IMG/VR virus record: IMGVR_UViG_3300047586_000039
Span: 1 to 48,795 of that record
Length of the DNA stretch: 48,795 nucleotides
Direction: 5' to 3' (one strand)
Origin: a virus
Part shown: piece by piece, positions 1-48,795 of the stretch
How positions within the stretch are numbered: the first letter of the stretch is position 1
Layout: each line of letters starts with the position of its first letter
Translations under genes and position numbers: made by a program
Notes under the pieces: generated by a model
Database searches by the model: none
Seen by the model: the letters and a program-made list of their open reading frames with translations, nothing else
What the model was told of the DNA's origin: nothing

Positions 1-127
1 TGCCTTAAACGGTGCACGAAATAAACTGCAACCCCGCCAATGCCACATTTCCAACATGGTTATAGATTCCTGATTATCCATGATATTATTTATTAAAGAA
101 ATACCTTGACAAAGCATTTTCTTTTCT
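1..127. repeat. Terminal direct repeat, left copy (circular-contig overlap)
   Basis: These 127 bases are identical to positions 48669-48795. A repeat of exactly 127 bases is what an assembler using k=127 leaves at the ends of a circular contig, so I read it as an overlap and not as phage terminal redundancy. Bases 1-8 are the last bases of the final tail gene. The rest is the AT-rich gap before the first early gene and includes the -35 of its promoter. Confidence 0.9.
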
Positions 128-134
128 ATACCCT
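106..134 (+). promoter_or_regulatory. Early promoter of the XRE-like regulator operon
   Basis: A perfect -35 TTGACA lies at 106-111. The -10 is less clear: TACCCT at 129-134 gives a 17-bp spacer, and TATACC at 127-132 gives 15. The upstream 40 bases are very AT-rich, like an UP element. The first good start codon follows at 154. An imperfect dyad around 53-81 (ATGG...CCAT arms) could be an operator for the regulator. Confidence 0.55.
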
Positions 135-153
135 GCAATCGTCGGAGGGTATT

Positions 154-372
154 ATGAAACAATTCAACTGGCAAAAAATCAGGGAACATAGAGAGGCGGC
201 GGGTCTCACACAATTTCAGCTTGCCGAAAAAGTTGGCGTGATGGTCCAGCAGATTTCCGCATGGGAAAACAGCGGCGGCGAAAAGGGTTTGACGACGGGC
301 AGCCTTGCGAAAATCGCCGACGCCCTTGGAAAGTCAACGGATGATTTTTTTATTGAAGGATTCCGGTTATGA
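154..372 (+). CDS. XRE/Cro-type helix-turn-helix regulator
   Basis: A 72-residue protein that is almost entirely one HTH_3 domain: the segment around residues 18-35 (GLTQFQLAEKVGV, then QQISAWENS) is the canonical turn and recognition helix, followed by IADALGKSTDDFF. Such proteins bind operator DNA as dimers and set the lytic/early switch. I chose ATG 154 because GGAGG sits 7-11 bases upstream; a TTG at 106 in the same frame lies inside the promoter. It is first in the early operon, so it probably represses its own promoter. Its stop overlaps the next start (ATGA). Confidence 0.85.
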   Translation: MKQFNWQKIREHREAAGLTQFQLAEKVGVMVQQISAWENSGGEKGLTTGSLAKIADALGKSTDDFFIEGFRL

Positions 373-827
373 ATGCTCAAGATGAGGCATACAAATCAAT
401 GCGCCTTCATCCAGAAAGTATTACCATATCTTATAAATGCCAACATGAAGGGCGCAAAGATCGCCATCACAGTGACTATTCAAAACCTTTATGCGTCATG
501 CTTCTCTGTAAGAAGTGCCATATTGCTGAACATTTGCAATATAGAAAACGGCGGGGAACTTATGAAGCAGAACGCACAGACCTTGGGAAGGTTTCGGAAT
601 TTCTAATTGCCAAATGTTGGAATTATCGGGATTTGGCAAATGCCTTGAATTGGTCTTATAATAAAACCCACCACGCAATAAACAACGGCGGAAAATCTTT
701 CGCCCCCAAAATCGCAGCAGTCCTCGGGATCGAACCCGAGTCTATCATAACCTCAATTCGGAAAGGAGGCCCGCGTCAAGAATCGGATCAATGCGGCGCG
801 TCGGCAGTCAATCCTGGTCAACCCTAA
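369..827 (+). CDS. Zinc-binding HNH-like protein with C-terminal HTH-like segment
   Basis: 152 residues. The N-terminal half has the phage zinc pattern C-x-H (residues 24-26), an HH-x-DYSKPL-x-V strand and LC-x-x-CH, which resembles a degenerate HNH or treble-clef fold. Residues about 85-120 (WNYRDLANALNWSYNKTHHAI) look like an HTH that chooses operator sites. The catalytic HNH asparagine/histidine triad is not convincing, so I favour DNA binding over cleavage. It overlaps the XRE gene by 4 bases and is probably co-translated with it. Confidence 0.6.
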   Translation: MNAQDEAYKSMRLHPESITISYKCQHEGRKDRHHSDYSKPLCVMLLCKKCHIAEHLQYRKRRGTYEAERTDLGKVSEFLIAKCWNYRDLANALNWSYNKTHHAINNGGKSFAPKIAAVLGIEPESIITSIRKGGPRQESDQCGASAVNPGQP

Positions 828-844
828 TCCATAGGAGGTGAGAA

Positions 845-919
845 GTGGCAAAGAAACCGGTAGCGAAGAAGGCGGTCAAGAAGGCGGTTAAGAAGGCGCC
901 GGTCAAGAAAAAGAAGTAA
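845..919 (+). CDS. 24-residue Lys/Ala-rich basic micropeptide
   Basis: GTG start preceded by AGGAGGTG at 833-840, a strong ribosome-binding site. The product is built of AKK/VKK repeats (13 Lys in 24 residues) ending KKKK, like a histone H1 tail. It would bind nucleic acid without a folded domain. The spacing, codon regularity and strong SD argue that it is translated. Function unknown. It is too short for ordinary gene callers. Confidence 0.55.
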   Translation: MAKKPVAKKAVKKAVKKAPVKKKK

Positions 920-975
920 CAAATCAAGGTGCCGGGCCGTGTGATTGGCAGCCACGGCCCCCGAAAGGAAACATC

Positions 976-1122
976 ATGGAAAAATGGATTTGCGAGAAAT
1001 GCGGACAAATCTTGACCGGCTGGTCAACGAAGGAAACCTGCGATTGCGGCGGGAAACTGAAAAAGGAGGGGAAAAATGGCGAACGGGAAAGCGGCAGAGA
1101 TAGAAGCAACAGCACTGAATAA
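976..1122 (+). CDS. Small zinc-ribbon protein
   Basis: 48 residues with CEKCG near residues 6-10 and CDCG at 22-25, the two knuckles of a zinc ribbon, then a polar tail. Start ATG 976 follows GAAAGGAA. The last 47 bases overlap the next gene in another frame, and the ribosome-binding site of that gene lies inside this one. Role unknown; such ribbons in phages usually bind nucleic acid or protein partners. Confidence 0.6.
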   Translation: MEKWICEKCGQILTGWSTKETCDCGGKLKKEGKNGERESGRDRSNSTE

Positions 1123-1288
1123 GGAATGGGAGGACATGAAAAAGCAAACAGCAGCAATTGTCAACCTTTTCGGCGGACTGATTTTCATGCCGGCGATCCT
1201 CTTGGTCGGAATCTGCTACGGCATCCGGGCTGGTGTGATTGTCGGATTTGAGAAAACATTGAGTATGCTCAAGGGGTGGGGGAAATAA
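1076..1288 (+). CDS. Small membrane protein, one helix
   Basis: 70 residues. A charged N-terminal helix (about 1-24) is followed by one hydrophobic segment (about 26-48, IVNLFGGLIFMPAILLVGI) and a basic C-terminus. AAGGAGGGG lies directly before ATG 1076. It is one of three early one-helix proteins (with 1291-1449 and 2905-3042). No family recognised; superinfection exclusion or an inner-membrane effector is possible but not shown. Confidence 0.6.
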   Translation: MANGKAAEIEATALNKEWEDMKKQTAAIVNLFGGLIFMPAILLVGICYGIRAGVIVGFEKTLSMLKGWGK

Positions 1289-1290
1289 CC

Positions 1291-1449
1291 ATGACTGAAT
1301 TCGCTGAAGGTTTATGGGTCTGCGCCGTCATTTTCACCGCGCTTGGTCTCCTGGTCGTGATCCTGTATTGCATTGGAATCCTTTACCGGGGGATCAGGGA
1401 TTGGTTTGAGAATCGAAACAAGGGGATGATCGGAAGGAGGGTTTCATGA
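1291..1449 (+). CDS. Small membrane protein, one helix
   Basis: 52 residues: acidic start, hydrophobic stretch (about residues 9-32, WVCAVIFTALGLLVVILYCIG), then a basic tail ending RNKGMIGRRVS. Its stop overlaps the ATG of the ASCH ghost ORF (ATGA at 1446-1449), so the ghost was once the next gene of the operon. Function unknown. Confidence 0.6.
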   Translation: MTEFAEGLWVCAVIFTALGLLVVILYCIGILYRGIRDWFENRNKGMIGRRVS

Positions 1450-1544
1450 AGGGTCTGATATTCAGCGAACCGATGGTGAAGGCATGGATGGAGGAAAGAA
1501 AGATATACGTTGACATGGTTAATTGCATATGCTATGCTTTATGA
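1446..1544 (+). pseudogene. Ghost 5' end of an ASCH-domain gene
   Basis: The first 19 codons (MKGLIFSEPMVKAWMEERK) match the start of the intact ASCH gene at 2355 (MKGLSFSEAMVKSWLAGNK): 12 of 19 residues and about 65% of bases by my hand alignment. After K19 the similarity stops abruptly and the frame runs into a TGA at 1542. The intact family continues T-V-T-R-R, so the break falls between codons 19 and 20. It keeps a ribosome-binding site (AAGGAGG at 1432-1438) and an ATGA overlap with the gene before. I read it as the severed start of a gene cut by the endonuclease that follows. Confidence 0.7.
1510..1538 (+). promoter_or_regulatory. Promoter carried by the LAGLIDADG cassette
   Basis: TTGACA at 1510-1515, a 17-bp spacer and TATGCT at 1533-1538 (4 of 6 matches to TATAAT). 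It starts within 8 bases of the ghost breakpoint and points at the endonuclease gene. That placement suggests it travelled with the endonuclease, giving expression independent of the recipient operon. Confidence 0.6.
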
Positions 1545-1569
1545 AAATATAATGGCGGGGGGTTGGTAT

Positions 1570-2358
1570 ATGCAAAACTGGCTGAATGGTGATTGGTCTT
1601 ACTTGCTCGGCGTAATTCACGGAGATGGCAATGTGAGCGACCGGTCGATCCGTATTTGCGTCGGGAATAAAGATGCCGATTTCGCGGATATGATTATGTC
1701 GACATGGACGGCACTCGGATTTAATCCGAAGCTATATCACCGGAGAACGGCACTTTCTGTTGAGGTCCATGATATTGCATTGACAAACGCGATACGAAAA
1801 TTCAAGGCGGGTGGCAAATGGAGCGTTCCGGAGGATTTCGATAAGGGCGAATGGCTTGCGGGAGTTTTTGACACGGACGGATGCGTGTCTCTTACTAAGA
1901 GCAAATGTGCCGTGATCCTCGGACTGAAACGCAGCGGGAATCTATTGTTGGTAAAAAGTGCTTTATCTGATGTAGGAATAGGGAATGTAAATATCCGTAA
2001 TTGTGTCAGTAAGTTTCATGGAAAACCCTACCCGATTGAAGTGCTGGGGCTTACAAGTTTCGATAAGATAAGAAAGTTCTCTGAGACTGTTCCGCTGAGG
2101 CATCCCCGCAAAAAGATACGTCTGAACGAAACTCTCGCCCATATTATTCGCGCCCAATCCATAGTCCCTCTATGGAAGCAAGTGGCAAAATGGCTGCATG
2201 AAGGCCCGCACACTTGGCCTGAGATCGCCGATAAATTCTCTCTCACAAAGAGACAGGTGGATAGTTGCTTACAGATGATAAAACAATATGGGAATATTGA
2301 AATTATTCCCCCGCCAAGAATGTTGACAAAATACTTAGTCGCGGAGGCTATAAAATGA
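1570..2358 (+). CDS. LAGLIDADG homing endonuclease
   Basis: A 262-residue monomeric enzyme with both dodecapeptide motifs: YLLGVIHGDG at about 11-20 and WLAGVFDTDG at about 95-104. The acidic residues in GDG and TDG are the metal-binding catalytic pair. A C-terminal segment (about 200-240, HTWPEIADKFSLTKRQVDS) looks like a helix-turn-helix that would add DNA specificity. ATG 1570 is chosen because GGGGGG lies 8 bases upstream and the first motif follows at once; ATG 1552 is possible. The stop overlaps the ASCH start (ATGA), coupling the two. It should cut inside the first 20 codons of ASCH genes lacking the insertion. Confidence 0.9.
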   Translation: MQNWLNGDWSYLLGVIHGDGNVSDRSIRICVGNKDADFADMIMSTWTALGFNPKLYHRRTALSVEVHDIALTNAIRKFKAGGKWSVPEDFDKGEWLAGVFDTDGCVSLTKSKCAVILGLKRSGNLLLVKSALSDVGIGNVNIRNCVSKFHGKPYPIEVLGLTSFDKIRKFSETVPLRHPRKKIRLNETLAHIIRAQSIVPLWKQVAKWLHEGPHTWPEIADKFSLTKRQVDSCLQMIKQYGNIEIIPPPRMLTKYLVAEAIK

Positions 2359-2912
2359 AGGGATTGAGCTTTAGTGAAGCTATGGTTAAATCTTGGCTTG
2401 CCGGGAACAAGACGGTAACGAGGCGGCTGATGAAGCCGCAACCGGATTACATAGATCCGGCACTTGATCTTATCTCAGCAAACGGGAAAGACATCAATCC
2501 CCGCTACCTCCCCGGCGAGACGGTCTATATTCGGGAAAATTTCAGATTGTGCGCCGTCTATGATTCTTATGCTCCAGGACAGATCGACTCCGCCGCCGCT
2601 GTCCTGTGGACAGCGGATGGAGAGAAAAAAGTGAACGGTCCCGAGAAATGGGGAAAGAAGAGATCCGGCCGTTTTATGCCCGAGAAATTCTCCCGGAGTC
2701 ACGCCCTGATCGTCAGCGTGAGGCCGGAGCAGATACGAAGTATCACGCCATTTGAGGCCGCCGAAGAGGGCTGCCCTATGCGGGATAATATTGTTTGCGC
2801 AAATGATATTCTGCGATGGTTTCGGGATCTTTGGGAATCGCTTCACCACGGATCATGGGAACGCAATGAATGGGTCTGGAGGATTGAGTTGGAGGAGGTG
2901 AAAAATGTTTGA
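2355..2912 (+). CDS. Phage ASCH-domain protein
   Basis: 185 residues of the phage ASCH (PUA-like) family: MKGLSFSEAMV, TVTRRLMKPQP near residue 20, YLPGETVYIRENFR around 55, then RPEQIRSITPFEAAEEG and a C-terminal W-rich end (WERNEWVWRIELEEV). ASCH domains are thought to bind RNA or modified bases; the role in phages is not established. It is the intact, regenerated copy of the gene whose start survives at 1446. Translation is coupled to the upstream endonuclease through ATGA. Confidence 0.8.
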   Translation: MKGLSFSEAMVKSWLAGNKTVTRRLMKPQPDYIDPALDLISANGKDINPRYLPGETVYIRENFRLCAVYDSYAPGQIDSAAAVLWTADGEKKVNGPEKWGKKRSGRFMPEKFSRSHALIVSVRPEQIRSITPFEAAEEGCPMRDNIVCANDILRWFRDLWESLHHGSWERNEWVWRIELEEVKNV

Positions 2913-3042
2913 ATGGTATGACTACATTGGATTAGCGATTGCCTTCCTTATTGCCTTATGGCTCATTTTCCATCATGAGGCGCATACCGACAGGCGGAAG
3001 CATTGGAAGGATAGGCGTCAAAAGAAATCAAGGAGGAGATGA
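2905..3042 (+). CDS. Small membrane protein with basic tail
   Basis: 45 residues: one hydrophobic helix (about 8-22, IGLAIAFLIALWLIF), then a strongly basic cytoplasmic tail (HHEAHTDRRKHWKDRRQKKSRRR). GGAGGAGGTG is 5 bases before ATG 2905. It overlaps the ASCH stop region by 8 bases. Function unknown; topology suggests an inner-membrane anchor with a nucleic-acid- or lipid-binding tail. Confidence 0.6.
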   Translation: MFEWYDYIGLAIAFLIALWLIFHHEAHTDRRKHWKDRRQKKSRRR

Positions 3043-3053
3043 GGGGGTGACTC

Positions 3054-3302
3054 ATGGTCCAGACTTCGATCTTCGATCAACCGTCATATCCGCCGAATCC
3101 GTACAAGACCGGCTCTCAAAATTATCGTCTCTACAATCGGATCATGGAAGGTCCGATCACAAACGCGGAAATCATCCGCACGCACGGGATCTTTAATTCG
3201 ACGGGCCGCATAAGTGAGATCCGGGAGTTCCTCGCGCCGCACGGGATCAAACTTCATTGCGAACGGGTGCATGATGGGCTGTTTGAGTACCGGCTTCAAT
3301 AG
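3054..3302 (+). CDS. Winged-helix-like small phage protein
   Basis: 82 residues. QNYRLYNRIMEGPITNAEIIRTHGIFNSTGRISEIREFLAPHGIKL (about residues 22-68) is the common phage helix-turn-helix in which a protein rebuilds itself around a T-x-x-I-x-x-x-x-G-I turn, followed by a short beta wing. Likely a DNA-binding regulator. GGGGG upstream gives the ribosome-binding site. The stop abuts the next GTG. Confidence 0.6.
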   Translation: MVQTSIFDQPSYPPNPYKTGSQNYRLYNRIMEGPITNAEIIRTHGIFNSTGRISEIREFLAPHGIKLHCERVHDGLFEYRLQ

Positions 3303-3560
3303 GTGAGTAAAATGCCGAGAATTACATTCGACACTATCAAGCAAAAAATGAAGGCCCTGAAAGATAAATTCTTTCGGAAGAAAAAGACTCCCGAGACATT
3401 TTACATTTCGCCGAAAAAGAAGCCCCTTGCAATAAAAGTTTCCCGTACCTGCAATCCACCCATCATTGATAGCGCTTTTTACGGGAAGGCCACTTATCGT
3501 CTCTTTATGCGATCCAAGAGGATGAAATTGATAAAGAGACGGAGGTTAATTGCGATATGA
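3303..3560 (+). CDS. Basic hypothetical protein
   Basis: 85 residues, very Lys/Arg-rich (KQKMKALKDKFFRKKK near 15-30; RSKRMKLIKRRR at the end). GTG 3303 directly follows the previous stop; an internal ATG at 3312 is an alternative with GGTGAG before it. No recognised domain. Its stop overlaps the ATG at 3557 of the fused HNH reading frame. Confidence 0.5.
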   Translation: MSKMPRITFDTIKQKMKALKDKFFRKKKTPETFYISPKKKPLAIKVSRTCNPPIIDSAFYGKATYRLFMRSKRMKLIKRRRLIAI

Positions 3561-4309
3561 CGCGCACCTTCATAACGGAAAACGATGTCATGCCCACAAA
3601 GAAATGCGGAAAATGCCAGCAGACGAAGGATCTGGATGATTTTTATGGCTGTAAGTCTGGAAGGTACGGCAAGAGTTCAATCTGTAAGAAGTGTCATCGG
3701 GCCAACGGAAAGGCATGGAATCTGAAAAATCTGGATCATGTTCGACAGAAAGACAAAGAAAGAAGGATCAGGAACAAAGAAAAATTGGACATTCAGCGGG
3801 CGAAATGGAAGGCGCAGAACCCGGCCAAGACAAGGGAAATGCTGCACCAGTGGAGGACAAACAATCCAGATAGGATAAAATTTCTCACGAAAAGATGGAA
3901 GTTAGAGCATCCCGATATATGGAAGGTCTCGCATAGCAGAGCGGTAGCAAAAATCATGGCTACCCCAAACGGAAAATTGCATTGCAGGATTTCCAGATTA
4001 GTAAACCATTGCCTTCATGGACGGAAGGGCTACCAAAAATGGGAGACGCTTGTTGGCTATACCACAGAACAACTCAAGGAGCATCTGGAAAAACAATTCA
4101 CCGAAGGTATGACTTGGGATAATTACGGAGAATGGCATGTTGATCATATAATCCCGAGGGCGGCGTTTAACTTTGAGATTCCAGAGGATATCGATTTCAA
4201 GCGGTGTTGGAGTCTGAAAAATCTCCGCCCGCTGTGGGCAATCGAAAACATAAGCAAGGGGGCGAAACTTAAGAAGCCGTTTCAACCTGCCTTGGCAATA
4301 CAAGCATAG
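3557..4309 (+). CDS. HNH homing endonuclease, fused to a ghost start
   Basis: 250 residues. Two zinc knuckles (C17-x2-C20, C43-x2-C46), a long Lys/Trp-rich helical linker, then the HNH core WHVDHIIP (about 193-200) and NLRPL...N-x-SKG (about 222-236). The second HNH gene at 7838 is a paralogue with the same order. Residues 1-11 (MTRTFITENDV) resemble the start of the next gene (MLRTFIIHDHP) and look like a ghost start captured in frame; the native start may be ATG 3590. Expected role is a free-standing homing nuclease. Confidence 0.85.
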   Translation: MTRTFITENDVMPTKKCGKCQQTKDLDDFYGCKSGRYGKSSICKKCHRANGKAWNLKNLDHVRQKDKERRIRNKEKLDIQRAKWKAQNPAKTREMLHQWRTNNPDRIKFLTKRWKLEHPDIWKVSHSRAVAKIMATPNGKLHCRISRLVNHCLHGRKGYQKWETLVGYTTEQLKEHLEKQFTEGMTWDNYGEWHVDHIIPRAAFNFEIPEDIDFKRCWSLKNLRPLWAIENISKGAKLKKPFQPALAIQA

Positions 4310-4319
4310 AGGCGCATTA

Positions 4320-4493
4320 ATGTTAAGAACTTTCATAATTCACGACCATCCGAACAAACAGGGCTTTGAATGTTACACCGTTAAGACTGACAACGGGAAA
4401 CCATATCTGGACAACGATCCGACGATAACGACAAGCAATGAACTGCGACTGGTGGAGAGGTTGATCCAATGGATTCGGGAAGGGAAACAGTGA
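4320..4493 (+). CDS. Hypothetical protein, regenerated copy
   Basis: 57 residues (MLRTFIIHDHP... ending LVERLIQWIREGKQ), with an amphipathic C-terminal helix. AGAGG sits 7 bases upstream, just after the endonuclease stop. Its first residues share M-x-R-T-F-I with the 5' end at 3557. Function unknown. The stop overlaps the next GTG start. Confidence 0.55.
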   Translation: MLRTFIIHDHPNKQGFECYTVKTDNGKPYLDNDPTITTSNELRLVERLIQWIREGKQ

Positions 4494-4660
4494 ACGAGCA
4501 GATATTACCCGAAGATGTGCGATCATTTATCTATACCGTGACTCTGTTTCTGCAAGCGAACAGGTATAAGACGCCGAAGCAGATGGATGCAATGTTTCAA
4601 ACTGCTTATCGTCTTTATGAAAAGTATGATGTGGAAGGAAGAAGGAAGGTGCCGGAATGA
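4490..4660 (+). CDS. Small hypothetical protein
   Basis: 56 residues from GTG 4490, whose start overlaps the previous stop (GTGA) and has AAGGGA 6 bases before it; ATG 4469 in the same frame would add 7 residues. Mostly helical, with alternating charge (YRLYEKYDVEGRRKVPE). No family recognised. ATGA overlap with the next gene. Confidence 0.5.
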   Translation: MNEQILPEDVRSFIYTVTLFLQANRYKTPKQMDAMFQTAYRLYEKYDVEGRRKVPE

Positions 4661-4782
4661 CCGACGACGAAATCACCGTTGAACCCGTCACCTGCCCGTC
4701 CTGCGATTGGTTCGGGATGTCCGATGACTGTCATTATAACTATTGCCCGAATTGCGGGCGGAGAGTGGTGAGGGAAAAATGA
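4657..4782 (+). CDS. Zinc-ribbon micro-protein
   Basis: 41 residues with CPSC at 13-16 and CPNCGRR at 31-37, a complete four-cysteine ribbon. It overlaps both neighbours by 4 bases (ATGA), typical of translational coupling in this operon. Likely binds nucleic acid or a partner protein. It is one of five such ribbon proteins in the genome. Confidence 0.6.
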   Translation: MTDDEITVEPVTCPSCDWFGMSDDCHYNYCPNCGRRVVREK

Positions 4783-5036
4783 GAGAAGTAAACTTTAGCA
4801 AGAATGTCGAGAAGGCTTCGGATGCGGTTCATGCGGCAACGGGAGATCTTAAAATGGCTCTTCAGCGGGCATATCCCCTCGGGGAATTTGTCCGCGTCAT
4901 CCACCATCGCGGAGAATATACGGGGGTTGTCGTCGGCCATGATGAACACGGAGCGCGGGTTGTCATAGAAAATGACGAATCAGGGAAGGTGTCGCGTCGC
5001 TGGTTTCGGGAAGTGGAAATGGAGATGGATACATGA
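4779..5036 (+). CDS. Hypothetical protein with SH3-like strand pattern
   Basis: 85 residues from ATG 4779 (overlaps the ribbon stop). The second half, GEFVRVIHHRGEYTGVVVGHDEHGARVVIENDESGKVSRRWF, alternates like a small five-stranded SH3/Tudor barrel. N-terminus is helical. It precedes the RecB-like nuclease with a 4-base overlap, so a role near recombination is possible. Function not known. Confidence 0.55.
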   Translation: MREVNFSKNVEKASDAVHAATGDLKMALQRAYPLGEFVRVIHHRGEYTGVVVGHDEHGARVVIENDESGKVSRRWFREVEMEMDT

Positions 5037-5575
5037 CCCGCCCCCGTGTCACCGAGATTCTTTCCCCCTACTCGGATTTCTCGAAGATCCCGCCGGATGT
5101 CCTTCAGGCGGCAGCTGAGAGAGGAACGGAGGTTCATGCAGCGTGCGCGGCGTATGCCCATAATCTCTGGTTGCCGGTCCCTGATGAACTTGACGGCTAT
5201 TTGCGATCGTTCAAGGCATGGTTTGATCGCTACGTCGTCGAAGTCCTCGCCGTCGAGGAGGAGGTCGTTCATCCGGCTTTCGGGTACATCGGGCATGTGG
5301 ACCTCATCGCAACGGTGGCCGGAATCCGCCCAAAACAGACGGTAGCAGTGGTTGATTTCAAAAGTCCGGCTGTTGCTTCACGTTCCTGGAATTGTCAAAT
5401 AGCGGCTTACCTGGAGGCATCAAGGGAACGATACGGAACGGAGGTCGCCGGGGCGCTCATGCTGAAAGCCGACGGGTCTCTACCAAAAATGATTTGGCTT
5501 GAGGATGGCAATCAGGCGTTTAATGCTTTCACGGGGATTTTGAGCGGTTTTAATTACCTGAAAGGGGGGAAATGA
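5033..5575 (+). CDS. RecB/Cas4-like PD-(D/E)XK exonuclease
   Basis: 180 residues. RGTEVHAACAAY (about 30-41) carries the upstream histidine, GHVDLIA (about 87-93) the first metal aspartate, and VVDFKS (about 105-110) the D-x-K signature, with QIAAYLEA after it: the usual order in phage RecB-family nucleases. It would resect double-stranded ends to give single strands for the RecT/Bet annealing protein encoded 3 kb downstream. Both neighbours overlap it by 4 bases. Confidence 0.8.
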   Translation: MTRPRVTEILSPYSDFSKIPPDVLQAAAERGTEVHAACAAYAHNLWLPVPDELDGYLRSFKAWFDRYVVEVLAVEEEVVHPAFGYIGHVDLIATVAGIRPKQTVAVVDFKSPAVASRSWNCQIAAYLEASRERYGTEVAGALMLKADGSLPKMIWLEDGNQAFNAFTGILSGFNYLKGGK

Positions 5576-5862
5576 TGAGGGAAAAGCAAGCGTCACAAGA
5601 AACGGTCAATGCCTTTATGAAGGCTGTTTATCCCGAAATGACCGAACTGGCGGTTACGATGGGCAGCGAGGAAACAATACTTAATGATGCCACAAAATTG
5701 ATCGCCACGCTGGGGGCCGCCCTCTTGTCGAGCCTGACATTGCAGAGCCACTACGCAAAACTGCTCAATCAGTATGACGGAGGCAACCGTAAGGGATTCC
5801 ATGCGGTTGATAAATGGATTGAACGCCTTAGAGAATGTGGAGAATTGAAAGGGAAGGGGTAA
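5572..5862 (+). CDS. Hypothetical protein between nuclease and coiled-coil gene
   Basis: 96 residues, helical, no signature. Two adjacent ATGs at 5572 and 5575; the first overlaps the nuclease stop. Its place inside the recombination cassette suggests an accessory role, but nothing in the sequence proves it. Confidence 0.55.
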   Translation: MMREKQASQETVNAFMKAVYPEMTELAVTMGSEETILNDATKLIATLGAALLSSLTLQSHYAKLLNQYDGGNRKGFHAVDKWIERLRECGELKGKG

Positions 5863-5865
5863 AAT

Positions 5866-6768
5866 ATGGGAGAAGCATTGGATTTTGACAGCATCGGAGA
5901 GGAAACGGCGGTCGATCTTGAAAAAGAACGGGACGAAAGGGGCATGACGCTCATGTATGACCTGGAGGCCATAAAACCGAAATTCGCAGACTATCGTTTC
6001 GAGGCCGCCCGGATCTGGCATGATGCGAAGTTCTTGACGGTCACGGATCAGGAAAGCCTCAACATCGCCGTCATGCTCGGAGGGAACGCGAAGAAGATCG
6101 GGAAGGCAATCGAGGCCGAACGGAAACGGATCATCCTGGAGCCTGCCGAGTTTGTCAAGGGCGTGAACGGGATCTGCAAGATGATCACCGATTCCCTGGA
6201 CGAAGCCGAAGTGACGGTCAAGGAGAAGATCCGGATTCATAACACCCGTGTCGAACTTGAGCGCCGAGAGGCCGAGCGGAAGGCGCGGGAAGCCACGGAA
6301 GCCCTGCAAAGGAAGCTACAGGCCGAGGCGGATGAAGCGAATCGAAAAGCACAAGCGGAGGCGCGGGCCAGAGTCGAAGAGGAGCAGCGGATTAAGCGGG
6401 AGAAGGAAGCGGCGGAGGCCAGGGAACGCGGGGCGAAGGCGGCGGAATTGAAGGCCCTTGCGGAGAAGGCGGAAAAAGAACGGCTTGAAGCGGTTCGGAA
6501 GGCCGAAGAGGAGGCCAAAAAGATCGAGGTTATCGCGCCGACGGTGGTCGCCCCGGTGGTTCAAGAGGCGGCAAGAGTAACCCGAACGGAGAGCGGATCG
6601 GCCTCACAGCGGCGGGTCTGGACGTACGAGGTCTTGAGCGAGGCGGCTGTGCCTCGGGAATTCTTTTCGTTGAACGAACAGAAAATAAGGGATGCGATCA
6701 AGATGGGGACGCGTGCGATCAGCGGCGTGCGGATTTTTGAGGAAACAAAAACGGTTTTCAGGACATAG
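5866..6768 (+). CDS. Long coiled-coil protein of the recombination cassette
   Basis: 300 residues. Residues about 1-110 form a mixed helical domain; 115-220 are an uninterrupted Glu/Arg/Lys/Ala coiled coil (repeats like EAERKAREA, EEEQRIKREKEA); the C-terminus (about 248-298, VPREFFSLNEQKIRDAIKMGTRAISGVRIFEE) is a small conserved domain seen at the end of many phage proteins in the same position. It may scaffold the exonuclease and annealing protein. No enzymatic motif is present. A strong ribosome-binding site (AAGGGG) precedes ATG 5866. Confidence 0.65.
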   Translation: MGEALDFDSIGEETAVDLEKERDERGMTLMYDLEAIKPKFADYRFEAARIWHDAKFLTVTDQESLNIAVMLGGNAKKIGKAIEAERKRIILEPAEFVKGVNGICKMITDSLDEAEVTVKEKIRIHNTRVELERREAERKAREATEALQRKLQAEADEANRKAQAEARARVEEEQRIKREKEAAEARERGAKAAELKALAEKAEKERLEAVRKAEEEAKKIEVIAPTVVAPVVQEAARVTRTESGSASQRRVWTYEVLSEAAVPREFFSLNEQKIRDAIKMGTRAISGVRIFEETKTVFRT

Positions 6769-6779
6769 GAGGGAGAGAA

Positions 6780-7046
6780 GTGGAACACAAAAAAGAGAAT
6801 GTAATGGGAATGGAATTAGATATCTGGCGGCATGAATCCTGTGAAGCGCAGATTGCGACGGGAGACGATTGGGCAACCGTTTATTTGATTGAATCATCCG
6901 ATAAGGGGAAAGGCCACGCTCAGGCACTCTTGATGGAGGCCAGAAAATATTATGAAGGGCTTGGCCTCCGGTTCGGTGGCACGGTAGCCTTAAATAACGT
7001 AATGGGGCACATCTACAGGAAATTAAACATTTTAGAATACACATAG
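6780..7046 (+). CDS. Short GNAT-like acetyltransferase fold protein
   Basis: 88 residues from GTG 6780 after GGAGGGAG. The stretch DKGKGHAQALLMEARKYYEGLGL resembles GNAT motif A (the acetyl-CoA pyrophosphate loop), and VALNNVMGHIYRKLNILEY resembles motif B. It is far shorter than ordinary GNAT enzymes (about 140-170), lacking the first strands, so it may be a minimal or degraded form. Substrate unknown. Confidence 0.5.
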   Translation: MEHKKENVMGMELDIWRHESCEAQIATGDDWATVYLIESSDKGKGHAQALLMEARKYYEGLGLRFGGTVALNNVMGHIYRKLNILEYT

Positions 7047-7062
7047 AAAGGGGAAGGGGATT

Positions 7063-7326
7063 ATGAAAAAGGAAGTTGAAAAGAAAGAATATCGGATCGG
7101 GGATGTTGCCGGGCATGCAGACAAGGCTTTATGCGATCGATTTGAGCGATTCGCAAAACTAAGGGCAGAATGCTATCAAATCCTCATTGAGTGTGCAGCG
7201 CAGGACCGGAGCACATGGGACGACGCGCTAAAGGAGTATTCCTTGTCGAAAGATTTTCAATACAAAATCAATCGGCCTTCCGGGGAAATCATCGTTATCG
7301 GGTACGACTGGAAAAATAATAATTAA
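7063..7326 (+). CDS. Hypothetical protein
   Basis: 87 residues: a helical N-terminal half and a short beta C-terminus (GEIIVIGYDWKNNN). Preceded by the leader GAAAGGGGAAGGGG, which recurs before 7346 and 7570 and, with changes, before 11609. No domain recognised. Confidence 0.55.
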   Translation: MKKEVEKKEYRIGDVAGHADKALCDRFERFAKLRAECYQILIECAAQDRSTWDDALKEYSLSKDFQYKINRPSGEIIVIGYDWKNNN

Positions 7327-7345
7327 CAAGAAAGGGGAAGGGGTT

Positions 7346-7546
7346 ATGGAAAAGTTCTGGATGGTTTGGAGGGAAAACGGGGGAGGACCAACGCGCCAAT
7401 ACCCGGCAGAGAAATCGGCGGAAATAGAGGCGGAGCGGTTGGCGCGGGAGAATCCCGGAGCGAATTTTGTGGTCCTGGAATCGGTGAAGTTTTGCACCAT
7501 CGATAATCCGATCCACTGGTACGACACGAGCGTTATTCCGTTTTAA
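7346..7546 (+). CDS. Small conserved phage protein
   Basis: 66 residues: FWMVWRENGGGPTRQYPAEKSAEIEAERLARENPGANFVVLESV. This beta-helix-beta pattern (a short strand, a gap, an A-rich helix, NPG-x-x-F-x-V-L) is common as a small phage protein, but no function is known to me. Same duplicated leader sequence upstream as its neighbours. Confidence 0.6.
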   Translation: MEKFWMVWRENGGGPTRQYPAEKSAEIEAERLARENPGANFVVLESVKFCTIDNPIHWYDTSVIPF

Positions 7547-7569
7547 CGGAGAGAAAGGGGAGGGGGAAG

Positions 7570-7776
7570 GTGAAAATCGCGCAGATCAAGGCCAAAATGC
7601 TGGCATGGGAGGACTTTTACGGAGCGGATATTTTTGAAAGAGAACGCATCGAAAAAGCCAAGACGAAAAAAGAATTGGACGATGTTCTCCATGACTATCG
7701 GCGTCACATGGAAGATAGAGAACAGGATGCTTTGAGCCATTTCGATCTATTCCGAAACAGCCTTAATTTAACTTAA
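7570..7776 (+). CDS. Small helical hypothetical protein
   Basis: 68 residues from GTG 7570, preceded by GGGGAGGGGGAA. Entirely helical and charged (ERERIEKAKTKKELDDVLHDY). The product may be a small coiled coil. Function unknown. Confidence 0.5.
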   Translation: MKIAQIKAKMLAWEDFYGADIFERERIEKAKTKKELDDVLHDYRRHMEDREQDALSHFDLFRNSLNLT

Positions 7777-7793
7777 CAGAGGGAGGGGAATTT

Positions 7794-7835
7794 ATGGAAA
7801 AAGCGTTAGCAACACAGGCGGAACAGAAGGAGTAG
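7794..7835 (+). pseudogene. Ghost 5' end of a recT/bet gene
   Basis: A 13-codon ORF (MEKALATQAEQKE then TAG) with GAGGGAGGGG upstream. It shares ATQ and EQKE with the first 15 residues of the intact recombinase at 8480 (MATQNLPAVSTEQKE), and 9 bases (gcaacacag) are identical. The HNH endonuclease starts 3 bases after its stop. The break corresponds to codon 15/16 of the intact gene. Confidence 0.6.
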
Positions 7836-7837
7836 CG

Positions 7838-8476
7838 ATGGAAGAGAAGCGGTGCACGAAGTGTGGGAATATTAAGGCGTTATCTGAATTTTACACAGGC
7901 GCGAGGTATGCAGGTGGGATACGCAGCAGGTGTAAGAATTGTATGAAAACAGGACAGGCGGAAGGTCATAAGGCATGGAAGGTTGAAAACGCCCAGGCCG
8001 TCACGGAATACAACCGGGCTTGGTATGCCGAAAATGGAATCAATTATCATAAAAAATGGCGCGGAGAGAACCGGGAGAAAGTGAATCTTGCCGGTCGGAA
8101 AAACCAAGGTAAAAAAAGAAGTACCGTAAAGGGAAAGCTAAACGACAACCTATCCCGCGCCGTCAGACAGTCATTGAGAAGCGGAACAAAGGCAAGGTGC
8201 CGATGGGAGGACCTTGTCGGCTACACGGTTGACCAACTGAAAGCCCATCTTGAAAAACTCTTTACTCTCGAAATGTCATGGGAAAACTATGGGACATTTT
8301 GGGAAATCGACCATCGGATTCCGATAGCGGCACATAACTTTGAAAGTCCAAACGATCCAGACTTCAAGAAGTGCTGGGCACTGAAAAACCTTCGGCCTCT
8401 GGAAATCATAAAGAACCGAAGCAAGCACGACAAGGTCGAACGTCCCTTTCAACCATCATTGACAATAGGAGGATAG
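7838..8476 (+). CDS. HNH homing endonuclease in the recT/bet start
   Basis: 212 residues, paralogous to 3557-4309: two zinc knuckles (C6-x2-C9, C32-x2-C35), a Lys-rich linker, a W-x-D-L-VGYT-x-DQLKAHLEKLF helix, then the core WEIDHRIPI and CWALKNLRPLEIIKNRSK. It starts 3 bases after the ghost stop, so it probably uses translational reinitiation from the ghost. Its final codons supply AGGAGG for the recombinase start at 8480. Likely target: the first 45 bases of recT-type genes. Confidence 0.85.
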   Translation: MEEKRCTKCGNIKALSEFYTGARYAGGIRSRCKNCMKTGQAEGHKAWKVENAQAVTEYNRAWYAENGINYHKKWRGENREKVNLAGRKNQGKKRSTVKGKLNDNLSRAVRQSLRSGTKARCRWEDLVGYTVDQLKAHLEKLFTLEMSWENYGTFWEIDHRIPIAAHNFESPNDPDFKKCWALKNLRPLEIIKNRSKHDKVERPFQPSLTIGG

Positions 8477-8479
8477 CGT

Positions 8480-9484
8480 ATGGCAACACAGAATCTACCC
8501 GCAGTCAGTACCGAGCAAAAAGAAATTATCTATACCGCAGCCGACGGCAACGAAATAAAACTCACGCCCGATATGGTCAGAAAATATTTAGTGCAAGGGC
8601 ATGGCGAGATGGTGACAACACAAGAAATGGTGTTTTTTCTTAATGTCTGCAAATCAAGAAAACTCAACCCCCTGATTCGTGACTGCTATTTGATCAAGTA
8701 TTCGGCATCTGACCCCGCCGCAATCGTTACCAGTGTTGATTTCTTCCGCAAGCGGGCGCGGGCGCAAAAGGATTGCAAGGGATGGAAATCCGGTATCATC
8801 GTCGAGGACCGAGAGGGAAAGGTCCGGGATACTGCTGGATTGTTCCGAGACGGTGAAAAGCTCCTCGGCGGATGGTTCGAGGCGAAACCGGACGGCTGGA
8901 CGGACCCTCTCCGGCTCGAGGTCAATCTTCGAGGGTATGTAAAAAAGAAGAGCGATGGCAGCGTGACCCGTTTCTGGTCCCCGGATAACCAACCCTCGCA
9001 GATCATGAAGGTGGCCGAATCGCAAGGACTCCGGAAGTTATGGCCGGATGAATTCCAGGGGATCTATTCGGAAGAGGAAATCACGCAGCAGGACAGGAAC
9101 GGCGCGGTTGACGTTATCACCGAAGACAAACCAGACCTTTCTGCATCCGTCGCTGAGTTCGACAAGGCGACCACCGATAAGGGGCTCATGGAGAAATATG
9201 TCACCGTCGCCGCAAAGCACTTCAAAAAATCCCCGGAAGAGATCAAGGCCGAGGCCATGAAGGACCTTCCCGGATTCCTCACGGCTTATGAGAAGTGGGC
9301 GGCGCTCTATATGCAGAAGGAAGCCCTGAAGAAGAAGGCGGCAGAACCAAAAAAGAATGTTGATGCGCTGACAGGAATGGAACTGGCCCCCGGCCCCTGC
9401 CCGAACCGCGAGGATAAGGAAATCATGACCGTACAATTCTGCGGGGAGTGCAAACAAAAAGAGGGCTGCCCGGTCTGGGGATGA
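8480..9484 (+). CDS. bet: Single-strand annealing recombinase, Redbeta/RecT family
   Basis: 334 residues. FLNVCKSRKLNPLIRDCYLIKY (about residues 53-74), SVDFFRKRARAQ (about 90) and YVKKKSDGSVTRFWSPDNQ (about 155) are signature stretches of the Bet/RecT core, which anneals complementary single strands during phage recombination. The C-terminal 70 residues are a coiled linker and a CPNREDKE...CGECKQKEGCPVW zinc-binding tail. Partner nuclease is the RecB-like gene at 5033. Start ATG 8480 has AGGAGG inside the endonuclease stop region. Confidence 0.9.
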   Translation: MATQNLPAVSTEQKEIIYTAADGNEIKLTPDMVRKYLVQGHGEMVTTQEMVFFLNVCKSRKLNPLIRDCYLIKYSASDPAAIVTSVDFFRKRARAQKDCKGWKSGIIVEDREGKVRDTAGLFRDGEKLLGGWFEAKPDGWTDPLRLEVNLRGYVKKKSDGSVTRFWSPDNQPSQIMKVAESQGLRKLWPDEFQGIYSEEEITQQDRNGAVDVITEDKPDLSASVAEFDKATTDKGLMEKYVTVAAKHFKKSPEEIKAEAMKDLPGFLTAYEKWAALYMQKEALKKKAAEPKKNVDALTGMELAPGPCPNREDKEIMTVQFCGECKQKEGCPVWG

Positions 9485-9501
9485 CGACTTGATCACGGCC
9501 C

Positions 9502-9520
9502 GCCCGGAGCCTATCCGGGC
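9502..9520 (+). promoter_or_regulatory. Small hairpin before the 9534 gene
   Basis: GCCCGG (9502-9507) pairs with CCGGGC (9515-9520) over a 7-base loop, between the recombinase stop and the AAAGGAA ribosome-binding site of the next gene. No U-run follows, so it is more likely to tune translation or RNA decay than to terminate. Confidence 0.4.
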
Positions 9521-9533
9521 AGAAAGGAACATC

Positions 9534-9908
9534 ATGGAAGAGTACATCGGTCCCAGGGTTGTCGGGATGATTGCCGGCGACATCGAAGCGCTGCTAAACG
9601 AAAACCAGAGCGCGATCAACGAGGCTTACGTAAATGTTGGGAAGGGTTTCAAAATCAGCATCGGCGTGGGACTCTCCCCCGCGCCCCAGGGCGTCGAAGC
9701 GGAGATCAAGCTGTCATTCGCCCGCGAGACCGTCCAGGCCCCGGAAAAGTGCACGGCGAAGATGAAAAGAATCATGTCGGAAAATCAGGCGGAATTTGAA
9801 TTGAGCACGGGCGGAGAAACGATCCTGAAAGGAAACACAACCGATCTGGCGAGGGCGACGGCAAGATTAAAGACGGCGGACAAGGTTTACAGGATGGAAA
9901 AGGGATGA
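9534..9908 (+). CDS. Hypothetical protein downstream of the recombinase
   Basis: 124 residues from ATG 9534 (AAAGGAA 7 bases upstream). An N-terminal helix (IAGDIEALLNENQSAINEAYV) is followed by beta strands with the pattern KGFKISIGVGLSP...VEAEIKLSFARETVQAPEKC. This helix plus beta-hairpin layout recurs beside phage recombinases. Function unknown. Confidence 0.6.
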   Translation: MEEYIGPRVVGMIAGDIEALLNENQSAINEAYVNVGKGFKISIGVGLSPAPQGVEAEIKLSFARETVQAPEKCTAKMKRIMSENQAEFELSTGGETILKGNTTDLARATARLKTADKVYRMEKG

Positions 9909-10045
9909 TCTACACCGGCGCGACAGGGGTTTTTGCATTTGGACGATTTGGTCCGAGCTGCCCAGATACCGCGAGGTCTGGGGCGCACCTTTTGGGCGTA
10001 GACACAGCTCGGGCCTTTTATTGTGCCCGAAGCAAAGCAGTCTAA
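9905..10045 (+). CDS. Possible 46-residue ORF over the structured RNA
   Basis: ATG 9905 overlaps the previous stop (ATGA) and stays open to 10045. The product (MIYTGATGVFAFGRFGP... ending ARSKAV) has no known domain. Because the same DNA folds into a compact three-way junction, an RNA role is at least as likely as a protein. Low confidence as a gene. Confidence 0.25.
   Translation: MIYTGATGVFAFGRFGPSCPDTARSGAHLLGVDTARAFYCARSKAV
9950..10015 (+). ncRNA. Structured RNA element: three-way junction before an HNH gene
   Basis: P1 pairs 9950-9960 with 10005-10015 (11 bp, one G-U). P2 pairs CCCAGA 9961-9966 with TCTGGG 9977-9982. P3 pairs 9984-9989 with 9994-9998, with one bulged A and a TTTT loop. 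Junction strands are 0, 1 and 6 bases. TTTTATT follows, so P1 could act as a terminator-like stem. CGGGC (10009-10013) can instead pair with GCCCG (10025-10029), a mutually exclusive fold. It lies 50 bases before the HNH gene. No known riboswitch or ribozyme core was recognised. Confidence 0.45.
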
Positions 10046-10064
10046 ACCAAAAGGAGGTTACACC

Positions 10065-10523
10065 ATGAACTACTCAGAAAAATTGAAAGATCCACGTTGG
10101 CAAAAAAAGAGGTTGGAAGTATTTGAACGCGATGAATGGAGCTGTCAGCGCTGTGGTGATGGCGAAAACACATTGACCGTGCATCATCTTTCATATTCAG
10201 CCGGAAAAGAGCCATGGGATTATCCTCTGGATAACTTCATGACGCTTTGCCAGTCATGCCACGACTATGAATACACCAACCGACCAACTTACGAGAATAT
10301 GATTTTACATATGTTACGGCAAAAGGGATTTATGGCGGATGATCTCTTTTATTTGGTAGCTGCGTTCCAAAAACTATCCATAAAATACCCCTCGGAAGTA
10401 ATGGGAAGTATTGTCGAATACATATTTAAGGATGAGGTTATGGCTAATATTTACCCATGGTTTTGGGCGGACTGTAAGAAAAGGGCAGAAATGATGAGGG
10501 AGGCGATAGATGGCCAGACCTGA
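10065..10523 (+). CDS. HNH endonuclease with C-terminal helical domain
   Basis: 152 residues from ATG 10065 (AAAGGAGG upstream). The N-terminal third is a classical HNH zinc nuclease: CQRCG (about 26-30), TLTVHHLSYS (about 36-45), WDYPLDNFMTLCQSCHDYEY (about 51-70). The rest is helical. It overlaps the replication-initiator start by 14 bases. Could be a homing enzyme or a host-type nuclease; unlike four others, no ghost start is seen. Confidence 0.75.
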   Translation: MNYSEKLKDPRWQKKRLEVFERDEWSCQRCGDGENTLTVHHLSYSAGKEPWDYPLDNFMTLCQSCHDYEYTNRPTYENMILHMLRQKGFMADDLFYLVAAFQKLSIKYPSEVMGSIVEYIFKDEVMANIYPWFWADCKKRAEMMREAIDGQT

Positions 10524-11352
10524 ACGACACGACGCCGATTATTTCCCTTTTTACGTCAAGGACGGAAAAACCCTTTTCATTCTTGAATCGAAGTATGGCC
10601 TTCAAGGAATTGGGTTTTTTACCAATGTAATGCGGTTTCTTACCAGGCAAACCGATCACCATATCTGCATAAAAGACGAATCAGACAGGATGTATTTTTT
10701 CGCTCAGATCCGATGCCCGGAAGATATCGGCATGGATATGCTTAACCTCATGGCCAAAACAGAGAAAATTGATGTTGAATTGTGGGGGGAAAGCCGGGTT
10801 ATTGTGTCAAGGGATTTACTTAATAGCCTCCGAGATGCGTATAAAAACCGGAAAAACCCAGTGATCGAAATTGATCAAATTCGGGTTTCTTACCAGACAA
10901 ACAAAATAACTTACCCGGAAATCCTTGTAACTTCCCCCGATAATCCACAAAGGAAAGGAAAGGAAAGGAAAGGAAAGGAAAGGATAACCAAAAAACAGAA
11001 ATCCCCCCTCCCTGAAAATTTCAATGTCTCCCCGTCTGTCCAGGCATGGGCAATTAAGAAAGGCCATACGCGATTAGACGAACATCTTGAATCATTCACT
11101 GCGAAGTGTAGGGCGAACGGATACCAATATATTGATTGGGATTCGGCCTTCATGGAGGCCATACGAACAGACTGGGCAAAGTTAAAGCCATATGGCGGGA
11201 ACGGAAAGAAGCCCCCCCCTACTCCAAGCGGTGAAAGGGATGTCCGGGATTATCAACCCGAAGAAATCCCAGCAGAAAGCGAAGATATTAGACTGAAAAG
11301 GTTAGAGATGCTTAAGGATTTCACACACAACCTGGGACGAGCATCCCCATAG
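10510..11352 (+). CDS. DUF4373-like replication initiation protein
   Basis: 280 residues. Residues 1-110 (MARPERHDADYFPFYVKDGK, then YGLQGIGFFTNVMRFL) have the Lin1244/Lin1753-type winged-helix pattern of phage replication initiators. Residues 150-162 (RKGKERKGKER) are encoded by the AAAGG microsatellite. The C-terminal part (NFNVSPSVQAWAIKKGHTRLDEHLESFTAKCRANGYQYIDWDSAFMEAIR) matches the DnaD-type or initiator tail that ends in W-x-x-W-x-K. Likely binds the origin or loads host helicase. Confidence 0.7.
   Translation: MARPERHDADYFPFYVKDGKTLFILESKYGLQGIGFFTNVMRFLTRQTDHHICIKDESDRMYFFAQIRCPEDIGMDMLNLMAKTEKIDVELWGESRVIVSRDLLNSLRDAYKNRKNPVIEIDQIRVSYQTNKITYPEILVTSPDNPQRKGKERKGKERITKKQKSPLPENFNVSPSVQAWAIKKGHTRLDEHLESFTAKCRANGYQYIDWDSAFMEAIRTDWAKLKPYGGNGKKPPPTPSGERDVRDYQPEEIPAESEDIRLKRLEMLKDFTHNLGRASP
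10949..10983 (+). repeat. AAAGG microsatellite, seven perfect copies
   Basis: Seven tandem AAAGG units lie in the linker of the replication-initiator gene and encode KGKER repeats. Because 5 is not a multiple of 3, loss or gain of one unit would shift the reading frame, cutting the C-terminal domain. Perfect short repeats of this length can slip during replication. Confidence 0.95.
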
Positions 11353-11366
11353 GATCGAGGTGAAGC

Positions 11367-11579
11367 ATGGACACGGAATCGGTCAGGAAGGACATTGGAT
11401 ATTTGAACGGCGAGGTAATTCCCATGGATAGATCAAGGTTTGTTATTAAAAAGCGGATCAGGTACACACAAGGGATTCTAAAAGGCAAGGTGTGTGACAT
11501 TAAGGACACAATCGCCGATGACCTGATTGAGCATGGCATGGCTGTTGAGGTTGGAAGGCAACCAGGGAAAGAGGGATAA
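11367..11579 (+). CDS. Small hypothetical protein
   Basis: 70 residues with a beta-rich core (SRFVIKKRIRYTQGILKGKVCDIKDTIADDLIEHGMAVEV). ATCGAGGTGAA precedes ATG 11367. No recognised domain. The pattern resembles small phage proteins that pair a beta hairpin with an I-x-D-x-IA helix. Confidence 0.55.
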   Translation: MDTESVRKDIGYLNGEVIPMDRSRFVIKKRIRYTQGILKGKVCDIKDTIADDLIEHGMAVEVGRQPGKEG

Positions 11580-11608
11580 ACACTTAACGAGAAAGGAGAA
11601 GGGGAATT

Positions 11609-11773
11609 ATGAACACAACTTTATGGGGCAAAGACGACAAGGAAATGCTCAAGGAGTGGATAAGGGAGAACAAAACAACAAAGGTTCCGTATGCTACCGG
11701 TCTTCCTGGACTTTGCGATCTTCTGCCGGGGAAGACAATCAACTCAATTTATAGCATGTGGCGTGATCTGTGA
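11609..11773 (+). CDS. Small SANT/Myb-like protein
   Basis: 54 residues, ATG 11609 after GAAAGGAGAAGGGG. LWGKDDKEMLKEWIRENKTTKVPYATGLPGLCDLLPGKTINSIYSMWRDL has the spacing of a Myb/SANT tri-helix (aromatic at W6, W18 and W52). It may bind DNA. Not confirmed. Its neighbour starts 6 bases after its stop. Confidence 0.5.
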   Translation: MNTTLWGKDDKEMLKEWIRENKTTKVPYATGLPGLCDLLPGKTINSIYSMWRDL

Positions 11774-11779
11774 ATTGAG

Positions 11780-12073
11780 ATGGGGCTGTCCTCTGTTTGC
11801 CAAGATGTCAAACCAGGCGTTTCCATATATCAACCGAGAGGGTTCATCCAAGAACGCGATGATATCTTATCGGCAATGATGTTGGGCGTAACCAACTACA
11901 TAACGGGACGGACGAATGCCGCCTATGTGAAGGGCCTTGAAGAGGGGGCGGGAAAAGCAAACGACGGGCTACTGAAAGAGAATGCCGAATTGAAAGAGAT
12001 GTTGAGGAAAACAAAGGACATCCGGGAAGCAGTGGAGAAATTTCAATCGACATTCATCAAAGGCGACAGGTAA
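11780..12073 (+). CDS. Coiled-coil hypothetical protein
   Basis: 97 residues. The N-terminal part (GFIQERDDILSAMMLGVTNYITGRTNAAYVKGLEEG) is helical and the rest is a heptad coiled coil (LLKENAELKEMLRKTKDIREAVEKF). The ribosome-binding site is weak (GAG). No family recognised. Confidence 0.5.
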   Translation: MGLSSVCQDVKPGVSIYQPRGFIQERDDILSAMMLGVTNYITGRTNAAYVKGLEEGAGKANDGLLKENAELKEMLRKTKDIREAVEKFQSTFIKGDR

Positions 12074-12079
12074 CAGGCC

Positions 12080-12376
12080 ATGACCCCCAAGATCCCCACC
12101 CTTAAGCCCAGGATCGCCACCCTTGACACAAGGCAGGGATCAAGCGCTACTGTCGACAGGATACGCGGCTACAGGCTGACGCAGATCAGGGAGCGTGTGC
12201 TGCTTAGGGATGGGTACGCGTGCCGGCGATGTGGGCGCGTGTCTGCTACTGAGCTGATTGTGGACCATGTTGTGCCCTTAAGCATGGGTGGGCAAGAGGC
12301 AGACAGCAACAGGCAGGCGCTATGTCGAGCGTGCCATGATCTAAAGAGCGAACAGGAAGAGAAGGGGCGATCATGA
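12080..12376 (+). CDS. HNH endonuclease near the terminase genes
   Basis: 98 residues. CRRCG (about 48-52), LIVDHVVPLSMGG (about 60-72), DSNRQALCRACHDLKSEQEEKG is a complete HNH core with a zinc knuckle. In HK97-type phages a small HNH nuclease close to the terminase helps DNA packaging, and this one is about 2 kb from it. The stop overlaps the next HNH gene by 4 bases. Confidence 0.8.
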   Translation: MTPKIPTLKPRIATLDTRQGSSATVDRIRGYRLTQIRERVLLRDGYACRRCGRVSATELIVDHVVPLSMGGQEADSNRQALCRACHDLKSEQEEKGRS

Positions 12377-12705
12377 AGCGAACCATAAGCACAGCGTTCA
12401 AGGCAGCACGTCATGACATGCGATCAAGGCTGATCCAATGCCATGATTGTACCGATTATGCAACAGAGCTGCATCATGTCATTGCTATAGAGGATGGCGG
12501 CACAGATGATATATTAAACCTCATGCCATTGTGTCGATCATGCCACAAGGAATACACAAGCGGGCAAACCATTGAAAGGAATCAGATGTGGGTGAGCCTA
12601 AGCGTTAAGGATGATGAGGTAACGGCGCAGATCAAAGGGGGGCCGGTCGAATCTCTGGGGCGGATAGGGCGGCGTAACCGCATGGTTATCTATTCGCAGA
12701 ATTAA
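12373..12705 (+). CDS. Second HNH-fold protein, tandem
   Basis: 110 residues. CHDCTDYATELHHVIAIEDGGTDDILNLMPLCRSCHKEYTSG keeps the zinc cysteines (CHDC, CRSCH), the HH pair and the central N. The sequence otherwise differs from its neighbour, so it is not a simple duplication. Its C-terminal half may bind DNA. Two adjacent HNH genes with an ATGA overlap are unusual. Confidence 0.7.
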   Translation: MKRTISTAFKAARHDMRSRLIQCHDCTDYATELHHVIAIEDGGTDDILNLMPLCRSCHKEYTSGQTIERNQMWVSLSVKDDEVTAQIKGGPVESLGRIGRRNRMVIYSQN

Positions 12706-12760
12706 AAGGCCGTATGAACATTTAGAAGGTTAACAGTAGGGTAAAGTTCAAAGGAGCATC

Positions 12761-13225
12761 ATGGAAATCGAGATTAAGACCGTAAAGCTCAAGGAAATTA
12801 AGCTGAATCCCGACAACCCCCGGCGAATCAGCACCGTTGACATGGACCGGCTCGTAAAGAGCCTCCAGGACTTCCCGGACATGATGCAGATCCGGGAGAT
12901 AGTCGTGGATGAAACCATGACCTGCCTCGGGGGGAACATGCGGACGCTGGCGCTCAGGAAGGCGGGCGCGGCGGCGTGTTTGACGTTTCGATTCAGGGAA
13001 GTTCGATCAGGGATTACCTGCTGCGGGCCGGGTTTGTGTCCTGGAAGGCAAATCAAAAGGTTCCGACGCACCGCGATCTTTTGCGGGTCGTCTGGAATGA
13101 CCCACGGCACAAGATCAGCATTCAAAAACACTGTCTGTTTCGACTTACGGACAAAAAAGACCCCGAAGGTAATGCCGTCTTATGGTTTGACGGCAAGGCG
13201 AACCTCGGCACGAAAAAGGAGGTGA
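12761..13225 (+). pseudogene. ParB/Srx-like N-terminal domain, broken after about 72 residues
   Basis: Residues 1-72 (VKLKEIKLNPDNPRRISTVDMDRLVKSLQDFP...CLGGNMRTLALRKAG) are a clear ParB nuclease domain start. After AGAAA the frame becomes Cys/Arg-rich and shows no ParB features, while a well-formed protein opens in the -1 frame at 12976. The best reading is a deletion join or frameshift that truncated the gene. The ParB domain is expected to continue about 30-60 residues or more. Confidence 0.6.
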
Positions 13226-13236
13226 TCTCGCTATGA
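12976..13236 (+). CDS. Hypothetical protein, -1 frame continuation of the ParB-like ORF
   Basis: 86 residues from GTG 12976 (GAAGGCGG nearby). VFDVSIQGSSIRDYLLRAGFVSWKANQKVPTHRDLLRVVWND has ordinary composition and ends with ...TKKEVISL. It does not resemble ParB, so it looks like the tail of a different gene brought next to the ParB start. It could be produced as an independent protein or by a -1 shift. No family recognised. Confidence 0.5.
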   Translation: MFDVSIQGSSIRDYLLRAGFVSWKANQKVPTHRDLLRVVWNDPRHKISIQKHCLFRLTDKKDPEGNAVLWFDGKANLGTKKEVISL

Positions 13237-13265
13237 AGACCGCATGGGGTGGTGGCTGGTATTAG
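13233..13265 (+). CDS. 10-residue ORF with a perfect Shine-Dalgarno site
   Basis: MKTAWGGGWY followed by TAG. Bases 13216-13227 (AAGGAGGTGATC) are fully complementary to the conserved 3' end of 16S rRNA, the strongest SD in the window, and ATG 13233 is 5 bases on. A small perfect hairpin (GTGGCT 13252-13257 with AGCCAC 13264-13269) covers the stop. Leader peptide or ribosome-trap are both possible. It is the last rightward reading frame before the terminator. Confidence 0.35.
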   Translation: MKTAWGGGWY

Positions 13266-13275
13266 CCACAAAAAA

Positions 13276-13298
13276 GGCGGGGGTGAAATTCCCCCGCC
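13276..13298 (-). terminator. Rho-independent terminator of the leftward operon
   Basis: GGCGGGGG (13276-13283) pairs with CCCCCGCC (13291-13298) over a 7-base loop. On the minus strand the stem is followed by TTTTTT, the classic U-tract, so it ends transcription of the three leftward genes. On the plus strand the stem is followed by CCTTAAAAGG, a weaker end for the rightward early operon. Confidence 0.85.
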
Positions 13299-13322
13299 CC
13301 TTAAAAGGAGATTATGAACCGA

Positions 13323-13532
13323 TCAATTCAAAATGTGAATCCGCCATTCTTCCGGCGTCCCCTCGATCCGGGTGATCCGGTAGGGGATACCGTTGATTTT
13401 CGCCATATCCGGCGATTTGGCCGAGAAATAGCGATCCTTCCGGGGGTTGCGCTTGGTGCTGATGATCTTCTTTTTTCCGGCGACAACCTGGGCGAACACC
13501 TCCGGCGTGAGGGTGATGGTGAGGGGGGTCAT
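13323..13532 (-). CDS. Small ASCH/PUA-like protein (leftward operon)
   Basis: 69 residues: ITLTPEVFAQVVAGKKKIISTKRNPRKDRYFSAKSPDMAKINGIPYRITRIEG. The early strand followed by V-x-x-G-K-K and a later short strand resemble a minimal ASCH/PUA fold, but this is tentative. It overlaps the upstream leftward gene by 4 bases. Last gene of the operon, just before the terminator. Confidence 0.65.
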   Translation of the reverse strand: MTPLTITLTPEVFAQVVAGKKKIISTKRNPRKDRYFSAKSPDMAKINGIPYRITRIEGTPEEWRIHILN

Positions 13533-13798
13533 GGCTTCACCGCCTTCCGTGGCCTTCCGCCCTTCCGCCCGTTCTCGCGGGAACTGGCGGCCTTGCGATC
13601 CGATTTCACCGATCCAAGGGCGGCGGCGGCGTTAGATATGGGATCGGTAAGGACGCCCATGATCGACACAGCCTCGTTGCGTAACCGCTGCTCCGGTTTA
13701 TCGCTGGCAACGACAAGATTTTCAATTTCCTTGAGACGCCTCCTTAATTTTGACATCTCCCCGGCTTTTGCTAATTGCCTAATTTCCATGCTCTTCAT
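13529..13798 (-). CDS. Small DNA-binding-like protein with GRP tail
   Basis: 89 residues: a helical N-terminal part with coiled-coil features (SKLRRRLKEIENLVVASD) and a tail KAASSRENGRKGGRPRK. This Ala-Ala-Ser-x-x-Asn-Gly-Lys/Arg-Lys-Gly-Gly-Arg-Pro tail is widespread in small bacterial and phage proteins and has an AT-hook-like GRP core. Probably binds DNA in the minor groove. AAAGGA precedes ATG 13798. Confidence 0.7.
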   Translation of the reverse strand: MKSMEIRQLAKAGEMSKLRRRLKEIENLVVASDKPEQRLRNEAVSIMGVLTDPISNAAAALGSVKSDRKAASSRENGRKGGRPRKAVKP

Positions 13799-13820
13799 TT
13801 CTCGGATCCTTTCTCCCCGG

Positions 13821-14024
13821 TTATCGGGGCGTCCCCATCATGACGGTGGGGCGGTTAATGTATTCCAGGGCCTTTGCGGTCGTCCCGGCGCTTTCCGTCG
13901 TCCGTTCGCGCGTCCCCTCTTTGGCGGTCCAGGTATCGCCGCCGCCGTAAATCATGTGCTGATTCTTTTTCAGATCCAGGCCAAAAACAAAACCGTAATC
14001 CTTGTTAATTTCGAGCGCCTTCAT
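13821..14024 (-). CDS. First gene of the leftward operon
   Basis: 67 residues (MKALEINKDYGFVFGLDLKKNQHMIYGGGDTWTAKEG...). AGGAGGTAAGGAAA precedes the ATG on the minus strand, a strong site. No domain recognised. It is transcribed from the consensus promoter at 14072-14100, so it would be expressed strongly and early or constitutively. Confidence 0.65.
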   Translation of the reverse strand: MKALEINKDYGFVFGLDLKKNQHMIYGGGDTWTAKEGTRERTTESAGTTAKALEYINRPTVMMGTPR

Positions 14025-14071
14025 TTTCCTTACCTCCTGTTTTATTTTGGTTTTGTCTCTCTGTTGGCTCT

Positions 14072-14100
14072 AATATATATCCTATCGTTTGGTTTGTCAA
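14072..14100 (-). promoter_or_regulatory. Consensus sigma-70 promoter of the leftward operon
   Basis: On the minus strand TTGACA (14100-14095), a 17-bp spacer (14094-14078) and TATATT (14077-14072). Perfect -35, near-perfect -10 (5 of 6). It fires away from the terminase operon. Just beyond it lies the left arm of an 11-bp inverted repeat, so it may be repressed by a factor bridging this and the opposite promoter region. Confidence 0.85.
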
Positions 14101-14102
14101 GG

Positions 14103-14171
14103 ATTATTTTCATATTTCTCATTTTGCAAGGGTGCGAAATCATTATGATTGTTAAAATAAATGAAAATAAT
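14103..14171. promoter_or_regulatory. 11-bp inverted-repeat pair in the divergent control region
   Basis: ATTATTTTCAT (14103-14113) and ATGAAAATAAT (14161-14171) are exact reverse complements, 47 bp apart, flanking the space between the two opposed transcription units. Such a pair can hold two dimers that loop the DNA, or a long RNA stem. An imperfect dyad (ATTTTGCA...TGCGAAAT, 14121-14140) lies between the arms. The leftward -35 ends 2 bases before the left arm. Confidence 0.55.
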
Positions 14172-14180
14172 TTTACGGGC

Positions 14181-14226
14181 TGCGCAAAAAAGGCGCAAAA
14201 ATCAGGTAAAATAGAACGAATGTTCT
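14181..14226 (+). promoter_or_regulatory. Late-operon control site with LexA-like box
   Basis: TGCGC (14181-14185) and GCGCA (14193-14197) form a dyad with a 7-base centre. TAAAAT (14207-14212) could be a -10 for the terminase operon. Directly after it AGAAC-GAAT-GTTCT (14213-14226) is a perfect palindrome containing GAAC-N4-GTTC, the Gram-positive-type LexA consensus. If LexA binds there, DNA damage would open the late operon. No good -35 is seen 17 bp upstream of TAAAAT (GCAAAA instead), so an activator may be needed. Confidence 0.45.
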
Positions 14227-14240
14227 AAAGGCGGTGAACT

Positions 14241-14777
14241 ATGGCACGCGGCGGATATAGGCCAAACTCTGGACCAAAAAAAGGTGCAAAATACAGGCCA
14301 AGGAAGAGGAAGGAACCGAAAGAACCGAAGCCGGACAGGAAAGAAAAAGCTCCACCCGATACCAGCGACGCCGACAAGATCCGTCAAATGCTGGCGATGG
14401 GTACGAAGGTCCGCGCGCGGATGAATCAGGAATTCCTCCAGCGGGTGGGCCGGGGGGAGAAGCTTACCCTGGCCGAAAAGAAGATGATGGAGAAGATCGG
14501 CGCGGAACTGGCCGCAGAGGTGAACGGGGAGAAGGCGCCGGTCACCGTTGACGGCAAGATTGAGACGCCCCTGGAATTCATGCTACGGATCATGAACGAC
14601 CCAAACGAGCCGGAGGAGTTCAGGGCGCGGATGGCGTGCGCCGCCGCCCCGTTCATGCACCCCCGCAAGGGTGAAGGGGCAGGCAAAAAAGAGGAGAAAA
14701 ACGTGCGGGCTAAGACGGCGGGAGCTGGGCGGTTTCGGGCCTCGGCTCCTCCTCAGTTGAAGGTGGTGGGGAAATGA
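14241..14777 (+). CDS. terS: Terminase small subunit
   Basis: 178 residues. The basic N-terminus (MARGGYRPNSGPKKGAKYRPRKR) followed by TPLEFMLRIMNDPNEPEEFRARMACAAAPFMHPRKGE (about residues 114-150) is the pattern of TerS proteins paired with TerL of the YmfN/HK97-like group. It binds the packaging initiation site and stimulates the large subunit. ATG 14241 follows AAAGGCGG. It is first in the late operon and overlaps the zinc-finger gene by 4 bases. Confidence 0.8.
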   Translation: MARGGYRPNSGPKKGAKYRPRKRKEPKEPKPDRKEKAPPDTSDADKIRQMLAMGTKVRARMNQEFLQRVGRGEKLTLAEKKMMEKIGAELAAEVNGEKAPVTVDGKIETPLEFMLRIMNDPNEPEEFRARMACAAAPFMHPRKGEGAGKKEEKNVRAKTAGAGRFRASAPPQLKVVGK

Positions 14778-14929
14778 AGGCAAAAACGAAAAGGTGTATC
14801 GGCTGCGGAAGAGAAAAGTCTGTCGCATCGTTTATTTGCAATAAGGAAATCGGGTTTTATTCTCCCCACTGCAAGCGATGCGCGAAGGGAATCATTACAA
14901 ATAAGACAAGGTTTCGGGAAACAAAATGA
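14774..14929 (+). CDS. Zinc-finger micro-protein between terminase subunits
   Basis: 51 residues: CIGCG (8-12) and CKRCAKG (33-39) form a four-cysteine finger. It overlaps both terminase genes by 4 bases, so it is co-translated with them and may assist packaging or bind the pac site. No established family. Confidence 0.6.
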   Translation: MKAKTKRCIGCGREKSVASFICNKEIGFYSPHCKRCAKGIITNKTRFRETK

Positions 14930-16659
14930 CCTGGCAAACGTCCTGCAAAGACTGGGAATCCCGCGTCCTGAAAGGTGAAAGCCTTATCTCCTTTCCGCCG
15001 CTGTTCCCTCAAGAGGCCGCCGAAGCCCTGGCTGTCTTCAAGGAACTTCACCTGGTCGATGTCCTGAACAGGCCGAATTTTGGTGAAGCGGGTCGCCCTT
15101 GGCTATTTGATTTCGTCGGGTCTATCTTCGGCGCTTACGATCCGGGGCCGGATTACGGGGGAACGGAAGAGAATGCCGGTCGTCGGATGATAACAAACTT
15201 CTTTCTGTTGGTATCAAAAAAGAACTCCAAGAGTACAACGGCGGCCGGGATCATGATGACGGCTCTGATTCGTAACTGGCGGGAGTCTGCAGAATTTCTG
15301 ATCATCGCGCCGACTGTGGAGATCGCCCAGAATTCATTTTCCCCGGCGCGGGACATGGTACGGGCCGACGAGGAACTTTCGGATATATTCTTGATTCAAG
15401 AACATTATCGGCAAATTACGGATAGACGAAACGGGGCCGTCCTGAAAGTCGTCGCTGCTGACAACGAAACCGTGGGCGGAAAGAAAGCCACGGGGATCCT
15501 GGTGGATGAGTTATGGCAATTCGGCAAGAAGCAAAATGCAGGCAATATGTTTCTTGAGGCGGAGGGCGGTTTAGCTTCTCGGCCGGAGGGGTTTGTAATT
15601 TACATTTCAACGCAATCCGATGAAGCCCCTGTTGGAATCTTCGCGGAAAAGCTCGACTATGCCCGCGGCGTCCGGGACGGCCGGATAAAAGACAATAAGT
15701 TCCTCCCGGTTATTTATGAATTTCCTGAGTCTTTCCTGAAAGATAAAAAATATCTCGATCAAAAGTATTGGTTTGTCACAAATCCGAACCTTGGCGCGTC
15801 GGTCGACGAGGCATACGTCCTGCATAAATTCAAACAAGCCCAGGAGGGCGGGGATCAATCCATGTGGGGCTTTCTGTCGAAACATTTGAATGTGCAGATA
15901 GCGATGTCCATTCGGGCGCAAAATTGGGCAGGTTCCGACTTCTGGGAAGCGGCCGCAGGTACTGTCACTTTCGACCTGATCCTGGAGAAATCCGATGTGG
16001 TTGTGATCGGCATCGACGGTGGCGGATTGGATGACCTTCTCGGACTGGCCGTCCTGGGCCGGGACGCCGAGAATGGGAACTGGTTACTCTGGACCGTCGC
16101 TTGGTGTAATCCGATTGCCCTTGAGCGGCGCAAATCCGAAGCATCGAAATACCGTGACTTTGAGAAGGATGGCGACCTGATCATCGTGAAAGAGATCGGG
16201 CAGGATATCCGGCAGGCGGGGGACGTCGTTCGGAAATGCGAAGCCTCTGGACTTCTCGACCGGATCGGGGTGGACCAGGCGGGGATCGGGGCGATTGCGG
16301 ATGAAATCGAGGCCGGCGACGAAAAGGGTGAAGGGGCGATCGAGCATGACCGGATCGTCGGGATCCCCCAAGGGTGGCGCTTGAACGGCGCAATTAAGAC
16401 CTTAGAACGCAAGGTGGCGGAAAAATCCCTGATTCATGGTGGGCAACCTCTTATGGCCTGGTGCGTTGGAAATGCGAAAGTTGAACCGAGGGGGAACGCG
16501 ATCAGTATCACGAAGCAGGCCAGCGGGACCGGGAAGATCGATCCCTTGATGGCGGTATTCGATGCCGTGGCCCTGATGGCCATGAATCCGGAGGCGCGGG
16601 GGCAGTCCGCTTATGCCGGTATGACTGCGGAAGAAATCAAACAACGTATGGCGTTTTAA
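14926..16659 (+). CDS. terL: Terminase large subunit
   Basis: 577 residues. The ATPase part has the P-loop variant LVSKKNSKSTT (about 95-105), the ILVDELW Walker B (about 191-197) and IYISTQSD coupling motif (about 225). The C-terminal nuclease has VVIGIDGGGLDDLLG (about 360-375), VDQAGIG and the final acid around DPLMAVFDA. Translocates DNA into the prohead and cuts it. Length fits the Terminase_1/YmfN group. ATGA overlap with the zinc-finger gene. Confidence 0.95.
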   Translation: MTWQTSCKDWESRVLKGESLISFPPLFPQEAAEALAVFKELHLVDVLNRPNFGEAGRPWLFDFVGSIFGAYDPGPDYGGTEENAGRRMITNFFLLVSKKNSKSTTAAGIMMTALIRNWRESAEFLIIAPTVEIAQNSFSPARDMVRADEELSDIFLIQEHYRQITDRRNGAVLKVVAADNETVGGKKATGILVDELWQFGKKQNAGNMFLEAEGGLASRPEGFVIYISTQSDEAPVGIFAEKLDYARGVRDGRIKDNKFLPVIYEFPESFLKDKKYLDQKYWFVTNPNLGASVDEAYVLHKFKQAQEGGDQSMWGFLSKHLNVQIAMSIRAQNWAGSDFWEAAAGTVTFDLILEKSDVVVIGIDGGGLDDLLGLAVLGRDAENGNWLLWTVAWCNPIALERRKSEASKYRDFEKDGDLIIVKEIGQDIRQAGDVVRKCEASGLLDRIGVDQAGIGAIADEIEAGDEKGEGAIEHDRIVGIPQGWRLNGAIKTLERKVAEKSLIHGGQPLMAWCVGNAKVEPRGNAISITKQASGTGKIDPLMAVFDAVALMAMNPEARGQSAYAGMTAEEIKQRMAF

Positions 16660-16668
16660 GGAGGAGCC

Positions 16669-16836
16669 ATGGGCAACAAAACAAGGTTGTTCAAATTGGC
16701 CCGTAAGAAAATCAGGACGGAACGAAACGCGATAGTCCGAAAATCCGTGTCTGACGTCTTGGCCTTGCCGTTTTGGGATCGGTTTAAGATTGGCGTCAAC
16801 ATGATGTTTAACAGACCAATATTCAAGACGGATTGA
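16669..16836 (+). CDS. Small basic protein
   Basis: 55 residues, with AAGGAGGAG before ATG 16669. Arg/Lys-rich first half (TRLFKLARKKIRTERNAIVRKS), then an amphipathic stretch (LALPFWDRFKIGVNMMFNRPIFKTD). No family. Follows terL by 9 bases. Confidence 0.5.
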   Translation: MGNKTRLFKLARKKIRTERNAIVRKSVSDVLALPFWDRFKIGVNMMFNRPIFKTD

Positions 16837-16846
16837 AGGAGACCCC

Positions 16847-16921
16847 ATGACCACGTTACCCGCAAAAGAATTGCTCCGCCCTGATGAAGTGGCGGACAGC
16901 AGGCACTTTGGACCTGTATAA
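16847..16921 (+). pseudogene. Ghost 5' end of an excisionase-type HTH gene
   Basis: 24 codons then TAA: MTTLPAKELLRPDEVAD followed by unrelated residues. The intact gene at 17673 starts MNTLPDLPDKKLLRVSEAAAYF. M-x-TLP, K-x-LLR, E and A align, and LLRPDEVAD is what the helix-turn-helix_17 family shows at this position. Similarity stops near codon 17. AAGGAG lies upstream, so it is still a good start. I read it as the severed beginning of the gene replaced by the copy at 17673. Confidence 0.55.
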
Positions 16922-16936
16922 TAATGCACAAATCGC

Positions 16937-16965
16937 TTGACTTGATTTCTTACCTATGGTAAGTA
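16937..16965 (+). promoter_or_regulatory. Promoter/operator of the GIY-YIG cassette
   Basis: TTGACT at 16937-16942 is a good -35. The -10 is poor (TAAGTA at 16960-16965 after a 17-bp spacer). A perfect dyad CTTACC-TAT-GGTAAG (16949-16963) covers the spacer and -10, so it looks like an operator with steric repression. It stands between the ghost and the zinc-ribbon gene and probably came with the cassette. Confidence 0.55.
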
Positions 16966-16984
16966 AGAATTAAGGAGGCAAGCC

Positions 16985-17113
16985 ATGAAGATAAAAACCT
17001 TGAAGTGTGTGAAATGCAAGCACGAATGGATTCCCCGAATATGGCCGGTAAAGATGTGCCCACGGTGCAAAACCTATTACTGGCAAGCGCCGAAGGGGAA
17101 GGTGAAGAAATGA
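16985..17113 (+). CDS. Zinc-ribbon micro-protein of the GIY-YIG cassette
   Basis: 42 residues: CVKCKHEW (8-15) and CPRCKTYYW (25-33) form a ribbon of the kind MKIKTLKCVKCKHEWIPRI... found alone in many phages. AAGGAGG upstream. It ends in the ATGA overlap with the GIY-YIG gene, so the two are co-translated and may work together, for example as target-recognition partner. Confidence 0.65.
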   Translation: MKIKTLKCVKCKHEWIPRIWPVKMCPRCKTYYWQAPKGKVKK

Positions 17114-17676
17114 TAATCGACGAAAAGAAACTTGAGCGGATGATTGAGGATGCTGTCAAGAAACGCATGGCCGATGATGTCTATAAACTCGCCCGCGACA
17201 GCATCAAGGCGCATATCGAGTGTATCATACAAGGGGAATTATTTCACAAAATGAGGGCAAAGGTCGAGGAAGTAACCGAAATGCTCTATGATGAAAGGCT
17301 CGATAGCCGGATTTCAACGGCGGTCCGGAAACACTTCCCGCCAAGCATAATCTACGTTCACGAGTCCCGCCAACCGCCGCCGCAGCTTTTGCCTTTCGGC
17401 GTGAAGGAATGCTTCATTGCGCCGACGCGCCCATGTGTTTACTTTTTATGTAAAGACGACAGGATTGTTTATATCGGACAATCGGTCAACCTTTCGACAA
17501 GGTTAGGGGCGCACGTTCTCGGTAAAAACTTTGACAGAGTTTTCTATATGGACGTTTCAAGAGAAGACCTTAATCGGGTAGAAATAGAATTGATCGAGTA
17601 TTATGACCCGGAATATAACGCCACTGGATTCAGCAGGCGTTTCAAAAAACCGCTCAATGAGAGGCAAAGACGATGA
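17110..17676 (+). CDS. GIY-YIG endonuclease with N-terminal helical extension
   Basis: 188 residues from ATG 17110 (an upstream in-frame start at 17005 is out of context). Residues 1-100 are helical, then the nuclease: VYFLCKDD (about 110-117), RIVYIGQS (about 118-125), LSTRLGAHV (about 128-136) with the conserved Arg, and the late Glu in EIELIEYYD. It makes a one-metal cut. The order, nuclease at the C-terminus and possible DNA-binding at the N-terminus, is reversed relative to I-TevI. Stop overlaps the HTH start by 4 bases. Confidence 0.85.
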   Translation: MIIDEKKLERMIEDAVKKRMADDVYKLARDSIKAHIECIIQGELFHKMRAKVEEVTEMLYDERLDSRISTAVRKHFPPSIIYVHESRQPPPQLLPFGVKECFIAPTRPCVYFLCKDDRIVYIGQSVNLSTRLGAHVLGKNFDRVFYMDVSREDLNRVEIELIEYYDPEYNATGFSRRFKKPLNERQRR

Positions 17677-17867
17677 ACACACTTCCCGACCTTCCCGACA
17701 AAAAACTCTTGCGGGTATCCGAAGCCGCCGCATATTTCGGCGTTGATGAAAGCACAATCCGCCGATGGATCGACCACGGGAAACTTGAGGCGGAGAAACC
17801 AGTCGGAACGGTGTTTATATCCCGTGAGTCAATCAAAAACTTCCGACTTTCTGGCCATGACCATTAA
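17673..17867 (+). CDS. Excisionase/MerR-type helix-turn-helix protein
   Basis: 64 residues. KLLRVSEAAAYFGVDESTIRRWIDHGKLEAEKPVGTVFISRESIKNF is a complete HTH_17 (winged helix, excisionase/MerR-like) domain. Such proteins bend DNA or repress promoters. Three tandem 10-bp repeats lie 15 bases after its stop and are a plausible binding array. It is the intact copy of the gene whose ghost start is at 16847. Confidence 0.8.
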   Translation: MNTLPDLPDKKLLRVSEAAAYFGVDESTIRRWIDHGKLEAEKPVGTVFISRESIKNFRLSGHDH

Positions 17868-17881
17868 ATAGTTGCTTATCC

Positions 17882-17911
17882 GTGCGCATTAGTGCGCATG
17901 AGTGCGTAGAC
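17882..17911 (+). repeat. Three tandem 10-bp direct repeats before the portal gene
   Basis: GTGCGCATTA, GTGCGCATGA and GTGCGTAGAC follow each other without gaps, one helical turn apart, so bound proteins would sit on the same face. Excisionase-type proteins bind such direct repeats. The HTH gene ends at 17867 and the portal starts at 17966, so this may be an operator for portal expression or a recombination site. Confidence 0.6.
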
Positions 17912-17965
17912 TTTTCGCCTATTTTTCCTTCACAATATAGCCAAACTTGAAAAAGGCGGTCCTAT

Positions 17966-19264
17966 TTGTCTGCTTTCGCAAAGATTAAAGACTTTTTGAC
18001 CCGTAACTTATCGCTTCAAGATCCCAAAAGTTGGGATCGGGGCCTCTGGAATCTTGCCGGCGCGCAATCCCTCTCCGGCGAAAACGTCACCGAATCAAGT
18101 GCTCTCACGTATTCGGCTGTCTTCAACGCTATCTCCCTTATCTCCGGCACCATCGGGGCACTTCCCCTTCACCTCATGCAGAGTGACGGCAAGACGAAAC
18201 GTATGGCCGTTACCCGAAATCTCTACCGTGTCATGCACGATCAGTGGAATCCCTACATGACGGCGATGGCCGGGCGTGAGGCGATGATGGCGCACATCCT
18301 CGCGTGGGGAAACGGGTATGCAGAGAAGGTCATCAACGGATACGGCGAAGTTATAGAACTCTGGCCTATTACACCGGATCGGGTACGTCCTGAAATGAAG
18401 GACGGGAATCTCGTTTATCGGATTCGTATCGACAATCAGGACAAATTCTTCCCCCGCAACCAGATCCTTCATGTTCCCGGCCTCGGGTTCGATGGATTTG
18501 TTGGATATTCCGTCATCGCCATGGCCCGGAAGTCAATCGGTCTGGGGATGGCTCTGGAGACTTTCGGGGCGCAATACTTCGGGCAGGGAACGCACCCCGG
18601 CGTGATCGTATCCCATCCGGGAAAACTCGGGAAAGAGGGCTATGACAATATGAAAAACGCCCTCACGACGACGTATAGCGGGCTTGGGAACGCTCATCGG
18701 CTCATGCTTCTCGAAGAGGGATTGAAACTTGAAAACGTCGGCATCCCGCCGAATGATTCACAGTTCCTCGAAAGTCGAATCCATCAAGTTGATGAGGTAG
18801 CCCGATGGTTTAATATTCCCGTCCATAAACTAAAAGAAATGACAAAAAGTTCTTTCTCCAACATTGAGTCAGAACAGCGGTCTTTTTACGCGGATACATT
18901 GCTTCCGTGGTTGGTGCGGCTTGAACAGAACTTTAATGGTCAGCTTCTATCCGACAGCGATAGATCATTTTCAGGTTACGGAAGACTTTACTTTAAGCAC
19001 AGTGCCGAAGGCATCCTAAGACCAGACGCCGCAGCGAGGGCCGCATTTTACACGTCCATGTTCAACATCGGCGCATTATCGGATAACGAAATTCGCGGAT
19101 ATGAGGAACTTGATCCCATCCCCGGCGGCGACGAGCACTTTGTCCCGCTGAATATGGTTCCTTTGAGCATGGTCAAGGAGCAATTCAAGAAAAAACTCGA
19201 AGCTCCTCCGGCAGTTCCACAACTGTCCGCTCCTGCCCCGGCTCCGGAGGAACCGCCGAAATGA
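17966..19264 (+). CDS. Portal protein (HK97 type)
   Basis: 432 residues from TTG 17966 (AAAGGCGG upstream). SSALTYSAVFNAISLISGTIGALPLHL (about 45-70), YRVMHDQWNPYMTAMAGREAMM (about 90-110), GFVGYSVIAMARKSIGLGMALE and NIESEQRSFYADTLLPWLVRLEQ are the usual portal blocks. A Pro-rich C-terminus ends the protein. It forms the 12-mer ring that docks terminase. Its stop overlaps the next endonuclease start. Confidence 0.95.
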   Translation: MSAFAKIKDFLTRNLSLQDPKSWDRGLWNLAGAQSLSGENVTESSALTYSAVFNAISLISGTIGALPLHLMQSDGKTKRMAVTRNLYRVMHDQWNPYMTAMAGREAMMAHILAWGNGYAEKVINGYGEVIELWPITPDRVRPEMKDGNLVYRIRIDNQDKFFPRNQILHVPGLGFDGFVGYSVIAMARKSIGLGMALETFGAQYFGQGTHPGVIVSHPGKLGKEGYDNMKNALTTTYSGLGNAHRLMLLEEGLKLENVGIPPNDSQFLESRIHQVDEVARWFNIPVHKLKEMTKSSFSNIESEQRSFYADTLLPWLVRLEQNFNGQLLSDSDRSFSGYGRLYFKHSAEGILRPDAAARAAFYTSMFNIGALSDNEIRGYEELDPIPGGDEHFVPLNMVPLSMVKEQFKKKLEAPPAVPQLSAPAPAPEEPPK

Positions 19265-19878
19265 TGATTTATAAAATTGAAAATAAAATCAATGGCAAGA
19301 CTTACATCGGGCAAACAAAAAATGCTCTAACCAAAAGGATTGCTAATCACTTAAAGAATCGTTCTTTTATTGGAAGTGCCCTCAGAAAATATGGCCTGCA
19401 ATCTTTTGAAATATCGGTGATCGATGAAGCGAATACCAAAGAAGTGTTGAACGAGAAAGAACAATATTGGATCAAGGTTTGTAATTGCAGCGTTCCTTTT
19501 GGTTACAACATTATACAAGGCGGCAGTTATAGCACCGGCATGAGCGGAAAACATCATTCGGAATCATCGTTACAGAGAATGAGAAGTCAGCAGGCCGGTG
19601 AAAATAATGGGATGTATGGTCGGAAAGATTCAGAGGAAACGAGGAAAAAGATCGGCGACGCAGAAAAGGGTTTTCGCCATTCAGATGTAACGAAAGAAAA
19701 AATGAGCAAATCTCACACCGGTAAACATTGGATTATGTCTGAAGAAGGAAAACAGGGGTTACGACATCCAAAATCCGAGGAAGGAAAAGCAAATATAAGG
19801 GCAGCCGCAAATGAACCAGAAAGAATACAGAAATTAAGAGATGCATGGGTATTGCGGAAGCAAGCGGTGATGGGGTGA
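19261..19878 (+). CDS. GIY-YIG homing endonuclease with NUMOD3 repeats
   Basis: 205 residues. IYKIENKINGKTYIGQTKN (about 3-21) has the GIY/YIG pair, RIANHLKNRSFIGSALRKYG has the conserved Arg, and E (NEKEQYWIK) completes the active site. Residues about 97-180 carry NUMOD3-type repeats (TGMSGKHHSESS, ENNGMYGRKDSEETRKKI, HTGKHW), DNA-binding modules typical of segregation/homing enzymes. It starts on the portal stop (ATGA-like) and ends on the next GTG. Codons look AT-richer than the portal, in line with recent arrival. Confidence 0.9.
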   Translation: MMIYKIENKINGKTYIGQTKNALTKRIANHLKNRSFIGSALRKYGLQSFEISVIDEANTKEVLNEKEQYWIKVCNCSVPFGYNIIQGGSYSTGMSGKHHSESSLQRMRSQQAGENNGMYGRKDSEETRKKIGDAEKGFRHSDVTKEKMSKSHTGKHWIMSEEGKQGLRHPKSEEGKANIRAAANEPERIQKLRDAWVLRKQAVMG

Positions 19879-20027
19879 GCAATCGGTCTGAACTATTAAA
19901 ATTCCTTGAAGAAAACGGAATCACCATCCATCAGGCGATTCAATTACTGGAGCAGGAAGAACACGCGTTTCTCTCGAACAAAGATAGGAAGGAAAAGGCC
20001 GTTTTGAAGGATTACGAAAAACGGTAG
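19875..20027 (+). CDS. Small helical protein after the portal locus
   Basis: 50 residues from GTG 19875, which overlaps the endonuclease stop (GTGA); an ATG at 19845 lies inside the endonuclease. SELLKFLEENGITIHQAIQLLEQEEHAFLSNKDRKEKAVLKDYEKR has helix-turn-helix-like spacing but no certain family. No ghost of this gene is visible before the endonuclease. Confidence 0.5.
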   Translation: MSNRSELLKFLEENGITIHQAIQLLEQEEHAFLSNKDRKEKAVLKDYEKR

Positions 20028-20037
20028 GGAGGTCATT

Positions 20038-20157
20038 ATGACGGAGAGAATAACTAAAAACATAATCAAACTCTTGGAATTATACATTGAAACCGACAGA
20101 TTAATCGAGGCATCCAAAAAGAAAGAGAGGGGAAATGTTGGCACTCGCAGAAAATAG
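20038..20157 (+). CDS. Small basic hypothetical protein
   Basis: 39 residues (MTERITKNIIKLLELYIETDRLIEASKKKERGNVGTRRK) with GGGAGG before ATG 20038. Predicted amphipathic helix. It overlaps the start of the methylase gene by 23 bases, so the two are probably co-translated. Confidence 0.45.
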   Translation: MTERITKNIIKLLELYIETDRLIEASKKKERGNVGTRRK

Positions 20158-21076
20158 AGACATGGCGATGGATTATCTGACCGAAACGGAATGCAGCGAA
20201 TTGGCAAGGCTTGAGAAAGTCATTGACGGCGGCCTGAAGACGTTTGTGGAGGTCGGCTCCGCCCTATCTGAAATCCGTGATAATCGTCTTTACCGGGCCT
20301 CGCACGGCACGTTTGAGGACTATTGCCGGGAACGGTGGGGGATGGTTGCGAGTCGAGCGCGGCAGCTTATCGGCGCGGCTCAGGCTGTTGGAAATCTCGA
20401 AAGTGTTACAACTGTAACACCCAAAATCGAAAGCCAGGTTCGCCCCCTCGTTTCCCTCGAACCCGCCCAACAGCGCGAAGCATGGACAGAGGCGATGCAA
20501 AAGGCCGAATCCGAATCAAGGCCAGTGACGGCTCAGGACGTGACCGATGCAGTCTATAAACTCAAGCCCCATGTTGCAAACAATAGCGGCGAAAATGAAT
20601 GGTACACGCCCCCGGAATACATCGAAGCGGCGCGGATCGTACTTGGGGGAAATATTGATCTTGATCCGGCATCAAGTGAGATTGCCAATCGTGAAATCAT
20701 TAAGGCCGATACTTTCTACACAAAAGAAAATGACGGCCTCGATAAACATTGGAGCGGAAATGTATGGATGAATCCGCCCTATGCTTCCGATCTTATCCGG
20801 CAGTTCACGTCGAAGTTTGCATCTCACGTCATTGCGGGGGACATCAAGACCGGGATCGTACTCGTGAACAACGCCACAGAAACGGCATGGTTCCGGGAAC
20901 TGATTGATTGTGCAAACGCCGTTGTCTTCACATCGGGCAGGGTGCGCTTCCTTGATCCGCGAGGAAACCCCGGCGCGCCATTGCAGGGGCAGGCATTGAT
21001 TTACTTTGGAGCGAAGGCGCGGGCTTTCATCTTTGAGTTCAAAAAATTCGGATGGGGAGCGGTACTGCGTGATTGA
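20135..21076 (+). CDS. DNA adenine methylase (Dam-like) with KorB/ParB-like N-terminal domain
   Basis: 313 residues. The N-terminal 140 residues have FEDYCRERWGMVASRARQLIGAAQAV, a DUF3102/ParB-like helix pattern. The C-terminal half is the phage N6-adenine methylase: ENEWYTPPEYIEAARIVLG (about 150-168), DLDPASSEIANREIIKADTFYT (about 172-193), and WMNPPYA (about 210-216), a DPPY variant. It would protect phage DNA or time packaging by GATC-type marks. Start ATG 20135 has AGAGGGG; ATG 20162 is possible. Confidence 0.85.
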   Translation: MLALAENRDMAMDYLTETECSELARLEKVIDGGLKTFVEVGSALSEIRDNRLYRASHGTFEDYCRERWGMVASRARQLIGAAQAVGNLESVTTVTPKIESQVRPLVSLEPAQQREAWTEAMQKAESESRPVTAQDVTDAVYKLKPHVANNSGENEWYTPPEYIEAARIVLGGNIDLDPASSEIANREIIKADTFYTKENDGLDKHWSGNVWMNPPYASDLIRQFTSKFASHVIAGDIKTGIVLVNNATETAWFRELIDCANAVVFTSGRVRFLDPRGNPGAPLQGQALIYFGAKARAFIFEFKKFGWGAVLRD

Positions 21077-21470
21077 CAGCGAACGGGGCAAAATTAGGAA
21101 CAGTGAACATGTTCCGACGAAAGATTTTTCCGGGTTGCGATACGAAAAAATCACCCCGACCGATATTGATGGGTTTATGGATTTTCAAAACAAGACGTTC
21201 GTTTTTCTGGAATTGAAATATGGAGAATCCCCTCTTCCGTTCGGTCAGAAATTGGCACTGGAACGCTTGTGTGATGCTTGCGGTAATAATGGAAGAACAT
21301 CCATTGTATTGATTATTCGGTATGAAACAAAAGGGCAAGAAGCTGTCGACGTCGCTCCTCTGCCTGTTGATGAATATCGAATCAAGGGAGCATGGCACAA
21401 GCCGAAACAGAGGATTTCGGCACGTCAAGCCATTGATCAAATCCTGACTTGGCACCCGCAAGGGAATTAA
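21069..21470 (+). CDS. PD-(D/E)XK-like phage protein
   Basis: 133 residues from GTG 21069, which overlaps the methylase stop. FSGLRYEKITPTDIDGFMDFQNKTFVFLELKYGESPLPFGQKLALERL: the D-IDGF and E-L-K residues match a restriction-endonuclease-like fold. It is common between DNA-modification and head genes, perhaps a nuclease paired with the methylase. Function not tested. No RM system partner (specificity subunit) is seen. Confidence 0.65.
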   Translation: MIDSERGKIRNSEHVPTKDFSGLRYEKITPTDIDGFMDFQNKTFVFLELKYGESPLPFGQKLALERLCDACGNNGRTSIVLIIRYETKGQEAVDVAPLPVDEYRIKGAWHKPKQRISARQAIDQILTWHPQGN

Positions 21471-21480
21471 AGGAGGGCTC

Positions 21481-22602
21481 ATGGCCGTCAAAATAAACAC
21501 AAGTGGAAGGGCAAACGCCAGCAGTCTCATCGGTTCCGGCAAGGTGGACAAGACGACCGGCTGGTCATTTTCCGCCGAAGACGGGAACAAGATCCTCGGG
21601 GATCCCCCGAAGTGGGGCGAATATGGCCGCTGGTTCCTTGGGGTTGATGACGGAGCCGGTGTGGAGACAAAGGAACATTGGAAGTATCCCTTCGGCAAAA
21701 ATGGGAAAGTTTACCGGTCCGGCCTTATCGCCATTCGACAGAGGGCTGGGCAGCAGAACGAAACGGATATCTTCAACACCGCCGGCGCGATGATCGGGCG
21801 GATTGACGGGAATAAAAACTCAGCCAGAGACGGGGAGGCCGCCATGTATGTAAAAATTGATGAAATGGAAAGGAGATGCTTACCGACGTCCGAAGTCCGG
21901 CTTGACGGCGAAACCGCCCCGAAGATCACCGGATATGCCGCAGTGTTCGGAGTTTTTGCGGATATCGGTGGCCTTTTTCGTGAACAGGTCCAAAAAGGGG
22001 CCTTCACGAAAACCTTGAAAGAGGCGGATGTCAGAGCACTATGGAACCATAACCCCGATTATGTTTTGGGTAGGAATAAAGCGGGAACCTTGAAACTTTG
22101 GGAAGATTCCAAAGGGCTTAGTTATGAAATTGATCCGCCCTCAACGGCATGGGCAAATGATTTGATTACATCGGTAAAGCGCGGCGATGTGAATCAGAGC
22201 AGTTTCGGGTTTTCCGTGAATAAACAAGAAGTTAACTACGAGAAAGACGAGAGAACGCTTGTCGATGTAACTCTGTATGACGTAAGTCTTGTCTGTTTTC
22301 CTGCATATCCTACCACGACCGCCCAGGTGCGTTCATTGTTTCAACATGAACCTCCTCCGGATCCGCCGCAATGGGAAGAACTGGATCAGATCATAAGCAA
22401 AATCAAAGCGGGCGAACCGCTTACCGATGATGAAATCAGGGCAATAACCGCTTACATCCCGAACCTCTCCGTGCCGCCTGCAAAGCACACGGAGACCCCG
22501 CCGGAGCCGCCTCGCAAAGCACTCCCCGAGGACACCAGGAAGGGCGACAAGTGGACAGAGTTGTATATCAGGGCAGAGATGCAAATACCATCAAAAAACT
22601 AA
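21481..22602 (+). CDS. Prohead protease (S78-like) with N-terminal extension
   Basis: 373 residues, longer than the usual about 200-230. The first 125 residues are an extra domain (GKVDKTTGWSFSAEDGNKIL..., then YRSGLIAIRQRAG). The protease core has GYAAVFGVFADIGGLFREQVQKGAF, LWNHNPDYVLGR (catalytic His) and NQSSFGFSV (catalytic Ser). A disordered Pro/charged C-terminus may be a scaffold. It cleaves the capsid delta domain. AAAGGAGG precedes ATG 21481. Confidence 0.85.
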   Translation: MAVKINTSGRANASSLIGSGKVDKTTGWSFSAEDGNKILGDPPKWGEYGRWFLGVDDGAGVETKEHWKYPFGKNGKVYRSGLIAIRQRAGQQNETDIFNTAGAMIGRIDGNKNSARDGEAAMYVKIDEMERRCLPTSEVRLDGETAPKITGYAAVFGVFADIGGLFREQVQKGAFTKTLKEADVRALWNHNPDYVLGRNKAGTLKLWEDSKGLSYEIDPPSTAWANDLITSVKRGDVNQSSFGFSVNKQEVNYEKDERTLVDVTLYDVSLVCFPAYPTTTAQVRSLFQHEPPPDPPQWEELDQIISKIKAGEPLTDDEIRAITAYIPNLSVPPAKHTETPPEPPRKALPEDTRKGDKWTELYIRAEMQIPSKN

Positions 22603-22622
22603 AGCACAGGAGGTAAAAGGAT

Positions 22623-23951
22623 ATGAAAACAGTAACTCAGTACCGTGAAGATATCGCCCGCCTCAAGAAAAAGGTGGACGATATCGACGCAAAGTGCATC
22701 GCGGAAAATAGGGACCCGGCAGATTCGGAAATCGCCTTGAAGACCGAACTCATGGACGGGATCGATGAACTCAGAAAGATCGTGTTGTCTCAGGAACGCC
22801 AGGAGCGCACGTTCGCAGAATTGGAGGCCCCAGCGAATCCCCCGGCAACGAAACCGGGACCGAAAGGGACACCCCCGGAAAATCGGGATGCGAAGGATAA
22901 ATTCAGTTCCTTCGGGCAGCAGATGGCCGCCGTCATGCGGGCGGGTTGCCCCGGTGGTCATGCCGACCCCCGGCTTTACGCGGTTCGCGCGGCCGGTTCG
23001 GGTTTGTCCGAATCGGTTCCGAGCGATGGAGGATTCCTCGTTCAGCAAGACTTCGCAACGGAGCTTTTGGAGGATACCTTTGCAACAGGCCTCTTGGCTT
23101 CAAAGTGCCGCCGGATTCCTATTAGCGGAAACGCCAACAGTCTCAAGATCAATGGCGTTGACGAGACCTCCCGCGCCTCGTCTCGTTACGGCGGGATCGT
23201 TGGTTATTGGGAAGATGAGGCAGATACAAAAACCAAATCCAAGCCGAAGTTCCGCAAGATCGAGTTGAACCTCAAAAAACTGATCGGTCTCTGCTACGCG
23301 ACGGATGAATTGCTTGAAGACGCGACAGCTCTTGAAGGTGTGATCCGGAATGGGTTTGTTTCCGAGTTCGGATTCCTTCTTGACGACGCGATCATCAATG
23401 GGACCGGTGTTGGGCAACCTCTCGGAATCCTGAACGCTGGATGCCTCGTTTCGGTAGCAAAAGAAACCGGACAGAAAGCCGCGACCATCCTGGCCGAAAA
23501 CATCATCGAAATGGATCGGAGACTTTTCGCATCCAGCGGGGCGAATGCTGTGTGGGTCATCAACCAAAATACCAAACGGCAGCTCTATACGATGAGTATC
23601 AGCGTCGGGACCGGCGGTATTCCGGTTTACATGCCTGCCGGAGGATTGAGCGGCGCCCCTTACGGACAACTCCTGGCCAAGCCGGTTATTCCCATTGAGC
23701 AGTGCGCGACCCTCGGCACGGTCGGTGACATTATCCTTGCCGACTTCTCCAATTACATCCTGGCGGAGAAGGGCGGCATTGCGGCGGACATGTCGATCCA
23801 CGTCCGGTTCCAATACGATGAAAGCGTTTTCCGCTTTGTGATGCGAATTGATGGGCAACCCGTTCGCGCCTCAGCATTATCGCCGTACAAAGGGTCGGCT
23901 ACCCTTGACACGCAATCACATTTCGTGGCCCTGGCGAGCCGTACTACATAA
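22623..23951 (+). CDS. Major capsid protein (HK97 fold)
   Basis: 442 residues. Residues 1-100 are a coiled-coil/delta scaffold (REDIARLKKKVDDIDAKC...), cut off by the protease. The HK97 body contains SVPSDGGFLVQQDFATELLEDTF (about 123-145), LIGLCYATDELLEDATALEGVI (about 220), DDAIINGTGVGQPLGILNAG and an E-loop/P-domain ending FRFVMRIDGQPVRASALSPYKG. Assembles the icosahedral head. Ribosome-binding site AGGAGG. Confidence 0.95.
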   Translation: MKTVTQYREDIARLKKKVDDIDAKCIAENRDPADSEIALKTELMDGIDELRKIVLSQERQERTFAELEAPANPPATKPGPKGTPPENRDAKDKFSSFGQQMAAVMRAGCPGGHADPRLYAVRAAGSGLSESVPSDGGFLVQQDFATELLEDTFATGLLASKCRRIPISGNANSLKINGVDETSRASSRYGGIVGYWEDEADTKTKSKPKFRKIELNLKKLIGLCYATDELLEDATALEGVIRNGFVSEFGFLLDDAIINGTGVGQPLGILNAGCLVSVAKETGQKAATILAENIIEMDRRLFASSGANAVWVINQNTKRQLYTMSISVGTGGIPVYMPAGGLSGAPYGQLLAKPVIPIEQCATLGTVGDIILADFSNYILAEKGGIAADMSIHVRFQYDESVFRFVMRIDGQPVRASALSPYKGSATLDTQSHFVALASRTT

Positions 23952-23961
23952 ACCATTAACT

Positions 23962-23984
23962 GCCGGGGGACCGAATCCCCCGGC
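23962..23984 (+). promoter_or_regulatory. Strong intergenic hairpin after the capsid gene
   Basis: GCCGGGGG (23962-23969) pairs with CCCCCGGC (23977-23984) over a 7-base loop. No U-run follows (ATACCA), so it is unlikely to stop transcription. It sits between the capsid stop and the AGGAGG of the next gene and probably protects the capsid mRNA from decay or sets a processing site. Confidence 0.6.
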
Positions 23985-24005
23985 ATACCACAAGGAGGTT
24001 ATACC

Positions 24006-24512
24006 ATGGCTGGACAAGGATTTAGTCTTGAAAAGGGGCATATCGTCCCGCTTTACACGCCAATCGATGAAGACACTTTGGCCGGGGCAAAGAGCCCTGT
24101 TATCTGTCTGATGGGGGGTTACGAGCATGCCACGATTATCGTCAGCATCGGGCAGTTGCCCCGTGCCGCTGGCGTTATTACTGTTGAGTCTTGCGCGGAC
24201 GTTACGCCAACCTCGGTGACACAGTTGATGTTCCGGTATTATAGGTTTGAAACATCAAGCAAACTCGCCAACGGTGATGTCCATGCAGCTATGCAATGGA
24301 CGACCACGGCAGCAGCAGGTCTGATCCCCGTTGCTACGGGAGCCGAGTGCTTCTACGTGATCGAACTGGACAGCGAGGAACTCATCCAGGGGCATGTCGG
24401 TTTCCGGCTTGCAATCGCAGATGCGGCGAATGCCTCCGTACAGTCCGCTATTGCGGTTCTAAGCGGTCCCCGGTATGCCGATGCGAATAAGACGGCAATG
24501 GCGATCATCTAA
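24006..24512 (+). CDS. Probable virion protein (head decoration-like)
   Basis: 168 residues of beta-rich, Ala/Thr/Val-rich sequence (HATIIVSIGQLPRAAGVITVESCADVTPTSVTQLMFRYYRF). It directly follows the capsid gene, the usual place of the decoration protein, and has AAGGAGG before ATG 24006. No family certain. The paired hairpins around it suggest strong expression. Confidence 0.6.
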   Translation: MAGQGFSLEKGHIVPLYTPIDEDTLAGAKSPVICLMGGYEHATIIVSIGQLPRAAGVITVESCADVTPTSVTQLMFRYYRFETSSKLANGDVHAAMQWTTTAAAGLIPVATGAECFYVIELDSEELIQGHVGFRLAIADAANASVQSAIAVLSGPRYADANKTAMAII

Positions 24513-24522
24513 CCACTTAACC

Positions 24523-24548
24523 GGGACCGGGTGAAATACCCCGGTCCC
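24523..24548 (+). promoter_or_regulatory. Intergenic hairpin 2 of the head module
   Basis: GGGACCGGG (24523-24531) pairs with CCCGGTCCC (24540-24548), 9 bp, 8-base loop TGAAATAC. No U-tract. It lies just before the ribosome-binding site of the small gene at 24572. Confidence 0.6.
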
Positions 24549-24571
24549 ATCTCCCGAAAGGAGGCAGTATC

Positions 24572-24661
24572 ATGGGCGGAAAGCCAAGTAAGGGAACACC
24601 TAAAGATGGGAGACTGAAAGAAAATAAGCCGGCCGTATCAAAACCCGTCAAGAAGAAATAA
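24572..24661 (+). CDS. 29-residue basic micro-protein
   Basis: MGGKPSKGTPKDGRLKENKPAVSKPVKKK: Lys/Pro/Gly-rich, disordered. AAGGAGG before ATG 24572, and flanked by two hairpins. It may be a virion-associated DNA-binding peptide, but nothing shows it. It resembles the basic peptide at 845 in composition, not in order. Confidence 0.5.
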   Translation: MGGKPSKGTPKDGRLKENKPAVSKPVKKK

Positions 24662-24676
24662 ACGAAACCCATAACT

Positions 24677-24701
24677 GGGGCGGCCTGAAAATGGCCGCTC
24701 C
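24677..24701 (+). promoter_or_regulatory. Intergenic hairpin 3 of the head module
   Basis: GGGGCGGCC (24677-24685) pairs with GGCCGCTCC (24693-24701) with one G-U, loop TGAAAAT. Same layout as hairpins at 23962 and 24523: stem, then AAGGAGG and an ATG. No U-tract. Confidence 0.55.
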
Positions 24702-24723
24702 ATCTTCAAGGAGGAAATGAATT

Positions 24724-25260
24724 ATGGGAAGCAAAAGTTATTCTCCATCAACAATCGCAGTCATCGGCGACATCCAAAATGGTTTGTTTGTCGAAACGGC
24801 AGAACTCGGTTTTGCGGTCTGGGGAACGAAAACACAAATCTATCCCTTCAAGGTCGTCAACCGGATCAAGATCCTTGGTCTGTGGGCTGAAGTTGGAACC
24901 ACAATTACCGGGGCCGTTCAGGTCGTTTTCAACTATATCCAAACAACCCCGTCTGTCGCAGTCACGCCGATTTCCACGGTGTGCGCGAGTATGGCCACCA
25001 TGGCATACGGATCACGTGTTTCCTTTGACGGGATCAGCGTCGCGCAGGCCTTGGCTATTACCGCCGCTCCAGGGATCTCCTATCATGCACTGGGGAACAT
25101 CACCATGATCCTTGGAATGGCGCCGACCGTTGCGGGAGTCACGAGCGTTGGCAAGATCGGTTTCTTGTCCTCGGTGGCCGATGCAACAGTTGGGACTTTG
25201 CGGTTTGGGCTCCTGTATTCGCCCATCGATGCGGGCGCATACGCGGAGGCATTGCTTTAA
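24724..25260 (+). CDS. Probable virion protein
   Basis: 178 residues, beta-rich and low in charge (GAVQVVFNYIQTTPSVAVTPISTVCASMATMAYGSRVSFDGISVAQALAI). Place and composition fit a structural protein. No family recognised. Strong AAGGAGG before ATG 24724. Confidence 0.6.
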   Translation: MGSKSYSPSTIAVIGDIQNGLFVETAELGFAVWGTKTQIYPFKVVNRIKILGLWAEVGTTITGAVQVVFNYIQTTPSVAVTPISTVCASMATMAYGSRVSFDGISVAQALAITAAPGISYHALGNITMILGMAPTVAGVTSVGKIGFLSSVADATVGTLRFGLLYSPIDAGAYAEALL

Positions 25261-25270
25261 TTAACCCCAC

Positions 25271-25307
25271 GGGCGGGGAGGCTTGTTTCCCTCCGGCCTC
25301 CTCGCCC
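25271..25307 (+). promoter_or_regulatory. Intergenic hairpin 4 of the head module (possible terminator)
   Basis: GGGCGGGGAGGC (25271-25282) pairs with GCCTCCTCGCCC (25296-25307), 12 bp with one G-U, 13-base loop. CCTCTTTT follows, so it could be a weak intrinsic terminator as well as a stability element. The next ORF starts at 25328. Confidence 0.6.
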
Positions 25308-25327
25308 CCTCTTTTGAGGATTTAACA

Positions 25328-25480
25328 GTGACACTCAGCTTGGTCACGACAATTCAAAATTTCATCGGCGATTCGGGGGACACGAAAACGACCGATTGCC
25401 CCACCGGTTCGACGTTTTACGAAACAGATACCGGGGATACTTACATTTTCGACGGCACGAATTGGGTTATCAGGAAGTAG
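25328..25480 (+). CDS. Small structural module protein
   Basis: 50 residues from GTG 25328 after TGAGGA. TTIQNFIGDSGDTKTTDCPTGSTFYETDTGDTYIFDGTNWVIRK is a compact beta module; the next gene starts with the same module. Probably a virion surface or adaptor piece. Confidence 0.55.
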   Translation: MTLSLVTTIQNFIGDSGDTKTTDCPTGSTFYETDTGDTYIFDGTNWVIRK

Positions 25481-25490
25481 GAGGTTTGAA

Positions 25491-25916
25491 ATGGCTATGG
25501 AACTAATCACGACTATACAGCGATTCGTTGGCCTTGCTGCTGACGTTGCGACCTTGCCGGTGACAGATATTTATACCGGATCAAAGTTCACGGCTCTGGA
25601 TACCGGCGCTCGATACATTTTTAACGGTGCGGCGTGGGTGGCGGATCTAACTGATATCGCCGTGACAGCAAAATCTCTTTCCGCTGCCAATGATACCGTG
25701 AACGCTGGTTATTATGCAGCGACTACCCTTTCTGCCATTGACACGGACCTGGCCACGGCGAATATCAAGGCGACAAAAACCATCTTCGGGGTTGCCGGAA
25801 AGGCCGAGGTTGTTGACACGACCGAAGCAGGCACCCCCGTGACGGCAAATGGTGATATTGCTCTTGGAAAGATCGCTTGGGCAAACGGTACAAAGTTTAC
25901 CGGGACGCACGTATAA
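25491..25916 (+). CDS. Structural protein with the same N-terminal module
   Basis: 141 residues. N-terminal 45 residues (LITTIQRFVGLAADVATLPVTDIYTGSKFTALDTGARYIFNGAAWV) repeat the module of 25328. The C-terminal part (KATKTIFGVAGKAEV) has the I-F-G-V-A-G motif of phage tail and capsid fibre-type repeats. Likely attached to the head or tail surface. Its stop overlaps the next ATG. Confidence 0.6.
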   Translation: MAMELITTIQRFVGLAADVATLPVTDIYTGSKFTALDTGARYIFNGAAWVADLTDIAVTAKSLSAANDTVNAGYYAATTLSAIDTDLATANIKATKTIFGVAGKAEVVDTTEAGTPVTANGDIALGKIAWANGTKFTGTHV

Positions 25917-26050
25917 TGAAATGGCTTGCCCGCATAATGGCATGGTTCAAGAAAGAACCGATCCGGGGGCCGGGGGCCGGTCCTATATTCAGGCCGATAT
26001 TTAAGGGAGTGAAAAGTGCAAAAATTACGGATCAGATCGATAACGGGTGA
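25916..26050 (+). CDS. Short basic/hydrophobic peptide
   Basis: 44 residues (MKWLARIMAWFKKEPIRGPGAGPIFRPIFKGV...). ATG 25916 overlaps the previous stop (TAATG). Trp-rich amphipathic start then Pro/Gly-rich. It overlaps the next gene by 35 bases. Uncertain as a gene. Confidence 0.35.
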   Translation: MKWLARIMAWFKKEPIRGPGAGPIFRPIFKGVKSAKITDQIDNG

Positions 26051-26294
26051 GAATCAATTTATCGACCCTCTGGAAATGGTTGGCTATTTCAACATCTCGA
26101 TTTCCGGAACTTGGGTTGGCAAGATTACGGTCCAAAGGGCCTTTGACGGCGGATCAACGTGGTTCGATGTCGCTACCTGGACGGCAAATACTCAGGAATA
26201 TGGGTTTGAACCAGAGAGAGAGGTTTATTATCGGGCCGGAATAAAGCTCGGAGAATACGTTAGCGGCCAGGCGGATTTGAGGTTAAGTAATTGA
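26016..26294 (+). CDS. Small beta-sandwich virion protein
   Basis: 92 residues from GTG 26016. YFNISISGTWVGKITVQRAFDGGSTWFDVATWTANTQEYGFEPEREVYYRAG is the strand pattern (G-T-W-x-G-T-V-x-L-x-R-S-F-D-G-G) of a head or tail accessory protein found in many siphophages. Possibly a head-decoration or fibre-base protein. Confidence 0.65.
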   Translation: MQKLRIRSITGENQFIDPLEMVGYFNISISGTWVGKITVQRAFDGGSTWFDVATWTANTQEYGFEPEREVYYRAGIKLGEYVSGQADLRLSN

Positions 26295-26620
26295 AGATAT
26301 TCGGCGATAAGGTGAACTCCCCGGTTCTTTACTCGGCATCCTTTGACCTTGCGGCAACGGGAACCATAGTCACCGGGATAGTGGGGCAGTTCATCAGGGT
26401 CTATGCCATAAAGTTGGCGGCAACTGCGGAACTGACATGTTATTTTCAGGACGGCATACTGAATCCGATTGAAGGTGGAATTCTGTTATCAGAGAAAGCG
26501 GGATATATCGAAGGAATTGATCCTCCTGCTTATTTATTTTCAACCTCTCCAGGAGAGGATTTGATTCTGGTTATGGATAAGGGGGACGTGACGGGTCGGA
26601 TTTCATACTGGCTCGAATAG
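26291..26620 (+). CDS. Small structural protein
   Basis: 109 residues from TTG 26291 overlapping the previous stop. Beta-rich (GTIVTGIVGQFIRVYAIKLAATAELTCYFQDG), the typical jelly-roll-like pattern of phage virion accessory proteins that follow the gene before. No specific family. Confidence 0.55.
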   Translation: MKIFGDKVNSPVLYSASFDLAATGTIVTGIVGQFIRVYAIKLAATAELTCYFQDGILNPIEGGILLSEKAGYIEGIDPPAYLFSTSPGEDLILVMDKGDVTGRISYWLE

Positions 26621-26683
26621 GTGACCGAACGTTAATTTGGATACAGGAGCGAATCTGATTTTCAAACTTAGGAGGATAATATC

Positions 26684-27244
26684 ATGGCTGACGGATTGTT
26701 TTACAACGATTTACGAGAACCTTTTGTCATCGCGGATATCGGGCCGATGTCACCGTTATCAACGGAAGTTCCGCTATACGCGGCAGGTAATTTCCCGGTG
26801 TTGGGCGGACAGTATTTCTCACGACCGGGCAAGGCGATCAAAATTCAGATATTCGGCAAGATGACATCAGCCAATACTCCGGGTAACGTGAGCTGGACAG
26901 TAAGGTATGGCACGGGGGCTGCTGCAAACGGTGTTCTTTTGGCGTCTTCTTTAGCGAAGGCGTGGTTGGCGAACCAAGCCAATATGTCGTTCTACCTGGA
27001 AGTGATCATCACATGCCGCACGACTGGCGCGACGGGCACATTGTTCTGCACAGGTTTCGTGCTGCCGAACGTGGCGGCTGTGGTCAGTACCTTGCAACCG
27101 GTGCTGATCCCAGATTCCGCGCCTGTGGTATCTGGCGCGTGCGATCTGACGGCGGCATTGATCCTCAGTGTTCAGATGATTCGGTCTGGATCGACAGCGG
27201 AGACGGCTTATGTCCACCAGATGCAGGTGACGGCGCTGAATTAG
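26684..27244 (+). CDS. Structural protein
   Basis: 186 residues (FYNDLREPFVIADIGPMSPLSTEVPLYAAGNFPVLGGQYFSRPGKAIKIQIFGKM). Beta-rich C-terminal two thirds resemble a jelly-roll. TTAGGAGGATA upstream. Structural by context. Its translation shares style with the 24724 protein. Confidence 0.6.
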   Translation: MADGLFYNDLREPFVIADIGPMSPLSTEVPLYAAGNFPVLGGQYFSRPGKAIKIQIFGKMTSANTPGNVSWTVRYGTGAAANGVLLASSLAKAWLANQANMSFYLEVIITCRTTGATGTLFCTGFVLPNVAAVVSTLQPVLIPDSAPVVSGACDLTAALILSVQMIRSGSTAETAYVHQMQVTALN

Positions 27245-27253
27245 GATTCAATC

Positions 27254-27922
27254 ATGCTAAACGGAAGACAGCCATTCATTCCCATTTTGCGGAACCGGAT
27301 TTCCACTGCGACTGGAGGAGATCAGCAGTTTTATGGTGGTAAACCGCCGTTCATGGCGGCTATGCCTCCTCAGGTATGGCAATGGACGTGGGCAGACAAT
27401 ACGCTGTATGGGAGGACGGATTCGGATTTGAAGCAAAAACCGATGCCTAATCCACTCCTCTTCATGCTCAATGGCTTGAAGGGAAAGTCAGGGGGATTGT
27501 TCCATCCTGCTAAGGCAGTACTTCCCGCAGAAGGCGGCACGTTGTATGGCGTCACGGACACCGATGTAAAGCAACCGACGATGCCCAAACCAACCATCTT
27601 TGCCCTCAATGGCTTAAAGGCATTGAGGGGCGGTCTGTTCCACCCGGTGATACCAAACCCCCCAGAAACTCCCGGCCCATCATGGAAGATCGAGGGTATC
27701 ACGAAGGACGAGACCGGAGCGGCGGTAGGCGGGTTTACGGTCTATCTCTTCAACGTAATCTCTGGCACCCCAATACTTGTGGATACGACCACATCCGACG
27801 GGTCAGGTCTTTATTCGTTCACTGTCGAAAGTGGACAATCATATTGGGTGGTTGACTATAAGGCGGGAACACCAGATAAAGCTGGCGCATCATTGAACAC
27901 CTTAACCGGGGTATTCTCATGA
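27254..27922 (+). CDS. Structural protein with an internal 46-residue duplication and a carboxypeptidase-regulatory-like domain
   Basis: 222 residues. TLYG-x-TD-D-KQ-x-MP-P...LNGLK...GGLFHP occurs twice (about 51-92 and 96-135), a tandem domain duplication. The C-terminus (GITKDETGAAVGGFTVYLFN, then SDGSGLYSFTVESGQSYWVVDYKAG) is a carboxypeptidase-D regulatory-like or Ig-like fold. It could be a surface fibre that binds sugars. The stop overlaps the next ATG. Confidence 0.6.
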   Translation: MLNGRQPFIPILRNRISTATGGDQQFYGGKPPFMAAMPPQVWQWTWADNTLYGRTDSDLKQKPMPNPLLFMLNGLKGKSGGLFHPAKAVLPAEGGTLYGVTDTDVKQPTMPKPTIFALNGLKALRGGLFHPVIPNPPETPGPSWKIEGITKDETGAAVGGFTVYLFNVISGTPILVDTTTSDGSGLYSFTVESGQSYWVVDYKAGTPDKAGASLNTLTGVFS

Positions 27923-28047
27923 CGGATATTTTTGCATATCCAGGAGAAGTAAATCCGAACGATGTGAAAGCATCTGATCCCACAGTATTGCGCCGGTTGA
28001 AGGTGATCATAACTCGGCTGAGAATGATGATGGGATTAGGAAAATAG
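27919..28047 (+). CDS. Small hypothetical protein
   Basis: 42 residues (MTDIFAYPGEVNPNDVKASDPTVLRRLKVIITRLRMMMGLGK), Met/Arg-rich helix at the C-terminus. ATGA overlap with the gene before. Common as a tiny ORF after phage fibre genes, function unknown. Confidence 0.5.
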   Translation: MTDIFAYPGEVNPNDVKASDPTVLRRLKVIITRLRMMMGLGK

Positions 28048-28082
28048 TTACAGTTCCGCCACTGTGGTTGAGGAGAATATAA

Positions 28083-28310
28083 ATGGAAAACTGGCAAATA
28101 CTTCTGGGTGTTAATGCTTTTCTTGTTACGGCGCTGGGTGCCTTTGTGAAGATCTGGATGAACGGGCTTAGGGACGATATAAAATCGGTTAAAGAGGATC
28201 TTAAAGGGAAGGCTTCCGTCGAGACTTGCCGGCGGATTCATGAAGGCGTGGACAAACTGCTTCACAGGCACGCAGCGTCGGGATCTGCAGGAGAGGCGGT
28301 GCCGAAATGA
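28083..28310 (+). CDS. Holin-accessory-like protein (one helix plus coiled coil)
   Basis: 75 residues: hydrophobic helix about 6-26 (ILLGVNAFLVTALGAFVKIWM) then a charged coiled coil (LRDDIKSVKEDLKGKASVETCRRIHEGVDKLLHRH). Anchor-plus-coil with a CRRIH segment is typical of XhlA-like lysis accessory proteins. Overlaps the next gene by 4 bases. Confidence 0.55.
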   Translation: MENWQILLGVNAFLVTALGAFVKIWMNGLRDDIKSVKEDLKGKASVETCRRIHEGVDKLLHRHAASGSAGEAVPK

Positions 28311-28849
28311 GAAAAATAGCGGATAATATAAAAGGATATTTGTTTGATGTGTTCCTAATCGTGGTTTCCTTGTACGCCATTGTCCTGCTGTTTCTGGCGT
28401 TATGGCCTTCGGATCCTATCCGGGTGGATAGCATCTCGCTCAATAAAACAACCGTGGAACAGGGGAAGGAAATATGCTTCAAGTTTGAAGGAGAGAAGTA
28501 TCATCCCATCCCGGTGGCTGCCACGATAGAACTTGTCAATGGCGAATCAGTTGCCCTTATGAATTACACCTCAAATAATCCCGTAGGAGGTCCGTTCAAG
28601 TGGAGATGCTTTTCTATTCCCTATCATGTCCCTCCCGGAAAATGGCAACTTCGCTGGACGGGCAGATATCAAATGAACCCCTTGCGTCATGTGATTAAAA
28701 CTAAGGACAGCGGATGGTTTGAGGTTACGGAAGGGTGGGTCAATGGCTTACAGGGTGCACGAGGGATTCAGGGAGAGAAGGGTGCACGAGGGATTCAGGG
28801 AGAGAAGGGCGACAAAGGCGGTGTAAGTCTGTTCGGCAAAGGGCGATAA
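28307..28849 (+). CDS. Membrane-anchored protein with collagen-like tail
   Basis: 180 residues. N-terminal membrane segment (about 13-33, VFLIVVSLYAIVLLFLALW), then a beta domain (VDSISLNKTTVEQGKEICFKFEG...WQLRWTGRY), then a collagen-type G-x-y tail: GARGIQGEK twice followed by GDKGG. The tail comes from a perfect 27-bp tandem repeat. Topology suggests it projects into the periplasm. Role unknown. Confidence 0.6.
   Translation: MRKIADNIKGYLFDVFLIVVSLYAIVLLFLALWPSDPIRVDSISLNKTTVEQGKEICFKFEGEKYHPIPVAATIELVNGESVALMNYTSNNPVGGPFKWRCFSIPYHVPPGKWQLRWTGRYQMNPLRHVIKTKDSGWFEVTEGWVNGLQGARGIQGEKGARGIQGEKGDKGGVSLFGKGR
28754..28807 (+). repeat. Perfect 27-bp tandem repeat, two copies
   Basis: The unit at 28754-28780 is repeated base for base at 28781-28807 and encodes GARGIQGEK in each. 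A recent duplication; the next gene starts with its own 27-bp duplication. Confidence 0.95.
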
Positions 28850-28903
28850 ATGAGACCGGGGCAGTCCGGGCAAACAATGAGACCGGGGCAGTCCGGGCAA
28901 GGC
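28850..28903 (+). repeat. 27-bp tandem repeat at the lysin start, two copies
   Basis: 28850-28876 and 28877-28903 share the first 24 bases exactly (encoding MRPGQSGQ) and differ in the last three. Both copies start with ATG, so the repeat duplicates the start codon as well. Confidence 0.9.
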
Positions 28904-29275
28904 GAAATGAACCTACTGACCAAACAGATTGAAGTGAAGGACAAGATCATCAAGATCGCCACGGCTATGGGCGTCGATCCCCTGTGGGCTGTCTCAATCG
29001 CCATGGTGGAGAGCTCCCTTGGGATGCAGCAGAAATCCCCTACCGGATGCAAGGGGGTGTTTCAGTTGTCAGCCATAGCTATGAAAGACCTGCTACAAGA
29101 GATGGAAAAGAGTGACGATGATCTGATTGACATCGCCTGCGGTCTGGCTTTCCTTCATCTGCTCCTAAATCGGCACAAGACTATCGAAGCGGCTACAATG
29201 AAGTTCTGTGATCCAAATGACCGGAGTTTCTACGTTTCAAAGGTCATTAACTACATGGAAGCATTCAAACAATAA
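28850..29275 (+). CDS. Lytic transglycosylase-like endolysin
   Basis: 141 residues. AMGVDPLWAVSIAMVESSLG (about 39-58) with the catalytic Glu, then SPTGCKGVFQLSAIAM and later ALHLLL/YVSKVI, resemble the SLT goose-lysozyme fold. Length is short for the family. The first 20 residues (MRPGQSGQ twice) come from a tandem repeat; ATG 28908 (ribosome-binding site AAGGCG) is the alternative start without it. Likely the lysin that cuts peptidoglycan, with holin-like proteins beside it. Confidence 0.65.
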   Translation: MRPGQSGQTMRPGQSGQGEMNLLTKQIEVKDKIIKIATAMGVDPLWAVSIAMVESSLGMQQKSPTGCKGVFQLSAIAMKDLLQEMEKSDDDLIDIACGLAFLHLLLNRHKTIEAATMKFCDPNDRSFYVSKVINYMEAFKQ

Positions 29276-29295
29276 GGAAAGGATAGGAGAACATC

Positions 29296-29658
29296 ATGGA
29301 CATAATCACCATGCGGCAAATCATAGATGACAGTATCATTGCGCTCGGGAAGGTCGCGGCGGCCCTCAAGGATCAGGCGGGAGGGGTTATTCACACGCCC
29401 TTCGGGGACTATGATCCGAGTAAGCTGAATGCGGTCCCGGAGCCGACTGTTCCTGGGGCCATTCCTATACCGGATAAACCTTACGTCCGGGATCAGAACG
29501 CGATCTATGACCAGAACATCTATGGTGCCAATGGGTGGCGCACACCGGAACTTTACTCGGCGGCAATCAAAACAAATTGGGATCTCTGGAAGATGGGAAC
29601 CCCCGATGCGTTGGCGGAGCCAGCGGCCTTCATGGCCGACTGGCCACAGTATTTTTAA
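29296..29658 (+). CDS. Hypothetical protein
   Basis: 120 residues; helical N-terminus, then Pro-rich (PEPTVPGAIPIPDKPYV) and an aromatic C-terminus ending WPQYF. AAGGA before ATG 29296. Possibly structural. Function unknown. Confidence 0.5.
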   Translation: MDIITMRQIIDDSIIALGKVAAALKDQAGGVIHTPFGDYDPSKLNAVPEPTVPGAIPIPDKPYVRDQNAIYDQNIYGANGWRTPELYSAAIKTNWDLWKMGTPDALAEPAAFMADWPQYF

Positions 29659-29721
29659 CACCGACTAAAACGGGGCGCATAGCGCAGACCGGGGCGCGGA
29701 ACCCGGATGAAAGGAGAAATC

Positions 29722-30138
29722 ATGAAAAGAATATTTTTGGCATTGCCGCTTGTTTTGTTACTGCTGACCCTTGCCGTGCCTTTATTTTCGGCGGATCAAC
29801 CAGTAAGCAAATCCCTGTCGTTCGCATGGGAGCAGACCGATCTGACCTATATCAACGGCTGGTCGCTTTACTGGAGTCCGACCCCCGGCACGGGATACGT
29901 GAAGGTGATTGACATCCCCTACGTGGCGGGCAGCGGCCCGACATTTACCACAGCAACAGTTCTGAATGTCACCGGATCGCCTGGTGCGACGGTCAATAAA
30001 TATTTCGTACTGACCGCGAACGGAACTCAGGGCCTTAGTTCGGATTATTCAAACGAGGTAAGTTACGGATTTGTGATTCCGTTTCCTGCTCCATCGGCGC
30101 CGTTTAATCTGAAAGTCACGGTAACCGTTGGACAGTAA
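29722..30138 (+). CDS. Exported fibronectin-like protein
   Basis: 138 residues from ATG 29722 (AAAGGAG just upstream). A clear signal peptide (KRIFLALPLVLLLLTLAVPLFSA, cut near residue 25) precedes one FN3-like beta domain (SLSFAWEQTD...YINGWSLYWSPTPGTGY...YFVLTANGTQGLSSDYSNEVSYGF). An exported single domain is a typical moron that acts at the host surface, for example in superinfection exclusion or adhesion. Alternative: a virion decoration protein with a wrongly predicted signal. Confidence 0.6.
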   Translation: MKRIFLALPLVLLLLTLAVPLFSADQPVSKSLSFAWEQTDLTYINGWSLYWSPTPGTGYVKVIDIPYVAGSGPTFTTATVLNVTGSPGATVNKYFVLTANGTQGLSSDYSNEVSYGFVIPFPAPSAPFNLKVTVTVGQ

Positions 30139-30165
30139 CTTCAAGGAAAAGATGAGGAGGAAGTC

Positions 30166-30306
30166 ATGCTTACAGTATTTTTGATTTTGGCAATAGCGGC
30201 GTTTGCGGTAACAATCACATCGGCAATGGGAAAATGCCCTCTATGGGTAGGAGTGATAATCCTTTGCATTATGGAACTACTCCGGGCATTGCCACTGGGC
30301 AGGTGA
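30166..30306 (+). CDS. Two-helix membrane peptide, holin-like
   Basis: 46 residues: two hydrophobic segments (about 2-18 and 26-42) linked by GKCP. GAGGAGGAAG precedes ATG 30166. Size and pattern fit a minimal class II holin or pinholin, but no family is certain. Confidence 0.5.
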   Translation: MLTVFLILAIAAFAVTITSAMGKCPLWVGVIILCIMELLRALPLGR

Positions 30307-30307
30307 T

Positions 30308-30388
30308 ATGAAATCCACCGGCGCGAAATTAAAGGAAGAGGCCAAACGGATCAAACGGCAGAAGCGGAAGAGGCGGGGGAAAAAGTGA
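30308..30388 (+). CDS. 26-residue Lys/Arg-rich peptide, copy 1
   Basis: MKSTGAKLKEEAKRIKRQKRKRRGKK. It is paralogous to 31380-31460: the first 21 bases are identical and the first 10 residues agree. The stop overlaps the next GTG. The pair of a basic peptide and an exported protein occurs twice in this cluster. Function unknown; antimicrobial-like or regulator of export are guesses. Confidence 0.55.
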   Translation: MKSTGAKLKEEAKRIKRQKRKRRGKK

Positions 30389-30465
30389 GAAAGATCATCA
30401 TAGTAATCCTGATTTTCGCGGTCATTCAGGGTTGTTGGAGTAGTTTCCTATACACGGCGCGATAA
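30385..30465 (+). CDS. Tiny lipoprotein (26 residues)
   Basis: GTG 30385 overlapping the preceding stop. RKIIIVILIFAVIQGC is a signal sequence with a lipobox ending QGC, leaving a mature lipopeptide of about 10 residues. This is close to the minimal size of an Rz1-like outer-membrane spanin. No Rz partner was found. Same peptide-plus-exported-protein layout as at 31380. Confidence 0.45.
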   Translation: MRKIIIVILIFAVIQGCWSSFLYTAR

Positions 30466-30475
30466 AGTAGGATTT

Positions 30476-30697
30476 ATGAAAAGATTTATGCTGTTGATGA
30501 TTGGATTGACGTTATTGGCATTGACGGGATGCTCGACGCTTACAGTCACGTCTCCTGATGGAACGACCCTGAAATATAACAGTTTCATGGGGACGACTGA
30601 TAATCTTAAAACAGGTGGAACTATTCCTGTAACATTCAAGGGTGCCGGTTCGTTGGACTTGCAAGCTTTAATGGATGCAATGAAGGTGACGAAATGA
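30476..30697 (+). CDS. Small lipoprotein
   Basis: 73 residues with signal and lipobox LTGC (MKRFMLLMIGLTLLALTGC), then STLTVTSPDGTTLKYNSFMG, a beta-hairpin domain. Likely outer-membrane or periplasmic, spanin or moron. Stop overlaps the next start. Confidence 0.65.
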   Translation: MKRFMLLMIGLTLLALTGCSTLTVTSPDGTTLKYNSFMGTTDNLKTGGTIPVTFKGAGSLDLQALMDAMKVTK

Positions 30698-31383
30698 CAC
30701 GGATTCTGGCTCCACTTGTGGTTGGGTATCTCAACAATAACAATATCGCTCAACTGCATGATCCCTTTGGATTTCAATCCGATGAGCTGAAAAAGCATGG
30801 ACTGAAGGATGAGGTTTGGGCGCAGACAGGATTCGTCTTCGACTTTGAAAGCATACCCAATCTCATCCGCGGGCCGGTAGGGGAAAACAAGCGAGGCGGC
30901 GCTTCTCACGACATCTTGAGCAGGAAGAACGTCTGTCCCGGAATCACGCAAGGCATCGCTGCCGACGTGTACTTTGAAATCATGGAATATTGTGATTCTA
31001 TTGATACTCAACGATTCGCCGAAGAGAAACATCCCTATTTGCCTACGGGAGTAATTGTCCCTTATGTCAAGACACGGGATTGGTTGAGGCGGTGGACGAA
31101 AAGCACGGTTGTCAGATACTGGCCTGGAGGCTTTTGGCAGAAATATAAAATGACAGCGACGAGCGAAGAGATATACGGCCTTGGAGGAGACCCCTACATC
31201 ACGGCTGAGAAACTGGCTGCCATTATTGAAAAACAGGAACAGGTGACGGCGGACATAAAGGACGTTCAGGTCGAGCAGAAAGCAGACCTCGTAGATGCCA
31301 GCGAGAAGGTTACGGAAGACCTGAAAGATGTCAAGGCCGACGTTGTGGCAAAGACGGAGATGCCGGCGGGGGACTTGAAATGA
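30694..31383 (+). CDS. DUF1353-family protein with coiled-coil tail
   Basis: 229 residues. FVFDFESIPNLIRGPVGENKRGGASHDILSRKN (about 48-80) is the DUF1353 core found in many phages and near lysis genes; function not known. The C-terminal 60 residues form a coiled coil (AAIIEKQEQVTADIKDVQVEQKADLV). Overlaps both flanking genes by 4 bases. Confidence 0.75.
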   Translation: MTRILAPLVVGYLNNNNIAQLHDPFGFQSDELKKHGLKDEVWAQTGFVFDFESIPNLIRGPVGENKRGGASHDILSRKNVCPGITQGIAADVYFEIMEYCDSIDTQRFAEEKHPYLPTGVIVPYVKTRDWLRRWTKSTVVRYWPGGFWQKYKMTATSEEIYGLGGDPYITAEKLAAIIEKQEQVTADIKDVQVEQKADLVDASEKVTEDLKDVKADVVAKTEMPAGDLK

Positions 31384-31460
31384 AATCCACCGGCGCGAAA
31401 CTGAAAGAGCAGGCCCGAAAAGAGAAGAAGGCCAAACGGAAAAAGAAGGTGAAGCGATGA
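31380..31460 (+). CDS. 26-residue Lys/Arg-rich peptide, copy 2
   Basis: MKSTGAKLKEQARKEKKAKRKKKVKR. Same length and start as 30308-30388; diverged afterwards. ATGA overlaps on both sides. It precedes another exported protein, keeping the pattern of copy 1. Confidence 0.55.
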   Translation: MKSTGAKLKEQARKEKKAKRKKKVKR

Positions 31461-31825
31461 AACGAGCCATCCTGATAATCACTATCCTGCTTTTCGCCAC
31501 TTTCGCCATGGCCGCCCATGTCGAAAAAGAGCACTACTATCAGGCCAAATGGTGTGCGGCTCATCAGGGAACGATGGAGCACGTCTTGTCAGACAAGGCG
31601 CGGGTTGATTGTTTAACAAGTGAGTACGCCGTGGAGATGGATTTCGCTCCCCACGCTTACGAGAGTATTGGTCAGGCCCTTTATTACGGAATCAAGACAG
31701 GCAAAAAGCCGGGGGTGGTCCTGATCATGGAAAAGCCGGGTGATGGTGTTTTCCTGGAACGTCTTGAGGCCGTTGCGAAGCAATACGGAATAAAGGTGTG
31801 GATCGTGCAGGGGGTAGAGGAATGA
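31457..31825 (+). CDS. Exported protein with RVDCLT...E-x-D motif
   Basis: 122 residues with signal peptide (MKRAILIITILLFATFAMA), then HYYQAKWCAAHQGTMEHVLSDKARVDCLTSEYAVEMDF (about 24-64) and IGQALYYGIKTGKKPGVVLIM. This family is widespread in bacteria and looks like a PD-(D/E)XK fold with D and E-x-D (from RVDCLT and AVEMDF). Function not established; here it is a secreted moron. Confidence 0.65.
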   Translation: MKRAILIITILLFATFAMAAHVEKEHYYQAKWCAAHQGTMEHVLSDKARVDCLTSEYAVEMDFAPHAYESIGQALYYGIKTGKKPGVVLIMEKPGDGVFLERLEAVAKQYGIKVWIVQGVEE

Positions 31826-32769
31826 TACTGAAACTGTATTCGCCACCGGCTATTGAGCCTGTCTCCCTCCAGGACATGCGTGAACATTTACGTTTAGATT
31901 CGGGCTCATTTTTTTCAAATCTCGATCCGCTTCAATCCATCGTCCCCGGTAGTCACGCGGTTGTCGTCGGATATACCCTTCTTGGGGCCTACGCCGACGT
32001 TTTGGGTTATTCGGCGGTAGGCATCCTGGATTCAGGAACGAATCAAGCTACGGGCACGGCGGATGTGAAAATCCAGGAGTCTGACGACCATGTCACATGG
32101 AACGACTGGACGGGGGGAGCCTTCACCCAGGTCACGACGGCGAACGACAACGCCATTCAAAAACTCGCCTACACCGGATCGAAGCAGTATATCCGGGTTG
32201 TTGCGAAGGTCCTGCTGGGCGCCTGTGAATTTGGGGTTCAAATCGCCCGGTATGCCGGCGACACGACGGAGGACACGATCCTTTCCGCCCTCATCACGGC
32301 AGCCCGGCAACAGGTGGAGGCGATCACGCAAAGGCAACTCGTGACAGCTACCTGGGATGCCTGGCTCGATGAGTTCCCGGATCGCGATTACATCGTCCTC
32401 CCATTCGGCCAGTTATCCAGCGTGACATCGGTCGCCTATACCGACAGCGATGGAGTATCGCATCCGATGACGCTCACGACGGATTATCTGGTTGACGACG
32501 ATTCAGATCCAGGGCGCATCGTTCTCCCATATTCGGTATCATGGCCCAGCTTCACGGGGCACCCTGTCAATCCTATAAGTGTACGCTTCATTTGTGGCTA
32601 TGGGTCCACAACGGCCTCGGTCCCGGCGGCGATCGTGACGGCGATCAAGATGCTCTGCGAGGACCTCTTTAATAATCGCAGCGCGACGCACACGCAGCAG
32701 GCGGGGAACGTGACGGAAAACAAGGCTGTTTTATCACTTTTATGGCCCTATAGGCTCTGGAACTTCTAA
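31822..32769 (+). CDS. Head-tail connector (gp6-like) with inserted beta domain
   Basis: 315 residues from ATG 31822 (GTAGAGGA upstream; 31798 is an upstream in-frame start). PVSLQDMREHLRLDSG (about 12-27) and the C-terminal DTILSALITAARQQVEAITQRQLVTATWDAWLDEFP plus LPFGQLSSVTSVAYTDSDG are the connector family. Between them lies an about 90-residue beta insertion (VPGSHAVVVGYTLLGAYADVLGYSAVG...IQESDDHVTWNDWTGGAFTQV). The insertion would project from the neck and may serve as a decoration. Confidence 0.75.
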   Translation: MILKLYSPPAIEPVSLQDMREHLRLDSGSFFSNLDPLQSIVPGSHAVVVGYTLLGAYADVLGYSAVGILDSGTNQATGTADVKIQESDDHVTWNDWTGGAFTQVTTANDNAIQKLAYTGSKQYIRVVAKVLLGACEFGVQIARYAGDTTEDTILSALITAARQQVEAITQRQLVTATWDAWLDEFPDRDYIVLPFGQLSSVTSVAYTDSDGVSHPMTLTTDYLVDDDSDPGRIVLPYSVSWPSFTGHPVNPISVRFICGYGSTTASVPAAIVTAIKMLCEDLFNNRSATHTQQAGNVTENKAVLSLLWPYRLWNF

Positions 32770-33107
32770 TGCAATCGGGTGACCTGAAAAGCAGAATTAC
32801 GGTCGAAGCTCAGACGAAAGTCTCTGACGGCGGAGGATCATTTACAACGGTCTGGATTGCCCTCCCGCAGTTCACCAATATCTTCTCATCGAAATGGGGC
32901 GTGAAGGGAAGTGAGGCATTCGAGGGGGGGAGAACGGTAGCGATAGCAGACTACAGACGGAGGATTCATTTTCGCCGGATTTTCAAAAGCACATGGAGAA
33001 TCCACGACCTCTTTACGGGCGCATATGAGAGCATCGTCACGAAGCCGATTGACCTGAACGACGATCATCAATGGCTTGAGTTTTACACCAAGGAGGTCAC
33101 AGCCTAA
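32769..33107 (+). CDS. Head-tail joining protein
   Basis: 112 residues: SGDLKSRITVEAQTKVSDGGGSFTTVWIAL, then VKGSEAFEGGRTVAIADYRRRIHFRRIFKSTWRIHDL, matching the Phage_H_T_join (SPP1 gp16-like) family. It closes the portal hole. TAATG overlap with the connector. Confidence 0.75.
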   Translation: MQSGDLKSRITVEAQTKVSDGGGSFTTVWIALPQFTNIFSSKWGVKGSEAFEGGRTVAIADYRRRIHFRRIFKSTWRIHDLFTGAYESIVTKPIDLNDDHQWLEFYTKEVTA

Positions 33108-33520
33108 TGGACGCCCTCCGGATCGGCATATTCTCTCTCTTCACCGCCGCAAGCGACTTTTACGCGGATGTTGCCGGGCGTCTCTATTTTGGGGATGCCC
33201 CAGAGGGAACAGAGATGCCCTATGCCTTATTTTTTTACGTCTCTGATACCAATGATGACGTTTTCTCAGGCCAGGGGAAAGAGGTTTATGTCCAATTCAG
33301 TCTTTTCTCTGGGGATTCCTCGCCGGCGGCGATCCTGAAAATGGATACGGATTTGACGGCAATGTTCAAGGATAAGACTTTCACCGCAACCGGATGGACA
33401 GTGATCAACATGAAGCGGGTACAGGGAAGTGGGCCGATCTATAATTCGGCGGACGTTGAGGCGGGGACGGGGTTTTACTGGCAATCTGACATAGATTTCG
33501 TTGTTACGTGTCAAGCGTAG
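33107..33520 (+). CDS. Tail terminator-like protein (DUF3168-like)
   Basis: 137 residues, following the joining protein with a 1-base overlap. The pattern IFSLFTAASDFYADVAGRLYFGDAPEGTEMPYALFFYVSDTN fits the tail terminator/completion family, as does the final strand and order in the operon. Sequence identity is low, so the call rests partly on position. Confidence 0.65.
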   Translation: MDALRIGIFSLFTAASDFYADVAGRLYFGDAPEGTEMPYALFFYVSDTNDDVFSGQGKEVYVQFSLFSGDSSPAAILKMDTDLTAMFKDKTFTATGWTVINMKRVQGSGPIYNSADVEAGTGFYWQSDIDFVVTCQA

Positions 33521-33531
33521 AAAAGGGAGAC

Positions 33532-33717
33532 ATGGAAAAGAAACTGGACGAAATCAAAAGATCCGAATGGATCGCATTTCAATGGATCGAAATACCGAGG
33601 GCTATGGGAGATGAAGAGCGGACATTTATGGCAGATGGAAAACGCACCCCCGCAGAGGCGGCGCAGGCTGCTGATGAGTGGGACATAACAGCGGAAGAAA
33701 GGGCGGAATTCGCATGA
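33532..33717 (+). CDS. Small hypothetical protein
   Basis: 61 residues from ATG 33532 (AAGGGAG upstream; an upstream in-frame ATG at 33508 lies inside the previous gene). Acidic, with no domain (LDEIKRSEWIAFQWIEIPRAMGDEERTFMADGKRTP). Ends in an ATGA overlap with the methyltransferase. Confidence 0.5.
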   Translation: MEKKLDEIKRSEWIAFQWIEIPRAMGDEERTFMADGKRTPAEAAQAADEWDITAEERAEFA

Positions 33718-34394
33718 AGAATAAAAATATCATAATAGTTCGGAACCTGATCCGGTGCCTTGACCTTGACAGTCTAAGAAATCCTGAAGTCGTGGCGAAT
33801 CTTGTGCGGTGTTTTGGAATTGTCAACTGGGGGCCACTGACGACCGGGCCGGAAATACAGTTTATCGTTCCGATGGGAATAGCTCAAACGCCGGATCAAA
33901 TTGCCAAGGCCCTTGTCTATCTCAGTAGATTTAAGATCGATTCTTTTTGCGAGGTCGGGGTTTATCATGGCGGGAATTTCCTTTTCACTTCGGAATATCT
34001 CAGTCGGTTCAATCCTGAAATTCAATGCCTTGGAGTGGACCCGACAAACTACCTTGATTCGGATATCCGGTCCATGATCGATACGGAATTGTTTATGTCC
34101 CTTAAATCCATAACGAGCGAGGAGATTAAGGGGCGAGAATTTGACTTTGTTTTCATTGACGGCGAACACAGGGCACCCTGGCCAGCAAAAGATTACGAGA
34201 ATGTCGGCCAGTACGCTAAAATATGCGGTTTCCATGACCTTCAGGACCCCGGTTGGCCCGACGTGGCGAAGTTTTGGGAGACGTTAAAGGGGAATAGGAA
34301 AAAGGTGATGGTCGAATTCCTTGATGACCCGTCCGGGTGTTCAACGCACGGGATCGGGATCATCCACGATAAAGAAGGGAAGGCGGCGGAATGA
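33714..34394 (+). CDS. SAM-dependent methyltransferase (class I, Methyltransf_24-like)
   Basis: 226 residues from ATG 33714 overlapping the previous stop. SFCEVGVYHGGNFLFTSEYL (about 74-93) is motif I, CLGVDPTNYLD (about 105) motif II, and FDFVFIDGEHRAPWPAKDYEN (about 138-160) the post-I/IV region. It is followed by a 4-base overlap with a multidomain glycosyltransferase, so both may modify one glycan. Absent from ordinary siphophage tail operons. Confidence 0.75.
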   Translation: MKNKNIIIVRNLIRCLDLDSLRNPEVVANLVRCFGIVNWGPLTTGPEIQFIVPMGIAQTPDQIAKALVYLSRFKIDSFCEVGVYHGGNFLFTSEYLSRFNPEIQCLGVDPTNYLDSDIRSMIDTELFMSLKSITSEEIKGREFDFVFIDGEHRAPWPAKDYENVGQYAKICGFHDLQDPGWPDVAKFWETLKGNRKKVMVEFLDDPSGCSTHGIGIIHDKEGKAAE

Positions 34395-36460
34395 AGGTAG
34401 GCATTTGCGCCATAATGAAAGATATTTACAAGCCGTATCTAAAAGAATGGCTGGATCATCACCGTTCAATTGGGGTGGACTGGTTTTTCATTTATGACAA
34501 TGACAGTGCTGTGTCGCTTATGAGTATGGATAACAATGTGATTATCAATAAAATCTCCGGTAAGGCGATGCAGATCCCGGCTTATGAAAAATGTCTTTCC
34601 GATATGAAAACCGGAAAACTTCCCGCGTGTGATCGGTTGGCTTTCATCGATGAGGATGAGTTCATCGTCTGCGAAAATGGGGACATCAAAAAGACCCTGG
34701 AAGACTATGCCGAATTCCCGGCTCTCGGAATCACCTGGAGAATGTTCGGATCATCCGGATTGAAAGATAAAACGCCGGAACCTCAGCGGAAAAAGTTCAC
34801 TCAGCACACCACGGGACACCCGTATGAACGGCATATCAAAAGCATTGTCGATCCCTTGCGCACAACAGGGAGTTCCGGGAATCCCCATGCCTTTTTCTAT
34901 ATCGCGGGCGCGTGTGTGAACGTGGAAAAGATTCCGGTTGACGGTACATTCACGACACCAATCTATCGGAAGATATGGATTGATCATTATTATACGCGGA
35001 GTCTTGAAGAGTGGAAAGAGAAGATGGTAAGAGGCCGGGCCGATACCGCGACAGAAGGAAGGCGGTTTGAATTGATTGACGAAATCGATGCGAACTGTTC
35101 CCGAAAGACGAAGCAGATCCACCTCATAACGCCGTTCATGCGGCACCATCTCAAAGCGATCCTGATCGCGGCCTACGGGCCGATAAATGTCCTCTGGCAT
35201 CCGATAGTGTTTCAGGATGAATCAGCGGACTTCAACGAGCCGTGGATTTTCCCTTATGTGATTCCCATGAACAGAGCAGATTGCAAATCGAAAATGCCGC
35301 AATATACCATGCGGAATCACTGGATTCAAAATAATGAGATCATTGACGACGACTATTATGTCACCGTGGACGACGACGACATGTACGAGGCCGATGTTTT
35401 TGATGCGATCAAGGAAATGAACGATGACATTGTGATTATCTCCATGAAGCGGGGATATCAGATCCCGAAAGATGCGGCGCCGATCAGGCAATATCCGATA
35501 GAAACCCTCTGGGCTCATGCTGATTATGTGCAACGCGGAAAGATCAGCTCCCAGCAGTCTTTCGTCAAGGGGAAAATCTTCAAGAAGCATCTTTTCGACG
35601 ACTCCTCTCAGTTCGGGGATGGCGACATGGCCATTCACCATAAAGAGGCCGGGGAACAGATCGCGTACAGGTCGGACCTTTTCGCCCTTTTCAATTTTTA
35701 CGAACCAGGGCGATGGGAAAGAGAAAAAAGTCCAATCGCATTCGGTGTCCTTATAAATGATCTTGTGCGATTCGATATGGTTCTCCGTCAATCAGAGATT
35801 CAGGGGGACATGAAGTTTGTCAAAAATCCCGAATCGGCGACAAAGGGCCTGAATAAACTCTTAAAGATGATCGAGGCGGAAGGCGCGGAGATTGCGGTCC
35901 TCTGTCATCAGGATATGTATTTTCGGCAAGGTTGGGTTTCGTTGGTTAGGGAACAGATAGCAAAACTCCCCGAGTCCTGGGTTGTTGCCGGAGTAATCGG
36001 GAAGGATTATCAGGGCCGGATCTGCGGGAAATTTCACGATATGAGAATGCCGCAGCATTTCAATACAGAGGATATTCACACGTTCCCCCATCCGGCCTGC
36101 TGCATGGATGAAGCCGTGATAATCGTCAATCTGAAAAAGGGTTTCCGGTTCGATGAGGCGATGGATGGATTTGATCTCTATGGCACCCTTTGCGTTCTCC
36201 AGACTTGGGAAATGGGCGGGAGTGCATTTATCATTGATGCCTTTTGTGAACATTACTGCATGAGGCCGTTCACTTGGTTCCCGGATGAGAAATTCTGCAA
36301 GAATTATAAATGGCTGTATGAAAAGTTCAATGAGATTTACAGATTGGATTCAACGGCGTTGGGGCTTTCCGAAGAGAAGAAAGTTTTCAAGACTTCGGCG
36401 GCCCCGTTTGAAGAAAAGGGAGACGAAGGCGGCGTAGGTTCTGAAAATGGGAAGAAATAA
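34391..36460 (+). CDS. Multidomain glycosyltransferase (three GT-like segments)
   Basis: 689 residues. About 1-270: GT92-like domain with CAIMKDIYKPYLKEWLDHHRSIGVDWFFIYDNDS and AFIDEDEFIV (D-x-D). About 270-480: GT-A fold with YYVTVDDDDMYEADVFDAI. About 480-660: a StrF/GT2-like domain (VLCHQDMYFRQGWVSLVREQI, KFHDMRMPQHFNTEDIHTFPHPACCMDEAVIIVNLKKGF). Three catalytic units in one chain would build a short oligosaccharide. Placed in the tail operon, the likely target is a virion protein; host cell-surface modification is the alternative. The stop overlaps the next gene by 14 bases. Confidence 0.75.
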   Translation: MKVGICAIMKDIYKPYLKEWLDHHRSIGVDWFFIYDNDSAVSLMSMDNNVIINKISGKAMQIPAYEKCLSDMKTGKLPACDRLAFIDEDEFIVCENGDIKKTLEDYAEFPALGITWRMFGSSGLKDKTPEPQRKKFTQHTTGHPYERHIKSIVDPLRTTGSSGNPHAFFYIAGACVNVEKIPVDGTFTTPIYRKIWIDHYYTRSLEEWKEKMVRGRADTATEGRRFELIDEIDANCSRKTKQIHLITPFMRHHLKAILIAAYGPINVLWHPIVFQDESADFNEPWIFPYVIPMNRADCKSKMPQYTMRNHWIQNNEIIDDDYYVTVDDDDMYEADVFDAIKEMNDDIVIISMKRGYQIPKDAAPIRQYPIETLWAHADYVQRGKISSQQSFVKGKIFKKHLFDDSSQFGDGDMAIHHKEAGEQIAYRSDLFALFNFYEPGRWEREKSPIAFGVLINDLVRFDMVLRQSEIQGDMKFVKNPESATKGLNKLLKMIEAEGAEIAVLCHQDMYFRQGWVSLVREQIAKLPESWVVAGVIGKDYQGRICGKFHDMRMPQHFNTEDIHTFPHPACCMDEAVIIVNLKKGFRFDEAMDGFDLYGTLCVLQTWEMGGSAFIIDAFCEHYCMRPFTWFPDEKFCKNYKWLYEKFNEIYRLDSTALGLSEEKKVFKTSAAPFEEKGDEGGVGSENGKK

Positions 36461-37055
36461 AATAACATTCTGTAAGGGACATACGATCAATAATGGGCGG
36501 GTGTTGACCCCTGAGCATAAAGAGAAGATTCGGGCGAGTCTCTTGAAAACGGCGTCAGATGGGAAATCTATCGGTCGGCCAAAGGGTGGAACTCCATGGA
36601 ATAAAGGGATGAGCAGGGCGAAGGGTGATCCGATCCCGCCGGTGACGCCCATGTCAGAGGATGGGAGAAGGCGGTTGATTGAGGCAAGGATTAAATGTTG
36701 GCAAGACCCGGAATATCGAGAAAGTCAAGTTAAGGCGGTGATGAAGATTTCTATACCTAACAGAACGGAACTTTGGTTGGAGGCGTTACTTGAAAAGATG
36801 TATCCCGGAGAGTGGAAATTTGTCGGTGATGGTCAGATGATTATCGCCGGGAAATGCCCCGATTATATCAACGTGAACGGACAAAAGAAGATCATCGAAT
36901 TTTGGGGAAATCGCTGGCATGAGGGTCAAAATCCAGAGGATAGGAAAAATGTTTTCAAGCCGTATGGCTATGAGACATTGGTTATTTGGGGCCATGAGTT
37001 AAAAGACATGGATAAATTAAAGTTAACATTAAACAATTTTTGCAAAGCAACATAA
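36447..37055 (+). CDS. Vsr-like (EDxHD-type) homing endonuclease with NUMOD3-like N-terminus
   Basis: 202 residues. The N-terminus (LTPEHKEKIRASLLK, GGTPWNKGMSRAKG) resembles NUMOD3. The C-terminal nuclease has E108 (NRTELWLEALL), D139 (AGKCPDYINV), E151 and H158 (KKIIEFWGNRWHEG), and ETLVIWGHEL: the order of Vsr and I-Bth0305I-type enzymes. ATG 36447 lies inside the previous gene. It interrupts the tail operon between glycosyltransferase and tail tube. Confidence 0.75.
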   Translation: MGRNKITFCKGHTINNGRVLTPEHKEKIRASLLKTASDGKSIGRPKGGTPWNKGMSRAKGDPIPPVTPMSEDGRRRLIEARIKCWQDPEYRESQVKAVMKISIPNRTELWLEALLEKMYPGEWKFVGDGQMIIAGKCPDYINVNGQKKIIEFWGNRWHEGQNPEDRKNVFKPYGYETLVIWGHELKDMDKLKLTLNNFCKAT

Positions 37056-37068
37056 GGAGGAAAGGAAA

Positions 37069-37500
37069 ATGGCGAAAATATCGGGGCGTGGCGGAAAGGT
37101 GATGTATGGCAGTGTTTTGATCGCCAACATCGACACATGGTCAATGAGCGGATTTTCTAAACCGGCGATGAAGGTCCCGACGGCTTTCGGGGATACCGGA
37201 ACAAGTCTATATGAAGACGTGGAACTCGCAGACGGGGGAACGATAAGTTTCAGCGGAAACTATGACCCGGCGGATACGAACGGACAGGTGGCTATTGCGG
37301 CAGTTTGCCAGGCGGGAACGCACCTAACGGATCTGTACCTCTACGTGAACACCAGTACGCTGTGGAGAGTAGCGTCCGGCGGGGAAATCATCGTCACGAA
37401 AGCCAACGCTGTCACATTACCGAGAAGCAACTTCGGGACGATCAGCTTTGAGGGACAGGTTTCCGGTCAAAGAATGGAACAGCTCGGAACGGGGACGTAA
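37069..37500 (+). CDS. Major tail (tube) protein
   Basis: 143 residues: GGKVMYGSVLIANIDTWSMSGFSKPAMKVPTAFGDTGTSLYEDVELADGGTISFSGNYDP, the beta-barrel pattern of siphophage tail tubes (short version, as in the YqaN/lambda V-type small tube). AAGGAGG before ATG 37069. Polymerises around the tape measure. Abundant, so it has its own strong ribosome-binding site. Confidence 0.8.
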   Translation: MAKISGRGGKVMYGSVLIANIDTWSMSGFSKPAMKVPTAFGDTGTSLYEDVELADGGTISFSGNYDPADTNGQVAIAAVCQAGTHLTDLYLYVNTSTLWRVASGGEIIVTKANAVTLPRSNFGTISFEGQVSGQRMEQLGTGT

Positions 37501-37511
37501 TATCTCTCGTC

Positions 37512-37546
37512 TTGACAGGCGATCATTAAACCTGGGGTAACGTCGT
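37512..37546 (+). promoter_or_regulatory. Possible weak promoter after the tail-tube gene
   Basis: TTGACA at 37512-37517 stands in the 94-bp gap before the tail chaperone. No good -10 lies 17 bp downstream (GGGTAA, GGTAAC), so this is at best weak. The gap also has CG-rich stretches without a clear hairpin. Confidence 0.25.
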
Positions 37547-37594
37547 GAGCCGAATCGGGCAATAAACGGCCCACTTTAACAGAAAGGCGATTTT

Positions 37595-37993
37595 ATGACT
37601 TTATTCGACATCGGCGAAAAGCCGGGTATGTGGTTTGACATGAAGGGTGGCGGGAGGGTGCAACTTAAAACCCTCTCTCCGGGGCAATACCGAAAAATCT
37701 TCAAGGCGACGGAGCGGAAAGAGCCTATCTTCCATGAAATCAACGGGAAGGCGACCCTGTTTGAACGGGTGATCATTGACGACGATCTCCGGCGGCAAAT
37801 GATCAATGACGCCTCGATCCCGTCATGGGAAAAACTGTTCGACAAGGCGGGAGCACCTATCCCATGCACGACGGATAATCGGGAACTCCTGATGCTTATG
37901 GAAGACGGCACATTCAGGGATTTCGTGAATGAGAAAATGAAAACCCTAACGGAGGCCGAAGCCAAGGCAATCGAGAACGCCTCAAAAAACTGA
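37595..37993 (+). CDS. Tail assembly chaperone, short form (gpG-like)
   Basis: 132 residues (FDMKGGGRVQLKTLSPGQYRKIFKATERKEP... ending AIENASKN). Place and pattern are those of the chaperone that binds tape measure and tube subunits. The last codons read TCA AAA AAC TGA, ending in the slippery heptamer A-AAA-AAC, so a fraction of ribosomes should move to the -1 frame and make the GT fusion. Confidence 0.8.
   Translation: MTLFDIGEKPGMWFDMKGGGRVQLKTLSPGQYRKIFKATERKEPIFHEINGKATLFERVIIDDDLRRQMINDASIPSWEKLFDKAGAPIPCTTDNRELLMLMEDGTFRDFVNEKMKTLTEAEAKAIENASKN
37984..37990 (+). promoter_or_regulatory. -1 programmed ribosomal frameshift site (A AAA AAC)
   Basis: The heptamer A-AAA-AAC in the 0 frame (tcA AAA AAC) directly precedes TGA 37991-37993. 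The -1 frame is open from 37990 through the downstream ORF ending 38304. This matches the G/GT frameshift seen in lambda-like phages, here with a canonical heptamer and the stop immediately behind it. Confidence 0.85.
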
Positions 37994-38304
37994 CGGAATG
38001 GGTTTCGTGGTCGGATGAATATGGCCCCACGTGCCCAGCATGTCGGAAGATGTATGCAGAAAGGAAGCCACCCGGTACGCCGCCATGCGATTCTTGCCGG
38101 GTAGAGCTGAGGGAAGAGAATGAGGATGCGGCCCGGATATATCAAATAGTCCGGGGCCAAACTATTGAAGGCGGAAGGGATCTGAATCATCTTGCGGTCT
38201 GGGCGGCGATTGATGCCTACGGGGTCAAGGATAGGACAGTGGTATTTGAAAAGGTCATGCAGCTTTACTATCAGATCCTGAAAGAGCGACGGGAGTCGGA
38301 ATAA
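37990..38304 (+). CDS. Tail assembly chaperone extension (gpT-like, made by -1 frameshift)
   Basis: 104 residues continue in the -1 frame: LTEWVSWSDEYGPTCPACRKMYAERKPPGTPPCDSCRVELREEN..., so the fusion is about 236 residues. The first part carries CPAC and CDSC, a zinc-knuckle inside the extension, which is not usual. The C-terminal helix (VFEKVMQLYYQILKERRESE) fits a gpT-type tail. A free ATG at 38050 has no ribosome-binding site, so a frameshift is the more likely route. Its stop overlaps the next ATG by 1 base. Confidence 0.75.
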   Translation: MTEWVSWSDEYGPTCPACRKMYAERKPPGTPPCDSCRVELREENEDAARIYQIVRGQTIEGGRDLNHLAVWAAIDAYGVKDRTVVFEKVMQLYYQILKERRESE

Positions 38305-38747
38305 TGGCGCGGATTGACTGGGACCTCCAAAAGTATGACGGTGAATTCAAGGCGGCCGGGATGAAGAGGATCGAAGCCGCCGCTGGGGTAATTCGCGATG
38401 ATGCAAGGCGGATATTAAACGGAAAACTCAAAGGGAACTGGAAAGAGCACGGACCATATAGTCACATGCGCAAAGGGCATAAACTTGTCGATTTTGAAGC
38501 ATCAATCTGGACTGAGCGCACGAAAGCGGCAATGGTCAGTTCAATCAGAGTAACACGCCGGGAAGGAGAGGAAAATGTTTGGGTAATTGCCGGAAATTTC
38601 AAGACATGGTGGGCTACTCAACTGGAATTTGGACGCGGACGTTGGAAGGGTGGCGCAAAACCATTTCTTCGGCCTGCAATGTTAGGGGCGGAGTCTAAGA
38701 TTCATGGAATTCTGGAAGGCGGCGCAATCGGGCAAGAGGAGATTTAA
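38304..38747 (+). CDS. HK97 gp10-like tail component, displaced
   Basis: 147 residues: GMKRIEAAAGVIRDDARRILNGKL (about 17-40) and VIAGNFKTWWATQLEFGRGRWKGGAKPFLRPAM (about 93-125) fit the HK97-gp10 family. In most phages this gene lies between the head-tail joining gene and the tail terminator. Here it lies after the chaperone and just before the tape measure. Role, presumably neck or tail completion. Confidence 0.65.
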   Translation: MARIDWDLQKYDGEFKAAGMKRIEAAAGVIRDDARRILNGKLKGNWKEHGPYSHMRKGHKLVDFEASIWTERTKAAMVSSIRVTRREGEENVWVIAGNFKTWWATQLEFGRGRWKGGAKPFLRPAMLGAESKIHGILEGGAIGQEEI

Positions 38748-38749
38748 TC

Positions 38750-41700
38750 ATGCCAACAGGTAAGCCTGTCGGAACAATGTATGTCGAACTCGCGATGGAT
38801 GCGACGAAATACACCGCCGCTCAAAAAGCAATCCTTGCGGGTGCCGAGCAGAACTCCGCCGATATCAATAAGGTGTTTTCAACCGTCGGAACAAAATCCG
38901 ACGAGATGTATAATGCGATGAGGAAAAACATCGAGAATGCTCTCGGTGCTATCAAGCAATCGCATCTTACGTCCGCCGACGAAATAGTCCGTGCAGAACA
39001 ATCTGCCGCCGACAAGATCAAAACGATCAATGATCAGCAGTTCGGCGCACAGACCTCCCTCCTGGATACCCTGAAATCAAACTGGATTGCGGCGGCGGCT
39101 GTTATCGGGACCGCGATGGTGGCCGCGAATAAAGCGTGGGATCTTGCGAAGATCGGGGCCGCATACGAAGAACAAAAAGGAATCCTCGATAATCTATCCA
39201 CAAAATACAGTACTACATCAACCGCCATTGTGTCCGCGATGGAGACGGCAAGTAAAGGTCTTATCGCCGATGCCGATCTCATGAAAATAGCCCTTGAAGG
39301 AGTAGCGAAGGGATTGACCCCGGCTCAATTGATCGACCTTGCCGGCGCCGCGGTAATCCTCGGGAAAGCCGTCGGAAAAGATGCGACAACCGCATTTAAC
39401 GATCTTGCCGAAGCGATGGAATCCGGACGAATCAGATCGTTAAAGGGTTATCTCGGGAACACTCTCGATCTAACAACGGCATTCGACGGTCTTGAAGGAA
39501 AGATGACCTCCGTTGAGAAAACTCAGGCCGTTTATGCAATCGCCATGCTTCAGGCCACCTCTTTGCAGGCACAACAGAAGAATGAGGTTGACAGTGCAGC
39601 CGATAAGATGGAACGGCTGGATGCAAGTTATAAAAACATTACTCTTTCGATAGGGACATTCTTCAAGACCCTGGTCGTCGGCACTATTGATCTTCCTTCA
39701 ACAATTAACAAATTGATGATGCTGACGGGGGAGACGGCTAACATTGATGCGGAATCGAAATCTGCCACCGATAGTGTCAACAAGGAAGCGGAGGCGACTA
39801 AGAATTTAATCGCCCCCTATCAGGCGCAGATCGACGCCCTGAAAGCCCGGTTACTCGCAAGGAAAGACGACACTGAGGCCGCGAAGAAGGCCGCAGCCGA
39901 ACAGGAGGCCGCCGAAAAGTCGATCACCGAGGCCATCCGAAAGGCCGACTATGAGATTGAGGGAATCGGGCAGACTTCCTATGACAAGGACATGGCCAGG
40001 ATTGATTCGGAAACACAGAAATATGCGGATGCGGGAGTTTCCCATGTCAGTCTTGTAAAATTCATAATGTCCGAAACCGCCCTTGCCGAAACAAAGCAAG
40101 CGGAGATTGATGCAAAGATAGAAGCAGACCGCGAAGCCGGATATGAAGAAGGATGGAAGAAATATGGGGAACTGAAACTGAAAGAGACGGCGGCGGAGAA
40201 AACAGCTTCCGATGCGTTTGACAAGATCGTCCGAGAGGATAACCAGTTCGCGCAAGATGAAAATACGAAGGCCGTCAATGCCATTATCGCAAAGGAAGGC
40301 GAAAAAGTAATTAAGCTACAGCAAGACGGATTGATCGCAAAGAAAAGTGATGAGGAAATAAACGCCGCCATTGTCCAGAGTCATGTAGTTGCCGATGCCG
40401 CCATTCTTAAAAGTAATACCGAGCACGCCGCAAAGGTTGCAAAACTGAATTCGGATCTCGTTAAGGATATCCGGGGTTATGAAAAAGAAGCCTATGATGC
40501 AGCGATTAAAGAAATTGATGCGAAAGCGGCAAAGGAAATCGCTGATGGTGCCGATTATGAAAAGGTAATGGCGCAGAAAAAAGACGCCACGGAAAAAGCC
40601 TACATTGCAATGGGCAAATCCGGCGACGACTTTTTCGCCGGAGTAAATGCCGGATACCTTGAAATGCAACGGAATGCGGAGACCTTCGGAACGGCCGGCT
40701 ATGAGATATTCAAGACCTTCTGCGATTCCTCCAAAACGGCCCTTTCCACCGTCCTGTTCGATAGTTTCAAAACCGGCACCTTTGACACTCAGGCCGTCTG
40801 GACATCCTTCACGGATACCATGCTGAAAAAGTTCACGGATACCATTGCAAATATGGCCGTTAATGCGGCAACGGATGCCGTCGTAATGACGTTCAAGGCC
40901 GTAACGAGCGGTAACTGGTCCGACGTGTTTGGCCTTCTTAACAAGGTTTGGGATCTGGGATCAAATCTTTTCAGCGGTAGCAGCAACACTTTGGGTTCAA
41001 GCGACGTTGCCTATGTCGAACACGCTCGGGGCGGACCCTATTCCTCCGGACAGCCTTTCTGGGCCGGGGAAAAAGGCCCGGAGTTAATCTTCCCTAAATC
41101 AAGCGGTCTGGTATTGACCCACGACCAATCAGTGGCCTATGCCGCACGCAACGGCGGGTACATTCCGGGGTATCAAGAGGGTGGTAATTATTCAGGCGAC
41201 ACTTACGGAGCTGGCGGAACCGGAGTCTATTCACCAGAACCAGACCCTACCGGGAGACAGACTCTTGCATTTTATAAAACCATATTCGATGCCGCTGGTT
41301 TTGTCCCGTGGCCCACTCTTGCATCCGCCGCGAAGGCTTATGCAGATTCGCCTCTTTATGTTGAAGATTTGAAATGGGCGCGCTTTAATCCGAACATTGC
41401 TATCGGGCAAAACGCGGGGGATCGTCCGGGGGATGTATGGAATAAGCAAATCGCTGAAGAATCGGTGAATCCATATATATATGGTTCTGAACAGGAGGGC
41501 GACTATTTCGTTACATACTGGCGCGATGGATCCACTACCAGATATCTTAATGATGATAGACCCAGTGGATGGGCGCAGGCTTTTGAGGGTGTTGTTGCAG
41601 CCGGACTCATCGCCATCGCTGGTAAAGTAGGCGGTCCAGCAGGTGCCGCTGCTGGAGCCGCCGCAATTACCTACATAGAAAGCGGGGGTAAGGCAACTTT

Positions 41701-42304
41701 ACTTCAAGAAGCAGTCGCAGCAGGAATGGCGGCCTTGGCAACATATTGGGCAGGATCAGGTACGGCGGGCGGGGAAGCGGGCGGCGGGGCAGGAGAGGCG
41801 GCGACATACGGTCTGGGTGGTTCGGGAATGTCCGGGGCGGGGGCTATGGAGGCGGCTCCCTGGTATAGCGCCATAGTTGATTACGCAGAAGGTAAGGCGA
41901 CAAGTTACGCCGAAAAGTGGGCCTTAAACAAGATATTCAACTATGCAATGCAGTCTATCTTTGGAGGTGGCGGATCGTTAGGCATTTCCTTTGAAGGCGA
42001 ATCGGGCGATCTGTCGGGAATTCGGAATGGTATGAACAGCATCGCCCCGCAATCCTCTTTCTTTGCCTTCTCCGCCCAGAACGGCCTTGATTATGTCCCC
42101 TACAACAATTTCCCGATCAGTGCCCACCAGGGAGAGGCGGTGCTAAATAAGAAGGATGCTCAGGACTGGCGGGGCGGTAGTACCCGCGCCGGCGTGACGG
42201 TCAATTTCAATCTTACGGGGACCGTCATTGACCGCGTGGCCCTCAATGAATTTGCGGTGAAGATCCATCCAATACTATACAAGCTTAATAAATTGGGATA
42301 TTGA
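38750..42304 (+). CDS. Tape measure protein
   Basis: 1184 residues, the longest gene. N-terminus VGTMYVELAMDATKYTAAQ, one hydrophobic helix at about 105-125 (WIAAAAVIGTAMVAA), long coiled-coil mid-part, second hydrophobic region around 945-985 (EGVVAAGLIAIAGKVGGPAGAAAG) and Gly-rich C-terminus. FKTGTFDTQAVWTSFTDTML... and GEKGPELIFP are tape-measure C-domain hallmarks. At about 1.5 angstrom per residue it predicts a tail near 180 nm. Sets tail length and aids DNA injection. Confidence 0.9.
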   Translation: MPTGKPVGTMYVELAMDATKYTAAQKAILAGAEQNSADINKVFSTVGTKSDEMYNAMRKNIENALGAIKQSHLTSADEIVRAEQSAADKIKTINDQQFGAQTSLLDTLKSNWIAAAAVIGTAMVAANKAWDLAKIGAAYEEQKGILDNLSTKYSTTSTAIVSAMETASKGLIADADLMKIALEGVAKGLTPAQLIDLAGAAVILGKAVGKDATTAFNDLAEAMESGRIRSLKGYLGNTLDLTTAFDGLEGKMTSVEKTQAVYAIAMLQATSLQAQQKNEVDSAADKMERLDASYKNITLSIGTFFKTLVVGTIDLPSTINKLMMLTGETANIDAESKSATDSVNKEAEATKNLIAPYQAQIDALKARLLARKDDTEAAKKAAAEQEAAEKSITEAIRKADYEIEGIGQTSYDKDMARIDSETQKYADAGVSHVSLVKFIMSETALAETKQAEIDAKIEADREAGYEEGWKKYGELKLKETAAEKTASDAFDKIVREDNQFAQDENTKAVNAIIAKEGEKVIKLQQDGLIAKKSDEEINAAIVQSHVVADAAILKSNTEHAAKVAKLNSDLVKDIRGYEKEAYDAAIKEIDAKAAKEIADGADYEKVMAQKKDATEKAYIAMGKSGDDFFAGVNAGYLEMQRNAETFGTAGYEIFKTFCDSSKTALSTVLFDSFKTGTFDTQAVWTSFTDTMLKKFTDTIANMAVNAATDAVVMTFKAVTSGNWSDVFGLLNKVWDLGSNLFSGSSNTLGSSDVAYVEHARGGPYSSGQPFWAGEKGPELIFPKSSGLVLTHDQSVAYAARNGGYIPGYQEGGNYSGDTYGAGGTGVYSPEPDPTGRQTLAFYKTIFDAAGFVPWPTLASAAKAYADSPLYVEDLKWARFNPNIAIGQNAGDRPGDVWNKQIAEESVNPYIYGSEQEGDYFVTYWRDGSTTRYLNDDRPSGWAQAFEGVVAAGLIAIAGKVGGPAGAAAGAAAITYIESGGKATLLQEAVAAGMAALATYWAGSGTAGGEAGGGAGEAATYGLGGSGMSGAGAMEAAPWYSAIVDYAEGKATSYAEKWALNKIFNYAMQSIFGGGGSLGISFEGESGDLSGIRNGMNSIAPQSSFFAFSAQNGLDYVPYNNFPISAHQGEAVLNKKDAQDWRGGSTRAGVTVNFNLTGTVIDRVALNEFAVKIHPILYKLNKLGY

Positions 42305-42306
42305 TT

Positions 42307-43563
42307 ATGAGTAAGTGCCGGTTCTTAGTAAATAATTTTATCACCTCGGAAACCATGATCGCCGTTTCATCCCTGAAGCTCGGCGTCGTCACGACGGCGC
42401 TGAAAGAGGGCACCGGGGCGGCTGTTTTAACACCTTCTGGAGGGTTTACCTATCCCGTCGATCTTGAATATGTTGTACAGATTGACGGTCTGGGTACGGG
42501 TGAAACCGGATCATCCACTTTCAAGTGGTCCGATGACGGCGGCACGACATGGGATGCAACAGGGGTCATGACGCCTACAATCGCGCTGGCAATAACCGAC
42601 AGCTCATGCACGGAAGGCGACGGGACCTATAACCTCATATTCACCGGACCCTGCACGACGCCGGCGACTGGGACTTATATCGTATCTGGCAGCATTATCA
42701 CGGTGGTCAATCTGACCAGCGGCGGGACCGGATATGCGACAGTGCCGATAGTTGCCACGCAAAGCGGGGACGGAATTGTCACGGCATCCTTTGCCACGCT
42801 TACCCTCAATAATGGCGTCAACGTGGCCTGGGCGGCGGGAACTGGCGCCGACTTTGTTCTCGGTGATAAATGGTATTTCAAGGGGATCAATCTCTATAAT
42901 CCCGGAAAGATGCTCGACTTTGACCGCGATTCCCGTTTCCGCACTCTGGACGCAACGGGGGCGAAAACGATAACAATCACTTTCGCGTCTCAAAAACCCA
43001 CGGCCCTGATCATCTATGACCACAATCTTCCCGTCGGTTCAACGATCACATTAACCGGGGCGGATGGCGCAAAAACGGTAGCCTGGGCGGCGGATAAGAT
43101 CCTGCATTATATCGCCGCAGCAGATTCCGCTTCGTCCACTTGGATTCTGAACGTAAACGCCTCGGGAGGATCATACATTGAAATCGGCGAGCTCTTCCTT
43201 GGAACCTACATGGAGCTTTCAAGAAACTATAATGATGCCGGATTCGGCGAGGAGCCCGGATTCCTTATGGATACCAATGTCACGTCCTATGGCATTGACC
43301 GGGATCGGTTTTATGCCGAAAGTAAAGCCCTGTCTTATGAATTCGCAATGATGCCCAGCGCTGATGTCACACTTAAAAGGGCCTTCCTTGCGACCCTTGA
43401 AAGTTCGTCAACCGGGATCTTCAAACGGTTCTGGTTCAATGCCGACTCAGCCACGCCGTCGGATGTGATCATGGCGAAACTAACCTCATGGCCTCATACC
43501 CATGTGGCCAGGGATTTTTATGATATGTCGCTTCAACTCACAGAGGTTTTGAAAAGTCTATGA
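42307..43563 (+). CDS. Distal tail/minor tail protein
   Basis: 418 residues from ATG 42307 (TTG 42301 overlaps the tape-measure stop). Beta-rich (GTGETGSSTFKWSDDGGTTWDATG, GTYIVSGSIITVVNLTSGGTGYATVPIVATQSG). Its location directly after the tape measure suggests a Dit-like hub or a minor tail protein of the fibre-base type. It overlaps the collagen-like gene by 4 bases. Exact family not certain. Confidence 0.6.
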   Translation: MSKCRFLVNNFITSETMIAVSSLKLGVVTTALKEGTGAAVLTPSGGFTYPVDLEYVVQIDGLGTGETGSSTFKWSDDGGTTWDATGVMTPTIALAITDSSCTEGDGTYNLIFTGPCTTPATGTYIVSGSIITVVNLTSGGTGYATVPIVATQSGDGIVTASFATLTLNNGVNVAWAAGTGADFVLGDKWYFKGINLYNPGKMLDFDRDSRFRTLDATGAKTITITFASQKPTALIIYDHNLPVGSTITLTGADGAKTVAWAADKILHYIAAADSASSTWILNVNASGGSYIEIGELFLGTYMELSRNYNDAGFGEEPGFLMDTNVTSYGIDRDRFYAESKALSYEFAMMPSADVTLKRAFLATLESSSTGIFKRFWFNADSATPSDVIMAKLTSWPHTHVARDFYDMSLQLTEVLKSL

Positions 43564-44363
43564 CCTGGCCGAAGGATGGATTTGGATACGGTGGGCAAAT
43601 GAGTGCCCCAGGATCTCCGGGTGCCGATGGTGTCGATGGCCTCACTATCCTGAATGGTCCCGGCGCTCCTGGAGCTGGTCTTGGTGTCAACGGTGATTTC
43701 TATATCAACACGACATCGGCTACTATTTACGGCCCGAAAACAGGCGGCGGGTGGGGATCGCCGACAAGTATAATCGGGCCGACGGGGCCGAACGGCACGA
43801 ATGGAACGAATGGCACCAACGGGACCAACGGAAGTCCGGGGGCCGCAGCCACCGTTGCCGTGGGGACTGTCACCGCCGTACCGAATGGAACACCGCCGAC
43901 GGTCACGAATACGGGATCATCCTCCGCTGCGGTGCTTGCCTTTGAGCTGGAGACGGGAGCGAAGGGGGACCAGGGAGATCCGGGGCCGGGAGGGGATGTC
44001 TACGGTTCGGCCTCCGTCACCGACGGTCACATGGCGGTCTTTGATGCTGACGGATACCATATTAAAGACGGTGGCGCTCCGGGTGGCGTCGCGGATATCC
44101 TCGACCTTCCAACGGCCGAGATGGATGACTCTCTTGTCCTTGCACCTGATGGTGCGGGTGGCGTGGAGTTCCGGGCTGAAGCGGGCGGTGCAGGCGGCGG
44201 CCATACCATAGAAGACGAAACCACCCCGCTGACCGCCCGGACCAAGTTGAGTTTTGCCGGCGCCGGGGTAACCGCAACGGATGATGCCGGAAACGATGTC
44301 ACTGTAGTCACCATTCCCGGCGGCGGCGGCGGCGACTTCCTTGTTTCGCAGATATTCAATTAG
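43560..44363 (+). CDS. Collagen-like tail fibre protein
   Basis: 267 residues. Collagen-type triplets: APGSPGADGVDG, GAPGAGLG, (GTN)4 GSPGAAA, GAKGDQGDPGPGG, and a final beta domain (HTIEDETTPLTARTKLSFAGAGVTATDDAGND). It is expected to form a trimeric fibre. The (GTN) part is a codon-repeat. TTAGGAGG follows at its end for the next gene. Confidence 0.75.
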   Translation: MTWPKDGFGYGGQMSAPGSPGADGVDGLTILNGPGAPGAGLGVNGDFYINTTSATIYGPKTGGGWGSPTSIIGPTGPNGTNGTNGTNGTNGSPGAAATVAVGTVTAVPNGTPPTVTNTGSSSAAVLAFELETGAKGDQGDPGPGGDVYGSASVTDGHMAVFDADGYHIKDGGAPGGVADILDLPTAEMDDSLVLAPDGAGGVEFRAEAGGAGGGHTIEDETTPLTARTKLSFAGAGVTATDDAGNDVTVVTIPGGGGGDFLVSQIFN

Positions 44364-44372
44364 GAGGGCATA

Positions 44373-45095
44373 ATGTCGACCTTGAAAAGACTTTTAAGTA
44401 AAAGTGTGGATGGCAAGGCGATTCTTGTGCGAGCTATCGCGACATTCCTTGCCGTTCCTGGTGCGCCAACCACGGCTCTTCAGACAACGTCGGCAGGCGT
44501 CTGCACGAACGGTGCACATACCTGCCTTGTCACCTTCATAACCGAACTGGGAGAGACGACAAAAGGAACAGCCGGAGTAGCACGGACTGTTGATGGAACG
44601 CATAACAAAATAGACCTGTCTGCGATCCCTGTCAATGCTTCAGGCATGGCGACCGGAAGAAATGTCTATATGTCCAAGGCCGGGACGACAACGCCCCTCT
44701 ACCTGGTCGCCGCCTCTCCGGTGATTCCGGATAACAGCACAACAACATATACGGTTGATGTGGCAGATGCGAATCTTTCCGTGGAATCTCCGGCGGTCAA
44801 TACCTCCGGGGCGACTTTGATCCACACCGCAGTGGCTGGGACCACTCCGGGGACCTACGATGAACTTTGGTTGTGGGCCTACAATGGACACACAGCAGAT
44901 GTGGTGCTGACGATTGAGCTCGGGGGTGTGTTGGTTCCAGATAACATCATAGTTCAGACCATACCATTCAAGAAAGGACTATTTCTCATTGTCCCCGGCT
45001 TCGTCTTGCAAAACGCAGCCCTTATTACAGCATTTGCGGCGACGACAAAAGTCATCACGTTGGCCGGATTCGTGAACACTCTCGCGGATGCATAG
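44373..45095 (+). CDS. Tail accessory protein A, with domain insertion
   Basis: 240 residues. The C-terminal about 90 residues (HTAVAGTTPGTYDELWLWAYNGHTADVVLTIELGG...VPGFVLQNAALITAFAATTKVITLAGFVN) match the next gene almost domain for domain. About 110 residues (residues 35-145, FLAVPGAPTTALQTTSAGVCTNGAHT..., a beta domain) are extra. TAGGAGG upstream. Probably a fibre or base-plate module. Confidence 0.6.
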   Translation: MSTLKRLLSKSVDGKAILVRAIATFLAVPGAPTTALQTTSAGVCTNGAHTCLVTFITELGETTKGTAGVARTVDGTHNKIDLSAIPVNASGMATGRNVYMSKAGTTTPLYLVAASPVIPDNSTTTYTVDVADANLSVESPAVNTSGATLIHTAVAGTTPGTYDELWLWAYNGHTADVVLTIELGGVLVPDNIIVQTIPFKKGLFLIVPGFVLQNAALITAFAATTKVITLAGFVNTLADA

Positions 45096-45104
45096 GAGGT
45101 TATT

Positions 45105-45461
45105 ATGGCAACAGCAGTAAAGAGAAAACTAAGTGGAAGCACGGATGGCAAGCCGATCAAGGTATCGGCAATCTCAACGCCAGGAACTGCTATCCACGCC
45201 GCCGTGGCCGGGACTACTCCCGGGACTTTTGATGAAATCTGGCTGTGGGCGCAGAACAACCATACAGGCGTTGTTATTTTGACCATCGAGTTTGGCAGTG
45301 CGGATGCATGGGACAATATTATTCGTACAATCGCACTGAAGGCTGGATTGGACCCGATTGTTCCAGGATTGTTATTGCAGAATGGTATGACTGTCAAGGC
45401 ATTTGCAGATGTTGCAGACATGATCAGTATTTCGGGCTTCGTGAATGCCATTACGGATTAA
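45105..45461 (+). CDS. Tail accessory protein B, paralogue of A
   Basis: 118 residues: KLSGSTDGKPIKVSAISTPGTAIHAAVAGTTPGTFDEIWLWAQNNHTGVVILTIEFG. This is the compact form of the 44373 product without its insertion. TAGGAGG precedes ATG 45105. Confidence 0.6.
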   Translation: MATAVKRKLSGSTDGKPIKVSAISTPGTAIHAAVAGTTPGTFDEIWLWAQNNHTGVVILTIEFGSADAWDNIIRTIALKAGLDPIVPGLLLQNGMTVKAFADVADMISISGFVNAITD

Positions 45462-45470
45462 GGATGATCA

Positions 45471-45800
45471 ATGACAAACTATCTCTGTTTTCGTGGCCGC
45501 GACCGCATGAGATTAAGGGAGGTTCCGTGCGAACATATAGTTTCTATAACACCGCCCGGTCTGACTGTCCCTACGGTTCCGACAGTAGGAGGGAAGGCAG
45601 AAGTAACACTGCCCAACCCAATGGTGGCTGCATCATTTTTGACATATATGGATTACGAGGTTCCTTTGCGAGGTAATGACAACGGGTTGTGGGTAGCCGG
45701 TAGCGCGTACAATCAAATTCCGTTCGGTCGGAGATTTAGCAATAACAATCGCTGTGTTTTCTTGCTGTTGAACAAAAGAGACCTATGCATTTATTTTTAA
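45471..45800 (+). CDS. Hypothetical protein
   Basis: 109 residues: LCFRGRDRMRLREVPCEHIVSITPPGLTVPTVPTVGGKAEVTLPNPMVAASFLTYM. Contains a beta domain and ends with a basic-aromatic tail. No family recognised. Starts 9 bases after the previous stop with a weak site (AAGGATG). Confidence 0.5.
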   Translation: MTNYLCFRGRDRMRLREVPCEHIVSITPPGLTVPTVPTVGGKAEVTLPNPMVAASFLTYMDYEVPLRGNDNGLWVAGSAYNQIPFGRRFSNNNRCVFLLLNKRDLCIYF

Positions 45801-45824
45801 CCAAAGAATTAAGGAGGATATGAA

Positions 45825-46541
45825 ATGTTAAACCCAATCGAAGAAGCAAAATTCGACGAGTTAAAATCCATGTGCCGGGCACTCAGGGTCCCCGCTCCAC
45901 CGGAAATCATGATCGGCCTGAAGGTGCATGACCGGGATGGGGTGCTGACCTTTGATGATGTCCAGAGAGGACATAGCTGGACAAGGAATTTTTGGAATTG
46001 GTTCTATTCTATAACAACCGATTCTCCTGGAGATGCGTCTGGTTTGTTTGGTGCCGGTAAAATGTCAGAGAAGCAAGTCGACGGGACCATATATTCATCG
46101 GCAACTTACGGATGCGGAAGATATCTGAACGCGGAATTATATGCGGGTACGGGATATTTCGGGGAATTGAATTCTACTGCTCAAGGAATTGTGGTCGGAA
46201 CGAGCGATACGGCATTCAGTGTGGAGCAGTACGGACTGATAGGTCTTATTGAATCAGGGGTAACGGCTGGTCTGCTTTCTTATCAAGCAAGTATAAAAGC
46301 GGTGGCGACATATACAGGGACAACCTGGAAAGCAACTCATGTCCGGATATTTAATAATAATTCTGGTGGCTCTATCACGGTGAAGGAAGCGGGTCTTCAT
46401 TTCTATGCTTTACCTTTTAACTCCAACCCATTCAGTACATTATTTGAGCGTTCAGTCCTCTCCCCCACGGTTGCAGTGGCCAACGGCGCGCAGTTGACGG
46501 TGACGTACCAGATTTCAATGGACTTCTCGGCGATTGATTGA
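45825..46541 (+). CDS. Tail protein with globular beta C-terminus
   Basis: 238 residues. Start (LNPIEEAKFDELKSMCRALRVPAPPEIMIGLKVHDRDGVLTFDDVQRGHSWTRNFWNWFY) and C-terminus (LSPTVAVANGAQLTVTYQISMDFS) recur as a tail or fibre protein in phages where the W-T-R-N-F-W-N motif introduces a jelly-roll. Likely adhesion-related. AAGGAGG before ATG 45825. Confidence 0.6.
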   Translation: MLNPIEEAKFDELKSMCRALRVPAPPEIMIGLKVHDRDGVLTFDDVQRGHSWTRNFWNWFYSITTDSPGDASGLFGAGKMSEKQVDGTIYSSATYGCGRYLNAELYAGTGYFGELNSTAQGIVVGTSDTAFSVEQYGLIGLIESGVTAGLLSYQASIKAVATYTGTTWKATHVRIFNNNSGGSITVKEAGLHFYALPFNSNPFSTLFERSVLSPTVAVANGAQLTVTYQISMDFSAID

Positions 46542-46624
46542 TGTATGAATTCATTCTTATAATGGCGGCCTTTGCCATCTACTTCATAGTCTTTGTGGTG
46601 ATGAGAATAAGGAGATTGAAATAA
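46541..46624 (+). CDS. 27-residue one-helix peptide
   Basis: MYEFILIMAAFAIYFIVFVVMRIRRLK: one membrane helix and a basic tail, overlapping the preceding stop by a base. Very short; could be a real membrane peptide or chance. Its coding frame has a plausible start with no clear ribosome-binding site. Confidence 0.4.
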   Translation: MYEFILIMAAFAIYFIVFVVMRIRRLK

Positions 46625-48676
46625 TTGTATCACGTCCCCATCGCAACCTATAAACGGATCATCCGGGGCGAAAGCCCGATCATCTACATGAAGATCACGA
46701 CACACCTCGGGGATCGAGTATATGCCAAAAAGGTAATCACGGCGTCGGCGATTGCGGGTAGTCTGGGGTGCCTTGCCCGTGTCCTGTCATTCGGGTCTTT
46801 TGACCGCACCCTGAATCCAAAAACGTCGGATCTTCTGGCCGCTTATAACCGCAAACAGCAGCAGCATATCTCCGTCACGCTGGATAATGCGGATAGTTAT
46901 TTCTCGATTCTTTTGGGGAAGGAGCCGTTTCTGTCCCGGCCCATCGCCATCTATGTCGGTTTTGAAGACGAGGCCGCAGTAAATCATATAACCATCTTCA
47001 AGGGCGTCATTTCCTTGGTTTCGGTCCTTTCAATCCTGAGTATTGAGGCGGACGAAAAGAGTTCAGCCAGTCCTACCGGAATGACTTTGGATGATACGTT
47101 TTATCTCCCCAGATCCTCAAGATATACGAATCCGTTGAATACGGCGGATCTCCTTCCTGTTGTCTATGGCGATTTATCGGATGGAGCGGAAGGAGTGTGG
47201 GTCTGCCCCTGCATCGACACGGTTAATCATGTCTACTGCTACGCCTGCCATCCTATATTCACAGCGCAGACACCCGCCATCTATTCTGCCGGGGTCCTGG
47301 TCGATCCGGCAGATTATACCTTCAATTCATCGGATTACTTTGAACCTCCCGTTCCCCCACCGGCAATCCATTTATCAACGGATAATATAGCTACGATTAC
47401 CTTCACGGCAAGTCAGGGAACGAATGTCATAACGGCGCGGGGCAAAGGAAAAGTATTTCAGCCGATCACTTTGGCCGGTGAGATCCTGATTGATAATATT
47501 ATTGACATAGTTGAAGATTTCCTGACTACGGAAAATGATTTCACGCCAACTTTATTTGAGGCAACAAAAAAGGCACTTGCCTCAGAGATATTCGACAAAT
47601 GGAGTTATGTGGCCGCCGGAGTTATCCATCAGGATGGCACACTTTGGGATATTATCACGTCTATGATGGCCTCTTTTCTCGGGTCGGCATACCTCGACGG
47701 GTCCGGAAATCTGTGTCTTGAAATAGATGATGGAACTATTGACCAGCTCTCCGCCGGCGTCGGTCCTACCCTCCCGAAGCAGGAAACGAATCTGGTATCG
47801 GCAAATCTGCGAATCGCCGACGTCGTGAATCAATGCCCCTGCAATTATGGATACAGTTACCTTTACGGGCAATTTCGGCATTCAACAGACGATTCGACCC
47901 ACGCCGACGGAATCTCTCAGGGGGTCTATGGAGTCCGGGAACCGGGCACCCCTTATCAATTCTACTGGTGCCGGAATGTGACCGTCGTTAAGAAGATCCA
48001 GGATGTCATTGTCGGAAAATTCAACAGTCCCCTCTATGAGATTGAGGTTGAGGACTCGACATTAAAGAGGATGTATATCGATGTCGGGGATGTCATTACC
48101 TATTCCGCTGATCACCTCTATGATCAAGCGGGGAATCCTCTAACTGACACGATCTGGCGAGTAATTTCTGTCAAACCCGATTTCTCAACCGGCAAAATCC
48201 TTTTCCGATGTCTGCAAATCTTCTTTAGGGCGGCGAATCCACCTGTCATTCCTACGCCGTGGAATGGAATTATTGCTTTGACCGTTCCTGGAGTGCCGAC
48301 GATCGCGATCCCGGTTTTATCGAAGATCGAAGAAACGCCCGTTGCGGCAGATACTATTGCCTTGACCGTCCCTCCCGTTCCTGGGGTCGCCGTCACGGTG
48401 GCCGTCTATAACCTTGCAGATACGGATGGAGTTTGTACGATTTCCCATGCCGCCCCGGCTATTGTGTCTATTGTGGGGCATGGTCTTTCCGATGATCAGG
48501 AGATTCTATTCCAGACAAATGGCACTTTGCCTACTCCGCTGGTGGCGGGGACACATTATTTCGTTGCCGCAATAGGAGCGAATACCTTTAATCTGTCCCT
48601 AACGGCGCCGGGGTCAAACATCGATACGACAACCGATGGTTCGGGAACGCATAAGGTTCTGGGGAAGGTGCCTTAA
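46625..48676 (+). CDS. Large tail hub/fibre protein (end of tail operon)
   Basis: 683 residues from TTG 46625 (GGAG 10 bases upstream). The N-terminal half (TATYKRIIRGESPIIYMKITTHLGDRVYAK..., SYFSILLGKEPFLSRPIAIYVGFED, VVYGDLSDGAEGVWVCPCIDTVN) is a baseplate hub/central-fibre style; the C-terminus has Val/Pro-rich linkers and an Ig-like domain (ISHAAPAIVSIVGHGLSDDQEILF). It probably carries the receptor-binding end. The last 8 bases are also window positions 1-8, so the gene ends at the contig join. Confidence 0.7.
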   Translation: MYHVPIATYKRIIRGESPIIYMKITTHLGDRVYAKKVITASAIAGSLGCLARVLSFGSFDRTLNPKTSDLLAAYNRKQQQHISVTLDNADSYFSILLGKEPFLSRPIAIYVGFEDEAAVNHITIFKGVISLVSVLSILSIEADEKSSASPTGMTLDDTFYLPRSSRYTNPLNTADLLPVVYGDLSDGAEGVWVCPCIDTVNHVYCYACHPIFTAQTPAIYSAGVLVDPADYTFNSSDYFEPPVPPPAIHLSTDNIATITFTASQGTNVITARGKGKVFQPITLAGEILIDNIIDIVEDFLTTENDFTPTLFEATKKALASEIFDKWSYVAAGVIHQDGTLWDIITSMMASFLGSAYLDGSGNLCLEIDDGTIDQLSAGVGPTLPKQETNLVSANLRIADVVNQCPCNYGYSYLYGQFRHSTDDSTHADGISQGVYGVREPGTPYQFYWCRNVTVVKKIQDVIVGKFNSPLYEIEVEDSTLKRMYIDVGDVITYSADHLYDQAGNPLTDTIWRVISVKPDFSTGKILFRCLQIFFRAANPPVIPTPWNGIIALTVPGVPTIAIPVLSKIEETPVAADTIALTVPPVPGVAVTVAVYNLADTDGVCTISHAAPAIVSIVGHGLSDDQEILFQTNGTLPTPLVAGTHYFVAAIGANTFNLSLTAPGSNIDTTTDGSGTHKVLGKVP

Positions 48677-48795
48677 ACGGTGCACGAAATAAACTGCAAC
48701 CCCGCCAATGCCACATTTCCAACATGGTTATAGATTCCTGATTATCCATGATATTATTTATTAAAGAAATACCTTGACAAAGCATTTTCTTTTCT
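48669..48795. repeat. Terminal direct repeat, right copy (circular-contig overlap)
   Basis: Identical to positions 1-127. The tail gene stop (48674-48676) lies inside, followed by about 100 bases of AT-rich spacer that reach the early -35. No clear intrinsic terminator was found after the tail operon; a hidden weak dyad in GTGCAC (48679-48684) is too short. Confidence 0.9.

Follow-up and report, generated by a model that had tools for sequence, protein, structure and literature searches.

The sequence analysed is IMG/VR record IMGVR_UViG_3300047586_000039, positions 1 to 48,795; this whole 48,795-nt stretch is referred to as the window. At four of four loci an endonuclease gene (HEG) lies between a short start of 10-19 codons, here termed a ghost, and a complete gene with a homologous N-terminus. 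This pattern had been described in a first-pass annotation, whose coordinates were all found to be correct. The features of the four loci (ASCH, small gene, recT and HTH) are as follows.

1446..1502, + strand: ASCH ghost start of 19 codons, with a Shine-Dalgarno sequence (GGAGGG) just upstream and 65% nucleotide identity to the start at 2355
1510..1538, + strand: candidate sigma-70-like promoter (TTGACA-17-TATGCT, a consensus match only), directly after the ASCH ghost
1570..2358, + strand: LAGLIDADG endonuclease gene (Pfam LAGLIDADG_3, E = 3.6e-11), its frame open from 1510
2355..2912, + strand: regenerated complete ASCH-like gene (phrog_874, E = 7e-37), overlapping the HEG stop (ATGA)
3557..3586, + strand: small-gene ghost start, about 10 codons long and sharing the endonuclease frame
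3590..4309, + strand: EndoVII/HNH-like endonuclease (phrog_1035, PHROG endonuclease VII/HNH, E = 1.3e-22)
4320..4493, + strand: complete small gene of 57 aa, function unassigned
7794..7835, + strand: recT ghost start of 13 codons plus a stop, the HEG starting 2 nt later
7838..8476, + strand: EndoVII/HNH-like endonuclease (phrog_1035, E = 2e-13), 45% identical to the protein of 3590-4309
8480..9484, + strand: complete recT (Pfam RecT, E = 2.5e-27)
16847..16897, + strand: HTH ghost start of 17 codons; relatives have a near-complete second HTH here
16985..17113, + strand: zinc-ribbon ORF of 42 aa, read directly from the sequence, its stop overlapping the GIY-YIG gene start
17110..17676, + strand: GIY-YIG endonuclease (Pfam GIY-YIG, E = 2e-5)
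17673..17867, + strand: complete HTH_17 gene (Pfam HTH_17, E = 1.9e-10), overlapping the HEG stop (ATGA)

Pfam and PHROG profile matches place the endonucleases in known homing families, with one LAGLIDADG, two EndoVII/HNH-like and one GIY-YIG enzyme. The initial reading, of three families arriving convergently at one architecture, holds in so far as LAGLIDADG, GIY-YIG and HNH are all represented. However, the two HNH proteins share 45% identity, so there are four enzymes from three families, two of them related. Two further HEG junctions in the window (19261, 10065) showed no ghost in a start-anchored test.

Ghost frames stop before or at the endonuclease start; the small-gene ghost is the exception, sharing its frame with an endonuclease that itself stops before the gene. 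Introns that contain HNH genes and follow short N-terminal exons are known from phages (PMC10448857), and the ghosts could in principle be 5′ exons of a group I or II intron carrying a HEG, or extein parts around an intein. However, the downstream gene repeats the start rather than continuing it, the frames are separate and the ghosts carry stop codons, which makes a spliced gene hardly tenable. An Rfam search of window positions 1-20100 and nine relatives returned no intron family and no group I ribozyme core, and the intein reading was rejected on an insert that is not in one frame with both gene parts.

The similarity of ghost and intact starts was assessed at each locus against 1318 other gene starts, at both the protein and DNA level, and more strictly by start-anchored alignment, with a survey threshold of a score of at least 40. 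The reciprocal comparison of ghost and regenerated 5′ ends that had been proposed in the first pass found homologous N-termini at all four loci. Homology is very strong for ASCH and moderate for recT and the small gene; the HTH starts are also homologous, but from the relatives a decayed paralogue is possible there. The ASCH ghost MKGLIFSEPMVKAWMEERK (1446) and intact start MKGLSFSEAMVKSWLAGNK (2355) gave p<1/1318 at the protein and DNA level and a start-anchored score of 62. The name ASCH is that of the first-pass annotation; a Pfam search of this gene gave no match, and homologues occur in 284 phage records. The ghost matches the ASCH starts of the HEG-free phages PA8 and Mx8 up to RK before TVTRR. 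These distant ASCH genes are the exception to a search which found no close HEG-free relatives for the window's own four loci. Among 155 genomes of one class there were two weak ASCH matches, one with a single start.

The small-gene starts (ghost MTRTFITEND, 3557; intact MLRTFIIHDH, 4320) are similar at the protein level (p = 0.0015; DNA p = 0.23) and have a start-anchored score of 35. For recT, the ghost MEKALATQAEQKE with its stop (7794) and the intact start MATQNLPAVSTEQKE (8480) gave p<1/1318 at the protein level only with cheap gaps, and a DNA p of 0.018. The start-anchored alignment was not significant (score 19, p = 0.56), making recT the weakest locus in that test. Alone among the window's four target genes, recT has a composition break, being AT-rich over the first ~74-87 codons (GC 0.42, then 0.56; changepoint p = 0.01); none was found within the ASCH gene or the small gene. 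A search for recT relatives among viral contigs found one, at 44%, without HEG or ghost; named phages contained distant relatives only, and genome contigs and the 155 genomes of one class contained none. Ghost peptides used as search queries gave no usable matches.

At the HTH locus, ghost MTTLPAKELLRPDEVAD (16847) and intact start MNTLPDLPDKKLLRVSEAAA (17673) gave a protein p<1/1318, a DNA p of 0.08 and a start-anchored score of 41. A relative of the GIY-YIG enzyme, 60% identical, sits at the equivalent position in contig L104. Both L104 and L034 contain two near-complete HTH copies each, which renders this locus ambiguous; in L034 the duplication surrounds a non-endonuclease ORF, and HTH pairs occur with or without an endonuclease between them. 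Such pairs are what would be seen if a target start or tandem paralogue had been duplicated locally, one copy had decayed and an endonuclease had inserted between them. A ribbon like that encoded at 16985..17113 is also present in the HEGs of L035 and L122.

Recurrence was surveyed in IMG/VR relatives, which are contigs assembled from metagenomes. A score of at least 40 was reached at 9/106 clusters of endonuclease loci. The strict count, which drops L150 (a tandem HEG pair), L164 (an antisense C-terminal tail) and L104 (an HTH paralogue pair), is 6/103 endonuclease clusters versus 1/1055 non-endonuclease middle genes (Fisher, p = 3e-6), or 4/100 clusters without the window's own loci (p = 2e-4). 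About 94% of other HEG clusters have no ghost. The survey rests on the EndoVII/HNH family, since a scan for GIY relatives found one and a LAGLIDADG scan found none, named phages included. This enrichment and the per-locus p values argue against the ghosts being unrelated leader peptides or chance look-alikes, even though the recT and small-gene ghosts are short and recT fails the start-anchored test. As a general account chance is already unlikely, and we regard it as highly improbable; for the small gene alone it could still hold. Three further genes have the layout: one for a head protease, where three different endonucleases occur, one for a large terminase and one that is unknown. The N-terminal form, with the native end stranded across the endonuclease and a foreign copy regenerating the gene, is found in L105, L092, L110, L122 and the window.

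GC changepoints lie within recT and within the target genes of L105, L092, L110 and L122 (p≤0.025), versus 0/8 control genes of the window. GC at third codon positions (GC3) is higher in the ghost than in the regenerated start in 8/8 untied cases, and residues identical between the two use the same codon at only 27/69 positions. Composition supports assigning the ghosts, GC-rich at third positions, to the recipient, and the regenerated starts, AT-rich there, to the donor. Both the one-directional GC3 difference and the low codon sharing speak against local duplication.

The expectation that HEG-free relatives should have a single start resembling the ghost was borne out at two genes, the head protease in L096/L099/L100 and the terminase in L201-L207, L209 and L210. 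In L096/L099/L100 the same portal gene is followed by a protease with one start, no HEG and no ghost. Comparing L105/L017 with L092, the ghost is nearly the same and the gene body, from about codon 158 on, is 100% identical for the most part, whereas the HEG bodies and the N-terminal 158 codons are only ~45-78% identical. Within the L105 family the HEG-target block is common and the sequence 5′ of the ghost differs. Chimeric target genes such as these agree with the proposed crossover within the target gene on the right-hand side. However, the claim that the entire target gene is replaced did not hold, as only about the first 30-250 codons are exchanged. With one start in HEG-free relatives, chimeric gene bodies, and both copies never seen for protease or terminase, local duplication is very unlikely as the origin of the ghosts, in spite of the near-complete second HTH in L104 and L034.

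The HEG-free terminase relatives likewise have one start each, and the L122 ghost shares their core, FIEQLTVPSG. This ghost and the C-terminal half of TerL group with the HEG-free phages, whereas the L122 TerL N-terminus (columns 1-110) groups with the HEG-carrying L208/L212 (support 98/96, 96% of bootstrap trees). For the C-terminal part (275-480) the grouping of L122 with L208/L212 is recovered in 0% of bootstrap trees, and enforcing it costs 24.7 lnL; the AU test gave p = 0.07, above 0.05. Part of the 5′ region of the L122 HEG matches that of the L212 HEG. L208 and L212 have the predicted donor arrangement, a related HEG ahead of the target between TerS and TerL, ghostless. The terminase case therefore fits the model first proposed, and the ghost is no fixed part of the element.

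These ghostless donors also bear on a composite element, a single insertion unit of HEG plus built-in spare start that would home precisely on both sides. The ghost with the upstream gene, and the gene body, would then be two ordinary homology arms, and no illegitimate joining would be needed. In its favour, the protease ghost ends at codon 14 before different HEGs (L105, L092) whose first ~12 codons are common, and the differences between L109 and L107 are confined to the ghost and the first codons of the HEG, as though these had served in recombination. However, besides the ghostless L208/L212 layouts, the N-terminal exchange ranges in length from tens of codons to about 250, and we consider two-sided homing unlikely.

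The probable explanation, from genome comparison, is one-sided homing repair, in which one side crosses over inside the gene while the other is joined close to the cut. The homing cassette would comprise a free-standing endonuclease gene and the 5′ part of the targeted gene. In a donor phage the endonuclease gene would lie just upstream of its target; during mixed infection its product would cleave a homologue that lacks the endonuclease, at a site in roughly the first 25 codons. Repair would then copy the endonuclease gene and the donor N-terminal part, tens to about 250 codons, before switching to the recipient by a crossover within the gene body; the mosaic target genes of relatives show this flanking co-conversion as an outcome, not as an event. 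On the other side, where there is little homology, the junctions suggest that the copy is joined near the cut, such that the recipient's ribosome site, start codon and first codons would stay as the ghost. The target would be regenerated as a working chimera, presumably cut-resistant.

The ghost had been viewed as a scar of the cut. It does appear to be a severed start, but it is probably more than this, keeping a Shine-Dalgarno site and start and, in several cases, overlapping or abutting the HEG start; in L105, L092 and L110 the ghost stop overlaps it (GTGA/ATGA). The ghost probably also serves as the HEG translation start, by initiation or coupling, except where a promoter comes with the cassette. 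An established ghost may act as the left homology arm in later ordinary homing.

A widespread, unnamed phage strategy, in which intergenic endonucleases cut the first codons of rivals' downstream genes, capture the ribosome site and start and supply a foreign, cut-proof front, could well exist on this evidence, and could equally well not. If so, rescue-type homing gene drives would have in it a natural counterpart, at which HNH, LAGLIDADG and GIY-YIG enzymes had arrived independently, and it would drive mosaicism at the N-termini of capsid, packaging and recombination genes of phages. It would let a selfish endonuclease enter an essential phage gene with no splicing involved and without destroying that gene, and would account for terminase, head protease and recombinase genes that are abruptly mosaic at the N-terminus. 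As the ghost marks the putative cut site, targets of uncharacterised homing enzymes would be readable from genomes, with predicted cut sites and predicted resistant alleles both present in the sequence.

The first-pass annotation knew of no described system of this kind. However, the principle is known from fungal mitochondria, where mobile ORFs carry terminal duplications (Allomyces atp6; Glomus atp6/atp9/cox2/nad3; PMC3630166), and Tremella has introns that carry, at the 5′ end, a duplicate of the exon that follows (PMC7315562). As in the fungal mobile ORFs, an endonuclease ORF lies in a gene, a foreign end regenerates a hybrid and the native end is stranded beyond the endonuclease. Unlike them, the start rather than the C-terminus is replaced, the ribosome site is captured, the hosts are phages and ghostless donors are seen. 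No phage version was found in the largely open-access literature covered, and the phage start form appears undescribed.

Other phage systems share parts of the layout. T4 segG, directly upstream of gene 32, is likewise a free-standing HEG adjoining its target, with flanking co-conversion (PMC2988022). It has no gene 32 ghost, since gene 59 ends right beside the segG start. Published statements place the cut sites of free-standing enzymes at distances of hundreds or thousands of bases, whereas the junctions here suggest cuts within ~25 codons. T4 introns are described as homing in a one-sided, illegitimate manner (PMC2988022), with homology on one side and a microhomology junction on the other as here; that work used intron donors without one exon, while the present case is inferred from natural genomes. 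MobE splits nrdA in phage Aeh1 into genes-in-pieces, as cited in PMC2988022. There too a HEG lies within a gene that stays functional, but nrdA stays in two pieces, whereas here a second start makes the gene whole. A C-terminal form was also observed in viral contigs, in L164, L069 and probably L059.

The window, an IMG/VR virus record of 48,795 bases, has four sites where an endonuclease gene is preceded by a short frame (the ghost) and followed by a complete gene whose start the ghost resembles, the arrangement claimed for all four in the first-pass annotation. Families were assigned with Pfam and PHROGs. The label ASCH is that annotation's own; a Pfam search gave no match for this protein, and its PHROGs match is a family of unknown function.

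Ghost, endonuclease and target at the four window loci
ASCH locus: ghost 1446; LAGLIDADG gene to 2358; complete gene 2355-2912
Small-gene locus: ghost 3557; EndoVII/HNH-like gene 3590-4309; complete gene 4320-4493
recT locus: ghost 7794; EndoVII/HNH-like gene 7838-8476; recT 8480-9484
HTH locus: ghost 16847; zinc-ribbon ORF 16985-17113 and GIY-YIG gene 17110-17676; HTH 17673-17867

Against a null of 1318 other gene starts, ghost and gene proteins matched at p<1/1318 for ASCH, recT and HTH and at p = 0.0015 for the small gene. The recT match depends on gaps and failed a start-anchored test; at the DNA level 15 of 17 positions match (one gap, one mismatch), which supports a probable kinship of ghost and gene. 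Across nine loci, the same codon is used at only 27 of the 69 residues identical between ghost and regenerated start (that of the complete gene), so the two are not recent local copies. GC3 was higher in the ghost in 8/8 untied cases. The HTH locus is ambiguous, because related phages carry two copies of this pre-portal gene (window 16400-18000) with different genes between: the same GIY-YIG type separates two complete HTH genes in L104, and another ORF is flanked by two copies in L034.

The layout was surveyed in depth for one family, EndoVII/HNH, by comparing, for every relative from IMG/VR and genomes, how the following gene starts with the sequence before the endonuclease. New ghosts were found at a head-protease gene, where three different endonucleases occur (L105, the same locus as L017; L092; L110), at the large terminase gene of L122 and at a gene of 285 aa in L035. 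The L105 type is present in eight contigs, which are assemblies. Counted per endonuclease cluster, 9/106 scored at least 40; a strict count, from which one pair of tandem endonucleases, one antisense tail and one HTH paralogue were dropped, gave 6/103. Only 1/1055 control genes from the same DNA had a ghost-like layout (Fisher p = 3e-6; p = 2e-4 with the window's own loci left out). The ghost layout is therefore real, yet a minority state (~5% of endonuclease clusters).

Where the endonuclease is absent, ghost codons were predicted to run on into a homologue of the target. This was borne out in protease, terminase and ASCH relatives, none of which has both starts. L096, L099 and L100 share with L107 a portal gene (45-48% identity), followed in these three, with no endonuclease, by a protease with a single start, whose N-terminus MKIEHKIFEAEVKAFDDE spans the contents of ghosts MKMEHKTFAAEVGE, MKMEYKTFEAEVKE and MKIERKVFAAEVKEFDEG. 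The terminase likewise starts only once in L201-L207, L209 and L210, and nothing related to the L122 endonuclease precedes it; four of these terminases match the L122 ghost at 15/20 amino acids, versus 13/20 for the L122 regenerated start. ASCH in phages PA8, Mx8 and one genome hit has a single start, which extends beyond the point where the ghost breaks off and reads on as TVTRR or TMTRR. No close endonuclease-free relative of the window's own four targets turned up in the collections searched, and the mechanism is thus argued from these sister cases.

The annotation also envisaged a donor phage with the endonuclease upstream of its target and a crossover within the gene. Such a layout exists in L208 and L212, where a ghost-free endonuclease lies between the terminase subunits, its start overlapping the small-subunit stop in L208; the two enzymes share 47% and 42% of their residues, respectively, with the L122 endonuclease. 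The terminase N-part (columns 1-110) places L122 beside L208 and L212, with support of 98/96 and in 96% of bootstrap trees. For the C-part (275-480) no bootstrap tree unites them, and forcing this costs 24.7 lnL (AU p = 0.07); identity profiles agree with this difference. The proteases of L017 and L092 are likewise mosaic: from codon ~158 on they are for the most part 100% identical, apart from one ~180-bp patch, but only ~50-78% identical before that codon. Their endonucleases are ~25-80% identical, but the ghosts and the first endonuclease codons match almost completely. A foreign front end is expected to leave a GC change inside the target, and one was found in recT (codon 74-87), L105 (144), L092 (31-41), L110 (165-227) and L122 (240-247), the L096 value being left out as it extends past the gene end. 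The ghost-free L208 terminase also has such a break. ASCH and the small gene lack one, and it was seen in 0/8 window control genes. At the window's own junction of small and large terminase genes, which holds intact endonucleases in L208, L212 and L122, a 51-aa zinc-ribbon ORF (14774-14929) resembles what would be left of a truncated EndoVII/HNH endonuclease.

The proposed mechanism is a double-strand break close to where the ghost ends, which would be repaired from the donor by a crossover within the body of the gene and, on the other side, by a join made at the break itself; the regenerated start would then resist cutting. The proposed join resembles one-sided events described for T4 introns, where junctions show microhomology and co-conversion is extensive (PMC2988022). 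A Shine-Dalgarno-like stretch is preserved with the ghost at 9/9 loci. The ghost overlaps the endonuclease start (GTGA or ATGA) in L105, L092 and L110, lies 2 nt from it at recT, and is in frame with the endonuclease at the small gene. Where the gap is longer (ASCH, HTH, L035, L122), a -35-like motif and short palindrome lie just past the ghost (1510-1538 and 16937-16965 in the window; e.g. CTTACCTATGGTAAG, ACCTATAGGT, ATGTATGATACAT), possibly a repressor-controlled cassette promoter. These features lead us to hypothesise that the ghost serves as a translation start or coupler for the endonuclease, except where the cassette supplies a promoter itself.

In our literature search, no description of insertions that regenerate a gene start turned up for phages. 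A related kind of homing is known: in fungal mitochondrial mobile ORFs, the endonuclease ORF arrives with a foreign C-terminus and leaves the native one stranded (PMC3630166), with related cases in Tremella (PMC7315562). The phage cassettes are the mirror image, affecting the start. T-even free-standing endonucleases also show co-conversion, but segG leaves no ghost scar, and they reportedly cut far away. The C-terminal form also occurs at L164, where the endonuclease is antisense to its target and the C-terminal end is duplicated on both sides (2837-2954 and 3764-3881; 118 bp, ~90% identical). In L069 the tail of a gp23-like capsid gene is repeated past an HNH endonuclease gene (tail copies at 2624-2759 and 3835-3957), and L059 is probably a further counterpart.

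Elsewhere in the window, a c4-2 RNA-like match (9949-10018; E 0.006, below the curated cut-off) lies upstream of an HNH gene. An ORF at 36447-37055, without a Pfam match, resembles by eye a Vsr/EDxHD-type nuclease with a NUMOD-like start and is possibly another homing gene. A tandem paralogous stretch, MAGTTPGTYDELWLWAYN / MAGTTPGTFDEIWLWAQN, occupies 44832-45461.

Follow-up and report, generated by a model that had tools for sequence, protein, structure and literature searches.

Displaced gene starts in front of phage homing endonuclease genes point to insertion into 5' coding regions

Endonuclease genes that enter a host gene are known from fungal mitochondria, where mobile ORFs carry a foreign C-terminus for atp6 in Allomyces and for atp6, atp9, cox2 and nad3 in Glomus (PMC3630166). 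Bacteriophage T4 harbors the freestanding endonucleases seg and mob, and the start of mobE overlaps the stop of nrdA in the sequence UAAUGA (reviewed in PMC2988022). Passages of PMC10448857 describe homing endonuclease genes (HEGs) that bracket essential phage genes, such as those for terminase, ribonucleotide reductase and replication. Lastly, synthetic gene drives of the recoded-rescue type place a nuclease in a needed gene together with a recoded piece that restores its function (PMC11432399). A search of open-access PMC text returned no precedent for the replacement of gene starts by HEGs in phages, which is weak evidence of absence.

Here we analyzed a viral DNA stretch of 48,795 nucleotides (the window; positions 1 to 48,795 of IMG/VR record IMGVR_UViG_3300047586_000039) that carries three endonuclease genes with a common arrangement (Table 1). 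Each is preceded by a short stretch resembling the start of the gene that follows (hereafter, the ghost), and is followed by a restarted copy of that gene, with the ribosome binding site (RBS) located at the end of the endonuclease gene. This RBS is of the GAGG type, lies 7 nt 5' of the restarted gene in all three cases, and is formed by or overlaps the last bases of the HEG. All three genes encode a homing-type endonuclease domain (phrog_1035 for HNH1 and HNH2, PF14528 for the LAGLIDADG gene). We consider it very probable, from the gene arrangement and the likeness of ghosts to gene starts, that freestanding HEGs invaded phage genes within their 5' coding region, stranding a ghost in front and leaving a diverged, complete start behind.

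Table 1. Positions of ghosts, endonuclease genes, ribosome binding sites and restarted genes in the window.
Locus	Feature	Position	Strand	Match or remark
recT	RBS of the displaced recT start	7780–7789	+	AGGGAGGGGA, purine-rich, 4 nt 5' of ATG 7794
recT	Ghost, 13 initial codons probably displaced from a recT allele, MEKALATQAEQKE plus TAG	7794–7835	+	ATG 7794, TAG 7833–7835; matches L104 RecT start MEKALAKQ
recT	Shine-Dalgarno for HNH2, AAGGAG (ghost codons 12–13)	7827–7832	+	5 nt 5' of endonuclease ATG
recT	HNH2, EndoVII/HNH-type freestanding endonuclease gene	7838–8476	+	phrog_1035, 2.2e-13 (PHROGs); ATG 7838, stop TAG 8474–8476
recT	AGGAGG RBS for recT, inside endonuclease 3' end	8467–8472	+	7 nt 5' of recT ATG 8480
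recT	Intact recT-family single-strand annealing protein, replacement start MATQNLPA	8480–9484	+	RecT domain (Pfam PF03837, 2.5e-27); L107 start MTQNLPA
HNH1	Ghost MTRTFI, fused in frame to HNH1	3557–3574	+	Resembles MLRTFI of the gene behind
HNH1	HNH1, second EndoVII/HNH-type endonuclease, core from 3587	3557–4309	+	phrog_1035, 1.1e-22
HNH1	Gene with replacement start MLRTFI	4320–4493	+	GAGG 7 nt upstream overlaps HNH1 stop
LAGLIDADG	Ghost, probable displaced start of the phrog_874 gene	1446–1544	+	Homologous part MKGLIFSEPMVKAWMEERK (1446–1502)
LAGLIDADG	LAGLIDADG homing endonuclease ORF	1510–2358	+	PF14528, 4.4e-11; likely start ATG 1552 or 1570
LAGLIDADG	GGAGG RBS for the copy, within LAGLIDADG 3' end	2343–2347	+	
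LAGLIDADG	Intact phrog_874 gene, start MKGLSFSEAMVKSWLAGNK-TVTRR	2355–2912	+	phrog_874, 6.9e-37; ATGA overlap with endonuclease stop

The recT locus had first been described in a sequence-only reading of positions 7794–8530 as a 13-codon ORF, a TAG stop, an endonuclease ATG and then recT. This layout stands with small corrections only: two bases, not three, separate the TAG from the endonuclease ATG. The AGGAGG that the same reading had attributed to the intact recT is indeed positioned for it. HNH2 is 47% identical to a segment of HNH1; its family has a PHROG endonuclease VII match and no Pfam match, structure comparison gave a weak similarity (Hpy99I, Z 3.4), and no sequence match for the HNH family was found in the PDB. 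Reinitiation after the ghost stop is a plausible route for translation of HNH2, and would not be obligatory, since HNH2 is preceded by its own Shine-Dalgarno sequence and other cases have a ghost fused in frame. Three further genes with an HNH domain (PF01844; 10068–10523, 12080–12376 and 12373–12705) showed no ghost starts in the window scan. An Rfam match to c4-2 RNA is also present at 9949–10018 (+), at 30.8 bits (below the gathering score of 41; E 0.004), and could correspond to a c4-type antisense RNA.

Homing endonucleases often reside in introns or inteins, and such an element could in principle have carried the endonuclease into these genes. We regard this as extremely improbable: no Rfam group I intron match was obtained in positions 1–13000 of the window at E<=1, stop codons end either the ghost or the endonuclease, and the downstream gene has a complete start of its own.

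Within the window, the recT ghost and recT are modestly alike, with self-pair p values of 0.017 when ranked by row, where the pair is the best of 60, and of 0.067 when ranked by column. We thus turn to RecT relatives gathered from viral contigs and bacterial genomes. The closest one found, L104, is 56% identical and lies on a phage contig that carries no endonuclease; its N-terminus, MEKALAKQEDRSITYQAADG (MEKALAKQ), is to be compared to MEKALATQAEQKE in the ghost and to ...EQKEIIYTAADG in the window recT. The ghost and L104 recT share 20 of their first 24 nucleotides, and the match reaches a score of 33, attained by no other of 3,930 ORF N-termini (P ~0.004 as the best of 17 RecT N-termini; 0.0065 with shuffled ghosts). 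The sequence-only reading had asked whether phage relatives have a recombinase beginning MEKALATQ, and L104, with its MEKALAKQ, bears this out. The RecT of L107, in turn, begins with MTQNLPAQ, similarly to the MATQNLPAV of the intact window recT. Since the ghost resembles L104 and the intact gene resembles L107, the ghost is best read as a recT start that was displaced, and the start now in use as that of another allele; the window thus holds two alleles of the recT start. The gene order exo, phrog_10477-like gene, recT is kept in relatives without the endonuclease, L104 included, and HNH2 is missing from the equivalent recT site in L004, L104 and L107. Together with the MEKALAKQ start of L104, this synteny strongly supports the earlier proposal that the endonuclease gene was inserted in the recT start. 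A genome search for nearer recT relatives yielded nothing beyond the already known proviral copies. The L107 contig also bears an ORF (2047–2310) made almost wholly of G-D/S/Y-G repeats (GDGSGDGYGDG...).

The ghost possesses a good RBS and adjoins the endonuclease start, as would be expected of a functional leader peptide, i.e. an upstream ORF with a regulatory effect on the endonuclease or on recT. This explanation appears very unlikely to us, given that the ghost matches the recT start of an endonuclease-free relative and that ghosts at other loci match the starts of nrdB, terL and dnaJ. A displaced recT start could nevertheless act secondarily as a leader.

In the second case, the MTRTFI/MLRTFI couple is the best self-pair both by row and by column (p 0.017 each), and it rests on six residues. 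Relatives of the gene starting at 4320 were found neither in phages nor in viral contigs. The recT and HNH1 pairs are thus individually modest, and gain weight because of the L104 match and the family-wide pattern described below.

The third case surfaced from an intended negative control, performed with other ORFs of the same loci, where it appeared as one strong match. The LAGLIDADG ghost MKGLIFSEPMVKAWMEERK and the copy MKGLSFSEAMVKSWLAGNK match at 12 of 19 residues, and the insertion point is located directly 5' of the TVTRR motif of the phrog_874 gene. Phage homologues of this gene (L320–L322) have a single start, ...GRKTVTRR or GRKTQTRR, and lack the endonuclease at this site. No relatives of the LAGLIDADG gene were identified in cultured phages.

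The family-wide pattern was sought in metagenomic contigs. A small survey, limited to 60 loci and to 150 nt of upstream sequence, gave only 4 clear cases and no general excess. In a larger one (128 loci, 240 nt upstream), the stretch upstream of 8 of the 128 HNH relatives with a downstream gene matches the start of that gene with a score of at least 42, where mismatched pairs predict 0.2; the non-HNH control gave 1 of 174 at a score of at least 45, namely the LAGLIDADG gene of the window. The two short window pairs are absent from the top list of the larger survey, as the bigger search region lowers their rank. Approximately 120 of the 128 relatives have no strong ghost, and the arrangement is thus either a minority one or one that decays. 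The mirror arrangement at gene 3' ends shows no excess among these phage HNH genes. It could be argued that short N-terminal peptides look alike by chance, as ATQ and EQKE alone are short and the column value of the recT pair is weak; the family-wide excess, the agreement of the LAGLIDADG pair and the L104 match make this highly improbable.

The survey cases involve nrdB (L101), terL (L077, L080 and L303), dnaJ (L248), small genes (L053 and L054) and L278, with the L278 and L053 pairs being less certain than the remaining six. The sequence-only reading had also suggested that a homing nuclease aimed at a recombination gene may rely on the recombinase for its own repair; the idea that such a need explains the choice of target finds no support, since unrelated genes (the phrog_874 gene, nrdB, terL and dnaJ) show the same arrangement. 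Two layouts are seen: in HNH1, L077, L303 and L248 the ghost is fused in frame, whereas in HNH2, L101, L080, L054 and the LAGLIDADG locus it is a separate ORF. Several insertions directly border a conserved coding motif. In L101, the ghost MSNLLTPRVTYGPFEYEAAYQFFQKEQL ends in a TGA that overlaps the HEG start as ATGA, and the insertion separates the conserved QQ from the conserved HW in NrdB; in the other nrdB relatives that were fetched, no HNH gene of this family precedes nrdB. The L248 ghost breaks off at the point where the HPD of the DnaJ J-domain would come next, and the terL insertions are within the N-terminal part of the gene. L033 and L080 carry related HNH genes before homologous terL genes, with a clear ghost only in L080. 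A same-family HNH gene in L148 (2463–3122) is located directly behind nrdB, on the opposite side from the L101 insertion.

Ghost and copy have diverged considerably at the DNA level. Nucleotide identity of the pairs ranges from 43 to 74%, and the two sequences are too dissimilar to be grouped into one family of direct DNA repeats. Where ghost and copy share an amino acid, about half of the codons differ (52 of 95, with another 4 of 7 at HNH2), as expected of separate alleles; a donor start acquired by co-conversion could account for this. Alternatively, the insertion event could simply have duplicated the gene start in tandem, after which the two versions drifted apart with no donor allele involved; this would yield the same layout, and the identity values fit old duplications. 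We nonetheless find it unlikely, although single cases may have arisen in this way: codons differ at many shared residues even though protein-level selection presumably does not act on a ghost, and at recT the ghost matches the start of one relative and the copy that of another. The collections yielded no two near-identical loci that differ by the presence of the HEG.

Our preferred model is thus one of insertion with allele replacement, in which homing, cleavage and reinitiation are what we infer from the arrangement. A HEG would insert in the 5' coding region and leave the first codons of its target in front as a ghost, which would end in a stop beside the HEG start or be fused in frame to it. 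The HEG would then be translated from the start signals of the ghost, by fusion or by stop and restart aided by an internal Shine-Dalgarno sequence. A replacement start would be acquired from a donor phage through co-conversion during homing, so that the target gene restarts behind the HEG with a complete, diverged start and its own RBS, and can still work. Diverged at the DNA level, this replacement start would leave the gene functional and would protect the HEG-bearing allele against its own nuclease. More broadly, at slightly less than even odds, this may represent a natural home-and-rescue strategy in which unrelated HEG families repeatedly target conserved 5'-end motifs of important genes and carry a diverged, cleavage-resistant start with an RBS, thereby swapping N-termini between lineages. 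Each case marks a candidate cutting site at the junction of ghost and gene, which makes the model directly testable. If correct, it would provide endonuclease genes with a route into needed phage genes that involves no intron or intein splicing, and would explain the source of their translation signals as well as one way in which the N-termini of phage proteins become mosaic. For annotation, short ORFs that precede phage endonucleases can be fossils of gene starts.

The phage loci resemble the fungal mobile ORFs (PMC3630166) in that an endonuclease gene lies in a host gene whose native end is displaced and a foreign one supplied; the fungal hybrid gene is still expressed, and in both systems DNA has diverged while protein is conserved. 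The fungal elements, however, replace the 3' end and thus the C-terminus, whereas here it is the 5' end that is replaced, with start codon and RBS; the 3' mirror shows no excess among these phage HNH genes. As for T4 seg and mob (PMC2988022), these are freestanding phage HEGs near essential genes, with an endonuclease start that can overlap an upstream stop; for the T4 type the review describes coupling to an intact upstream gene, whereas in the phage loci analyzed here the ORF in front is a mere fragment of the downstream gene. The positions beside terminase, ribonucleotide reductase and replication genes recall the HEGs of PMC10448857, whose passages on these genes make no mention of gene starts being displaced or replaced. 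Recoded-rescue drives (PMC11432399) work similarly, though only by analogy; the phage version would be natural and employ a protein endonuclease, with the resistance of the copy to cutting being hypothetical.
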